Positions 1 to 64,000 of a DNA stretch of 64,000 nt are shown one piece after another. The notes below the pieces were generated by a model. That model did no database searches. It saw nothing but the letters and a program-made list of their open reading frames with translations, and was not told the origin of the DNA. Location: positions 19,495,147-19,559,146 of the forward strand of contig OZ038457.1 in assembly GCA_964036195.1 (NCBI GenBank), read 5' to 3'. Source of the stretch: Sphaerolaimus hirsutus (Eukaryota > Nematoda > Chromadorea > Monhysterida > Sphaerolaimidae). Position numbers and translations under genes: made by a program. Positions within the stretch are counted from its first letter, which is position 1, and every line of letters starts with the position of its first letter.

Positions 1-425
1 CCCTGTTTTATGCTTTTGAGAAAGCATAAAATAGGGTCATGCACAAAAAATGCATTGAATGTAGAAAATATGGCAAATGTACAAACTAGCCTTTGATCTA
101 CAACCTTTGATCAGTACTCATTTTATTCTACAGTTTCATAATACTTTTGTAAAAAGGACAATATCAATGGAAATTCACAAGCTGGACACAAAGTCAACTT
201 TTGCATTGACATTTGCTGCATGTCCATTCTTGCATTTTAACAGTGTGTATCGCATTACTTAATCAGTAAAATATCAACAGTGAAAAAGTGCCATTATTAG
301 GGAACTTCATACCACTACAGTATTTGTTACAGTCTGAATGTTTCATAAAAAGGCTGTAAAATGTGAAAAGATGCATGAAAATGATAAATAAATTGATCTA
401 AATGTGAGAACAGTGGTGTTTTCTA

Positions 426-599
426 ATGCTCAACAGTGAGAGCTCTTTCTAAAAAAATTTTTTACACTTACACTTTTTTTACACTTTCCTAGGTATTTTT
501 AAAATACCTTACACTTTTGGTATCCATACTCAAAATTTGGAAAGTGTATTTACACTTACACTTACACTTTCCAAAAATACCGGTATTTTAACAACTCTG
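426..599. repeat. AGAGTTG-end foldback element
   Basis: Low-complexity fold-back sequence ending in ...TTTTAACAACTCTGG. The interior is runs of TTTACACTTACAC and AAATACCGGTATTT that pair with each other. Related copies occur at 4862-5339, 6438-6921, 7738-8333, 9770-10148 and 26035-26893. The left boundary is approximate. Confidence 0.45.
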
Positions 600-756
600 G
601 TTAATACGGTACCTCATTATTGTAAATCACCTAATTCAGAAATGATTTTTTAGCAGTTACTGCCTAAATCTACACACCATAGTCTGCTACGCTGTTCACT
701 TCCTGTTTTTCCTGTCTTTGCGTTTTTTCCGACCCATATTTTGTTTTAAATATTTT

Positions 757-1000
757 AGGTATACTCCAGTGACTTTACACCTTGCACGGTTGGTTCACGC
801 TGGAAGCGTGCCAACGATATTTAATGCAGACAATTTTCATAAAATATAAAAAATTCATTGCTGTTACAACGTTATATAGTAACGTATTCACAACAATGAA
901 TTTTTTCATGTTTTAAAAAAATCGCAAGCTTTGATTTATCGTTGGCATTCTTCCAACGGTAACGTAAATAATTGCCGGTGCAAAGTAGGAGCGCTGCCAA
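757..1000. repeat. TATACTC-end MITE-like repeat
   Basis: It begins GGTATACTCCAGTGACTTTA and has an inner inverted segment (GTGCCAACGAT at about 809 against ATCGTTGGCA at about 938). Sequence of the same kind recurs at 60525-60775 and 15607-16050, and a cousin family with GCCGAGTAT ends lies at 25498-25700 and 57845-58040. The right end is approximate. Confidence 0.45.
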
Positions 1001-1114
1001 CCGCAGCAAAATTCACCAATGTGAATATTGAGTTGCTGGCAACATAAACAGGCAGTTTCCAATATTGGCAAACCTGTCCAAAAAGTAAGGTAGTGATAGA
1101 AGCAATAGCTGAAG

Positions 1115-1540
1115 CAGGGCCGTATCCAGGGGGGGCGGGGGGGGCTGCAGCCCCCCCCCTTCCCGGGGCGAGACCAGAAAGTGACCGGAAAATGCGACTT
1201 TTTCAACGTCAGCGTAAAAAATTTTGCGCGCAAGCGCGCATTCTTCACCAGACATAAGGTATTATCATCAGATTTGCTCCATGTGGTCGCAATCGCTATA
1301 AATACACTCAATGTTGTGCTTTTTGCTGTTTTATATGTATATTTACATACATATACAGCGTTCCATGGCGCTGGCGCCAATGCCAATGGCGCCATGGCGT
1401 GGCGCTTACAAATGGCGCCAGCGCCATGGCGCCATTCCGCCACTATGTAGCTAAAATTTAAGGGGGGGCTGAGCCCCCCCCCTCGCCGGCCTCCGTAAAC
1501 AAGCAGCCCCCCCCGCTCAAAAATCCTGGATACGTCCCTG
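1115..1540. mobile_element. inverted-repeat element with CGTATCCAGG ends
   Basis: The left end CAGGGCCGTATCCAGG pairs with the right end CCTGGATACGTCCCTG. Internal G8-9 and C8-9 runs flank each end. A GGCGC-palindrome segment sits inside at about 1360-1446. No coding capacity; a non-autonomous DNA element. Confidence 0.6.
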
Positions 1541-2117
1541 AGCTGAAGGTTGAACAGCGACCACAATCAAAGCCAAAGGGGCAAATTTGTGTGCATGCAG
1601 GTTTCCGTAAGTTATTTGGAATCATACATTTTCCATCGAAATTATCAAACAGTTTTCCGTTTCCAGACAAATTGCACTTTCCAAATTTCTATTTCCACGC
1701 ATTCCATTTTCCCGATTGCCCAATTTCTGTCAACATTTCCCCAATAAATTCACACTCCAACTTCCTCACATCCGAGACCTCAAAACATTTTGACCATTCA
1801 AATTTCTGGCCCAGATTTTTGACGGCCCAGTTTTCACTTACATTCGCTCAGTGTGGGCCGGTTGGCTAGCAAAACTTCGTATACTCGGTTTCTTGATTAG
1901 AATTCGATTGCCGCGTGCGAGACTGCTGCCGGCGCGGCGCACATTTCGAGCCGCGATTCACGAGGTGACGCTACTTGAGCTAGCGTTGGGAATCAGCTAG
2001 TGTTGTTTTGACTGGATTTGGTTAAGTGAGATGGCGATGTACGGACTACTTACTACCAGTTGACCGTTGACCAGTGGTCAACTGGAAAATGTGTCTCAAA
2101 ATCTTGCGTATTGAGCC

Positions 2118-2283
2118 CACATACACTAGTTGACCAACATGAAATGCTCGACCATTTTGGGTAAACTGTTTTCACAAAACAGTGCGAAACACCGTACAAC
2201 TCTGTACAATGTTTCGTACTGTTTTGTCAAAACAGTTTACCAAAATGGTTGAGCATTTCTTTTTGGGAAACTAGTGTATGTGA
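2118..2283. mobile_element. CACTAGTT-end hairpin MITE
   Basis: Terminal repeats CACATACACTAGTT and AACTAGTGTATGTG surround a long near-perfect hairpin, with CATTTTGGGTAAACTG in the left arm against CAGTTTACCAAAATG in the right. Other members: 11336-11547, 15102-15290, 20748-20945 and a partial copy at 45740-45860. Confidence 0.65.
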
Positions 2284-3420
2284 GGGCATTATGTAAAAAC
2301 AACATTTTCTGATACCATGTTTATATGGTAGTTGAGATATCCATATTTCCCCGAAATACCCCAAGGGGTTAATTTTTTCCGAGTGAGAATTTTGAAGGGG
2401 GTGGGTTTAAGTTCATAGTGTCTATTTTGAGGGGGGGGGGGGTATTTCGAGGAAATAGTCATGTAGATTTTCCACTATTGTAAACATTTTGATTGATTGA
2501 TCACTTAAATTATTGCCCAATAGTCAAAGTGTACATAGCCACAGCGTGAAATGTGGTTACCTAAGTAAGTGCTAAATCAATTAGCAGGTGGACTACGCAT
2601 AAAAATATCTCAACTGATTTTTTCGAGCCTTTTCGTCAACTAAATACATCCGCATTTGTGTGGTCCACTCGAAAACCCGCCTCTAGACATTATAGGTCTA
2701 TTATAACGGGCGTCTAAGTAAGCAGTTATCGAATTAGTTGTTTACGTGTGAGGCATGAGCTGAGCGGCTACTAAATCATGATTTAGTAGCGTGCCGCTTT
2801 AACGGCGCACATAATTGAGTTTGCAGCTGGACTGGTGTAAGGCTTGCCGCCGCGAACTGAGCGAGCTTTTGAAGCGGGTTCGATTGATTGCCTAATTTGT
2901 GAAGACGTTTCGAGCGTACGTGGGTGCTATTTACCGTGTTTGTTCGAATAGAGGGCGCCGTTGTATTTTTTTCGTCGACTTTTTTTACCTGTCGTTGTAT
3001 TGGAGGTGCCGTTCTATTGCAGGCTGCTGTTAGATTTTTTCACAAATTTTTTTCACACATTTTTCGTTTGAAGATATTATTTATTAGATGCATTTTGTGG
3101 TGAAACTTCGGCAATATTTTTTTGTCAGAGCATTAATTCGAGAGATTACATTTGAATTTTCTATTTGAAGCTCTGAGTGTCCGCTCCATCTATTTTTTTG
3201 TGTTTTGGCAGTATTCCAACCTAATTTTTACCAGTCGTTTGATTGGAGGCTGTCGTCCAATTGGAGGTTGCCTTTCTATTAGAAGCAGTACGGTGTATGT
3301 GCATTAGGTACATATTTACATGACCAGGCACGTGTTCTGACGCTTAATTTGACCAGCGGCCGAATTTAGTTAGTCCGACGCGTTTTATATGTAGGCATTT
3401 TTGCGGCATCGCGTACTCTG

Positions 3421-3795
3421 GTGCCAGTCCCAGACCCTGTACGGATCCTGTAAAATGTCATGTATTTGTACATGTAAAAGACCGAGTAAAATGTCACGTG
3501 TCATGTTAAAGACACTGTAAAATGACAAGTTGGATACACATGACACTTTTTACAGGGTATTTTACACGACCTATGACACTTACTATTTTACACGACTTTT
3601 GACACTCTGCATGAACCATGACATTTGACAGGGTCTTTTACATGACACGTGACATTTTACATTGTCTGTTACACTTTTACAAGGTCTTTTACACTTTACC
3701 TGTCTTTTACACTTTACCTGTTTTTTTACACTTTACAGGGTCTTTTACACTTTACAGGGTCTTTTACAATGTCTGAAACTGCACCCTGCAAGGTA
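3421..3795 (+). mobile_element. introner-family copy outside a recognised gene
   Basis: It starts with the family left tip GTGCCAGTCCCAGACCCTG and runs through the characteristic TGTAAAATGTCATG motifs. The right arm is expanded by tandem TTTTACACTTTAC units and degrades to GTCTGAAACTGCACCCTG near 3790. No flanking exon is visible, so this is either an intergenic insertion or part of a gene I cannot recognise. Confidence 0.6.
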
Positions 3796-4238
3796 TTTTA
3801 CACTGGTCAATTGAGTCAGTCCAGACAAAATGTGATAACCTGTCTATATAGCACGTGAAACATTGCCGGTCACTTGACAATTTATTTGAACTTCTAAGTG
3901 TTGTCGAATCAACCAAAAATTGACAGTGAATTTGCCAATAAAAACAACTTTGAAGCAAAGTATAATTTCAGGTAAAACATTTACGATAAATCGTGAAAAA
4001 AACTTATCGGGCTAATTAAACATGCAGCCAAATCTCACGGCTCAGCTATTCAGACGTCGACTTCTTCCACTAAAAAGTTGCATGTTTTGCAAGAGTAGGT
4101 AGCTATCCACCCGTCCACGTTACCAAAAGGAACTAAGTAGGCAATCCATTTTAAAAGTCTGTTTGTGGTGGAAGGCAATTTTCGCCGAAATAGACATCTT
4201 AGGAGGTCATTCTGAAAGTTATATCTTGGTGTGATGTA

Positions 4239-4651
4239 TGTAACGTATTTCCTCGAAATACCCCCCGGGTGTGACTGATTCAGAGTGAGAATTTTGAGGG
4301 GGGTATTTCGAGGGGGGGGCTTATTATTTCGCCTGAAATTTTTTGAAATCCCGGTACAAATTTGTCCTTTGTAACGTACGCAGACGCCGAAAAATACACC
4401 AATAAACACCATGTAATAGAGTCTATACACTTTGAGTATTTATGTAGATGGTATAAAAAGGTTCTAATGTAACACAGTGGTTCTTTTTATCGTCTGTTCT
4501 GCATTGCCCGGATCACAAACCGCAACTTTAGTCATGTATGTTCCCTTTACATACAATTAAGGGGGGTATTTCGAGGGGGTGGGTAATTATTTCATAGTGT
4601 CCATTTTGAGGGGGGGGGGTATTTCGAGGGGGCTATTTCGCGGAAATACGG
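4239..4651. mobile_element. CGTATTTCCTCGAAATACC foldback element
   Basis: The left end CGTATTTCCTCGAAATACC pairs with the right end GGCTATTTCGCGGAAATACG; the interior has G-rich runs (GGGGGGTATTTCGAGG) and a conserved GTACGCAGACG-type core. It is one of many members of this family: 14664-15094, 20170-20549, 22196-22593, 38590-39030 and 61346-61798, with single-ended pieces at 2340-2460, 18327-18500, 35340-35460 and 41743-41890. Confidence 0.6.
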
Positions 4652-4861
4652 TATGCGTTTTTTTGTGGTGCGCATGCAGTTTTTCACACGTCCGCAGTTC
4701 CGCGCCGAGAAGCGATCTTTGACAGATTATTGTGCTATGCACGCATGGCAAATTGCCCACTCAGGGTTTTTTCGGCCTTCAATCAAATGCTCGTTTATTT
4801 ATAGTCCATTCTTCCTGTTTAGTTTTCAACTTGCAGACCACCCTATAGTAAGGGTTTTCTG

Positions 4862-5339
4862 AGATGACTCATGTTGCGAAAACGTATTTACTTTTACTCG
4901 AAAAATACGTAAACTCAAGTTCTCAGTGAATACGTTTACGATTTGTCCAAAAAGTACATTTATTCGCTTTTACTCGAAAATTACCTATACTCGAGTACTG
5001 TATAAGTACTTTTACGATTCCTCCAAAAAGTACATATTTACCCGTGTTTGCTTTTACGTATACTTCTAAAAAAGAAACGAACAAAAACTGAAAAAATACT
5101 CAGTTTTACAGTACTTTTACTTCTTTACTTTCTCTCAAGTAAAACAATGAGAACATCACTTCCCTATACATTTTCCCAATAGGGGAAAATTATTTTTCCG
5201 TTTCTTCTACGTTTATTCCAAGGTAATTTTTTATCTAGGCAACTGTTTCTTTACTCGGGCGTCAAGGGTGAGTGAAATTAAAATACTTCGCGTTGACGTA
5301 CAGGTATTTTGAAAAAGTTTGGAAATTTTAACAACTCTG
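4862..5339. repeat. AGAGTTG-end foldback element
   Basis: Same family as 426-599. The right end reads TTTTAACAACTCTGA and the interior is TACTCGAGTAC and TTTTACG low-complexity sequence able to fold on itself. Boundaries are approximate. Confidence 0.4.
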
Positions 5340-5930
5340 AAGATGTAGACCCAGCGAGTTGTAGACAGTTCAGGCATAACTCAATTTTCAATTTTGTAAC
5401 CTTGCCAAGCATTCATTTTTGCTTCTGTACATACATAAATACAAAGTACATAGGTAAATACAAAGTGCATGGGCTACACTTTGTATTTATTATATTTACT
5501 AAATACATAAATATGTATACTCGTCCAAGCACTTAATGTACGAAGAATTCTACCACACTTTAATGAATCTAGGCAATTAAAAAGTGGAAAAAAATTTGTT
5601 CCTTGTTGTGATGGGATATGGTAGATTTCAGTGAAGTGAGCGGTCAGTAGAACATTCTTAGCTTGTTCTGCAATTCTTTCTGGCAACACTTGCTCCGATT
5701 GAATCGTAACTAAATTTTGTGTTTGTTCTGTCGCTTTTACCCCAGTTTTTTTTGACTCGAGTTCATATCATGTCACGGCCTCTGCTATTTTTGATCGACC
5801 CTATGACTGTTGAGTTGACAAAAACAACATCTCAACTTGGGAAACAAATTTGTTGAACCGAATACCTTATAGTGTGCTATGAGCAGAAGCAGTTAGGGTT
5901 TAGGGACCTTCGAATGGCTAGATAGAATAA

Positions 5931-7336
5931 CTACATGGTCCGGCTGAAAAGTCCCCGGGCAGTGCTCGCCATTCGCGCTAGGGGTAAGCTACGGTCATAA
6001 AATTTTGACAGCTTAAGATATCAGGTGTTTTGAGTTTTCACCCAAAATTTCGCCCCTCTAGCTCCACCCACTGCGGAACTGTGGGGGTTACAATTTCGGT
6101 CATTTTGTACTGATGTACAAATGGTGCTCTAGCTCAATGCTGCTTTAAGTTGTGATCATGAAACTTTGGCTAGTGTAAGCCACCAGTGTTGGCAATAACC
6201 GACATTAGCTATGATATCATAAGCCTAGTTCATATTGCCATTACTGTCACTACTCTCACTACCAAATTCATCATTCTGCCTCTCCTTCTCAAAAAGTGGT
6301 CAATACAGGATGCATTTTGCATGTACACTGCTGTTGAACACAGATAATGTGTCCACTACAGATTAGTAATGAAACATTAGGAAATTTTAAACACATAACT
6401 CCCTTACTGCACATTTCAAAACAACATTAAAATCATAGTTGTTAAAAAGTATTTACGTTTACTCAAAAAGTACGTATACTCGAGTACTGAGTAAATACGT
6501 TTACATATACTTTGAAAAAAGTAGCTGTACTCGCTTTTACGTATACTTTTTGAAAGTACTCGAGTACAGAATACGTATTTCAGATAGGCTTTTTATATGC
6601 ATAGTTAGGAAAAAGGGGGTTAAAAAGCGAAAAATAAGTAAAAATTTGCTAAAAATAGGCACATAACACATGTGCTTGTGAATTTGAAGGTCAAAACGTT
6701 TGAAAAAGTACGAAAATGAGTGATCTTGAGTGAAAATTGGGCCAAAATTTTCCAAAATACTCAAAAATACGTTTTCTGGAGGGAAAAGTATTTTACTCAT
6801 GTTTACTCATGAGTAAAAGTAAAAAAAATATATTACGTTTCTGTACTCAGGGGGTAAGTAAAAAATTAATACTTTACATTTATGTATACTTTGAAAAAAG
6901 TTCGGTACTTTTATCAACTCTGATCAAAATCACTGCATTACAACATGATCTCAGATGATCACCAAAAACATCCATCGCAGTTCCCACGTTTCTTGCACAC
7001 CACCCTGATCTACATTATAATTTTACCTTGATAGCAATGATGTTGATAAAAGTGTTGAATATTATCAGCACATTACCAACACTGGTGGCTTACACTATCC
7101 AAAGTTTCATGATCACAACTTAAAGCAGCATTGAGCTAGAGCACCATTTGTACATCAGTACAAAATGACCGAAATTGTAACCCCAACAGTTCCACAGTGG
7201 GTGGAGCTAGAGGGGTGAAATTTTGGGTGAAAACTCAAAACACCTGATATCTTAACCTGTCAAATTTTATGACCGTAGCTTACCCCTAGCGCGAATGGCG
7301 AGCACTGCCCGGGGACTTTTCAGCCCGACCATGTAG
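5931..7336. mobile_element. 1.4 kb foldback element with 250 bp arms
   Basis: The left arm starts CTACATGGTCCGGCTGAAAAG and the right arm ends CTTTTCAGCCCGACCATGTAG. The match continues for about 250 bp (for example the segment containing CACCTGATATCTTAA and TGTACATCAGTACAAAATGA) with few mismatches. The two arms surround a nested AGAGTTG-family copy at 6438-6921. No transposase is present. Confidence 0.8.
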
Positions 7337-7737
7337 ATACCATAGCATGATTGGCAATGGGAGGCATTGAATTATCTGGGAGGTAATATTTTCAAAAATC
7401 AGAAAGTATAAAAATATCCGTATCAAAAACCCAGCAAATATTGTTTGAAATCACAGTAAACTCCAGCGATTCCCTTAATATCTACCCACCCAACCCCCGC
7501 CAAGGTCAATATCCTGGAGACCCCTGGGTCAGTAAAAAGTGATCAAAACTTAGCCTTAATGCACATGGTATTATGTAAAATTGCCTTCGCAGATAGACAA
7601 ATAGACACGCGACTCACACGTCCATGTTGTCTATGTGACCAGACTGAAAATAATGTGTAATAAGCTAAACGTGGAAGTGATCTGTCTGCCATCTGCGACA
7701 CTTCGGCGCGACTGCGCGCTCGTGACATCGCACGCAC

Positions 7738-8333
7738 AGTTGTTAAATGTACTGAAGTTTTTTCAAAGTAAACGTAAAGTATTATCTTTTACTCATCGCT
7801 GAGTACAGACATTTTTTACTACTCATGAGTAAATGTGAGTAGATTACTTGTGTCCCCTGAGAACGGAAAAGTGAATATTTTTGAGAAATCACTATTTTTT
7901 GCTAATTTTCACCCTCAAGTTCGCTAGTGAATGTGCTCTTTTGCCTACTGCTTATTTTTTTAGGTGTTTTTGTCCCTTTATACCTTTATGCCTTATTTTT
8001 TTGGCTATTTATGTTCTTCTATACCCATTTTTCGCGATTTTTTTTCTCTATTTTCACATTTTTCACCTATTTCTTCCTTCGACACTTAAATAATCTACAT
8101 AAAGGCCTATCTGAAATACGTTTTCTGTACTAATACGTTTTCTGTACTTGTGTAGTAGTTGATTGAACTAACAACTAACAACTAAAGGTCAATAAACTAC
8201 TACACTTGCGTACTTCAAAAAGTACGTGTAAAGGTGAGTACAGGTATTTTTTGCAGAGGAAACGTAAACGTATTTTCTTAGTACTCGAGTATACGTATTT
8301 TTCGTTAAAACGTAAATAAGTTTAAACAACTAT
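7738..8333. repeat. AGAGTTG-end foldback element
   Basis: The left end is CAGTTGTTAAATGTACT and the right end ...GTTTAAACAACTATG. The interior has ACTCGAGTATACG and TACTCATGAGTAAA palindromes and a T-rich stretch. Boundaries are approximate. Confidence 0.4.
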
Positions 8334-9769
8334 GATCGCATACATACACATTGGAGGACATATGAAAGTGGCACTGCTTTGAAAGTCGTCGCTGCTTGTT
8401 TTATCACCACCATTCACCAGGCGGCGGCCACTCAGATTTCGAATAGCTCATCTGTGATAGTGGAAAGACGCCAGACAAAAATGGCGCCGAGACGATGTTT
8501 TATTAGTGAAAATGGCGCCGGGAAGCATAGGCGTTAGCGCCATTTTGGTCAGGTATACTCCTCGGTGTCAGGTATATAGTTTTCTGAACGAAACACTCCA
8601 TCGTGACGCCATCATTTGTAAAATGATCCAAAATAATAATAAGAGAACGTTCCGTGCAAAGGAAATGGGCTTTTTTTGAAGGTGGCTGCGAAGTGTTGTT
8701 ATTTAAGGCAAACTGATGTAAATAAATACCGACGTGAATCACACAGTGTGATGTGTGCTGCTGTGCGGCGCCAATCACTTCTTAACGCTATTGAATTCTC
8801 TATAATTAGGACTATGGCAGGGTTTCATACTGCAGTTAAATCGAACAACCAAATCGCTTCTTTTTTATAGTTCGCAACTGCTTCAATGCCAAAAATGCCC
8901 GGCCGTAGGTGCCCTGCATCTGCTAGCGTAAATACGAAGCTCAAAGCCATAGAAAATGCCGGGCACCTACAACCAAAACTCGTAATCTGCGCTGACCATT
9001 ATCGCCCATGCGTTGTTATGGCCCTGTTTTGTTCAATGTACCCAATAAAACGCATATCCCTCGCAGACAAACATTTCTGCCTTCTGAACTGAAATGCAAG
9101 CCCTAGGACTTCGTGCCGTGACCGCGGTCAATTTAGTGCCCCTCTGTGTTGCGCTGCGGCTGTACTTCGTGCAGGCTCAGTGACTATTGTAACTTATGTC
9201 GATTTACACATGCAGATTGAGTATCTGTGCACTTTTGGGGGGGGGGCTTTTAGGGGTGGAAAAAGTATTGAAATGGTTTGCTGATGGATATTTAGGTACA
9301 TTTACGCAACTTGCTTGATTTTCAAATGAGCTCCAGTTCTGCGGCTTCAGCTTCAAGGCTGCAATATTGTGCAATTCAAAAATTCCGCGCGTTTATACAT
9401 CGATTTACGCACTGGGCATGCGCAATGCCTAAATACATCATGTGTCGTAGAAGCATAAGATTTAGGTGTTGACTTGTGAGTAGTAGCGGCCATTTAAATT
9501 TTCTCCAAGCACCCCCAAGTTCAAATTGGTCATGTCACATGGACACCTCACTTTTGAATCTGACCTGTGTTGTTGCAATATAAATATTCACGTATTCATT
9601 TATGTAACAAAACGCATAAATACCTTTTTTTGTATTACTAAAGCATGTCGGATTGAGCTATTTTCGCCCTGTGAGCTAAATCACATGTTTCTATGAGATT
9701 TTTCGCGTGCGCTGAACGGACAATCAAAGTGCCGTTGAGATGTGGTGTCAAACGGAGTCTTTAAAGGTG

Positions 9770-10148
9770 CTAAACGTTTTCCAAAGTATTTGTAAATGTT
9801 AAGTTTAATAGTACATTTACTCATCCTCCCCCCCCCCCCCCCCGAGTACAGAAAGCGTAAAGAAAAAGTTTTTTAACTTGGACTGAACGTGAGAGTACTT
9901 CTCACCTGATAAAACGTAAAATGAAGTAATATTTGAAAAAAAATTATTCAAGAAAATAAATTCTTAAATTATTCTAAAAAGAAAGGTAAAAATCTTTTGC
10001 ATGCAAATAAATTTAAAAGAATGTCTTTCTATACCGGGATATTTTCAAAAAGTAAACGTCGGTATGTAAAAGCGAACTCAGGTACTTTTTTCGGTACTCG
10101 AGTACACATATTTTTATGGCAAAAGTAAATACGTTTTCATAACTGTGG
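9770..10148. repeat. AGAGTTG-end foldback element (diverged)
   Basis: Interior GTACTCGAGTACAC and repeated TTTACG blocks match the other family copies; the right end is degraded to CATAACTGTGG. A 16-17 base C homopolymer lies within it. Confidence 0.35.
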
Positions 10149-10277
10149 TGTCAAACGTAATGAGGTTGTTGTGATATCAATCAGCCAGTAACGCCCATCG
10201 CTTTCAACCAGAAAATATTTTCGTTTCACAGTGTACACAAATAAGTAAGTGGAGGTTTCTTCCGTGTTGGGTATCGT

Positions 10278-10395
10278 ATTACCGTATCTCTTCTAATATA
10301 AGAGCGCCGTTTTTTTTCGTCAGCTTTTTTACCTGCCGTTTTATTGGAGGTGCTCTTCTATTGTAGATATGCCGTTCTATTAGAAGAAATACGGT
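10278..10395. mobile_element. TACCGTATTTCTTCTAATA MITE
   Basis: The left end TACCGTATCTCTTCTAATA and right end TATTAGAAGAAATACGGTA form terminal inverted repeats around GAGCGCCGT and TTTTACCTGCCGTT segments. A second copy is at about 14284-14402 and single ends occur near 3000 and 13047-13105. Confidence 0.65.
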
Positions 10396-10982
10396 ATGCA
10401 CTTCTTGGGTTTTCTTACGAGTTTCTTTAATATCCCTCCCGAGTATCATATTTCGACTCCGTGTTAAATAAGTTGCTACTTGATTTAGATAAATCAACTT
10501 TCCTAACTGGCTCTATTCGTATGTAAAGTAAATGGAATTTTAATCATTACCGTAGGGGATAAATGAACAAATCGCATCGCATTCTCATTCTTTGTCGTTT
10601 GTAACAAAGGTGAACCATCTAAAAATATGTTCCCTAGTTCCTTTTTTTTACAACACAACAAGTAAATACATAGTGATCGCAAATTAAGGATGACATGTTC
10701 ATTCGAACATCCAGGAATTAAACGATATCATTTGCTAATTAAAAAGGGCCACTTATTTAGTACTGACGTAATTTCGGTTTTGCGCGCATCACTTTATCAT
10801 TTTTTTGTAAATTATTATTTGAATACATATTTACATAAATATTTAGATATAGATATAAACATTTAAATATATTTAGATATAAATAGAGATATAAATATGT
10901 AAATATACATATAAATAAATCTCAACCAATCCGCGCAGCACTCAGCTCTTCTACGCAATCGCCGCTATCGTCGCCGGACAGC

Positions 10983-13900
10983 ATGACTTCCTCGTGGGAC
11001 CCGTGCATGGACGCGCCCGACGACACCGACTACGTGGACTACGACGCGCCGCCCGCATTCAACGTGTCCATGTGCAACTGCTCAGACCCGGTGCCCACTC
11101 TCGGACCATGTGAAATGGGCTGTGAAATGTCGAATGTCGTGGGAAGTGTGAAAAGTCATGTAAAATGCCCTGGAAATCGTTTGCTATTTTTCAGGGCATT
11201 TTACATGATTTTGGACGCATTGAATGACATTTTACATTTTACAGGGCATTTTACAGGGTATGGGAGTGCCCCCTGGTGCACATGAACCTGCCCGAGTGCG
11301 ACTGCCAGTATGATTATTAGTTGGTTTGGCGCTGCACACACTACACTAGTTTACTGGCAGTAAAGTAAACATTTAGCAAACACATAAATCAACTTTGAAT
11401 GGCTTTCGAGTTTACTCAAACTAGGTTGATGTTTTTCAACTACGGTTGACGGTGGGTAAAAAACATCCAGTAAACTCTAATGTGTTCTAGGCTGATTTAT
11501 GAGTTTACGAATTTTTTAAATTTCTCAAGTAAACTAGTGTAGCGCTAATTTGTGTCCATTGGCCGATGAAGGATAGCGTAAGATGAGAGTCATTGATTTT
11601 TTCCCAACTCTATATGGAAGCAACGGTTTCGTCCTTACTCAAAGACTCTTCAGTTTGGAAGCCACCCCTGGTGCAAATAAATACTCAAACTTACGTTTAC
11701 CCTTTCAAACGACTCAAAAGAACAAACGTATGAAATTCAACCCTAAACTAAACTCAAATGTTTGATACGCAGCTATAGTGGAGTGGTCCCGGCGCCGCCT
11801 CTGATCGATGTGCTGCCAAATGGATTGTTGTATGGATTGCTATTTATAATTGGTCAGTTTTCGTTGTTGCGATGGCAATGGCATGGTACCTTTAACTAGA
11901 ATACCCAAAAGAAAGCAGTCCTGAACCAGGTAGAATATCAGATAAAATGTCACACAATGGTTTCTAATCTCATGTGAAATTTTCGGTGCCTCGTAGAACT
12001 TTCTTCTTTTACCGGTAAACTTTACCGGGAATTTTACATAACATTTGACATGTTCTGGGATTCGCTCCTGTCTCTACTCCGAGGGGCACGTTGGAAATAT
12101 CGCCATAGTAATACTTGGCAAATCACCGCGGTGTATTAATGGCATCAAATCTTTTTTTAAACCATTTTAAAAAGCACCCACCCGTCGCAGGCACCGTCGG
12201 CAACGTACTTGTCATTTTCGTGGTCTGGCGTTTCCGCTCAATGCGCTCGGTGACAAACGTGTTTCTGGCGTCGCTGAGCACGGCCGATTTGTGCCTGATT
12301 TGGTTCTGCGTGCCCATACAGTACGGGAAGTTTCTGGCGTTCACCTGGTTCCGGTCCCAAATCCTGTGTGCCCTGTAAAATGTAAAATGTCATGCAAAGT
12401 GTCAAAAGTCATGTAAAATGCCCGGTAAAATGGCAAACGTACGTTTGCCATTTTACCGGGCATTTTACATGACTTTTTACACGTTGCATGACATTTGACG
12501 TTTTACAGGGCATTTTACAGGATCTGGGACTGCCGCCAGGAGAATGGGCATGTTCGTGTGCTACGCGGTGCACTACGTGCAACAGTTCACCATCGCGTGC
12601 AGCGTGCTCACGCTGACTGTGATTAGCATTGAGAGGTTGGCGGTTTTGCATTGGCCCTACGCGCAGTCGTTCGCGCGGCGTTAAATTGATGCCATGGCAG
12701 TCCCAAGCCCTGTCAAGTGTAAAGTCAAGTGTCAATTGTCATGTAAAATTTCATACAAATTTGTCAATTGTCATGCTGAGTGTCAACATTACAGTAACAG
12801 GTAAAATCTTTTCTTTTTTTGTTTTTATTGACATTTTACATGACATTTGACACCTGACTTTACGCTGACCAGGGCTTGTGACTGGCCCCAGTTGTCAATG
12901 GATTTTTTCGTTGAAAGTGTTTCATAGAATAAACCTTCAATGATTTTTAATTTGAATGTACCTGATTAAATTTTTATTGACACACTTTCAATTTAAAATT
13001 CGATTGACAGTTTATGGCGCGTCAATAAGTGCATACCTATATGCATTTACCGTATTTCTTCTAATAGAATGGCATACCTCCAATAGAACGGCAGGTAGAA
13101 ATTACATTTTAGGAGTGCCAAAACACAAAAATATTCGACAAATTGGTGGCAAGAACATCCAGTGTGTTCTGAACTATGATGCAGGGGTTGTTTTCACATT
13201 TGGATTGATGCTCTGATTTAGTGATGTAAAAAGCGCCAGACTTTTGGCGCCAAGCGCCAAAAGCGCCATGGCGCTTTTGGCATGTGAGCGCCAAGCGCCA
13301 ATGGCGCCACAGCGAAATAGCGCCAAGCGCCAAAAGCGCCATGGCGCTTTTCTAGAACACGGCGCCAAGCGCCAATGGCGCCAGAGGATGTTGGCGCCAA
13401 GCGCCAATAGCGCCAGCGCCAAAAATTTTTGCTGCCTAAAAGGCAGCCATGCTAATGCAGGTATTGGATAGGTCCTGTCGGTTAGGTTTTGTAGTAGGTT
13501 AAGTAGGTTATGTAGGCTAAGGGTGCTGAGCTGAGCACTGATGAGACCCTGGCACCCGCCCCAAAATCATCCCCTGTCTGTTCGAAAGGGTCGAAACAGG
13601 GTTTTCTGTCTGGAGGTGCTTGGGAGTGCACCATGTGATTCTTCCAGACATCTTTTGGATATCTATTTACTTTGGGTCCTCTACAGTTTGAAGCATTCAG
13701 ACATTTTACCATTGTATGTTTCTTTTTATTCAACAACAACAAAACTTAATTTTCAACACAATGCAATACTATGCATTTGATCGCCACTCGTCGGCTCATG
13801 AGCAAGATTTGAATTGGGATGGGAACCATTAGGCCCATTATTTGGGGAATGTTTTTGAATATCCTTGCAAAATAAGCAAGTGTAGGGTTTGTTCTTCCTG

Positions 13901-16900
13901 GAATACATGTGCAGTAACACATTTACTTGTGAAAATTTTGCACACAAGGTCTTTTAACATAAAATAATGATATATTTTTTTAACTCCTTGGCGCTTTTTT
14001 TGGCGCTTTTTAAAATGCCAGCGCCAAGCGCCAATGGCGCCACGGCATCATAGCGCCAAGCGCCAAAAGCGCCATGACGCTTTTCCGTAGCACAGCGCCA
14101 AACGCCAATGGCGCCACAGCAAAAAGGCGCCAAGCGCCAAAAGCGCCATGGCGCTTTTTGCTTTGGCGCTAGCGCCAGGCGCCAGCGCCATGGCGCTTTT
14201 ACATCACTACTCTGATTCTGATATTAAAACGTCGCTCATGTTTCACTAAAATACTATGCTCAAATTGAAATCGTGTGAACAAGTCTGACGAAAGAAATAG
14301 AAAGGCAACCTCCAATAGAACGGCACCTCCAATACAACGGCAGGTAAAAACAGTTTACGAAAAAAATAGAACGGCGCCGCTCTATTAGAAGAAATACGGT
14401 ACTCGTTTTGTTCATGTATTTGAGAATATTGTATTGTAACGCCGTACAGACATCTAGCCATCGCGTACCCGATGAAGACAATGTGGCTGAGCAGCATCGG
14501 CAGAGCCAAGAAAATCATTGCATTGATCTGGCTGTCGGCGGCCATTTTGGCCATACCGGCTGGCATGAGAATTGTAAAATCGCCGCTTTATTGGCCCCGC
14601 ACAAACTAGTTTCTTGCCGAAATATCTAAAACATTGCCGAATATCTAAAACATTGTCGAACACATACCGTATTTCCTCGAAATACCCCACTCAAAATGGC
14701 CACTATGAACTTATAAACCCAACTCGAAATACCCCCTCCACCAATTTAGTGTATAGAGAACGTAAATGACAAAAGCTACGGTTTGTCATCCGGGCAATGC
14801 AGAACACACGTTAAAAACAATGACTGTGTTATGTGAGAACAGTGTTTATACCGTCTAAATACCTTTACAAGTCTATAGAGTTTTATAAATGGCGATGTTT
14901 GTGGCATTTTTCGACGTCTGCGTACGTTTCAAACGACAATTTAGTACTGGGATTAAAAAAAAACTTCTGGCCAAATAGTAAACCCCCTCGAAACACCCCC
15001 TCGTTTAACCCCCCCTCAAAATTCTCACTCTGAAAAAATAAACCCCCTTCGAGATAAATAAAAAATAAATAAAAAATTTCGAGGAAATACGGTAAACACG
15101 CACCTACATCAGCTTGGAACGCAGTTTAGTTTACCGGATTGAGTTGTCCGTCAACTGCTGTTGATGAACATTGAAAATGATTCATCACAACGCTAAATTC
15201 AAATGCGTTCGAAACTGATCAATACTCATAAATATAAACAGTTTTCCAATTTTTTAAATTTCGGTAGAAAACTAGTGTGTGTAGGCACATAAACATTCCC
15301 AACATTATTCCCAACCCGCAATAACTTTTACCCTCCCCCCAGAATTACTACGAGGGGGTAACAGCCAGAAATCTGACCTACGCACACTGCATGCGTTCAT
15401 TCCCGCACAAATGGTTGAACGTGGTGCCGCAACTGGAGCTCATACACTGTCTGTATCAATTTATCGTGTTTCTGTTCGTGCCGCTGCTCACAATGAGTTA
15501 TTGCTATGGCAGAGTGATTAGGATCGTGCACAGGAGTTCTAAGGACAGCGAGATTGCTAGATCGAAGTTTGTTTCTACTGATGTTTGTGAAAAAATACAT
15601 GAGTACTTGGTATACTCGGGTGACTTTACACAGGAGCAAACGCTCCAGGGGTATTGGGCATAACGTCATTACCATAGTAAATTTTGGCCATGTGCCAAAA
15701 AGTAGAATATTTGGATACAGTTTGTAGCCAAGGGCTTAATGCTCTCTAATCAAACCATTGATGTTCAATTCAACTGAGGGCATTTATCTCTTATCCAACT
15801 GTTTTGCATGTGAATTTTATGCATAAGAATGAAGTAATTTTATTAAGATAGCTTTTAATAATTTCTGGTGAAACCAACGGTATTTTGGCTTCTGGAAATA
15901 CAATGTATAGTACGGCTGGTATGCAGGGTTTTCTTTATTTTTATTTTTTGTGCAAAAGGTCAGTTCATAAGTTTTTAGTTGGCGGTCTGCCAGCTGAATA
16001 CAGAAATCAGTGCGAGTGCAGAGTATCAAGTCCACCGAATATATTGTATTTCTTCGAATAAGGATGCACCCTCTAGATTTTTTCAGTTTCATTTAGACCA
16101 AATCCCTTTTATTGATAGATTTCTTCTTGTTACTTGCACATTTTTGGCACATATGTTCCATTTCACCTTGCATGAATAATAACCTGTTTTTGCTGCTTGA
16201 ACCAATCATGCAGCTACAAGTAGACAACTCCTAAGTAAGCGGTTAAGTGGCAAGTCAAGTGTCAAGTAAATTTATGAACAGAAGTACTTGTCGCTTAACT
16301 TACCGTTTATGACTTTACTCAGCACTTCTAACTTTTTCTTTCTGATTCCATGCTAATAAGCATCAGATATTTATGTCAATAAAAAATCCGCAGACGTTCC
16401 CGAAACGACTACACCTCTAATCCACTTTTGACAGTTGATCAGTCTTCTGTGGGTGATCAGCACAGTCAGCACAGTTTTTTGGATGCCAGGAAAAATAGAC
16501 AATCTGTTAGAGGCCATGGGGGCCATAAGGATTCTAGTAAGAAGCAGGTTTGTAAACACCTTCCCGGTCACGTCAGGCAGCCATTTTTTGATGTTACTTC
16601 TTATATCCTATCCCCAGTTCTAGAGCGCCCCAGAGGCTGAAACTTGGGGGAGATATTGGCGCAACCCCCCTCTACTTCGCATGAATTGGGGGGGTCGCGG
16701 CGACCCCTTTCAGGGTGGGTCGCGCTAAGTGCAAAATTTTTTGCGGCTTTTTTGGTGTCCCACAGCAGGTCCGGCACCCGCTGATTTCTGAGCTGTGGGA
16801 GGGGTATAAATCTAAAATTTTGGGAATGTGTTACCAACACCACTCCCCTACTATACACTATTCAATTATGTGAGATTTATGTGAAAAATTTCTCAAAAAT

Positions 16901-19900
16901 TCGCTCATTCTCTAAAAAAACACCACTCCCCAATAGATGGGTGACAAAAAATTCACTTTTTGGAACTTTTTTATTAGACACTTGAAGAGCTGGTTTACGA
17001 TACTTTAAAGGGAAAGGTTTGATGTTTAAAGTTATGTAAAGAACCATACCTCTAAAATGCCTGCATTGCAAAATTTACTTAGGGCGAATTTTATGACATC
17101 ATAATGACATCATTGCAGGAACAAAAATTTACAAAATTTTCACTTTGAAATTCCCCCCAAGTAAATTTTGCAATGCAGGCATTTTAGAGGGATGGTTTTT
17201 TACATAACTTTAAACATCAAACCATTCACATTAAAGTATTGTAAACCAGGTCTTCAAGTGTCTAATAAAAAAGTTCCGAAAAGTGAATTTTTTGTCATCC
17301 ATCTATTGGGGAGTGGCGTTTTTTTAGAGAATAAGCAAATTTTTGAGAAATTTTTCACATTATCGAATAGTGTATAGTAGGGGAGTGGTGTTGGTAACAC
17401 ATCCCCAAAATTTTAGATTTATACCCCTCCCATAGCTCAGAAATCAGCGGGTGCCGGACCTGCTGTGGGACACGAAAAAAGCCACAAAAAAATTTGCACT
17501 TAGCGCGACCCACCCTGAGAGGATTCGCCGCGACCCCCCCAATTCATGCGAAGTAGAGGGGGGTTGTGCCAATATCTCCCCCAAGTTTCAGCCTCTGGGG
17601 CACTCTAGAACTGGGGATAGGATATAAGAAGTAACATCAAAAAATGGCTGCCGGACGTGACCGGGAAGGTGTTTATTTATTTATCGTGTGCTACTGGCTT
17701 TGAGGGACTTTTTTTGAGTCTGAATACCCTAAAAAAATTGGCACCAAATTCACCTACATATATAATGTGATGAGAAAAATATCTGTTCTGTATTCAGATG
17801 GGATACGGTACATGTCATCGTAAAGTGGTTTGCCAGTGCCACTCAGCCACATAAACTCCATTTACCCCCCCCCCAAAGATAATCCAAATGCTCGTTCTAA
17901 TAGTGATCTGTTTCACTATCTGCTGGTCGCCGACGGTCATGGACGACATGCTGGTCGGCTTCCGCTACCTGTGCGGCACGTCCAACACGAACCAGCTCAA
18001 ATACGCCAGGTGCCCGTCCCGGACCCTGTTAAATGCCCTGTCAAATGTCAAATGTCAAGCAAAGTGCCAAAAGTCATGGAAAATGCCCGGTAAAGTGGCA
18101 AACGTACATTTGCCATTTTACCGGGCATTTAACATGACTTTTGACACTTTGCATGACATTTGACATTTTACAGGGCACTTTACAGGGTCTGGGACTGCCC
18201 CCAGGATGACGTTCGCCGCGCTCGCCTACGCGCAGAGTTGCATCAATCCGCTCATTTACGCTTTTATGGCGAAGAATTTTCGGAGGTGAGAGCCGTTTTT
18301 GCCGTTCTTGCGATTCTTTGACGATACCGTATTTCCTCGAATTATCCCTCCTTGAATTGACCCCCTTATGAGCGATTTTTTAAGATTTTTTAAAAATATT
18401 AGAAAAAAAATCGGATTCATATTTATTTATAAATATTTTTAGATACATTTGATTTTATATTTGTGTGATTTTCTGCGGTTATATCTTGACCCCCCCCCCC
18501 ACCCCCAGTTCGTTCGCGGCCACGTGGCGCGCGTGGTTCGGTCGTTCCGACGCGCTTGCCGGCGGCCCCGGCGACGCGACGCACGGCACCACGTTGGAGC
18601 GGCCGGGCAGCGCGCAACACGCCCGACTGCGCGGCTGCAAGAGCCACTCCACCCAGGTGCCACTCGCGGACGCTGTGAAATGACCTGTCAAATGTCAAGT
18701 GTCATGCAAAGTGTCAAGAGACGTGTGAAATGGCCTGGAAAATGGCAAACTTACCCTGTAAAATGGCAAACTTACCCTGTAAAATGGCAAAAGTACGTTA
18801 GCCATTTTCTAGGGCGTTTTAGGTAAAATAGGTACATTATTTAATTGAATTTAAAATTTGAAGTTAAGAAAAGCAATAATCCACAAATGGCTTGAAAAAA
18901 TTACTTGGTGCACTCCTTCAGCACCTCCAACTCCAAGCCAGTGGCCACACTTTGCATGACATTTTACATGACGTTTTACAGTGTCCGGGACTGCCCCCAG
19001 AGAGCGCCCTACAGACGCGCCACCACAGTCAACTATAATAATGGGGATCATGGCGCCAGGATTATGGACACCAGGAGACAAGTGTCTACTTGCGTTGAGG
19101 GATATGTGCTCAGTCCCAGCGACAGGAGCTTGGACAGCCAGGGCGGCACGGCGAGGGCGATTCAGAGAAGGGGTTTGTTGGCGACTGGGCGTTAGCGAGT
19201 TGACTGTGTCTGAATTGGGTGGTGTTTGTTGATGGGTGGATTCAAGTGCGTGTCGATAGCCCTTTTAGGGTCTGGTGCGGTCATGTTGCCTTTTTAATAA
19301 TTAAAGTGGTAGGAAAAATATTATGACATCGGAGATTAAAAGCTGTCGCCGTTTTGCGTCACGGCGCTGTTCTGTTCTATAACACATCGATCCAACATGA
19401 ATTAAAATGCCTTGTCAAGTGTAAAAATGCAAAGTGTTAATCAAAATTTTAAAAAGCAAAAACTTATTACCGAACTTTTGAAATTTTGCATTACATTTGA
19501 CAAATTAGTATGAAATTTCGCATATTTGTCACTTTACATGACACTTCACAGGGCGCGGGATCCCCCCCCCCCGCATCCCACCCGTAAACTTCCAACCCCC
19601 CCCCCCGCAGCCGACTTCGCCGCGTCGCGCGCCGGCCCCTACCATCAAACTTGTTTGAGCCGCGCCGCGCGCACCAACGACAACAGCCGGTCGAACGTGT
19701 CCCGCCCGGCCTCCGACGACAAGGTGGCCAGTCCCAGACCCTGTAAAATGCCCTGGAAGAATGGAAAATGTCACGCAAAGTGTCAAAAGTCACGTAAAAT
19801 GGCCGGTAAAATGGCAAACGTACGTTTGCCATTTTACGTGACTTTTGACAGTTTGCGTGACATTTTCCATCTTCCGGGGCATTTTACAGGGTCCGTGACT

Positions 19901-20124
19901 GCCCCAAGGCGGCGGCGGCGGCGCGCATTCGCTCCGGCAGCTTGCCCGGCTCCGTGCGCAACTTCTTGGGCGACAGCGGCGGCGGAAAAAGTGCCAGCGC
20001 TGAAAGCGACGCGGACAGCTCGGAGCGGCACAAGGACACCCAGTGCAGGAAGATTAATGATAATGAGAGGATATTGTTGAACGTTTTGGGTAGTAGCAGG
20101 ATGCAGTCGTCTACTAATGTGTGA
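10983..20124 (+). CDS. class A (rhodopsin-family) peptide-type GPCR, 13 exons
   Basis: Plasma-membrane receptor with seven helices, most like neuropeptide or peptide-hormone receptors; the ligand cannot be assigned. Exons deduced from frame and splice sites: 10983-11090, 11267-11307, 11773-11852, 12191-12353, 12540-12635, 14450-14573, 15343-15570, 17879-18009, 18205-18285, 18509-18656, 19001-19172, 19611-19723, 19909-20124. All phases agree and give 566 codons plus stop. The N-terminus has acidic/Tyr residues and sequons NVS and NCS. TM1 (about residues 64-88) has GTVGN; TM2 has STADL; TM3 ends IERH in place of DRY; TM6 has CWSP; TM7 has NPLIY (about 338-342). A tail of about 220 residues is Ser/Arg-rich. 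The exon 7 donor could instead be at 15583, the exon 3 acceptor at 11779, and exon 11 could read to a stop at 19195. Five introns are intact introners (listed separately). I chose ATG 10983 because it opens the acidic ectodomain exon; an upstream non-coding exon is possible. Confidence 0.9.
11091..11275 (+). mobile_element. introner 1 (intron 1 of the 13-exon GPCR)
   Basis: The inverted-repeat element begins GTGCCCACTCTCGGACCATG directly after the Pro codon ending exon 1, and ends ...TATGGGAGTGCCCCCTG. The tip is CTG rather than CAG, but a G where other copies have C creates an AG at 11265-11266. Using that acceptor keeps the frame and adds three residues. The element arms pair (TTTCAGGGCATTTTACATGA against GTCATGTAAAATGCCCTG). 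Confidence 0.85.
11336..11547. mobile_element. CACTAGTTTAC-end MITE in intron 2
   Basis: Left CTACACTAGTTTAC pairs with right GTAAACTAGTGTAG; inside, CATAAATCAACTTTGAATG-like and TGATTTATGAGTTTACG segments pair. It belongs to the same family as 2118-2283. Confidence 0.6.
11925..12075 (+). repeat. diverged introner remnant in intron 3
   Basis: The motifs ATAAAATGTCACAC, TTTACCGGGAATTTTACAT and ACATTTGACATGTTCTGGGA follow the order seen in intact introners, but the tips are degraded. The intron now uses other splice sites (11853 donor, 12190 acceptor). I interpret it as an aged copy. Confidence 0.45.
12354..12539 (+). mobile_element. introner 2, between TM2 and TM3
   Basis: 186 bp. Donor tip GTCCCAAATCCTG, acceptor tip TCTGGGACTGCCGCCAG. 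Removing exactly this segment joins TTCCG to GAGAATG, giving the extracellular-loop-to-TM3 transition in frame. The centre is an almost perfect hairpin (GGTAAAATGGCAAACGTACG against CGTACGTTTGCCATTTTACC). Confidence 0.95.
12692..12890 (+). repeat. diverged introner inside intron 5
   Basis: It begins CCATGGCAGTCCCAAGCCCTG and ends AGGGCTTGTGACTGGCCCCA, with TGTCAATTGTCATG-type internal motifs. It no longer supplies splice sites: the intron uses GT at 12636 and AG at 14448-14449. It is either an older copy or an insertion into an existing intron. Confidence 0.7.
13219..14209. mobile_element. hAT-like non-autonomous element with GGCGC palindrome arrays
   Basis: Terminal repeats TAGTGATGTAAAA and TTTTACATCACTA are flanked by an 8-bp direct duplication CTCTGATT (13211-13218 and 14210-14217), the duplication length used by hAT transposases. 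Each arm is an array of short GC-palindromic units such as GGCGCCAAGCGCCAAAAGCG; the middle (about 13430-13990) is unrelated DNA without a convincing ORF. It sits in intron 5 of the GPCR gene. Confidence 0.9.
14284..14402. mobile_element. TACCGTATTTCTTCTAATA MITE
   Basis: The right end TATTAGAAGAAATACGGTA is intact; the left part carries CCTCCAATAGAACGGCA. It has the same layout as 10278-10395. Confidence 0.5.
14664..15094. mobile_element. CGTATTTCCTCGAAATACC foldback element in intron 6
   Basis: The left end TACCGTATTTCCTCGAAATA pairs with the right end TTTCGAGGAAATACGGTA. The internal core GACGTCTGCGTACGTTTC is shared with the copies at 20170-20549 and 61346-61798. Confidence 0.7.
15607..16050. 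repeat. TATACTCGG-end repeat in intron 7
   Basis: It starts GGTATACTCGGGTGACTTTA just after the coding part of exon 7 and ends near CAGAGTATCAAGTCCACCGA. It resembles 757-1000 and 60525-60775. It has no coding content of its own. Confidence 0.4.
16553..17675. mobile_element. 1.1 kb foldback element with arms of about 500 bp
   Basis: Ends TAAACACCTTCCCGGTCACG and CGTGACCGGGAAGGTGTTTA. The arms match over roughly 500 bp, including CATGAATTGGGGGGGTCGCG on one side and its complement on the other. A 64-codon open frame beginning MQCRHFRGM is present, mirrored, in both arms, so it is a by-product of the palindrome. It lies in intron 7 of the GPCR gene. Confidence 0.85.
18010..18204 (+). mobile_element. 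introner 3, between TM6 and TM7
   Basis: 195 bp. Donor tip GTGCCCGTCCCGGACCCTG, acceptor tip GGGTCTGGGACTGCCCCCAG. Exact removal joins GCCAG to GATGACG and restores the TM6-loop-TM7 frame up to NPLIY. This is one of the cleanest cases of an element acting as a whole intron. Confidence 0.96.
18657..19000 (+). mobile_element. introner 4 in the receptor tail, 344 bp
   Basis: Donor tip GTGCCACTCGCGGACGCTG follows a CAG codon; acceptor tip GTCCGGGACTGCCCCCAG precedes AGAGCG. Splicing is phase 0 and in frame. The copy is longer than the others: the short segment around AATGGCAAACTTACCCTGTA is tandemly repeated and about 100 bp of other sequence interrupts the right arm. Confidence 0.93.
19403..19562 (+). 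repeat. diverged introner remnant in intron 11
   Basis: The motifs AAAATGCCTTGTCAAGTG, TTACATTTGACAAATT and CTTTACATGACACTTCACAG keep the introner order, but the acceptor is now the poly-C/CGCAG site at 19610 beyond the element. It is interpreted as an older copy whose right tip was lost. Confidence 0.5.
19724..19908 (+). mobile_element. introner 5, last intron of the 13-exon GPCR
   Basis: 185 bp. Donor tip GTGGCCAGTCCCAGACCCTG follows GACGACAAG; acceptor tip GGTCCGTGACTGCCCCAAG precedes a GCG run. Splicing is phase 0 and in frame. The centre carries the hairpin GGCAAACGTACGTTTGCC. Confidence 0.94.
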
Positions 20125-20169
20125 CTTTTTGCGGGCTGGAGTTGAGAAGATTTGTCTGCTTGTGGTGAA

Positions 20170-20549
20170 TTACCGTATTTCGTTGAATAACCCCAGGTCT
20201 GAGTGAGCTTGTGAAGAAATAGACCCCGCCCTCGAAATACCCTCACCCAAAATGAGTGTAATGAGAATGTAATTGCCAAAACCCGCAGTTTGTGAACCGT
20301 TTAGGCGACGCAGAACACAGGTTAAAACAATGACTGAGTTACGTAAGGACAGGGCTTATACCATTTATATACTTGCACAAGTCTATAGACACTTATACAT
20401 CTCGGTTATTGTTGCATTTTTCTACGTCTGCGTACGTTACAAACAACGAATAAGTACTATTAGAATAAGAATAACTATACCACATCCCCTCAAAATTTGC
20501 ACTATGAAAAAATAAACCCCCTATGGGGTATTTCGAGGAAATACCGTAT
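20170..20549. mobile_element. CGTATTTCCTCGAAATACC foldback element
   Basis: Left TTACCGTATTTCGTTGAATA, right GTATTTCGAGGAAATACCGT, with the shared core TCTACGTCTGCGTACGTTAC in between. Confidence 0.6.
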
Positions 20550-20747
20550 ACCTTATATAAGCCGATGGCCCGACACATGATGGGCTGAAGAAATAGGTAC
20601 GCAAACAAGTGTTATCGAAACAACCATAACATTGTTTAGCTGAACACGTCACACGCTTCACGCCCACTCGTGATGAGCAGCGAAATCGGATAAAATGCAT
20701 TGTGTTGTCAGATTTGCGACATGATTCTCTGAATGCCAGCATTGACG

Positions 20748-20945
20748 CTGCACACATCAGTTTACTGTCAGATCATGGTAAATTCATAAATCGGCTTTGA
20801 ACGCATTTGAGTTTACAAGAATGAGGTGTCTGTCAACTGCAGTTGTTTGGGATTGAGAATAACTCATTCCAGTAAACTCAAATGCTTCCAAACCCGATTT
20901 ATGAGTTGACCAAAATCTGGTAGCAAACTAGTGTGCGCACACGCA
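20748..20945. mobile_element. CACTAGTTT-end MITE
   Basis: Left GCTGCACACATCAGTTTAC pairs with right CAAACTAGTGTGCGCA; the inner ATAAATCGGCTTTGAACG pairs with CCAAACCCGATTTATG. Same family as 2118-2283. Confidence 0.6.
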
Positions 20946-22195
20946 TTATGTACATTGAAATCAATGTGTTTTGTTGCTTTGTGTGCGCCCGCGCCCACTC
21001 TTGTCTATTTTTCTTGTCATTTTAATTCGCTGAATCACTTAGTTTCTTCACGTGTCATGGATGTTTATGCTTCGTTTACATACCTTATGAAGAAAAGGGA
21101 TGAAAAATCATCACAGAAATTGGATGAGTAATTTAACAAGGTACTAAATACATACAAAAGCAAAAGCATACAATACAGCTACAATACAATACATTAGAAT
21201 ACAGCTAATTACACCCTTACTTACAATATTTTACCCTTAATGCTTTCTATTATATTCGCAAAATCAACTGCATCTGCCTATTTTTTATAAATATTTTTTT
21301 AATTTTATACAACACACACCTAATTTGGTGGTGTTCATTTTGCCAATCAAATCACTGACTAACCCTGAATAGCTTTGCCTCGATTAGTTTGAATGGTGCC
21401 CCCTTGAATACCCCCCTGTCAATCGAGTGAGTAAATATGACTCTCACAACTATTTACACTTTACCGAGTTTACACTTATTGTTGTCGGGAATTTATATGC
21501 CTACTATATTATTATTGATTGAGGAATTGTGTTAATTAAAAAAGTTCATTGTCAAATGATTAGTGTGATACAGAAATTGCATGCACTTTTAGCGCGCCAT
21601 TTATCATTCCTTTTATTTGCCGTTGAAGGAAATTAAAGACCGCCAATTATGTAGATAATGTATTATTTTAAGATTTTGAAGCACTTGGAACAAGCTGGAA
21701 CACACCCAATATTTGTTACGGTATTTATACCCACCGTTTTTACGTTAATATATACGTTATCTGAATCCCATACATCAAAAGTGTCGTTGTAAGTTCTAAC
21801 ATGAAAATGACCCCTATTTGATGATATCCCCCTCAAATAAGCCCGAATAACAAAATTCCACCGAAGAACTGAACATCTTAGGGTTTACAGTAAATATTTT
21901 GTTTATTTTATACAAGTTGTAGCATTCAATGTTAGTGACACAGGTTGGGTAGATATTTGTTCAAACTACTAAAAAAACATATCAAACAGTGAAGGTAGAG
22001 AAACACTGTATTTAGTTAACTGAAAATTCTTGACAAATACCACCCTCTGGAATAATCCCCCACATCAGCCGATAGATCGATGAAAAACTGCCTTGAATGG
22101 CCCCATTTGAAAACTCCGCCGTCAAAATTTCCATTCAAAATTAACGCACGCGGTAATTTATTCAAGATGTGACGGTATATTTGGTAAGGGACTAT

Positions 22196-22593
22196 CGTAT
22201 TACCTCGAATTACACCCCTTGAATGAACCTCTCTCGAATTAACACCCCCGCCTCAAAATAGGTTGGGAAATAATAAACCCACGTCGAAATACCCCACCCC
22301 CCCCCCCTCCGGAATGATGTACATCATGTATGCAATGTACATTATGTATTTTTTACTGCTAATTTGCATTGCAGATACACATTTAGACTAGTTTGTGTAG
22401 CTGTTTACGTTTTTATGCCCAAATATATCCTGTTTTGACACATTTATCACCTGTTTTGGGTACACAAATGCCCACTATTTACTATGATCCTTACGAAAAT
22501 TTCTGACGAAATAATAAGCCTCCTCGAATTAACCCCCCTCAAATTTTGCCGTCAAATAATAAACCCCCATGAAGGTATTTCAAAGTAATACGG
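22196..22593. mobile_element. CGTATTACCTCGAATTACACC foldback element
   Basis: The left end CGTATTACCTCGAATTACAC and right end TATTTCAAAGTAATACGGTA form diverged inverted ends with C- and G-rich inner segments. Confidence 0.5.
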
Positions 22594-22860
22594 TATTTTA
22601 TTGACAAACCCGCGCAATGGCGGGGCATGTGAAGTGAATAAATATTCAGATGGGTAGTCACCATCCGTTGAATCACCAGAAATGTGCCATTCGAAAAAGG
22701 AAACTGTAAGATGCCTGAAATGGTTTGGTATAATGTGAAAAACATCCACGCGCATTACATTCGCCGGGATCACATTTTCTGTTCTCGGTTTTGTCTCGAT
22801 TTTACTCGCAGCTTCGTCGCGCATTTAGGTAACTATATTGTCAAAAAAACATTTGGAGTC

Positions 22861-25140
22861 ATGGGTGACATTTTTGCGAATCTTACTTTCACTGAGTGGC
22901 AGGCAATACTGATTGCAAAATATGGTGCCAAGGGAAACGCTACGACGTATTCGTGCGATGTCGCCGCTAAAATGGTTCGTTGAAGGCTTGAAGCAGCGTT
23001 TACACGGTTTTCTGTGCCGACGAAAACTTTAAGTGAAAAAGTTCCAAAATCATTGAATAAAGTTTCATATCTGTAAGAAAAGGTAGTGGAGTGTTTCTTG
23101 TTTTGTTGAGTGTACTTACACACATACGGTTTTCGTTTTCAAACCGAACCGAGAAGTGAAATTCATTTTCAAATGCTTATAAGTCTTGAACAACAGGCTC
23201 AGATCATCTGCGAATTGGCATGTGTGTAACGTAAACTAGGTAGTGAGTATACTTCACTGCCTTTTCTTGCAGATATGGAACTTTATTCCGGAATTATGAA
23301 ACTTTCTCACTTAATATTTTTGTCGGCACACGAAACCGTTAGACGACCTTTAAGCGATCACGCTATCGTGAACTTCGTCGGTAAACCCAGTCAAAAAACT
23401 TCCACCCAAACTCTAAAACCAGAACGTAACCACCGACTACTGCTACGACTCGGGAGATTCTTGGATGGGCTACACGGCGGCGACGGTATCCGCGCTCGGC
23501 TTTTTCTTCAACCTGGTGCCAGTCCCAGACCCTGTAAAATGCCCTGTAAAATGTCAAATGTCCTGCAAAGTGTCAAACATCATGTAAAACGCCCATCAAA
23601 ATGGCAAATGACTGCGTACATAGTGATGGAAAAAGCACCAGGAAAAACCAGGCACCGAGTGCAAAAAGGAGCTAACGTACGTTTGCCATTTTACCGGGCA
23701 TTTTACATGACTTTCGACACTTTGCATGACATTTGACATTTTCCAGGGCATTTTACAGGGTCTGGGACTGCCCCCTGGCGCTTTTCATACTGGTGCTGAC
23801 GAAGCGCTGGCAGCGCACAAAGTCCATGCTGTTCCTGCTGAGCGTGTGCGCCGCCGACATGATGTTCGCGCCCGTGTATGGAACGCATCAAGTTAGATTT
23901 GGGGCTGGGGGTTGACAATAACATGCGCCTCGCGGTGGTTTGGGCTTGGGTTCGTCTGTAATCCATAAAACTCGAACAATGTGTATTTTCTGTCCTTTGT
24001 GTATACTCTGCAGACACGATACTCTACAAACATATAGGAGTTATGTCTTTGGCTGGCAGACGGCCAGCCGAAAACTTATGGAAGACGTGATGAAGACGAC
24101 GTGATCGTGAGAGATGATGATCGGGACGAAAGTGATGACGTCATGATGGAGTGTTCCCTCCGGAAAAATGTACGGTGTAATGACATCCGAGTATACCTGC
24201 TGCCATTGTTAAGGTGTCAAGTAGGGTTGCAAATTTCAAACTTTTCCGATCCGGTATTAGGGTTGGAGACCAAAACCGAGCCGCTGTTCCAAGCATATTT
24301 TGAAACGTAGGACCAGAACCGAGGTTAATATCTGAACTGGAACCGAGAACCGGTACTTATACCCGGAACTGAACTTAATACCCCAAAGAACCGAAATTCT
24401 TGTAAATAAAAATACCTGATTAAAATGCAGCGGTTATACGGTTGTGTTTTCGTCAGTTTCCTCCTACAGATTACAAGTAATGGAGGTTATCGTGTTTCGA
24501 ATCCAGAACAATTTCATGTCGGGTATAAACTCGGGGTGTTGCAGTCGGGTTTTTGTGTCCAAAACCTGTAAAACATCGGTGATAAAATCATTGGGTCATT
24601 TTTAACCATTTTCACATGCAGTTCTTCAGCCTAACAATGGGTACCCCAGCCGTCGGCGTTGCTCTGTCCGGGTGTCAATTTCGCGCCATAACAAATAACA
24701 AAATGATGGCGAGAATCAGAAAAGTAACAAATGGCATTCGACGAGTCGAACAAAAGTTCAACAGGTGCTCGTCTCGCACCCTGTAAAGTGTAAAGTAAAA
24801 TATTAAATGTCATGTAAAATGTCACAGTAATTTGTGAATTGTCCTGCAAAATGTCAAAAGTTCCGTAAATTTGAATTGACATTTTACATCACATTTGACG
24901 CTTGAAAACCTTACACATGACAGGGTGCAGGACTGCCCCCTGGCTGTTTTTTGCTTGACACTTCCCATGTAATTTGTCACTTTTCCGAATACTCGCCACT
25001 TTGTCTAGTCACTTGATCATGCACGAAATTGCCTCCAGACTGGACGGCTTCAACTCGTTCATGTGCAAGTGCTCCGAGTACGCGAGCGCTTTTCTGATGA
25101 TCGTGACTATGGGAAGTCTGACCGGCGCCGCTGCCGAAAG
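22861..25140 (+). CDS. second class A GPCR, N-terminus to TM3 only
   Basis: Deduced exons: 22861-22974, 23423-23515, 23778-23873, 24622-24764, 25009-25140. The ectodomain has sequons NLT, NAT and NVT and two Cys. TM1 ends GFFFNL/ALFILVL; the intracellular loop KRWQRTKS leads to TM2 with CAADMM; TM3 contains CSEYASAFLM and ends AER, the DRY position. The first loop is unusually long and basic (about 30 residues). Phases agree throughout, but the intron at 23516-23777 lacks a canonical AG. After the donor at 25141 I find no TM4-TM7 before the convergent gene, so this is either a truncated gene or one whose rest I missed. ATG 22861 is the first Met of the sequon-rich exon. Confidence 0.7.
22990..23343. 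mobile_element. GCGTTTACACGG-end foldback element in intron 1 of the second GPCR
   Basis: The left part GCAGCGTTTACACGGTTTTC and the right part GTCGGCACACGAAACCGTT are related inverted ends; the body contains TCATATCTGTAAGAAAAG against CTTTTCTTGCAGATATGGAA. It is a diverged partner of the better preserved copy at 29396-29801. Confidence 0.6.
23516..23777 (+). mobile_element. introner inside TM1 of the second GPCR, acceptor without AG
   Basis: 262 bp. Donor tip GTGCCAGTCCCAGACCCTG follows an AACCTG codon pair; the element ends GTCTGGGACTGCCCCCTG and the next codons GCGCTTTTC continue TM1 in frame. No AG is available at the tip or at the GGGAG position used by other CTG-tip copies, so splicing would be GT...TG, or the copy is defective. 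About 60 bp of extra sequence sits in the middle. Confidence 0.85.
24010..24215. repeat. repeat shared with the window's right end
   Basis: GGCTGGCAGACGGCCAGCCG, GATGACGTCATGATGGAGTG and ATGACATCCGAGTATACC recur in inverse orientation at 63815-64000, and related sequence lies at about 8550-8650. A terminal-repeat mobile element with CGAGTATAC ends is likely. Confidence 0.5.
24765..24942 (+). mobile_element. introner supplying only a donor
   Basis: It starts GTGCTCGTCTCGCACCCTG after AACAG and ends GGTGCAGGACTGCCCCCTG at 24942. Splicing at the right tip would bring in a stop; the frame is kept if the donor at 24765 is joined to the TAG acceptor at 25007-25008, 66 bp past the element. Thus the 5' site belongs to the element and the 3' site to flanking DNA. 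Confidence 0.75.
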
Positions 25141-25497
25141 GTTGGTTTATGGCACTTTTTTTGGTTATGCGCGAGTTTTTTTAAAACCAAACAGATCAAA
25201 TTAAAACGCTTGCTTTTGTCTGCGAGTTTATTTACAAAGTGGAGGTGGCCACGCGAAAAATTTATGGTTTTAAATTGGATTGGAAGGTACATATTTACAC
25301 GGAAATTTTATGTAAAAATTACGTGTTAAAACGTAAAAATATGTGTTCGGCATAAATTTACAAATGATTACTACCCGAGCGAATAAGCGAATCAATATCA
25401 ATACAGAAATAGAATCTCGAAGCAGAATTATATTGAAATATTGCTTGTAAATATAAATAGGTAGGTAATTTCAAATCGAACCCTGTATTTTTAAGAT

Positions 25498-25700
25498 GAA
25501 ACTTGGTATACTCGGCTGACATCACACTTAGTATGGAAACCTACCATAACCCATCTGAATAATGAACCAGGAAGTATACAGTTTTCATCATAATAACTCA
25601 TTTTTACTATGGAATAGTCAATGACTAAATTTATCACATGATTTTATTCATTAAATTATGGTAGGATTCTGCACATACTTTGCGGTTTACCGAGTATAAT
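25498..25700. mobile_element. TATACTCGG-end MITE
   Basis: Left GGTATACTCGGCTGACATCA, right CGGTTTACCGAGTATA. The inner sequence (CTTAGTATGGAAACCTACCA, CATCTGAATAATGAACCAG) is nearly the same as in 57845-58040. Confidence 0.65.
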
Positions 25701-25805
25701 TAAATATGTAATCAGAAATGCGCTTTAATGAATGCATTTTCGGCCGCCGTAGAAAGCACTTCCCAGAAAATTCATTGGGTAAATAGATGTATAAAAATCT
25801 GCACA

Positions 25806-28800
25806 TCAGCGGAACAATTTGTAGTGCACTGGAATCCCGGCACCCCTGGCGCCCCTATTCCCATTTGTGTCGCCCTGGCGTGTCAGAGTTCTTATTGTCG
25901 CCCGTGGCGCTGGCGCCGACGCCAGACGCCTTGGCGCCGAAATGAATAGAGGTGTCGTTCTGACAAGTGGCAGAGCAGCCGTCGTCTGGGGTCTGCGCGC
26001 TTTTACCCGTATTTTCATATCCTGTTCAAGTTCCGTATATACCAGAGTTGGAAAAACGTATTTACGTTTACCCGAAATACCCGGTTATTCGGGTATTTAT
26101 ACTTACGTTTACGTTTACGTTTTTCAAAAATACCATTACGTTTTGTTACGTTTTCCTGACCAAAGTACCCGGGTACTTGGGAAAACGTAAAAAAACTTGT
26201 AATCTTTCACACGTGCACATATTCAAATGGGCCGCACCACCTGCAGCCAACAATATTCTTATGTTATCGCATAAGCGTAACATGACTGCACACTTGCACT
26301 TACACATGAAATACTGGGTACATATTCATAAATGTGTTCAAACGCTGAACACAGAAACCTTTTTGTTTGTTTGTGGAGCCTTGCGTCTATAAATTTTTTT
26401 TGATGAGTACCGACGACGCCACTTGCAACAACTGTGAGTAACATTTTTCAAATGTTTTGAAACTGGCAGGGCGAGTGCAAGCTCTGGTGCCACTCCCAGA
26501 CCATGTAAAAAGCCCTGTAAAATGTCAAACGTCATGCAAAGTGTCAAAAGTCATGGAAAATGGCCAGCAAAATGGCAATGATTTGCCACCTTCCAGGGCA
26601 TTTTGCATGACTTTAGACACTTTGCATGCCATTTGGCATTTTACAAGGCATTTTACAGGGTCTGGGACTCCCCCAGAATCACCAGCGTATAGTTGAATTT
26701 TGCCACACTAAAGGTGAAAATAATGGTATTTTCCAAAGCACAAGTATTTTTACGTTTACGTTTTTTTACGACTTCCTTGGTATTTTTAAAATACCTTACG
26801 TTTTAGTATTTATACTTTTGATTTGGAAAAGGTATTTACGTTTACGTTTACGTTTTCCAAAAATACCAGTATTTGCACAACTCTGGTATATACTCTAATA
26901 ATTCTCCCGCCTTGAATAATTCCCCCTTGAGTAATTCCCCCCTCTTAGAAGAGTGAGGAAAATAAATTACCCCTCAAATAATCCCCCGTTCAGGCATGTG
27001 ATAAAGTTTTTGCATCCAATTTGAACAAAAATTACATGTTATTTAGTAAATAAAGCATATTTCATGAAATCAGTTCATAGAAACATGGGATTATTATTTC
27101 GTCAAAATTTTTAAGCCTCTTGAAGAATTCCCCCTCGAATAGCCCCCCCCCCCTCAAAAAATTCTGACGAAAAAAATTTCCCAGCGGGTTTATTCGAATA
27201 TATACACTATTCACTGGGCGAACGCACCTGTCGGGATTGTAATAAATAGGCCGCTTTATCAGCTTGGCCAAGTCGAATCTGGGATCTGTAAGCGGCTGCG
27301 TCTTGTCGTCGACCGGGTGAATTTCCGCCGCCACATCAATAACTCCTGCCGCTTTTCCCGGTTTCGGTAGCCTCCGGTGCGGCTGCACCCACGGCGGCCC
27401 GCTGGTGGGCGACACGTATTTGTGCCGCCTGCCTTCCGGCTGCCCATTCAGCCATATGGTGCCCTCGGCGTCGGTGACGGTGCCCTTGCTCGGCTGCGGT
27501 CGACTTTGAGTGAAGTCCGGCGCCTGGGGGCAGTCACGGACACTGTAAAATGCCCTGGAAGATGGAAAATGTCACGCAAAGTGTCAAAAGTCATGCAAAA
27601 TGGCCGGTAAAATGGCAAACGTATTTACGTTTGCCATTTTACCGGCCATTTTACATGACTTTTGACACTTTGCGCGACATTTGACATTGTACAATGCATT
27701 TTACAGTGTCCGAGACTGGCACCTGATCCTGGCGCCAGTGGGTCTGGTCGCGGCTCAGCTGCACCTTGCCGCCCCTGCCGCCGTGCGAGTCCTGGTCGCG
27801 CTGCGTGTTCTTGTGCTGCTCCGCCAGCGGTATGGGCCGGGTGCGCGGCGCCGACGGCTCGTCGTCGGCTGGAACTGGATGAGTGGTGGCGTTTTCGCGT
27901 TCTAGCGACGTTTCGCGATTAACGGTGGAAAATCTCGGGAGATTTGTGGTTTTTTAAATATCGGAATATATAAAAAGAAAATCTCATAAAAATTTGTTGA
28001 TTTATATCTTATAAATATACCTACCTATATTTTATTTATATCTTTTTTGACATTATAAAAATATTTATTTGTATTTTCTCCATGTTTTTCCAAACAAATT
28101 TAATTATATTCTATTTAGGAGAAGAAAGTATAAAAAATATCTCATTTATTATTCGGAGAGATTCTATTTCCAATAATAATTTCTTGTATTTAAAACTCAA
28201 TTGGATTTTCTTTTTAAGAGATTTTCTGAGATTAGGTATATTTTCTCAAAATCACCCCATTTTTGCAATGCTACTCACGCAACTGTCTTCACTCTTCACA
28301 CACTTCAACCCTCACCAACCTGGCAAGTACTGTAACCCGGCCGGTCCGGCGGGCGGGCGTCTGCTGGGCGGCAGCTGCATTCGCTGCGAGCTGGTCGCCT
28401 TGTCCGCCTCGAGCGAGTGCAGCCGGCCGTTGCGGATCCACCAGCGCTCCTGCGCCGTCGACACCGACGATATGGGCGCGTCGTCGGACACGCCGCTGCC
28501 GCCGTCGCCGGGGTTCCGATCATCTTGGTGCCTGCGGGTTGCGAGCGTGTTTGTGTGAGAGTAGTGATGTAAAAGAGCCATGGCGCTGGCACTTGGCGCT
28601 AGCGCCAAAGCAAAAATCGCCATGGCACTTCTGGCGCTTGGCGCACTTTTTGGCTGGCGCCAGGATAAAATGCCTGGCGCTGGCGCTAGCGCCAAAGCAA
28701 AAATCGCCATGGCACTTCTGGCGCTTGGCGCCATTTGGCTCTGGCGCCATTGGCGCTTGGCGCTATAGGTCGGAAAAGCGCCGTGGCGCTTTTGGCACTT

Positions 28801-31800
28801 GGCGCCAAAATTCTGGCGCTTTTTACATCACTACTAGAGAGCCTGCCAGACATAACAGAGTCGAATAATGCTGGCAATAGCTACAGATACTTTGTATGTG
28901 TAAACAATTCAGAGATTATACACTGAATCCCTGAAGGCTGAAAAAAGTCGTCAGGGTGGCACTCCCAGACCCTGTAAAATGCCGTGTAAAATGTAAAATG
29001 TTATACAAACTATCAAATACCCTGTAAAACGACAAACCAAACGACTCACCCGCACCCCGTACTAGCTGTAATATACACTAGCGCATTAGTAGCCACCATG
29101 AGCAGCACCACCACCGTAATCGCTATAGCAGCAAAGCTGTACGGGCACCACAGGCCCCTGTTGGTGCCGCTCGCGTTCGAGTTGTTCGTGTGCGCCGGCG
29201 GCGAGATCAAGTGCAGGTGGGATGTGTGCGGCAGCGGCGTGCGCACCATGCCCCGGTCGGAGGACGCGCTGCTGCCTGGGGGGGCATCTTTGTCAGGGCA
29301 TGCAGCTTGGCAGGGCAGGGTTGCTTGTGCGAAAGATAATAGTTGCCTAATTGCCTATTGCGACCGTGTTGAGTGAATTGCTTTGTTATTATCAATAAAG
29401 CGGCGTTTACACTGCATTTTGTGCCGACAAAAAAAGAAGACAAAAAGTTTCATAATTCCTCAATAAGGTTCCATATCTGCAAGACAAAGCAGTGAAGTAT
29501 ACTCACTAGTTGAGTGTACACACATGCCAATTTGCAGATAATTCGGGCATGTCGTTCACGACTTAAAAACAAATTACATTTGTCTGTTCGGTTTTCGTTT
29601 TGAAACCGAACCGACAAGTGTAATTTGCTGTAACTCTTGAACGACACACGCAAATTATCTGCAAATTGGCATGTGTGTACACTTAACTAGTGAGTATACT
29701 TCAGTGCCTTACCTTGCAGATGTGGAACTTTATTCCGGAATTATGGAACTTTTTCACTCGTTTTTTTTGTCGGCACACGAAACCGTGTAAACGCCGCTTT
29801 AGGTAAAAGACATTTATTACGATGGGGAAAATTTTTTTTAGCTTTGAGAGAACTAACATCTGTATTTTTTGTCTGTTTTTAGAGATTTTCGAGTTTTTAA
29901 TTTTTTTGTGAAACTTGAATTTTTAACCAAAAACGCACGTTTTTACACATTAAAAAGTGTTTTTTCACACACAACCATAGCTTTTAAAAACAGTGAGGGT
30001 TTCGTCAAGTAGGTTTTATCGGATGTCGATATCACATTATTTAAATCGTAAATTTGCTCAAAAACCAGGTAGGGCTTGAGTAGAAACAACCAGGGTTCAA
30101 ATCTCCCCATAATCGATACAGAAAGAGTGCAAAATTGCACTTGCCTCAGGCGGGAATCGAACCCGCACCTCTCGTATAGAACACGAGTGCCCTAACCACT
30201 AGACCACAGAGGCGGCTGGGCTCCTCACTATTAGGGGCTGACATGCTGCGTCGGCAATGCCCTTAACACCTCGCGGCGTTGCGGAGATGTCATCCCTGAC
30301 ATCGTGTTGATGTAGGGGTAAGCTACGGATCGCGGTCCGTGCTGTTTAAAGACCGGTGTTCGGACCACACTCGGCCAGCCATGTGTGATGGTCAGGCGTC
30401 GTCGTATGATCCACGGTCGCGGCACCAGAAAGAGTGCAAAATTGCACTTGCCTCAGGCGGGAATCGAACCCGCACCTCTCGTATAGAACACGAGTGCCCT
30501 AACCACTAGACCACAGAGGCGGCTGGGCTCCTCACTATTAGGGGCTGACATGCTGCGTCGGCAATGCCCTTAACAATACTCAGTCTGATCAAACGTAACA
30601 ATTTCTAATGTCCAAATCGACCAAAATCACACCCAAACTCAATCGCACCTGTCGAAGTAGCCACCGGCTGCACACCATGCTGATATCTCTGAATGGCGTC
30701 ATACTCACTTTTTCCGCCAGTGGTCGTCTGCTGGTGGTACCATGGTGTCCACGCGGTGGCCGGCGTTCTATTGTTTGAAGTTGCCGGCACCGGGGGCGGC
30801 GGGGATAGTTCCACTACCGTGTGCTGGTGCCGGTGTTGGTGCCTGTGCACACGGTCGGTGTGGAACTTGGGCGTTACACCGAGATTGCAAAGTGTGACAG
30901 TGATGAGAAAGGTTGAAAGTGACAGATAGGTAACGCTTGTATTGAAATTAACACCCCGGAAAAAAGTATTTAAATTTTCAAGTGTTTTTTTCTGAAATGA
31001 ATTTCGAATTTTTTGAGAGGAAAAATCGATTTTCAAGTGTGTTTTTCAGGGATGAAATAAAAATTCGAAAATTCAGAAAAAGTTTTAGAATTATCGAATC
31101 CTTCTTTGCCACCGTTACACATGCCCGCACATTCAAAGCCCCCCCCCCCCCAAATCTACCTGTGACACCTGGGCACATGAGCGGCCTGGTGGGCGGGCCA
31201 CCTGCCCCCGGCGCCATTCACGAACTCCGCACCGGACGAGTGCGAGTGCCGCCGGCGTCTGTTGGCGTCGTAGGCGGCTGAAGACCGGCCGGCGGCGAGC
31301 CCGTCCGCTAGAGTCGAGTCGGACACGTGCTGCCCCGCCCCGCCGACTTCCTGGGGGGGGGTGGGGGTTGTTTTGGGGGGTCCTGGGGTCAGAGTCAATT
31401 TGAAGGTACTTGGATTTGAGTTGAACGTGTGCCGCCCGACACTCGGGACGTTAAATTGGGCACAGTTTCAGCGCTGGCTCGGGTGTGGGGCGTCCATTTA
31501 AGTGCACCTTACGTTCAAATTTTTTTTGGGCTCTGACGGTTTACAGTACCTACTGTTGAGCATTGAGCTTCAATCAGTGGTTTAGGACAACTTATGACAA
31601 AACTTTTGGTAGTTTTTAGCAAAGCAGGCTGTCGTGACTGCGGATCTAAGACGAATTTCAAACACTGAAATTCGATTTAATAAAAATGAATGTGATAACT
31701 ATTGACAGTGAAAGTGATGAATCGGGTGGACAAGGGTTGACACCCAATCAATAATCATGATTATCTAAAATCGTGATCTTAATTGATCATAATTGATCTG

Positions 31801-34800
31801 GTCCATGACACCCTATACGCTGTTTTCACAGTTGTTTTTCTACTTTCGACCACCACGAAAACCGTCGCTTCACCCTGCAAATCAAATCCGAGTTGGACGC
31901 CGCCCTGCCGATAATATGATAGGCGGCCGGCGCGCCATTGTTCGCGTACGGCTCGCTGGTCAACAGCACCGTGTGCGTGGTGCCCGGCGCCGCGTCCAAC
32001 AACAGCGGCGTGCGGTGCCGGTGCGGCCGCAGTCTGGCCATGCACAGGTCCTGGTACATGCTCGTGGTGATCACCATTGCGGCCGGTGGCGGCGCCGCGG
32101 CGCGGCGGTGATAAGACGCTCGGTCGAGTGGGTTCGACTGCGCGCGGCTGGGAGTGACGCGCGGCTGGTCTCGCTCCGTCGAGGGTCAAGTGGCCTCGAT
32201 TATCAGCACCGGGCGGATGTGTCGCCGTCGGCCGGCCGTCGCTGGCGTCCGCGCGCGTCCCATCTCCGTGTTCGACCCAAGTTCGGCAATGCGCGTTTTA
32301 TCGTCGATCGACCGCGCGCATGTCAAGGGTGTAGGCGGGTAGTGATTTGGTGGTGCAGCGGCAATGTCCGAGTTCTGACTTCCGAATGTGTGATCCGAAT
32401 CCGCTGGCTTATTGGCGGGTTGTCAAAAAAAAGTAAACAGTGCGTTAGCTGTGCCACGGTCGCTGCGCAACTTTTCCGGTGCGCTTGTCTAGTGGGACGT
32501 TTCTGACGTCGAGGGGGGGGGGTCACGCTCGTGCACGAATTGGTCGACGCGTGTGATTCGACTGCGCGGCTACGAGTTTGTCGTGCGTAAATACATAGGT
32601 ACATAAATATGTACTATATATTTCACATCAAGTGTGTGTGTACGTAGATGGTGAGTAGCTGCAGCAGTGGTTAAAAAGAGCGGCCTTAAGTGGTCGCTCG
32701 TGACACCCATCCCGCCGCACGACGGCGACTTCTTTGATGCGGTTTTTGTCGCAAACTTTCGTATACTCGCCAGTGGGCAATTGTTTAGACTGGCCCGGCG
32801 ACAGGAGCGCATGTTTTGAATGAAAAGTAGACAAAAGCGACCGGCGAAGTTGGCTTGAATTTTAGTTGATAAATATTAAGAATACCATTACCCAAAGGGG
32901 ACGAGCGCATGTAATTTACGAGGAAGGAGTTAGTAAGCATCATAACGGTGCATGCAATTGAGTGTGTAGTGCTTGTGCATGGGAAGTGATTTCATGTATG
33001 ACACTAAGTAACTGTCGTACACAAAAAAAGACATTCAAACTGTCTTAATTTCTTAGTTTCTTTCTTAATTTCTTATCAACAAGAAAAAGGTTGAAAATAT
33101 GAAAGTACACGCATCTGCGACACAGACTCACTTTGATGTCAACTGTGCTCGACGATGACTCCGTTTCTGTCAACTCATCAGTTGACGGGTCACTATTAGA
33201 CTCCATAAGCGCCGCGTACTAAATAATTCACTGATAATTAAGGCTATCCTGGAGCCATGGCTTTCGCACAACAACCGCATTCGAAGTTGCTTAGCATTTT
33301 ATAGATCGCGTGGTAATTAGGTATGTAATTAGTGAGATTAGATGTGCATTTATGGTAGACAAATAAAATTTGGGTGTTGATTAATTTGATCATTGATAAA
33401 AGGTAAAAAATAGTAAATGTCAACGTGAAGCATGATTTTGATGCTTCGATAAAACGGATATAGGTACATATAAATGTTGCCGATTCTCTACGCACTGCGC
33501 CACTCTCAAAAGTGGTCGCTCTGATGAGTATTTCATTGTTTGTTATTCCGAAAGGTGCAAAAAAGTGTGCGGAGCGAATGAATTTGTATAGGTAAGTAAA
33601 CAATAAGAAAAACAAGTGCTGGATGTGCAGATCGGGAATTCTGATCATCGGGAAAAAATCGCCAGTTTTCATGCGCTGCTGGCAGCGAGCGACAATATTG
33701 CCGTCGCATTAGACTGGCACACTTTTCAAGTGTCCCCACCCACAAATGTCTTGTTCCATTTTAGTTTGACATAAAAGAATCCGAAATAAAATATTTAGGT
33801 AAAATATCCACGGTGCGCTCAGCAGCATACTTTTCAATGGGTGGATGACGGTTTTTTATGGTGTTCATGCACTGTTCAGAAGGCAACAATAGCCGTTTGT
33901 TTGCAACAATAGCCGATATGCATCGATCAAATGCTTATTTACTTGGTAGCCATGCTTCTCTGCATTGGAGCATAACCAGAACAATGCTTAATACGGGCCT
34001 GTGCCTGTTGGCATGTACGTAAACCATTTGGCATGTAGACAATGGATCAAGTGTTTCCGAGATTTTGACCCTCGCGGGGTCTTGATAGGTACGAAATCCC
34101 TTCTCCGGAAATATAAAAAAAAGCTGAAAAAAAATTCTGGGGGCTGGCTGGAGCAAAGGCATGATATAGGTATAATGGCAAAATTGACAACATGGAGCAA
34201 ATTTAGCGATCTTGAGTAAAAATTGTGGCTAAAATTGTTCAAAGTTTGCTTCACACAGATACCTAGATAGTTGAGCGATTTGTGGAGGGCTCAGGTGATA
34301 GTAGCCCCGGGATAGAAAGATAGCTGCGCAGCCCTTCGCCATGAGAACCCCGCAACGGTCTACATGCCAAGCGGTTCACATGCCAAGCGAGTGTACGTCG
34401 CTTAGGGGCTTAATACCAGATTACTGACTATTATGCACGGTAGTGTACTTGAAAAAAGTGTTCAGACACACAACACTTTTTAAAACACAAATAATGTACG
34501 GCAAGTGTATAATTCCCAAAATTGCAATTTCGGAATCGAAATTCCACACCTCAAACCCACTACTCACCCTGCCCCTACTCTCAAACTCATAAGCGGACTT
34601 GAGGTCGTCCTCATCGTGCAGCCACATAGCCGTCATATTGGGCATGCTGTGTCTTCGCTTTGGCCGGCCCCTCCTGTGCTTGCCGCGCCGTCTGGCGCCG
34701 CGCTCGCTGTTCTCACTTTGACTCGGCAGGTCGGTTTCGATTGTCCGCCGCCGCCGGTCCCCTTTGCCTCTGCGGTCGCTTTTGTGCCTCCTGGAGCCAG

Positions 34801-36803
34801 TCAAGGGCCATGTGAAGTGTCCTGTAGAATGTCAAATGTCATGTAAAGTGTCTAAAGTCATGTAAAATGCCCTGGAAAAAGGCAAACGTACGTTTGCCAT
34901 TTTCCAGGGCCTTTTACATGACTTTGGACACTTTGCATGACATTGGACATTTTACAGGACACTTCACATGGTCTGGGACCGGCACCTGGAGACGGACGTG
35001 TCCTCGTCGGAGGGGCCCGACCCGTTGTCACCCGACGTCAAGTCGCGCTGCCGCGGCGGCGAAGCGGTTGCTTGCTGGGCGCGCCGCTGCGCGTGTGACC
35101 GCTTTACGAAGCGGCGACGTTTTTGCCTGCGGCGGGAGGAGTGAATCGTTTGGGGCTGATTTTTCAGTGACCTAATAAGAACTTGAATCATTCGTCGGAA
35201 TACTAAATCAACAATTCAAGTACTGAAATCAATGTTAGTGAACTCTAGTTGGAAGAAAACATATATTAGGTAGGTAAATATTTACAAAATCAATACTTAA
35301 AACGTTTTTTTGTGAATGTTAAATTTTGTAAAAAGTTCCCTATCCATCAGCGTGAGGGGGGTATTCGAGGAGGCGTGGAGATATTTTAACCACACGCTCA
35401 CAAATGGGGGATTTATCCGATGGGTGGTTATTCGAGGATATAAGGTATCTGAGAATGCATTGCACTACGTTGCAGTAGTTAGTGCACTGCAAGCTAAAAT
35501 CCGATTTCATTTCACCCACCTTTGTCTATGCGCGTGTTCACCACCATCTACCAGCTCATCAGCCACGCTATTTTCATGCCTGGATACATTCCTTCTGTTC
35601 AACGATCTCAGGTACCTCTTGCCCAATCTTTCCAGCAAATCGTGCATGGTCATCTGCGCCAACCCGCCGGTGGACTGCCTGCTGTTGGTGTTGTCGTTGG
35701 TGCTATTGGCGGCGTTTTCAGTCCCATTTGGGTTGGTGACTGTGCTGTTCGAGTTGACTGGCAAAAAAGTGTTCGGGTTGCGCGAGGCCGCCTTTGATTG
35801 CGGCTGGAAGTTTGGCGGCAACGCGACGTTTTGAGTGCCGCCCCGGTTTATCTGCGCGCGCACCGGCGTCTCGATGTTGCCGCGCGTCCTTTGACTGCGA
35901 CATTGGGCCCGATTTTAGGGATGCGGCGATGTTATCTTTTTGACAAATATGCATTTGTTGCGCAGCCTTTGCCCTCCAAACACTTCGCGGATGAACATTG
36001 ACCCCCAAATCCGAATTTTACGCCCACTTCAACTGCGCAAGTCGCCACTCGACTGCGCAATTTAATAGTGGACGCGCGAATCAAAAAAATTAAAACCTTG
36101 AGCGAACTCACTTCCTCATCGGCACATTGGGCGGGTTTGGTGGTGGGCCCACTGGCGGCGGCGGCGGTCCATTATTACTGCCGCCGGCGCCAGCGCCATT
36201 CACCGGGCCTCTTGGCGCCTGGGCGCCTGGCGCCATAGTGCCCGGCGCCATAGCGACGCTATTTATTTGCCTCGGTGCGCCGAGAAAAAAATCGCCGAAG
36301 CCGGCCGAGCTGGGTAGCATGGACAAGGGCTCCATGCTGATAAGATTGTTCGGCGCTTGGGCCATGGGTGCCGGCTGCCACATGCTGAAGTAGGGAGGCG
36401 CGTTTTGATAGTTCTGGTGCTGGTTGTCCAGTGGCACTGGTGGACCAGGGGGCACTCCCAGAGTCTGTAAAATGCCCTGTAAAATGTCAAATTTCATGCA
36501 AAGTGTCAAAAGTCATGTAAAATGCCCTGCAAAGTGGCAAACCTCCGTTTGCCATTTTGCGGGACATTTTTCTATGACTTTAGACACTTTGCATGACATT
36601 TGACATTTGACAGGGCATTTTACAGGTTTTGGGAGTGGCACCAGGCGCCGCACGATTGAATGGCGTGTAAATGGCGTTCTGCTGTTGGCTGGCCGGTGGC
36701 TGCATTTGCCCTGTTGAAGGTTGATGCACAGCGGGCTGGTTAGAGTAGCTGAGAAAATTGTACGGCGCCCCATCGTAGTTGTACATCTTGGTGTCCGGTT
36801 GAC
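25806..36803 (-). CDS. unrecognised single-pass membrane protein, at least 14 exons, 5' end missing
   Basis: Exons in transcription order: 36642-36803, 36112-36454, 35520-35894, 34986-35126, 34568-34790, 32644-32789, 31874-32060, 31202-31350, 30709-30842, 29050-29275, 28320-28531, 27723-27874, 27228-27523, 25806-25992 (stop TGA). Every junction phase agrees, giving about 977 codons without a stop. Order of parts: Pro/Gln/Asn-rich N-part (PPPPPVGPPP); very basic stretch with RRRR, RRGKHRR and PKRRHS; a Cys-containing segment (32644-32789, RRDGC and NHCCSY); a second segment with DLCMARLRP; His-rich and Ser/Thr-rich linker with NNSNASG; one hydrophobic helix (about 29063-29135); and a tail of about 300 residues with ERWWIRNG and DPRFDLAKLIKRP. 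No family recognised. The paired basic sites before Cys clusters could suit a processed membrane-bound ligand, but that is speculation. Ordinary introns use GTGAGT; three are introners. Confidence 0.85.
26035..26893. mobile_element. 859 bp element with perfect 16 bp terminal inverted repeats
   Basis: GTATATACCAGAGTTG at 26035-26050 and CAACTCTGGTATATAC at 26878-26893 are exact inverted repeats. Both ends continue into TTTACGTTTACG and AAATACC low-complexity sequence. It lies in the last intron of the convergent gene and contains an introner-family copy (26487-26676). It is the best preserved member of the AGAGTTG family. Confidence 0.8.
26487..26676 (+). mobile_element. introner-family copy nested in another element
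   Basis: Donor-type tip GTGCCACTCCCAGACCATG and acceptor-type tip GTCTGGGACTCCCCCAG are both intact and oriented plus, opposite to the gene whose intron holds it. It shows that the family also inserts where it need not be spliced as an intron. Confidence 0.85.
27524..27722 (-). mobile_element. introner in the minus-strand membrane-protein gene
   Basis: On the minus strand it starts GTGCCAGTCTCGGACACTG after a GATCAG codon pair and ends GTGTCCGTGACTGCCCCCAG before GCGCCGGAC. It is a phase 0, in-frame intron. The centre holds the typical GGCAAACGTA hairpin. Confidence 0.95.
28562..28833. mobile_element. short GGCGC-palindrome element
   Basis: TAGTGATGTAAAA and TTTTACATCACTA ends enclose 272 bp made almost only of GGCGCTTGGCGCC- and GCGCTAGCGCC-like units. 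The flanking 8-mers (TGTGAGAG and CTAGAGAG) are only a partial match, so the duplication is unclear. Same family as 13219-14209. Confidence 0.8.
28956..29049 (-). repeat. partial introner in an intron of the membrane-protein gene
   Basis: Contains GTGGCACTCCCAGACCCTGT and TAAAATG motifs of one arm only. The intron starts with an ordinary GTGAGT donor next to exon 29050-29275, so this is a truncated copy or one captured by an existing intron. Confidence 0.55.
29396..29801. mobile_element. foldback element with TAAAGCGGCGTTTACAC ends
   Basis: Left TAAAGCGGCGTTTACAC, right GTGTAAACGCCGCTTTA. Nested inner palindromes include GTTCGGTTTTCGTTTTGAAA and the repeated GCCAATTTGCAGATAAT segment. No coding content; it lies in an intron of the convergent gene. 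Confidence 0.8.
30120..30268. repeat. tRNA-containing repeat unit, copy 1
   Basis: About 149 bp reading AGAAAGAGTGCAAAATTGCA ... CAATGCCCTTAACA. It is repeated almost base for base 307 bp to the right (30427-30575). Besides the tRNA it includes 55 bp of 5' flanking DNA with CTCACTATTAGGGGCTGACA. Confidence 0.9.
30142..30213 (-). tRNA. tRNA-Arg (anticodon TCT), copy 1
   Basis: 72 nt cloverleaf on the minus strand: acceptor GCCTCTG with CTGAGGC (one T-T mismatch at the sixth pair), D-loop AGTGGTTA, anticodon stem CTCGT/ACGAG around GTTCTAT, T arm GCGGG-TTCGATT-CCCGC. Anticodon TCT decodes AGA. The B box GGTTCGATTCC is perfect; no intron and no encoded CCA. It lies inside an intron of the convergent gene. 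Confidence 0.9.
30427..30575. repeat. tRNA-containing repeat unit, copy 2
   Basis: Second copy of the unit at 30120-30268, in the same orientation. The 158 bp spacer between the units is not repeated. Confidence 0.9.
30449..30520 (-). tRNA. tRNA-Arg (anticodon TCT), copy 2
   Basis: Identical in sequence to the copy at 30142-30213, including the single acceptor-stem mismatch. Both could be functional, or both could be part of a dispersed tRNA-derived unit. Confidence 0.9.
34791..34985 (-). mobile_element. introner in the basic region of the membrane-protein gene
   Basis: On the minus strand the donor tip GTGCCGGTCCCAGACCATG follows TCCAG and the acceptor tip CCCTTGACTGGCTCCAG precedes GAGGCAC. 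Splicing is phase 2 and restores a Ser-Arg-Arg-His reading. The acceptor tip keeps GGC-CC, closer to a perfect inverted repeat of the donor tip than the other copies. Confidence 0.95.
36455..36641 (-). mobile_element. introner in the Pro-rich region of the membrane-protein gene
   Basis: On the minus strand the donor tip is GTGCCACTCCCAAAACCTG; the right tip is CTG-type, but GACTG is changed to GAGTG, so an AG lies nine bases inside the end. That AG (36455-36456) gives a phase 1 in-frame join within a Pro-rich stretch. It is the same arrangement as introner 1 of the GPCR gene. Confidence 0.9.
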
Positions 36804-38589
36804 CTACGATTGGGTATCCATTCAGGTTTGACCCGAGTTTTACATGAGCCAATAAAAATACTGTGTATACATCGCGGTTTAAAAAAATGAAACCTGCGAG
36901 AAGAAAACTGTCTAAATATGAACACCGTTCAACATGGAAAATTCTACGTTCTACATGGATGACCCGCAAAATTAAAACAGCCTCAGCTATTGATAACGTG
37001 TATCAGCGACAACGCGCACAAACATTTGGGTTGCGCAACAGACAATCGAATTGGGGCGGCGCAGTTTATCGGGGGGTCTCCGAAAGTAAACACAGTTCGT
37101 GACATAGGCGTGCCCTATCGGCGGGCCGCGGCCACTTATAAGCGACCTAATTTGCTTATTGTTAAACGATGATATTTCATTATTTTTATCATTGGACGTG
37201 AAAAAAACGCACTTTAATGTTGCGCAAAACACGCGATGCTGCCGTGTGGGCCACGTTTGTTTGATTATAAATATATAAATTGCGCCACTTTTGTTGTTGA
37301 ATGATATTGATAAAAGTGCATCACTGTGATGGAATTGGTTTGGAATAGATGGGCGAACTGAAATTTGTTTGTTTGAGGCCACGTAGCAGCGCTATGATTG
37401 AGTGTGATGTGATGCGAATATTTTTATTTGCACCTGCATGATCGAGTTATCGAGTTCTTACTCAATATGTAAAAACTTCAACGTTTTTTTCTTCAAAAAA
37501 ACATGTGGATTTTAAGTGCTGGGAAACGCTTTGGGTAATGGTTAACCTCAATTTACACTGATTTCACTTCAAGCCAACACGTAAAATTGTGTTACTTGAA
37601 ACAACCTGAAAAACTGTTTGTTGTACAAGTTTCTTCATAATTCTTTACGTATTCACCACGCGGAATAAAATTTCTCAACTATTTTCACAGTGAACACAGG
37701 CAAACCGTTCAAAAAAATCAGAACTACCTCACTCAAATAGACCCAAATTCCAGATAATCAGGTCACCTTAATATAAATGCAAAGTATGCACACATAAATA
37801 TTTAGGTATACGGGTACGCAAATATTTATGGTTTTGAAATGTCGTACCATGCGGCTGAAAGCATGTACTCTAAATCCTCGAATAAGTCCCCTGGCCCCAG
37901 ATTTAATTGGGCAGATTATCCCTGAGAGGGAGGACATGACGGGCGTGTCTGGCAATTCGAGATTTAATTGGACAGGCATGCCCTCGCCCGCCCGCACGCC
38001 CCTTTTTTGCCCAGAACCGCTCAAATTCACTCCATTTTGAAAACTGTGACCTTCATAATCGTTATTCTCATTGTTATACATTGTTATATACTTATTTTTA
38101 TATATTTAAGGCGATTTCAAAATGTTTGGCCAGCTGCCAAGACGTATCTCCGATTTTCCTTTTTATTTTCGGGAGTAAAATCCCTACTGACCCGCCCGTC
38201 GCGCCAGGCACCTGACAAACGCCGCCAGACTGCCAGACAAATCGAGATTTAATTGCGTGCCGGGCGGCAGCTGTCAGGCGCCTGGCGCGACGGGCGGGTC
38301 GGGCGGGATTTTACTCCCGAAAAGAAAAAGAAAAATCGGAGATACGTCTTATGAAAACTTGGCAGCCGGCCGAAAATTTCGAAATCACCATAAATATAGA
38401 AAAATTGACCAAAAATAGGTATATAATGATGTATAACGATGAGAATAGCGATTATGATGGTCACAGTTTTCAAAATGGAGCGAATTTGAGCAATTTTGGG
38501 CAAAAAATGGGGGGGGGGAAATCGATCATAATTTGCTACACGTAAATAGATTGTTGCAGAGCGATTTGGGGGAGGGGGGGTTCAGGAGA

Positions 38590-39030
38590 TACCGTATTAC
38601 CTCGAAATACCCCCATGGGGGTTTATTATTTCGCCAGCAAAATTTGAGGGGGGGTTAATTCGAGGGGGGGGGTTTATTCGAGGGTTTTTTTTTATTATTT
38701 CGTCAGAAATTTTCGTTAGGATCGTAGTAAATAGTAGGCATTTGCGTACCCAAAATAGATAATAAATGTGTCCAAACAGGATATATTTGGACATAAAAAC
38801 ATAGATAGCTACACAAACTACTCTATGTGTAGCTGCAATGCAAATTAACAGTAATATACATTATGTACATTGCGTACATGACGTATTTATTATGTACATG
38901 AAGTACATCATTCCGAAGGGGGGGGTATTTCGAGGGGGGGTTTATTATTTCCCCAGCCCGTTTTGAGGGGGGGGGGGGTTAATTCGAGGGGGGTTAATTC
39001 AAGGGGGGGATAATTCGAGGTAATACGGTA
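38590..39030. mobile_element. CGTATTACCTCGAAATACC foldback element
   Basis: The left end ATACCGTATTACCTCGAAATA pairs with the right end AATTCGAGGTAATACGGTA; long G runs (up to 12) with TTTATT fill the interior. Confidence 0.65.
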
Positions 39031-39072
39031 GTTGCGGAAAAATTTGCCTCGGGATAGATAGCTGATCGGCAT

Positions 39073-39200
39073 CCGGGAGCTGCCCCAGACCCTGTACAAA
39101 ACCCTGTAAAGTGTAAAATTCCCTGTAGAATGTCATGTGTCGTGTAAAAAACCCTGTAAAATGTAAAATGTCATGTAAAAGACCCTGTCAAATGTCTGAT
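39073..39200 (+). repeat. one-armed introner-related repeat
   Basis: Contains CTGCCCCAGACCCTGTACAA followed by several CCCTGTAAAATGT units and TGTCATGTAAAAGACCCTGT, that is, only the left-arm type of sequence. The opposite arm is absent. Confidence 0.5.
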
Positions 39201-40078
39201 GTAATGGAACACCTTAAAAATTGCCAATGTATTGTATTTTTTTCTTGTATACATTGTATTTTTTAAACATGGACGATAAAAATCAACGTTTGTGACGATG
39301 ATTTTTGCGATTTTCAACGTTTTTAATTACATCTGACATCCTCAGATGTTTTTTTTATCTAAACTTTTAATTACAATCATGCAAAATTGCCCACCCTGCA
39401 CCTCTGGGGCTGCAGGGCAGAATATCCTTTTCCTTTTTTATTCTGCCCGGCAGACGTGCAATTGTCCTTGCAATTAAATCTCGTTTTCCATTTTTCGGGC
39501 AAATCTGGCACAGTGAGGGCACGTCTGGCAGGCGCTTGGTCGTGTCAGGTGCCTGGCAGGCGTGACGGGCGTGTCAGGTGCCAGGCAGGGAGGGCAAAAA
39601 TTTGTCTGCCCAATTAAATCTGGGGCCAGGGGAATTATTTTTTCGTCAGAGTTTTTGAGGGGGGAGTTTTTGAAGGGGGGGGGGGTTATTCAAGGATTTA
39701 CGGTAACATAAAATTGGTAATTGAGTTTTGGGATTTGAAGCGTGAACGATATCACGTATAAAGTACCTATCACCGTCAACCACAAAAATCCTAGGTATTT
39801 ACCTATATCCAATCCGATAAAAATGATCTGATTTGATTTGGTCCTTCAGTCACTAAACACACTATCTTTTACCATCTTTAGGTAAATACATTACCTAATT
39901 TCTTTTACCTAAAGTTTATCTTGTAACACCACATCGTTTGGCCATGTAAATATCATCGGTACGAGAGAGTTCTTGAACGAATAAGGACCAGTATACGCGT
40001 ATCGGGAATTGGTACGCATCCAAATGTGAAATTTGGTCAAAAAAGTAATGTAAACATTTGTGAACTCTATCCGGTTGG

Positions 40079-41170
40079 TGTAAAATAATATGGCACTTGT
40101 TGAGTTGACTTGTGAACGAGCTCCTATTCCTAACCGAGGAAGAGGACGAATGTGAACGTATGAAGTTTGACGTGAAGCGTCGTCTCTTAGTTGACATTCC
40201 GTTATTTTATCAAATGTGATTAGTTGAGTTGAAGTGAATTGACGTGAGTTAGTGTGAAGTGAATTTAGATTGTTTACAAAAGGTTTTGACAAACGTTTTT
40301 ATTTAGACAACTAAATACAAAGAAATAAGTGTAAATAAAATATACGTAAATAAGGGAATTAATTTACAACTAAATTAATTACTTAAATGAGACGTAAAAG
40401 AAGCTCAAATTACCAGAGAAATAAGGCAATTTAAAGTAGGCACTTAATTACGACTAAAGGCAATAATTAAGTGGCGCGGTTGTGAACAAAGCACCTCAAA
40501 CAGTGCGGATGTGAATAAAGCACTGAGGTGACTTAAAGCACCAAGGGTTAAAACTTAGCACCAAAAAATAAGCGACTTAATAAAAGTGACAACGGCGCTT
40601 ATTTAGATCCTAGGAAGAGATTCGTGTGAAGTTGACGAGGTTGCAAACACTGCCGATTTTAGCTGTGAAATCGGCTTTTAAGGGCCAGACCGATGGCGAC
40701 TGGCTTGGCGCCAATCGGTCGGCTCTAATCTCCGATTTTTACCCAACATTTCCAATTGTGAAATATCAACTCTTGCCCGCTCGCTTCTCCGATGAAAAGC
40801 GAGCTAAACTGGCAAGATAGTGAAAATGTGAGACAAGCCAGACAGCATTTGAAATGGCGCGCGGGCCCGGCCCCTCGCTTGGGGCGGGCCCACCGCTTAA
40901 CATAAACATGTCGGCGTATTTGCGTGCCGCTTGTCAAGGAAATGTGGCGGAATGTGAGCAATGACTAAGATCTAAATATGTGAGCAACGTAAAGGGCACG
41001 TTGTAAACATGATCGCTTGAGATATTAAATGGTGAATATTGAGATGTTAAAAAGGTGGAATGTGAATTGAAATGGAATATTGATAAATTGAATTAACTAA
41101 AAATATAAAAGCGAACATAAGAACGTCAACTTAAATATTAAAGTTTTACATTTTACGATAATGTTACACA
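40079..41170 (-). repeat. BEL/Pao LTR (3' LTR of the minus-strand half)
   Basis: 1092 bp, starting TGTGTAACAT and ending ATTATTTTACA when read on the minus strand. It is a near-identical inverted copy of 45911-47002, with scattered single-base differences. Env and integrase sequences lie upstream on the same strand, which makes this the 3' LTR. Confidence 0.88.
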
Positions 41171-41254
41171 CTCCCGAAACTAGAATAAAAATTAAATCTA
41201 ATTTAATTTTATCTCAGCCAATCTCGGCAATTGATGTGAAACAAAAATCAAAAA

Positions 41255-43338
41255 TCAAACGCCTGTGATACTCTCATCACTCCTGTGGTAGCAGATCGTC
41301 AGCGTCTTCGACGCCGGCATTTTCCCGGCCCTCCTCATGATGCTCGTCCATGGGTTCAACGGCATCCTCCTCAGGCTGGCGGCCTTCCCCATGCCCGGAC
41401 GTCTGGTCTTCTGGGGCCCCTCCTGGTCGACCTGGCCAGTTGGGTAGTTTCTCCGATTCCTCGACGAGCTGCTCGAGGTAGGGCTCGAAACTCGATTTTT
41501 TTCAAACTCAAGTTCGAGTCTCAACCCCAAAATTTTTCCGGTCGAGTTGGCGAGTCGAGTCGGGCGAGTCAGTGAAAAGTCAAGTCGAGTCAGGCAAAAA
41601 TCTCGAGTCTCGAGTCGAGTCGGATGCGTTACTTTTTCACATGAATCTTGCCGAAATTTCAGATACTGGTTCTTCAACCAATGTGTTCACACACTCTAAT
41701 GCCAATGGTTGATTTTAATATCAAGATAAAGCAAAAATATAACTACCGTATTTCCTCGAATTGCCCCCTGGGGGGTTTATTTTTTCAGAGTGGAAATTTT
41801 GAGGGGGGGTATTTCGAGGGGGGGTTATTATTTCGCCAGAAATTTTTATGAAATCCCAGTACTAAATTGTTGTTTGCAACTTACACAAACATCGAAAAAT
41901 GCAACAAAAACTGCCATTTATAACACTCAGTAAACTTATATATGTATGCAAACGGTATATTACTGGTTCTAACATTACATCTTTTTGGGTCAGTGCCAAC
42001 ATTGTGGAATGTATTTGACGTGGTGTGTGTGTTTCATTCCGTAGAATTGTATAGCAACTTGAGTTGAGAAACTTGACTTTAGACATCATTGAATAGATAT
42101 GACAAGCAATTATATATGCTGCATGCGGTGCGGAAATGCGCGCTTGAGCGCAAAATTTTTGAAAAATATGTTCAAAAGTCATATTAAAATTGATATTTTT
42201 GATATGATTCAATGAGAAACCCCGACTCGAAATTTGCTGAAAGTCGGGCAAAAACCTCGAGTCTCGAGTCAGGGCCATATTTTTCCGGTCGAGTCAGTCG
42301 AGTCGAGTCGGCACCCCATTTTACCCTCGAGTCACAAGTCGAGTTGAGTCGAGTCGAGTCGAGTCGAGTCGAGTCGAGTTCGAGCCCTAGCTCGAGGGCT
42401 TGTCGGAGCGTGTCGGTCTCGTCGACGCTCGTCTTCGACGGCTCGTCGGGCTGCCATTGTTCCGTTGCTGCAAGCGGTTTGCTTGGTAACAAGGGGACGT
42501 GGGAGGTTGTGAATGAGGTCGTACATTGTGAAGTGATTGAGTTGAATTGGTCAAATGGTACGGAGGGGGATCTAGATCTTGAACGTGATTTTCTTCCATC
42601 TCTCCGAGCTCTATGTCGGACTGTGAAGGTGTTTGTTTGAGGAAAGTCACGGATCTTTTTAGATCGTTTAACTTTTGATTTGACCAGTTTTTGATTGATG
42701 TTATTGAATTTGTGAAAAGTTTGGGGTATAGAGGAAAATGTCTGGTTTGACGATTGCTGCTCACCTGGGAGCCCTGCGACTCCAGCGAATCTCTTGAGTC
42801 GCTTTTGCAAGGGCTCGCGGTCAGGGATCGCGTCTTCCATTGTGACCTCCGTTGTGACGGGCTCTGTGACTGTGAATCTGGCGTTTGGTGACGAGCCCTG
42901 TGTTTGTGACTTGCAGGGGGGTGCAGGTTTTGTGACCCGGCGCGCACCCGTCTCCATCTCGATTTCTTCGGCGCGCTGGGTACTATAACCGACCGGGGGA
43001 TCCGATCTAGGCTGTACCGACCGTCCTGAAAGCCATTTGAATGGAGAAACTCGCTTGAGGGGTGTGACAAACTTTGAATGTAACTGTGACGAACTTGACG
43101 ATTGTGTGACGGTTTGACTTGACAAAGCGGGTTTGTTGAAGCCGCTTTTCGGTTTCTTCTGGCGGTTACGTCGCCGTCGCTTACCGATTTTTCCTTGCTG
43201 AACAGACGGAAGCCCCTGTTGTTTGGGTCTTTGTCCCTTCTGCCCTTTCTTCAGAAAAAGCCCTTGATGTCTGGCAGCATACCCCTGCCGGTTACGAGCC
43301 GCCACTGCATGTAAACATAACCAATATACCCAATACAA
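41255..43338 (-). CDS. retroelement accessory reading frame(s), interrupted by an insertion
   Basis: Downstream of env two frames stay open together for about 1 kb. One begins overlapping the env 3' end (43338), is Lys/Arg/Ser-rich (KRRRRNRQKK, SRSRSRSPS) and, once the element at 41479-42389 is discounted, runs into an acidic C-terminus that stops near 41275. The other is the env frame itself, reopened after a TGA at 43251-43253, with a PPPY motif at 42558-42569. I cannot tell which is translated; the first has more natural composition. The frames flank the insertion, showing that it came later. Confidence 0.55.
41479..42389. mobile_element. hAT-like MITE with GAGTC arrays inserted in the retroelement
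   Basis: Ends TAGGGCTCGAA and TTCGAGCCCTA; 8-bp duplication GCTCGAGG at 41471-41478 and 42390-42397. Both arms are arrays of CGAGTCGAGTC-type units. The middle includes a single-ended CGTATTTCC piece (about 41743-41890). 911 bp without a coding gene. Confidence 0.9.
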
Positions 43339-45071
43339 GCAATTGTGATAATAATGAGTATGATGTTCACAGCTGTTTGAAGTGGCCCAGTAAGTAACGT
43401 GTCTAATGCAGACGCACCACCTGTGACACTACCGTGAATGATGTGACCCAATTCTTTCCCTACACCTTCAAAATATGCACCAACCCCTTGGCCGATGCCA
43501 GCAATATACGCCTGCACGGCTTTAGGATCGTTGGATTTTGTTGCGATATAATCGACTGAACGTGTGACTTGTTGTTCGAGTCGCTGCAAATTTTGAAAGT
43601 GGTGATGTGCAGCCATGATACTGAATGCAATGTCAGTCATGCTTACACCTGGTGACCCGGAAACATTTAGTGTGAATGGTTTCCACGAGCCAGCCCAAAT
43701 TAATTCGATTGGGAGTTTTGTGACATGCAAATTCGTTGGTCCGTTTTCGTTGGCCCATGAATTATCATTTAATTGATAATATTTGTGATCTTTCATGAGA
43801 CAATGATCTATTGGTGAATGTGTGATTAGATCATTGGTTCCGGGAGCAACGAACATAATATGTGGGTGGTCTGTGACTTTGACCGGCAGAAATTTATAAC
43901 AAGTATTGTTATATTGATGCTGAAAATAAATAATTTCTGCTGTGACAGGTTTACAATCCCAGAACATCAATATATCTCCATGCCATTCAGCATAGAGATT
44001 TTGACGTCCTATCAATGCTCGCAAGCCAAGCGTGGGATTGAATGTGACGATTGCATGAATTATATCCAGCTGGGTTTGACGGATGTGACATAATTGTTGC
44101 CAGATGGATCCAAATTGTTTTCGTTCGAGACGTGCAATTTTGTCGACTTCATATTGTTGACGGGCTGTGAGCAAGTGAAATACACCAACATCCAGATTTG
44201 GTGCGAGCTTGAAATGAAGAGGAGCCTTTTCGGCTTCCGGCTTTTTCAATTTCTTATGTTGATATCGAAGAAATTGAATGAATGCCGAGCCTTGGTCAAA
44301 ATATTTTGTGTCTTTCGGTACGCATTCTGCATTATTTGGAAATTGTTGTGATCTCCATGTGACCGAAAATGCAGCTTGTAATGTTTCCACTACATAACGA
44401 TTTTGTGAATATTGCGCATCAAATTGACCAATCTCTTGGAATGCACACTGTTTATTGAAGGCAGTAGCGTTCCATAAAGAGACGCCATTGTCGCTGTCGT
44501 AGCCGGCTTGTGGGTTGCAATGTGACAAATCTTGAATTTCGGAAACAATTTTCTTTCCGTCAAGACTTGGAACCACACCTTCTTCTATGTGAAAGTTCAT
44601 CACCGTGTTACTCATGTTGTGACAAAAGTAACAATAATCGATGTGACGTGATTTGTTGGTGCTCCACAATGCATGACCGATTTTTATTAAGGGTTCGCCT
44701 TTCCAAGTTTTATTTTGGTAGGCGACCATGCAATCGTAGGTTGTGACTCTGTGATTTCTAATGATCTCTGGTGGCAGCATAGATTTTCTGCCCACCAGAC
44801 TCATATATGTGACTATAGTATGCTCTTGTTGAAAGCATCTATAAATGGGTGTCGTTTGTGGTTGAACACGCAACGTCCATATGGATATCACAATATCCTC
44901 TACGGCGGTAACTTGAGGAAAGTGACATGTTACTTTTTCCGGAAGTTGAATTGCGTGACCAGTGCGTGTTTTATGGCACAGATTGAACGTTTTGTGATAT
45001 TGATCTGTCCATGTGAGCGCGTTAGCTAACTTTGACTGTATTAGCAACGTGAGTGCCATTAAATGTGACAC
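43251..45071 (-). CDS. env: retroelement envelope-like glycoprotein (env)
   Basis: 606-codon ORF placed between the integrase C-terminus and the 3' LTR, as in env-bearing BEL/Pao elements. It starts with a hydrophobic signal-like segment (residues 1-20), has many Cys in the first half, several N-x-S/T sequons, a long helical part, and one transmembrane helix near the C-terminus (about residues 568-592) followed by a short tail. The overall plan is a type I membrane fusion glycoprotein. I did not place it in a known viral glycoprotein family. It ends at a TGA, after which the same frame stays open for more than 280 codons. Confidence 0.75.
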   Translation of the reverse strand: MSHLMALTLLIQSKLANALTWTDQYHKTFNLCHKTRTGHAIQLPEKVTCHFPQVTAVEDIVISIWTLRVQPQTTPIYRCFQQEHTIVTYMSLVGRKSMLPPEIIRNHRVTTYDCMVAYQNKTWKGEPLIKIGHALWSTNKSRHIDYCYFCHNMSNTVMNFHIEEGVVPSLDGKKIVSEIQDLSHCNPQAGYDSDNGVSLWNATAFNKQCAFQEIGQFDAQYSQNRYVVETLQAAFSVTWRSQQFPNNAECVPKDTKYFDQGSAFIQFLRYQHKKLKKPEAEKAPLHFKLAPNLDVGVFHLLTARQQYEVDKIARLERKQFGSIWQQLCHIRQTQLDIIHAIVTFNPTLGLRALIGRQNLYAEWHGDILMFWDCKPVTAEIIYFQHQYNNTCYKFLPVKVTDHPHIMFVAPGTNDLITHSPIDHCLMKDHKYYQLNDNSWANENGPTNLHVTKLPIELIWAGSWKPFTLNVSGSPGVSMTDIAFSIMAAHHHFQNLQRLEQQVTRSVDYIATKSNDPKAVQAYIAGIGQGVGAYFEGVGKELGHIIHGSVTGGASALDTLLTGPLQTAVNIILIIITIACIGYIGYVYMQWRLVTGRGMLPDIKGFF

Positions 45072-45110
45072 GTTTCCCCAGAACGAATATGTGCCAGTGT
45101 AGCGACATGT

Positions 45111-45730
45111 TCAGCGTGGGTTTGTTCGTCTTGCATCTTGTTGTGAAGATTGTGAAGATTGTGATTGTTGATGTGATTGATCGTTTTGTGAATCATCACC
45201 ATTGTCGGGTGGTGGTTGTGATTCATCATCACCTTTGACCTCAGTGTCGATTTTATATTCAACACCGTCCTCTGTGTCGATTTCAAGAGGAACGAGGTTA
45301 GATGGAGATCTACGTGTACGACGGCCGTTACTCGACAATACTGTGACTGCACGTATTTTGCCATCGCTTGACACGTGTATTTCGTGAATGCGGCCCATTT
45401 GCCACATTCCACGTGGTTGTTTATCATCAATGATTAACACCACTTGACCACGTTTGGGAGCTTCGTTGATAGTGCCCTTTTTCAAGCGTTGATTTTTCGC
45501 TCGATCTTTGAGTAGGTCGATATATTGACGCGACCACTCGTACCAGAGCACTTCACGGTTGTGACGAATTTGATCCCAAAGTAGTGTGATGTCATCTCTG
45601 TCCTTTTCAGGCACAGAGTTGAGTGCAATTTCATCAATGCAATTGACATCATTGACTCGTGGGGGTGTGAATGTGTAGGATTTTTCGATTTGTGAGGGTG
45701 TGAGATTGAAAGATCCATCAGTTGGCCCAT
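45111..45730 (-). pseudogene. BEL/Pao integrase C-terminal part (pol 3' end)
   Basis: The main frame, 45614-45111, contains LWDQIRHNREVLWYEWSRQY then PKRGQVVLIID, WQMGRIHEI and RRSPSNLVPLE, the C-terminal domain order of Pao-type integrases. The catalytic core is absent because the copy is cut off near 45745, where other repeat DNA begins. The region 45614-45730 is in a different frame. It leads directly into env. Confidence 0.8.
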
Positions 45731-45739
45731 CCCATTCTT

Positions 45740-45860
45740 CTTTTGACTACAATTGACGGAGATTAAAAATGACTAATTGTGGAAAACTCAAACACGTTCA
45801 AAGCTCATTTATGAGTTTTCGAAATTTCGTGTGAAAACTAGTGTGCGCAGGGCCATTAAT
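45740..45860. repeat. partial CACTAGTTTTC-end MITE between the two retroelement halves
   Basis: Contains TTCAAAGCTCATTTATGAGT and ends GAAAACTAGTGTGCGC, like the right half of the elements at 2118-2283 and 20748-20945. It lies exactly where the minus-strand retroelement breaks off. Confidence 0.45.
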
Positions 45861-45910
45861 TCAAAATTAAATTTGAATAAATATATACCCATGCAACGCT
45901 AGAGACGAAC

Positions 45911-47002
45911 TGTGTAACATTATCGTAAAATGTAAAACTTTAATATTTAAGTTGACGTTCTTATGTTCGCTTTTATATTTTTAGTTAATTCAATTTATCA
46001 ATATTCCATTTCAATTCACATTCCACCTTTTTAACATCTCAATATTCACCATTTAATATCTCAAGCGATCATGTTTACAACGTGCCCTTTACGTTGCTCA
46101 CATATTTAGATCTTAGTCATTGCTCACATTCCGCCACATTTCCTTGACAAGCGGCACGCAAATACAACGACATGTTTATGTTAAGCGGCGGGCCCGCCCC
46201 AAGCGAGGGGCCGGGCCCGTGCGCCATTTCAAATGCTGTCTGGCTTGTCTCACATTTTCACTATCTTGCCAGTTTAGCTCGCTTTTCATCGGAGAAGCGA
46301 GCGGGCAAGAGTTGATATTTCACAATTGGAAATGTTGGGTAAAAATCGGAGATTAGAGCCGACCGATTGGCGCCAAGCCAGTCGCCATCGGTCTGGCCCT
46401 TAAAAGCCGATTTCACAGCTAAATTCGGCAGTGTTTGCAACCTCGTCAACTTCACACGAATCTCTTCCTAGGATCTAAATAAGCGCCGTTGTCACTTTTA
46501 TTAAGTCGCTTATTTTTTGGTGCTAAGTTTTAACCCTTGGTGCTTTAAGTCACCTCAGTGCTTTATTCACATCCGCACTGTTTGAGGTGCTTTGTTCACA
46601 ACCACGCCACTTAATTATTGCCTTTAGTCGTAATTAAGTGCCTACTTTAAATTGCCTTATTTCTCCGGTAATTTGAGCTTCTTTTACGTCTCATTTAAGT
46701 AATTAATTTAGTTGTAAATTAATTCCCTTATTTACGTATATTTTATTTACACTTATTTCTTTGTATTTAATTGTCTAAATAAAAACGTTCAGCAAAACCT
46801 TTTGTAAACAATCTAAATTCACTTCACACTAACTCACGTCAATTCACTTCAACTCAACTAATCACATTTGATAAAATAACGGAACGTCATCTAAGAGACG
46901 ACGCTTCACGTCAAACTTCATACGTTCACATTCGTCCTCTTCCTCGGTTAGGAATAGGAGCTCGTTCACAAGTCAACTCAACAAGTTCCGTATTATTTTA
47001 CA
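45911..47002 (+). repeat. BEL/Pao 5' LTR (plus-strand half)
   Basis: 1092 bp, TGTGTAACAT ... ATTATTTTACA. It is followed immediately by TGGCGCAGCGAGCAGGGTG (47003 onward), a primer-binding-site-like sequence of the TGGCGC type common in BEL/Pao elements, and then by gag. It matches the inverted LTR at 40079-41170 apart from scattered differences. Confidence 0.88.
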
Positions 47003-47021
47003 TGGCGCAGCGAGCAGGGTG
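47003..47021 (+). promoter_or_regulatory. primer-binding-site-like sequence
   Basis: TGGCGCAGCGAGCAGGGTG begins directly after the LTR end, where the tRNA primer anneals in LTR retroelements. I did not identify the tRNA. Confidence 0.6.
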
Positions 47022-47266
47022 ACTAATTAACTAATTGGTCACTCTAATTAAGTCGTCTCGCGCGAAATTTCATTGGAAATTGTTTGTCACAGCACGAGGT
47101 TACGGTAATACGGTTTTGGACGCAAAATCGTTAGTAACGCGTGCGTATTTACTTACGATTTTACAAGTACAAGTCACAAGTAACGAAATATTTATTTTTA
47201 TTATTTTATTTCGTTCACAGCTAGCTACCACTTTGCTAATAAGCAATAAATCGATCGAACTTTGCT

Positions 47267-49741
47267 ATGGCCGAGGAACGCCTACGCGCTCTGCGAGGTG
47301 CATCCGTCGCCTCAGCTATGCCTTCGAGCAACGTAGATGAGTCCGACACAACTCATCCGTTGACTCAGCATAGCCGGGCGTTGACTGGAGTGCGCACCGG
47401 CGTGTTACGATTCACAACTAAACCAATTCCTAAAATCGTCAAAGACGAGTCACAACCCGCCGCCGTAAACTTGCGCGCGGCGGAGGAAGTATTAGAACTA
47501 CTTCAAGCATACGTCTACCAAGCCGAGCTGAAACGCTCAGACCTGTCCACAGCTATGGACAGATTCACATCTATTGTTCAAGATTACATCACAAGCTTGG
47601 ACAGAGACCAAGACGGTGCTGCCGAAGAGGCAAAGAGCGCCAATGCAAAATTGGAATGCGCGCTCTACTCGGGCTCGAACAACGCGACGATGCTCATGGA
47701 CGAGCTGGAATCGAAAATGGCGTCCGCCCAAGCGCAAATCAAATCTGCGGAAAGGTTGATACTTTCCTTGAAAGGTCAGTCCACTGTTGATTTAACTACT
47801 CAACCCCCTTCACAACCACCCTTCAATGTCACCACGGGAAGTAGTTCTCAACCTTCACAACCGGAAACTTTGTTAAAGTTACCTAAAATCGAGCTTGCTA
47901 AATATAACGGCGATCCGTTAGAATGGGCAGCTTGGTGGGAAATTTTTCGAGCTCAAATTCACGACCGAGCTACTTTGTCAAACGGTATGAAATATACGTA
48001 CCTCAAGCTCAGCCTTACCGGTCCAGCAGCAGAACTGCTGGCTGGATTAAAAGGTGATGGTCGCGATTACATCACAGCGGTCACCATGTTAAAATTAAAC
48101 TTTGGTGAAACGCAGAGGGTACAAGCAGCCCTTTGGGATAAATTGTATTCTCTCAAAAAGCCTTCGTCAAGAGGAGACTCCCTCACAAATTTCACACGAA
48201 CCCTTTTGTCAACTCTCAATCAACTAAAAGAAAGGGGTGAAAGTGTCGATTCTGGTGCAGTTTTAAGAATAATTCGTGGTTATCTCCCCGATAATATTGT
48301 TCTTGCCGTCACAGAAGAACACCGGAATTCGATGCGCACCGCAGCAACCGACGACACTGAACTCACAGTCATCAGGTTTGTTGATGCATTAACTACCATT
48401 GCTCGTGCTCGGTTAGATGCGATGAAAACTGAACAGTCAAGTTCACAACCTTCAAATGTTGTTCAGAAATCACAAAATTCATTGTCAAAAAAACCACAAA
48501 GTGGAGGAGGTTGGCAACAGCAAAAGAAAAAGGGAAATAAATCACAAAATACTTTTTCTAAGCAAAAACCTATTCACAACACGGTTGCTTTTGCTGGTAC
48601 AAATGCTAACGTTGGTAAACAACAAGGAAAAAATAAAAATTCCACTCAACCTCCCAGAACTCCCGCGAGCGGAGCGACTAATCAAAAGCAGTTTTCACAA
48701 CCTGCTGCTGATTATCGCAAGCCGAAATTCGAGTGCTTGTTCTGTGGCATTAAAGAGCACTACACCACCGATTGCCCTCAATACGTCACACCGAAAGAGC
48801 GCATCGAACGGTTGCAAGCTTTGGGCGAAGTGTGCACACGATGCACACGCAGAGGTCATCAACCAGCGCAGTGCACTCAAAGATTGAGTTGCTACTATTG
48901 TCGCCAGATCGGTCAGCATCACGGGGCGTTCTGTCCTAACAGACCGGCACCCGGACGGCATCAGGTAAACAATTCACAAAATAAAGCCTTTGTCACAGCA
49001 ACGAGCGCTAATTTTGTCAACGCTCAGGTAATCACAACGGGCGCGGCTTCGTCACAAGCGCCGCCATCGTATCCGCCTTCACACACGGAATCGACGAGCG
49101 CGCGCGTCATCCCCCCGGATGACGACGACTTTCGCTGGGGACAGCGGACGCTGTACCAGATGGACATGGACGGCCCGCTGGACATGGGCGAATGGCCGAA
49201 GCCCGCGAATGAGCTCCAGGCGAGAGCTCAGGAGGAAGCGCGCAAGTATCACAGCGAAAACGAGCTGTGGACGATGCTCCGCGCCGGCCTCATCAAGGAC
49301 GGCATGGACATGGAGACCGTCGAAGCCAAGATCCGCGGCTTCCAGCAAAAACGGTATGAGGTGTACCCACACCTCAACCCAAACCAAATGTCATCGTCGG
49401 TGCCACTTCAACCGAGTCACAGGCCCACGGTGGAGGTACTGAGCGCACAGGCGGGTTACGGTAACCCCAACGCTGCTACCAGGCAACAGGCCGAACAAGA
49501 ATGTGAGTTCGATTTTGCGCCTATTGTTCGTTTGCAAGTGGCCCAGGCTTCGTTAATTAATAAAGATGCTGAACTAAATCGAGTCACAGACCCTTTGTTA
49601 ATATTCTTTGACACTGGATGCGAATATTCATACATCAAAGCATCCGTGGCAAATGAGTATAACTTTGAAAACAAAGGAGACGTTGTTCTTCAAATGACGT
49701 GTTTGCGACAAAAACACCAGTCACAGTCAACACGTTTTTGA
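47267..49741 (+). CDS. gag: BEL/Pao Gag with protease start
   Basis: 824 codons. An N-terminal region with coiled-coil-like composition (residues about 60-165) is followed by the DUF1759-type Gag domain (LPKIELAKYNGDPLEW at about residue 203), a basic Gln/Lys-rich linker, and three zinc-binding motifs (CLFCGIKEHYTTDC, CTRCTRRGHQPAQC, CYYCRQIGQHHGAFC). Near the C-terminus the aspartic-protease motif FFDTGCEYSYI appears, so Gag and protease are one frame. The frame ends shortly after, where a frameshift leads into the next pol fragment. Confidence 0.9.
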   Translation: MAEERLRALRGASVASAMPSSNVDESDTTHPLTQHSRALTGVRTGVLRFTTKPIPKIVKDESQPAAVNLRAAEEVLELLQAYVYQAELKRSDLSTAMDRFTSIVQDYITSLDRDQDGAAEEAKSANAKLECALYSGSNNATMLMDELESKMASAQAQIKSAERLILSLKGQSTVDLTTQPPSQPPFNVTTGSSSQPSQPETLLKLPKIELAKYNGDPLEWAAWWEIFRAQIHDRATLSNGMKYTYLKLSLTGPAAELLAGLKGDGRDYITAVTMLKLNFGETQRVQAALWDKLYSLKKPSSRGDSLTNFTRTLLSTLNQLKERGESVDSGAVLRIIRGYLPDNIVLAVTEEHRNSMRTAATDDTELTVIRFVDALTTIARARLDAMKTEQSSSQPSNVVQKSQNSLSKKPQSGGGWQQQKKKGNKSQNTFSKQKPIHNTVAFAGTNANVGKQQGKNKNSTQPPRTPASGATNQKQFSQPAADYRKPKFECLFCGIKEHYTTDCPQYVTPKERIERLQALGEVCTRCTRRGHQPAQCTQRLSCYYCRQIGQHHGAFCPNRPAPGRHQVNNSQNKAFVTATSANFVNAQVITTGAASSQAPPSYPPSHTESTSARVIPPDDDDFRWGQRTLYQMDMDGPLDMGEWPKPANELQARAQEEARKYHSENELWTMLRAGLIKDGMDMETVEAKIRGFQQKRYEVYPHLNPNQMSSSVPLQPSHRPTVEVLSAQAGYGNPNAATRQQAEQECEFDFAPIVRLQVAQASLINKDAELNRVTDPLLIFFDTGCEYSYIKASVANEYNFENKGDVVLQMTCLRQKHQSQSTRF

Positions 49742-50955
49742 TCGAGGCTGTCATGCCTATTTACAAACACGTCGACAATCAGGGCAATATGTTACAAATT
49801 CCGCTCACATTGCGTGCGGTCGATAATTTGGCAACATATGCATGCCCACCTCCTTTGTCACAAGAAGACAAAACAGTCATTTATGTTGTGTACGGTAAAC
49901 ATGCACAAGAACAATTCGCGGAACCACTCGAATTGACGGAAATGACTGATGAGTTTTGTCACAAACTATGTCAACCAGATGTAGTCATTGGTCAAGACTA
50001 TTATTGGAAGTTCGATATTTGACCAACAGAAGTCGAACTCCCATCTGGACTGATAGTAGTTGAATCAATACTTGGATTGATGCTTGGCAGAAATGCGTCA
50101 TCACAGTCATTTGTCACAACACCTGACATCATGCCACATCAATTCATGGTTTCATGCTGTTCACACGCATCATCAGCTGTTGCTGTTGGTCAAGAGACAT
50201 TATTTCAATTTCACAGTCTCGAGTCAATAGGCATCACAGACGATCCATTGTCACACAATGACGATATAGCAGAACAGTTAATTCTGGAATCAATTACATT
50301 TGATCCAGAAACTGGACGCTATAGCGTAGATTGGCCATTCAAATCAACAATTCACGAATTGCCAACCAACAATGCAGAAGCATTTCGCCGCTTTCTGTCA
50401 CTGTTGAAACGGTTTCGAAAGGATCCCGATTTATTCGCAACATACGCCAAAGTCATCTCCGATCAACTTCACAAGGGTGTCATAGAACCCGTCTATGGTT
50501 CACAAGACGGTTTGCAAGAACACATCTTACCACACCAACCTGTCATCACACCTGGCAGATCGACAACATGTTGAATAGTGTATGATGGTTCTGCAGGCAA
50601 GCCAAGTCTCAACAATTGCTTATTTCGAGGCCCAGTTCTCACACCACTGGCGCTCGGATTATGCTTCGTTTCAGAGCCGGAAAAGTGGTGTTATTAGCAG
50701 ATATTGAGAAAGCATTTTTACAAATTGCTCTTCACCCAAAATCACGCGCTTTCACAAAATTTTATTGCTGCGTGATGACACCATTCCGACTCACGAAGAC
50801 AACATTCAAATGATGCAATTCACAAGGGTGCTATTTGGTCTCACATGCAGTCCATCTATTTTGTCGACTGTTATCAAATATCACCTGGAAACGGAACAAG
50901 CTCACATGCATCCCGCTGATTCACACGAACATCAATGCCAAAATAGAGTGAAATG
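49699..50955 (+). pseudogene. decayed BEL/Pao pol: protease end to reverse transcriptase
   Basis: Homology continues in shifted pieces: 49699-50022 (rest of protease), a TGA at about 50020, 50077-50574 (Pao linker before RT, with PDLFATYAKVISDQL), another stop, then RT blocks around 50616-50813 (ADIEKAFLQIALH) and 50821-50890 (VLFGLTCSPS). Several stops and frame changes make it non-functional. It is cut by the assembly gap at 51037, so RNase H and integrase are not seen on this strand. Confidence 0.85.
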
Positions 50956-51036
50956 AGCGCGGAAATTTGATTTGACTAATGGATGAGAGATGTCGTTTCA
51001 AATCGTCCAGTAAGTCATCCGCCTCTGGTCTTCGAT

Positions 51037-51236
51037 NNNNNNNNNNNNNNNNNNNNNNNNNNNNNNNNNNNNNNNNNNNNNNNNNNNNNNNNNNNNNNNN
51101 NNNNNNNNNNNNNNNNNNNNNNNNNNNNNNNNNNNNNNNNNNNNNNNNNNNNNNNNNNNNNNNNNNNNNNNNNNNNNNNNNNNNNNNNNNNNNNNNNNNN
51201 NNNNNNNNNNNNNNNNNNNNNNNNNNNNNNNNNNNN
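51037..51236. other. assembly gap of 200 N
   Basis: A run of exactly 200 N, the usual size for a gap of unknown length. The retroelement copy runs into it from the left, so repeats probably broke the assembly here. Confidence 0.99.
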
Positions 51237-51338
51237 GAAACAGTGGTTTTCTTATCAAATATGGGTTTTGCATATGTTTTGTCATGTATTGCAAAATTTT
51301 CATTAGTTAACTGGAGGTAGTTCCAAATGGGTGACCAA

Positions 51339-53302
51339 TAGGGTGTCAAATTTCCGTTTCCGTTTTCCGTTTCCGCCTTTCCGCAGGAAAATTTTTTACC
51401 TTTCCGTTTTCCGTTTTCCGGCAGCCGAAAAATTTTTACCTTTCCGTTTTCCGTTTTCCGGCAGCCGAAAAATTTTTACCTTTCCGTTTTCCGTTTTCCG
51501 GCAGCTGAAAATTTTTTACCTTTCCGTTTCCGTTTTTCCGGCCCATTTTTCCGTTTTCCGGCTGAAAAATTTTTACCTTTCCGTTTCCGTTTTACCAGGC
51601 CATTTTTCCATTTTCTGGCTCGATTTTCAGTTTTCTGGCTCTTTTCCATTGTTTTTCCAATCTGTATTTATCTTCAATTGGCTCATCCCATTGTGTTGTA
51701 GTGTCTCTTGGAGCAGCATTGACAACTGGGATTTCAGGGTCAGTGAAACAGGTGCTGTGAACCCAATTGAGTCATATGCTGACACCAATAATTTATTCAA
51801 GTTTTGTCTGGTTGGTGTTGTGATGCTGTCAATTTGCAATTTTGGTGTTGATATTGCCAGCATGTCCATTTGGTGATTTTATTTCATGCCCATTACTGCA
51901 ACAATTTTATTCACCTTTGGACTCCTGTTGTTTTCTGCTATTTCATTCATGACTGATCTGGAGTTTGACAGCCATTCCCTCATGTTCATAGAACATTGGT
52001 TAAATAAAGCTTTGACTTTGTAATATAGTTCTAAAGCTGCAACTTCATTCGTGACACTCATGATGAAGTTATCGACGTAAATGTTGTTTATTATCATCGC
52101 CAACTGGTTTCGTTCCCCTTCATTTTCTTCATCTTCATTCATGTTGTTTATTGTCACATTTAAATGGTATTTTATGACTGCTCCCAAAATTGCTGGGCTG
52201 CAGACAAGTCCAAACAGTACTCGTTTAAAACAAAGTACTATTAAGTTATTTTCAGTTACTGGTTTTGAGGCATCTTTCAGCCAGAAAAATCGTGTGTAGT
52301 CTCTAGCTTGGTCATGCAATCCTATTTGCAAAAATGCCTTTTCAATATTGGCAATTAATGCTAGATTGCCTGCCCTGAACCTCAGGAGTAGGCCCAGTGC
52401 TAATGGTGTTGTAATTGGTCCTCTAAAAAGGCACTCGTTGAAACTGGGCTTACCTGCCGACCCATCGTACACGATTCTGCATGATGTCGATTTGCCCGGC
52501 ATGATTACTGGCGGGTGTGGCAGGTCATGAATCCCCTTGTTGTCTGTTTTGTTGTCACAGATCTCAATTATTCTCTTTTCTAGTTGGTCGTCCAAAACTT
52601 TCCGGTATTGTTCGAATAAGTTTGGATCTTTGTTGAATCTTCTTATCAGTGATTTAAACTGCACCAAGGCTTCTGCTTTTCCCGTGGCAGGTCACTGATA
52701 CTCTCTTTATACGGCCAGTCAATATAGTATCATTTGTTGTTGCTGTTGAATTTTATGCTATTTATTATCATCTCCTCTGCAATGTTGTCATCAATTGCAT
52801 AGGGGTCATCAGTGATTTCCACTGCTCCTAGACTGTGAAATTGTCGTAGTGTTTCCTTTCCTATGGCCACTATGGCTACTTTTTGATGATTTTTTGTTGG
52901 TTCAGTTAAGCTTGAACAACAAGTGAAGTTACAGGCATGATCCATAGTTGCAGAATGTACAGCTACCACAATCAAAGCCAAACAGGCAAACCTGCATGCA
53001 GATTTTCCTTCTGCAAATTTGTCTATTACCGTGCTAATTTCACTTTATTTTTTTCCGTTTCCGTGAAAATTTTGCTTTCCGTTTTCCGGCATTTCATTTT
53101 TCCGTTTTCCGTTTTCCGGCCGACAATTTTTTTTTACCTTTCCGTTTTCCGTTTTCCGCTGAATGAAATTTTTTTACCTTTCCGTTTTCCGTTTTCCGGC
53201 TGACAATTTTTTTTTACCTTTCCGTTTTCCGTTTTCCGTAAAGTGAAAAATTTTTACCTTTCCGTTTTCCGTTTTCCGTAGAAATTTTTTTTTGACACCC
53301 TA
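51339..53302. mobile_element. hAT-like element carrying a BEL/Pao RT fragment
   Basis: Terminal repeats TAGGGTGTCAAA (51339-51350) and TTTGACACCCTA (53291-53302) are exact, with an 8-bp duplication GTGACCAA at 51331-51338 and 53303-53310. Long subterminal arrays of TTTCCGTTTTCCG (51350-51640) and the same motif in direct orientation at 53040-53290 flank the cargo. The cargo is a minus-strand piece of BEL/Pao pol; no hAT transposase is present. Confidence 0.92.
51627..52981 (-). pseudogene. BEL/Pao reverse transcriptase fragment inside the hAT-like element
   Basis: Read right to left: 52981-52730 (linker with TLRQFHSLGAVEITDDP), a stop and frame change near 52727, then a 262-codon RT frame 52667-51879 (PGKSTSCRIVYDGSAGKPS, LIANIEKAFLQIGLH, VLFGLVCSPAILG, NNIYVDNFIMSV), then 51869-51627 (AYDSIGFTAPVSL). 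The catalytic box reads YVDN where YVDD is expected. It is not obviously the same subfamily as the plus-strand element: shared blocks differ at many positions. Confidence 0.85.
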
Positions 53303-53383
53303 GTGACCAATACCTTTGACAGTTTGGGAGGTGAGGAGCCCTCAGCTCAATTGTGTGAGCTAGCAGACCCCGGTGGACACTCC

Positions 53384-56233
53384 TTAAGACTCGCTTCGCC
53401 TAAGAACCAAACATGCCTATTTTGTTCCTGTTACAAAAAATTTTTTGCGTTTTTTTTTCATGGTTTTGGAATCTCCATAACTAGAAACTTAAAATTTCCT
53501 TCCATGCATATATCCGGAAATGTCATCTTCCTACTGAAAAAATTGATCAAAGTCAAAAGTCACCATTTTTCAGGCTGTTTTTTGGAAATTCATAACTTTT
53601 GTTTGACTTTATCTATCAATATAATATTTTGTATTTTTATTAAGAAAGTTGTGGAGATTAATTGGCCCATACAAACTAGTTTCATCAAATGTTTTTTTCT
53701 CAACAAAAATGATGGCTGAAATTTTGAAAATGGCATCAAATTTTCAGTTTGTAATTGAGAGCTTAGCTTTTTTTGTAAAAACTGTGCCCAATTGCATAGT
53801 TTATTTTACAAAAATAAAATAGAAAAAGTAGGTCTGCCAATTTTTGCCACAACAGTTTGAAACAGCCCGACACCCGTCTCAACACAGCAGACAAGCCCAC
53901 TCTGAAGACTCAGATGAAGTTGTATGAAAAAAGTTTCCATCATAAACTTAGGTTATTTTTCCATGTTCTTTCATTTGTATATCTCCATTTTTTCTCAAAC
54001 ATAATTTGGAAGGGTGCTTCCATACAAAAATTCACTTTTCACATAAAAAATTCTGAGCCCCATTTTTATGCTGCATTTGGAATCTTCATACATAGAAACT
54101 AAGAATTTCTTTCCATACATATATCTGGAAATGCCATCTTCCTACAAAAAAAATTGATTGAAGTCAAAAATCATCTTTTTTCCAAATGTTTCTTTGGAAA
54201 TTCAAAACTTTTGCTTGACATCATCTATCAATTTGATATTTTGGATTTTTATTAATATAGTTTTGGAGATTAATTGCCCCATACAAACAAACTTCATCAG
54301 ATTTTTTTTCTCACTGAAAATTGTGGCTGAAATTTTGAAAATGGCACCAAGTTTTTTGTTCTGAATTGAGAGCTTAGCTTTTTTCACAAAAACTGTGCTC
54401 AATTGCATAGTTTATGATAAAAAAATAAAATCAAAAAGTAGGTCTGCACTTTTTTACCACAGCAGTTTGAAATGATCAACAACGCAGATGTCACGATCAC
54501 GGACAATCCCACTCTGAAGACTCAGATGAAGTTTTATGAAAAAAGTTTCCATTATATTCTTAGGTTATTTTATCATGCTCTTTCACTTGTATGTCTCCAT
54601 TTTTTATTAAACACACTTTGAAAGGGTACTGTCATACAAAAGTATACTTTTTAGCACATATCAAAAGTGTGGTCATGTAAAATCCAAAAATTATTCATTT
54701 GTACTAGTAGCTAACTGTTCTGACAGTAGCTTTTAGCTGGCCATTTGGTTATTTTATGTTTCTGCTAAATTGCACTTGCATAAAAAAATAAATATCACAA
54801 GCATGATCACATGTGAATATCATGTCCCAACCCTAGTTCATAGCAGTTAGATTGCAAACAGAAACATAAAATAACCAAACGGCCAGCTAAAAGCTACTGT
54901 CAGAACAGTTAGCTAATGGTAAAAATGAATTATTTTTGGATTTTACATGATCACACTTGTGATATTTGCTAAAAAAGTACATTTTTGTATGACAGCACCC
55001 TTTCAAAGTGTGTTTAATAAAAAATGGAGACATACAAATGAAAGAGCATGATAAAATAACCTAAGAATATAATGGAAACTTTTTTCAAAAAATTTCATCT
55101 GAGTCTTCAGAGTGGGATTGTCTGTGATCATGACATCTGCGTTGTTGATCATTTCAAACTGCTGTGGTAAAAAAGTGCAGACCTAGTTTTTAAATTTTAT
55201 TTTTTTATCATAAACTATGCAATTGAGCACAGTTTTTGTGAAAAAAGCTAAGCTCTCAATTCAGAACAAAAAATTTGGCGCCATTTTCAAATTTTCAGCC
55301 ACGATTTTCAGTGAGAAAACAAAGTCTGATGAAGTTTGTTTGTATGGGCCAATTAATCTCCAAAACTATCTTAGTAAAAATCCAAAATATCACATTGATA
55401 GATGATGTCAAGCAAAAGTTTTGAATTTCCTAAGAAACATCCAGAAAAAAATACGATTTTTGACTTTTATCAATTTTTTTAGTGGAAGATGGCATTTCCA
55501 GATATATGTATGGAAGGAAATTTTTAGTTTCTATGTATGAAGATTCCAAATCCACCATAAAAATGGGGGTCACAATTTTTTATGTGAAAAGTGCATTTTT
55601 GTATGACAGCACCTATCCAAAGTATGTTTAATAAAAAATGGAGATATACAAATGAAAGAACATGGAAAAATAACCTAAGTTTATGATGGAAACTTTTTTC
55701 ATACAACTTCATCTGAGTCTTCAGAGTGGGCTTGTCTGCGGTGGTGAGACGGGTGTCGGGCTGTTTCAAACTGTTGTGGCAAAAATTGGCAGACCTACTT
55801 TTTCTATTTTATTTTTGTAAAATAAACTATGCAATTGGGCACAGTTTTTGCAAAAAAAAGCTAAGCTCTCAATTACAAACTGAAAATTTGATGCCATTTT
55901 CAAAATTTCAGCCTGCATTTTCATTGAGAAAAAAACATTTGATGAAACTAGTTTGTATGGGCCAATTAATCTCCACAACTTTCTTAATAAAAATACAAAA
56001 TATTATATTGATAGATAAAGTCGAACAAAAGTTATGAATTTCCAAAAAACAGCCTGAAAAATGGTGACTTTTGACTTTGATCAATTTTTTCAGTAGGAAG
56101 ATGACATTTCCAGATATATGCATGGAAGGAAATTTTAAGTTTCTAGTTATGGAGATTCCAAATCCAAGAAAAAAAACGCAAAATTTTTTTTTGTAACAAG
56201 GGAGGTTTGGTCCTTAGGCGAAGCGAGTCTTAA
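53384..56233. mobile_element. 2.85 kb giant palindrome with TTAA ends (piggyBac-like foldback)
   Basis: TTAAGACTCGCTTCGCCTAA at the left and its complement ending GCGAAGCGAGTCTTAA at the right; TTAA at both edges fits the target duplication of piggyBac-type transposases. The two arms, about 1.4 kb each, mirror each other over their whole length around a centre near 54808, with modest divergence and local variations. The open frames in the arms come in mirrored pairs and look non-coding. No transposase. Confidence 0.88.
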
Positions 56234-56251
56234 TTCGTAATTGGCTCAATT

Positions 56252-56700
56252 TTGGCACAAGTTTCTGCTCAGTCAACCTTCCTCGATGGAATTTCTATCG
56301 TCACAAACGCTCGCCCAGGTGGCGGCAATATCCCTAAAACCACCGGCACAAAATGCCCTGTAAAACGAATGTGTACTGTGTGTGCGCTGCGCGGCGCAGC
56401 GCATCCCGCCCGTGGCCCCACTACCGTTTGTCGCGATCGGTCATTCCCGCGCCACTTCCACACACACACGATCACAAATGCAAATATCGACGCACGATTG
56501 TCAATTCGCCTCTCGTCTCAACAGACGGTGCATAATGCAAACGGCTCAATGTTGGACGTAGGTATGGAGGGGGGGCAGTGGGCTAACGGCCGGGCAACTC
56601 GAGACTGTGCAAACAGAGCTGCGCGCTCGCTTCGGTGGCGCCGCCGCACTGCGAATGGGGTAAGGATGTGTATTGCCGGGCCCGGTTCAAATTTGGTGGT
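56252..56700 (+). other. open frame of uncertain nature beside the palindrome
   Basis: A 152-codon open frame with Cys/His spacing CPVKRMCTVC ... VC ... FPRHFHTH, which faintly recalls the Cys-rich C-terminal domain of piggyBac-like transposases. There is no DDE core, and composition changes after about 56500. It may be a transposon remnant or chance. Confidence 0.2.
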
Positions 56701-57844
56701 TGAGATATAGTTTGGTAAATCGATTGCCTAATTATTCTACCTTTGTGGGACACTTGTACTGCGACGCTTTTCCACGTCAGCCTCGATTTACGCCGAGCTT
56801 TCATCAATTCATCTGTGAAAAGTCTCAACTCTGGTCAGCGAGAACCGAATCAACCAAATACTTAACCTCAACAATTGGGACGGGGCCCAAAGATGGGATA
56901 TGTCTGTAGTGGATATGATGTCCCCAACGTAAACCAGTGCGAGCGGGACACACAGACACAACACTGGGAACGCAGGTACAGTCAGAGTAAGGCAAACATC
57001 ACCTTTAGCTGGGAGGATAGGTACTGCACACCGGGCCCAGAGAACAAATAGCTGCCTGCCCACGTCGCCGCAGTTCAATGGAATGGATTTGTTATGATGG
57101 TTTGTCTATTGAGTGTCTGTAGTGATTTACCCATTCGCTTCGATGTTGCTCACTTGTTCGCGCTTGAAAATACGGAAGTATTTCCCCCCCGCCGATTTGT
57201 TGTATTTATCTGCCCGGAAATCCACTATTAGTAGCTTTTATTGATAAAAAATTGCGATACATTTAGTTGTTATTGCTATCCTAAGCTAAATATATTCATC
57301 CATTTTGGGTATCATTCATATGTACCTGTGTATACTCCATTGCATTCTGAATTCGATATTTACTGTAAAAGTGACCTGCCTGTTTTCTTCTGTTCAAGTT
57401 TGACAGGAAAACATCGACTAGCCAAATAACTTTCAAAATCCTACAGTGCCGTGAATTGGCGTTCAAAATGCAGAGCAATACATCGGCGCAGCGCAGCGGA
57501 ACCCATTTAATTAAATTCAATTTCATCTAACCTCGGGTCAAACTCTTTCATGGATTGATCAATACGCCCCCTACCATCTACCTAAATAAAAAATCTCGGA
57601 TCAAACATTACCCAAAAACTGGACACGATTTAAATCAATTCCACCGGGCGGGCAGTGTGCCAGGCAAGATGTTGGCATAGTTGACGCCCGGCCGGCGGCG
57701 GGAGTTCAGACATTCCGTTCGCCTAGCCGCCGTCCGCTCAGCTCGGCCACATCGAGCCATGCGCTCCGCCCCCAAACTCTACGCTGATTGGTTGAAGGGT
57801 GAGAGAGAAGTGTGTGTGTGTGTGGGTGGAATGGTAATCTATCA

Positions 57845-58040
57845 ATACTCGGCGGACATCACACTTAGTATGAAACCTACCATAACGCATCTGAATAATG
57901 AACCAGAATTGTACAGTATTTCATCATTATATTTCTTTTTTTACTACGGAATAATTAATTATGAAATTTATCACCAGATTTTATTCATTAAATTACGGTA
58001 GGATTTTGCACGTAGTTTGCGGTTCGCCGAGTATATGAGA
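57845..58040. mobile_element. TACTCGG-end MITE
   Basis: Left ATACTCGGCGGACATCACAC, right GCGGTTCGCCGAGTAT; the interior closely matches 25498-25700, including CATAACGCATCTGAATAATG. Confidence 0.65.
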
Positions 58041-60200
58041 GACCAAATTTTACCAGCCCGACACGTTTTTGCGAGGAGTGTGAAGAACATGGAATTGGGT
58101 AGCGATGAATGTCAGAATGAAAAGTGCTCCCCGAAAACCGTTTTGAGCTGATCAAACTTTCCACCAGGGTCCGGGACACTTGAAATAAAAATTCCAAGGA
58201 TCTTCTAATTCTAAATATAGAGTAAAATTTTAATTATCCAGCAACCAACCAAATTAGTCCGCTGTAGACGATCCGGTAAGTTCTTTTTTTTCAACGTGTC
58301 CCCGTCCAAATTAACACAGCATGAATCATCACTTTTCAGACTAACACTCCACCTTTAACCTTCACATTTTGGTGTCCACTGGGCTTCCTTTCCGCGAAAA
58401 TCCATAGTGCACTGAGCAACTCGCCCGTGTGTCCTGTAGCCGTCTGTGTATAAGGCAAAAGGCACCGCGGCGCAACCGCAGCTGGCACAGTGCCAAGCCA
58501 GTCGAAGTGCAGCACACACAGCTCGGTACTACAGGGTACACTCGCGACCGCAGAAATAGAATCGTGTAATTTTTGTAGGGTCGACACGGCATTTGGAAAC
58601 GATTGTGAATTGTGTAGAAGAATTTTTAGCGAAGTTTTGGCCCGGTTTTTTTCTGTGAGTGGTGGGCAGTACATTTTTATGACTTGATAACATTTTAATG
58701 TGCCTCATGCTCAGCAAATGCTGACTCAGCTACTAGGGTAACAATGACGCAAACTTCGGTGGTAAAAAAACTCTATGGGACCATTTCCGTATTATGTAGG
58801 ATGATAAGAGAGGGCATGATAGGGCACATGTCAAGAAAGCCGAAAAGTTGTAAATTGTATCTCAAGCATGCATACAAAACTGCGACTGTCGGATTTGTCT
58901 TGGGCTATGTTTGAAATGCACCGTCTAACAGTTCTTGGTTGTTAACACTTGTCTTATAAAATGACAGTATTTGAATTTGGTTCCTGATTACACAATTGGT
59001 TGAGTAACTACTTGTACTTGCAATTTATATACCTAGGTATTTACATAAATTTCATGTTGTATACAACACAGAATGATGTCTTAAAATGGTGTGTGAAATG
59101 CTAGACATTTACACTTCTCGTGCAGTAGTCGAAGACGCCATTTATATGACTGATGTAGCAGTGCACTACAGACAGTAATTTAGACGCATTTTAAATGAAT
59201 AACAAGTTGTTATCTGGGGCAGCTTTGGCCACCCACTAAGGCACATTTGTAGATTCATATATTTTATTTCCCGTTATTTATGTCCAGAATTCACATGATT
59301 TGGCCACACGAATCAGTTATGAATGGGATGAGAAAAATTACCAATTTTCTGGAAAATATAAATAAATATATCACTCGAAGGTCACTTTCCAAAAATAGTA
59401 TAAATCACTCTAGCTTTTCATTACTTTCATTACTATTTTTAATCACTGAATCACTCTTAATCATCTCTTAACTCAGACAATCTATCATTCTTTATTTCAA
59501 TTCAAACGGTATTTTGGGCTTTATTTACAATTTTCAAGCAGAAAAAAATGTGATAAAAAATCCCACAATCCATTTACTCTCATTGAACAAGCAGTATTCA
59601 TGCAATAGGATATTTGGGAAGTCAACAAAATCAAACAACCAGTACAACATAAAAATAGAAAAAATTTACAACCTTGATGGCCACTTGAAAAACATTCCAT
59701 GTTGCAAACATTTTGCACTCAATCTATAGCCCAACTTTTGGCATTGGGTGTGAAATCAATTACCGTATTTGGATAAGCCAGTAAATACTTTCAGGTATAC
59801 TGGACGAACTGCCAAACAATTGTTACCATTTTTAATGTTTTTATTGACCATCTTTTGATTGACCACCCTTATCTCGGGCCCAGGGGATCATTCAAGCAAA
59901 AAAATTCTAAGTAGTAGCCCCAGCCTGACACCCCAGCATACTAGAATGGCATCAAAATTGGACGAGGGACAAAAACTGGGCTGCAAAAAAATTGTGGTGG
60001 ACCGCCAAGCCTACTGTTTCTATATGGTGAAAAGTCCCAACTATTCTGCACGGTAGTGTATATAAGTAATCAGGACTAGGTAGTTGAATAACCTTCATGT
60101 TTTTTATATCACAATGTAAATTTGAGCTGAGAAATTTTTGAATTTCAAATGATTCACATGCTCGGAATATGATTTTCAATCAGCAATTCTCTGTATTGAG

Positions 60201-61152
60201 TAGTGATGTGAAAGCGCCATGGCGCTTTTGGTCCTTGGCGCTACTTTCCAGTGGCGCCATTGGCGCTCGGCGCTACCATTTTTTAAAGCGCCAAAAAGCG
60301 CCAGCGAGTGATAATTGCGCCGCGAAGATTGATGCAGCTCGTTGTGCGTGCATGCATTAAAACACACAATTGTTGTGTGAAAAGGAACACATCATGGCAG
60401 GTTCACGGAAGCTATCAAATTAAAATCAATCAAAACATTCCCAATGCAATGTTATGTGTGAAACCTCTTACATGATAAAAAGTACAAACCGCGTAGCAAA
60501 TTGCTGACATTTGTATGGTTTATACTCCAGTTACTTTACACCTTGCACGCGTGGTTCCGGCTGGAAGTGTGCCAACGATTGTTAACACTTGCGAGTTTCA
60601 TAAAAATATGACAAAATTGATTGTTGTTATAATGTTATTCATAAACATTTTCACATCGATGAATTTTTTCATCTTTTTATGGAATTCGCATTATTTAATT
60701 ATCATTGGCACGCTTCCAACACAAAGCATAAATCAGTGCGAGGGCAGAGTATCATGTCCGCCGAGTATACCTATAAATATTTGATCTGAGTTGACTCTGA
60801 TTTCAAAATCACAAGTAAAAATCAGTTAAAACCCAGGTCAATATCATTCCTATGGTTGAGGAGTTGAGCATGAAAACTTATTGATTTCCATTTGACCATT
60901 TTTGTGTTTTGACAGGCAACACAAGTTATCGAAAGTGAAGAAAAGGGTACCTTGTGTCTCACTTGTACCATTAAAAGCAAAATCATTTTGGCGCTGGCGC
61001 CATTGGCACTTGGCGCCATGGGCTCCTAGCGCCTTTGGCGCTTGGCGCTAAGGCTCAGGAAAGCGCCATGGCGCTTTTGGCGCTTGGCGCCAATTTGCTG
61101 TGGCGCCTTTGGCGCTTGGCGCTAAGGTTTGAAAAGCGCCATGGCATCACTA
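60201..61152. mobile_element. hAT-like element with GGCGC palindrome arms, second large copy
   Basis: The left end TAGTGATG with a GGCGC array (60201-60305) and the right end array (60988-61140) ending CATCACTA are flanked by the 8-bp duplication GTATTGAG (60193-60200 and 61153-61160). The middle holds other DNA, including a TATACTCC-type repeat at about 60525-60775. Size (952 bp) and plan match 13219-14209. Confidence 0.85.
60525..60775. repeat. TATACTCC-end repeat nested in the GGCGC element
   Basis: Starts TATACTCCAGTTACTTTACA and ends CCGCCGAGTATACC, with inner GTGCCAACGATTGTTAAC against ATCATTGGCACGCTTCCAAC. It resembles 757-1000. Confidence 0.6.
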
Positions 61153-61345
61153 GTATTGAGCATAAATATGGATATGAGAAATGAGATATGAGCAAAGATA
61201 TTTTGTGAAGAAAATCTTGTCTACAGGTGTAGCCACAATGCGCAACATATCTAGTGTGAGTGATTTTTTCATTGATTTTTTAAATTTTTTATTACTTATT
61301 TCAGATATTTTATATATTGGTTAATAATGTATTTATATATATATA

Positions 61346-61798
61346 TACCGTATTTCCTCGAAATACCCCCCCCCCTCGAAATACCCCCCCCCTCGTTTGA
61401 CCCCCCCCTCTCGAGACCACTATGAAACAATCACCCCCCCCCTCGAAATACCCCCCCCCCAAATTGAGTGTAAAGAGAACGTACATGACAAATACAGCAG
61501 TTTGTGTTCTACGTAGTGCAGAACACACGTTAAAACAATGTCGGAATCACGTTAGAACAGTGTACATACCATCTACATACTAATATTAGTCTACAGAACC
61601 TTATAAATGGCGGTTTTTGTTGCATTTTTCGACGTCTGCGTACGTTTCAGACGACAATTTCGTACTTGGTTTTCAAAATTTTTCTTGTGAAACAATAACC
61701 CCCCCCTCGAAATACCCCCCCCCCTCGTTTAACCCCCCCCCTCTCGGGACCACTATGAAACAATCACCCCCCGGGGGGTATTTCGAGGAAATACGGTA
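61346..61798. mobile_element. CGTATTTCCTCGAAATACC foldback element, best preserved copy
   Basis: TACCGTATTTCCTCGAAATA at the left and TATTTCGAGGAAATACGGTA at the right are exact inverted ends. Inside, CCCCCCCCTCGAAATACC blocks repeat on both sides of a core with GACGTCTGCGTACGTTTCAG. Confidence 0.8.
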
Positions 61799-63814
61799 TA
61801 TATTTACATTTTATACATGTGTACATATATAATTCAGAATGTGGAAAAATATAAATCTTATTTATATATATAAAAAAACATAATTATATTGATTAAGAAT
61901 ACAAGAATATAAAATCACCAGTGCTTTTTGAAATGCTAATTACGAAGCAGGCAGGCAAATCAAAGCATCTCCATCCAACAAAGAGCGCCCATCATAAAGC
62001 TGGTCCAAGAAACACGCGGCGGCCCATTTGTTCGCGTCGCGGCGGCAAGATGACATAAGGTTGCGCACCTACAACACTGCGCCTCAGTTCAGTTCACTTG
62101 CCATTGCCATCCGCCCAGAATCGACCATTTTTCCTCAAACCCAGTACGCCCGCTGTTGGCATAATAAACGCGGCCGGGCCGGGCCGATTTCAAATTTATG
62201 AGCAAAGGCGGCCTCATAAAAACTAAAGTAGTCCCGGCGACTAGATATAGTGCCGCCGCCCGATGTGACTCGGGGCCGCGGCGCCGCCAGCCGCCAAACG
62301 TCCCTAGCTGCACGTAGTTTTTGGGAGAAACAATTTGCAAAAATGTTTTTGGGCGCCTTGAATGGCAAAAATTTTTTTTGCCATTTGCTGTTGGCATCGT
62401 AATTATGACCGAAACGGTCATTCCCTAGGCAAGCCACCATTTTTTGCAGCTGTGCGCATCGGGGATTAGCTGTTGTGGGCGCGAAAAAGTCACATGGCGC
62501 AACCAGATGGAAGCATGCATATGCGCCGTGTGGCTTTTATGCGTTACGTCTGGCGCGCTGGCGCTGGGGGCGGATTCAATTAGAACGTAAGGCGCAGGTA
62601 AGGCGCTCGACACACGAGTAAGCCCATTAAATTTTGGCCTATTGTGAGCATTAACGCACGCAATTACATGGCTTACTCGCGTGTTGGGCGCCTTACTGGC
62701 ACCTTACTCGCGCCTTAGCTGCAAATTGGAATTAGGCCCTGGACTGGTGGCGGGGCGGCGCGTTATGGGGCAACAACGTGACGGGCGGTAATCAAGTGAT
62801 GCCGGAATCGGCTGCCGCCAGTGATAATGATATTGGTGTCCCTGTGCGTCAAGGACGGACGGCCGGTGAAAAGTGCCGGTGTAGTGATGAATGTTCGCTG
62901 TTTTATCGCCATTGTTCCGTGGGTTGTCTTTCACATTTTTTTCGACGTCTGTTTTTTATCCCGCGCCAACGCCAGCGCCAGCGCCAGACTGAACGCCAGT
63001 CGTTTGGCGCTGAATTTTTTTATGGCAGGATGGCCTTCTTGACGTTCAGGGAAGCATGGAACCTGCGTGCATGTGCACGCACTGTTGACTTTGTTTACGA
63101 ATTTTGTGTAAATAATTACATTTTTGTTGCTCTCGGTGATTCTTATTAATTTAAAATTGGGAATAGTAACATAGTTTTATTGAATAAATATTTATGGGTC
63201 ATTAAATTTGTGTTTTTTGGTGATAAAGGTTACCCCCCGTCCATTTTTTTTCCGGCACAATTGTTAAAACGTTTGCAACATTTTTGGCACGTTTTATAAG
63301 TCAATATTAATGATCATATTTACGTCGCTGTAGAGACATACAGTACCGTATATGCTCCAAAAAGTTCCCAGTGAGTTATTTTTCCATCATACTTTTTAGA
63401 CTGGGGGGTTATACGAGGAGTAGTTAATTGAGGCAGGTCATTTTTCGTGGTAATATCAGCTAAAATATTGTCTGAATTGTATAAAAAATACAAATTCCAT
63501 AGTTCATACAATGAAATCAATGCTGGTGAACATCAGCTGCAAAATAAGACATAAGCTTTTAAAGAACACATACCTATTTACATACAACGATTTTTAATAT
63601 TTAAATATATGGGCATCTTCCCTACCAATCAAAGAGGGGGTGAATTTTTCGCTGGGGTAGTAATTACCCGCAAACGATTACATGACACGATATGATATGA
63701 TAAATCATATCAATTTTAGATGTAAATTACATCAATGTAATGTTGGTTGTGCATAAAAACAACAACAACGCATAGAAATTGCATCAAACTTCAAATTTAT
63801 GATAAATTCTTAAC

Positions 63815-64000
63815 AGTGTATACTCGGATGACATTACGCCGTACATTTTTCCGGAGGAAACACTCCATCATGACGTCATCACTTTCGTTGTCATCATCAT
63901 CTCTTGCCATCACGTCGTCTTAATGATGTCATCACTTCGGCATCATCACGTCTTCCATAAGTTCTCAGCTGGCTGTCTGCCAGCCGAAGACATAACTCCT
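63815..64000. repeat. CGAGTATAC-end repeat, cut by the window edge
   Basis: TATACTCGGATGACATTACG, ACTCCATCATGACGTCATCA and GGCTGTCTGCCAGCCGAAGA match the inverse of 24010-24215. Its right end lies beyond the window or at its edge. Confidence 0.55.

Follow-up and report, generated by a model that had tools for sequence, protein, structure and literature searches.

Can a short mobile element serve as a whole intron in a nematode gene, and what would equip it to do so? The question is raised by a 64-kb window of the Sphaerolaimus hirsutus genome (the window being the whole stretch of DNA that was analysed), in which near-palindromic elements of about 190 bp recur within protein-coding genes. The elements were compared with one another and with the genes that host them, their termini and target sites were set against those of described transposon groups, and the family was compared with published introners.

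Element copies and their host genes

The window contains 13 full copies of the element: nine in coding exons, spread over four gene models (E1-E9), and four elsewhere (X1-X4). Their positions are reported in table 1. Further fragments of the family lie near 28955, 39079, 19403 and 11916 and are left out of the full-copy count. All eight elements listed in the first-pass annotation are real, but the ninth coding copy, at 23516-23777, had been missed. Of the 13 full copies, nine fall within modelled coding sequence, which makes up 7.8% of the window (binomial p 5e-8, a value that is partly circular since the elements were taken into account when the genes were modelled).

Table 1. Gene models and full element copies in the window. 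Flanks are given as left/right; equal flanks are target duplications (TSD).
Feature	Position	Strand	Flanks	Description
Gene 1	10983-20123	+		14-exon class A 7TM receptor, 617 aa; hosts E1-E5
Gene 2 (partial)	23423-25144	+		exons 23423-23515/23778-~23895 and 25039-~25144; hosts E6 and X1
Gene 3	33132-36786	-		six modelled exons, one open frame; hosts E8 and E9
Gene 4	27228-32077	-		seven modelled exons, one hydrophobic segment; hosts E7
E1	11091-11275	+	CCG/CTG	between exons 1 and 2 of the receptor gene
E2	12348-12539	+	CTG/CAG	predicted intron, phase 2, at 'TW/RMG'
E3	18010-18204	+	CAG/CAG	predicted intron, phase 2, at 'YA(R)MTF', before TM7
E4	18657-19000	+	CAG/CAG	predicted intron, phase 0; extra internal sequence
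E5	19724-19908	+	AAG/AAG	predicted intron, phase 0
E6	23516-23777	+	CTG/CTG	extra internal piece; interrupts TM1 of gene 2, which is receptor-like
E7	27524-27722	-	CAG/CAG	predicted intron, phase 0, gene 4
E8	34791-34985	-	CAG/CAG	predicted intron, phase 2, gene 3
E9	36446-36641	-	CTG/CTG	gene 3; predicted intron 36641-36455
X1	24765-24942	+	CAG/CTG	more divergent; between two gene 2 exons, off the exon edges
X2	26487-26676	+	CTG/CAG	outside modelled exons
X3	12693-12891	+		degenerate, tips lost; within ordinary intron 12636-14449
X4	3421-3788	+	CTG/CTG	long copy, outside modelled genes

The tips of the element are far more frequent than expected by chance. With up to three mismatches allowed on both strands, the left tip is matched 13 times (0.26 expected) and the right tip 10 times (0.00 expected). 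Some of these matches are to the opposite arm, because the element is nearly palindromic: the left pattern arises in this way at 12521, 18186, 23759 and 26659, and the right pattern at 3418, 23513 and 26484. The tip sequences quoted in the first-pass annotation are thus well above chance, but its exact left 16-mer is found only at 3421 and 23516, neither of which was on its list; the exact right 19-mer is found only at 18186. The other copies carry close variants of both. A profile made from eight of the copies finds these eight again, which match it by construction, together with further copies and fragments. The inverted-repeat arms are roughly 90 bp long and the palindrome spans the whole element. 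A scan of IMG/VR with one 23-nt exact pattern gave no matches.

The product of gene 1 matches the Pfam family 7tm_1 (E 7.7e-51), which supports the earlier description of a 7TM receptor gene, although its exons number 14 rather than 13. There are 46 matches to this product among the 7996 candidates scored. In the best 25 of the 46, 24 bear nematode names and one has no name; the closest is a Plectus protein with 49% identity, and arthropods and others rank after the nematodes. The phylogenetic tree (18 sequences, midpoint root, with long branches flagged, that of the gene 1 query included) places the product as sister to Plectus and ten others, from Steinernema, Caenorhabditis and strongyles, with support 96/93. 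Trichuris, Soboliphyme and Romanomermis are outside its group. From this one gene, a nematode host is by far the most probable. A large imperfect inverted repeat, noticed by eye at about 16550-17670, occupies part of a gene 1 intron.

The other hosts are less well characterized. The gene 2 fragment, for which the exon join was guessed, gives a weak match to 7tm_1 (E 0.0055, below the Pfam cutoff). A tblastn search with the 46 gene 1 relatives matched gene 1 only, which is a weak test for the TM4-7 exons of gene 2. Among the candidates scored, genes 3 and 4 have no homologue with E<=0.001, nor do they match any Pfam family. In both, the exons flanking the elements are phase-consistent; in gene 4 the joins 28531/27874/27523 are phase-consistent and the earlier joins are provisional. 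At the gathering threshold, Rfam reports two tRNAs only; the two tRNA-Arg (TCT) genes, of equal score, lie on the minus strand within a modelled gene 4 intron (30142-30213 and 30449-30520).

Excision, reading frames and target duplications

The nine coding copies were examined for the effect of their removal. Taking out the element and one copy of the target leaves the two neighbouring exons in a continuous open frame in all nine; if the element stays in, all three frames are interrupted in each of the nine. This agrees with the first-pass annotation, in which removal had been reported to restore the frame for each of the eight elements listed, from tip to tip in six and with an AG just inside the end in two.

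The junctions at E1-E3 could be compared with 17 of the 46 gene 1 homologues. The E2 and E3 junctions are gap-free in 17/17 aligned homologues. That of E1 is gap-free in 13/17, one homologue lacking the region and three arthropod rows being gapped; here the tip-to-tip product reads 'CNCSDP/VHMNLPEC', against 'CNCSHPLHKFLEVC'. The alignment also corrects the second copy, previously given as 12354-12539: the element is genuine, but its start lies at the homologous GT, 12348. A donor at 12354 was rejected, because 'TW-RMG' is aligned in the homologues without space for two extra residues. Homology backs E1-E3 only, and for the other six of the nine coding copies the evidence is the open frame by itself; E4 and E5 lie within the unconserved tail of gene 1. 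Excision would restore the pre-insertion coding sequence, colinear at the three alignable junctions.

Target duplications were assessed by comparing the three bases before the element with the last three of the element-plus-duplication; X3, whose tips are lost, was excluded from every tip and duplication count. The two trinucleotides are equal in seven of the nine coding copies (permutation p 0.0098), in 7/11 copies when X1 and X2 are added (p 0.071) and in 8/12 when X1, X2 and X4 are added (p 0.040). They disagree in E1, E2, X1 and X2. CAG or CTG is found on the right side in 11 of 12 copies and on the left side in 10 of 12. Small size, inverted repeats and these duplications are MITE features.

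Ordinary MITEs inserted in pre-existing introns might merely resemble whole introns, and X1, X2, X3 and the fragments near 28955, 19403 and 11916 do lie in larger introns or between genes. Such insertions would, however, leave intron sequence outside the element, whereas in the nine coding copies the element tips are the exon edges, the joined exons are open in 9/9 and, in 7/9, these edges are spanned by the 3-bp duplication. We regard this explanation as highly improbable for the coding copies.

Tips at exon ends, colinear excision and target duplications together constitute the introner pattern. The family is therefore best described as a non-autonomous near-palindromic MITE that, inserted in coding exons, very probably forms spliceosomal introns, that is, as an introner family. 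Splicing of the elements, and gain of these introns within the lineage, are what we infer from the genomic sequence. The proposal of whole-element introners made in the first-pass annotation is upheld by the same three lines of evidence, except that the CTG targets, two among its eight copies, break the GT-AG rule when the element is read tip to tip.

Predicted splice signals and hairpin

We propose the following mechanism. Insertion would duplicate a target of 3 bp, CAG or CTG in most cases, and the left terminus, through the T at its second position, would create a GT donor. With CAG as the target, the result would be ...CAG/GTGCC...CCCC-CAG/, in which the duplicated CAG would double as the exonic positions -3 to -1 of the donor and as the acceptor AG, while the C-run of the right terminus would sit where the ordinary introns of the host also carry C. 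Splicing would then remove the element and one target copy, and the original coding sequence would be returned. A CTG target would supply no AG at the tip; copies with CACTC/GAGTG termini would instead use their own AG, 9 nt inside, at the cost of three extra codons.

The ordinary acceptors are C-rich. At positions -15 to -4 the frequencies are C 0.49 and T 0.17 in 16 introns of genes 1, 3 and 4, some of which depend on the provisional gene 4 joins, and a run of seven or more C is present in 5/16. The element acceptors are similar over the same positions (C 0.41, T 0.18; eight copies), and this stretch is also G-rich. The acceptor consensus of C. elegans, UUUUCAG, is U-rich, unlike the acceptors found here. 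No branch point was identified in the elements. The right arm also carries, upstream of the tip, one or two strong inner TTTTACAG-like AGs. These were rejected as acceptors: their distances inward from the tip, 19 and 31 nt, are not multiples of three, and their use would break the frame.

The right tip has no AG in three of the nine coding copies. Two of them, E1 and E9, read GT..TG from tip to tip and carry GGGAG at the right end, which provides an in-frame AG 9 nt inside. This is the AG just inside the end that had been invoked for 11091-11275 and 36455-36641; in the latter case 36455-36641 is the predicted intron, and the element itself extends to a tip at 36446. With the inner AG the predicted E1 intron is 11091-11266, and the three extra codons in E1 and E9 would encode CPL or VPP. 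In a search of the stretches around the tips only, alternative open acceptors were found downstream of E1 and E9 (tip+21, tip+9), and these would drop codons. The CACTC/GAGTG termini are seen in these two copies; the presence of CACTC in their left arms, matching GGGAG, suggests a subfamily rather than a chance change, on the evidence of two copies.

The third copy, E6, is inserted at CTG and has no inner AG. Within 45 nt of its left tip and 60 nt of its right tip there is no in-frame GT-AG pair that keeps TM1 uninterrupted; the in-frame options either lose TM1 residues or add element-encoded residues. An in-frame GT-AG choice is thus offered by eight of the nine coding copies; E6 may disrupt its gene, belong to a pseudogene or undergo non-canonical splicing.

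E6 bears on another possible explanation, in which the elements are unspliced insertions disrupting genes (alleles or pseudogenes) and the restored frame is merely the pre-insertion sequence. A clean insertion with a target duplication always restores the frame when cut from tip to tip, E6 is without a usable acceptor, and no TM4-7 exons of gene 2 were seen on inspection by eye. On the other hand, five copies are found in one 617-aa receptor that is otherwise intact, with no frame damage elsewhere. The coding copies are 73-90% alike (ungapped columns), which indicates that they are not fresh insertions; the GT tip comes first relative to the host gene in 9/9, and the GT is kept in all. Disruption without splicing is very unlikely as an account of the family, and is the likely one for E6 only.

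Spliced introners being the preferred reading, the predicted RNA structure was considered with regard to the splice sites. The nine coding copies are predicted to form extreme hairpins (MFE z -6.4 to -22.3). Folded alone, the elements leave the donor GT unpaired in 7/9 and the last three bases unpaired in 9/9. When the fold includes exon flanks of 30 nt, the donor is unpaired with a mean probability of 0.40 and the right tip (TG, not AG, in three of the copies averaged) with 0.42; the values for the inner AG and inner GT are 0.20 and 0.11, respectively. In these flanked folds the most open tips reach only about one half to two thirds, and those of E2 are closed. As a weak conjecture, the hairpin may mask the inner splice sites. 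In the model, the inner-AG acceptors predicted for E1 and E9 are paired throughout (unpaired 0.00), and this predicted pairing would count against them.

A candidate transposon group and comparison with known introners

The left terminus starts with GT in all 12 tabulated copies (X3 left out), as GTG or GTT in every case; the right terminus, read inward, starts with GGGG in nine of 12. The commonest termini are GTGCCAGTCCCAGACC on the left and GGGGCAGTCCCAGACC on the right, read inward. Both are present in E6, and they differ at positions 2 and 4 only. The terminal T was probably present in the source element rather than gained after insertion, because X1, X2 and X4 also have it. CACTA/EnSpm transposons have TIRs beginning CACTA/G and a 3-bp duplication; the termini GTGCC/GGGGC do not fit that group.

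The family was not recognized in the first-pass annotation. Judged from its sequence, it shares many of the structural hallmarks of the NuwaI transposons, which belong to the PHIS superfamily. According to the available text of PMC4482050, NuwaI elements have a CWG target duplication and TIRs of 12-61 bp that usually start with GGG. They were found through transposase homology, in animals only (16 genomes, none of a nematode), by a search that possibly missed MITEs; the autonomous candidates are about 4.5 kb long, and most of them carry a Myb/SANT ORF alongside that of a DDE transposase (PMC4482050). The elements studied here resemble NuwaI in their CWG target (CAG/CTG, with both sides equal in 8/12), in the G-run of the right terminus and in their animal host. 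They differ in the GTG/GTT left terminus and in the arms of about 90 bp, and the text available describes no NuwaI elements as introns (PMC4482050).

It is also conceivable, if rather unlikely, that a transposase unrelated to that of NuwaI, or else a route through RNA, mobilized the introners, and that the CWG/GGG resemblance is a coincidence. No transposase, and hence no autonomous partner, was seen in the 10 ORFs scanned out of the 64 in the window (110 aa or more); one target is AAG and one flank is CCG; the left TIR starts with GTG or GTT, and the arms exceed the 12-61 bp of NuwaI. Against this, inverted repeats with 3-bp duplications point to DNA transposition, and a CWG duplication combined with a G-run terminus fits NuwaI and not the other PHIS groups in the available description (PMC4482050). 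We therefore lean towards an element that works like a NuwaI-type MITE and probably derives from one, the mobilizing enzyme being a putative NuwaI-type (PHIS) transposase.

A retroelement region is present further along the window. It includes a gag-like ORF at 43254-45110 (minus strand; DUF1759, E 4.6e-18), presumably as in BEL/Pao elements, and, on inspection by eye, similar long inverted stretches near 40.3-41.2 kb and 45.9-46.9 kb. An ORF at 47243-49738 (plus strand) matches Monjiviricetes_fusion, a viral fusion glycoprotein family (E 2.6e-10). An assembly gap of N at 51037-51236 adjoins the retroelement, and a reverse-transcriptase-like ORF lies at 51882-52691 (minus strand; RVT_1, E 6.5e-05, below the Pfam cutoff).

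Among animals and land plants, Gozashti et al. (2022) found introners in two groups only, both animal, with copepods named in the available text (PMC9860276). Like the elements here, theirs are similar introns at many positions, with edges at splice sites, TIRs and a short target duplication; in the type of their figure 2C, one splice site is carried by the element and the other is co-opted from the duplication, as proposed here. Unlike the present family, the introners in that text include none from a nematode and none linked to a PHIS or CWG-type transposon (PMC9860276). The introner elements of Amoebophrya also form an inverted-repeat hairpin joining the exon edges, with direct repeats of 3-5 nt at the boundaries; in the text available they differ in their dinoflagellate host, in mostly non-canonical splice sites, in inverted repeats of 8-20 nt and in having no family-specific repeat motifs (PMC7789003). 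Introner transposons have been proposed as a source of introns in the larvaceans Fritillaria and Oikopleura (PMC13326754, PMC7789003, PMC10597677, each as available in part). The introns of Fritillaria are described there as mostly non-GT/AG, in contrast to the in-frame GT-AG choice available to 8/9 coding copies here. The partial text of PMC10597677 names Oikopleura as another early introner case, and terms an intron of a bdelloid rotifer gene introner-like.

No report of nematode introners was found in the literature searched, which lacks most subscription papers and bioRxiv. Meloidogyne is a nematode genus, and we take one wording that places it among the fungi to be a probable slip for the name of a fungus. 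The words in question are 'dothideomycete fungus Meloidogyne graminicola' (PMC10597677, available in part). A paper on intron gain in nematodes names introners as a known source, citing work on fungi and Micromonas in the part available (PMC9169325). For a pairing of introners with Harbinger, the literature searched gave, in the texts available, a single mention of Harbinger. Within the limits of this literature, the elements look like a new introner family in a new phylum.

More tentatively, they might be the first nematode introner family and also the first whose origin in a named transposon group can be traced, with NuwaI-type elements pre-adapted to become introns. The CWG target would supply the acceptor CAG and the exonic CAG of the donor in one step, the G-run terminus would supply the C-tract, and one base change (GG to GT) in one terminus would make the intron. 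The C-rich ordinary acceptors of the host may be co-adapted to such elements, or relics of them.

Biologists have long asked how introns originate. With a nematode family, the animals reported to carry introners would come to include another phylum, one to which a major laboratory model belongs. The pattern suggests why a NuwaI-type transposon could turn into an intron, through its choice of target and one terminal base. The CAG and CTG targets constitute a natural experiment: insertion should work at CAG, whereas CTG would need an internal rescue AG.
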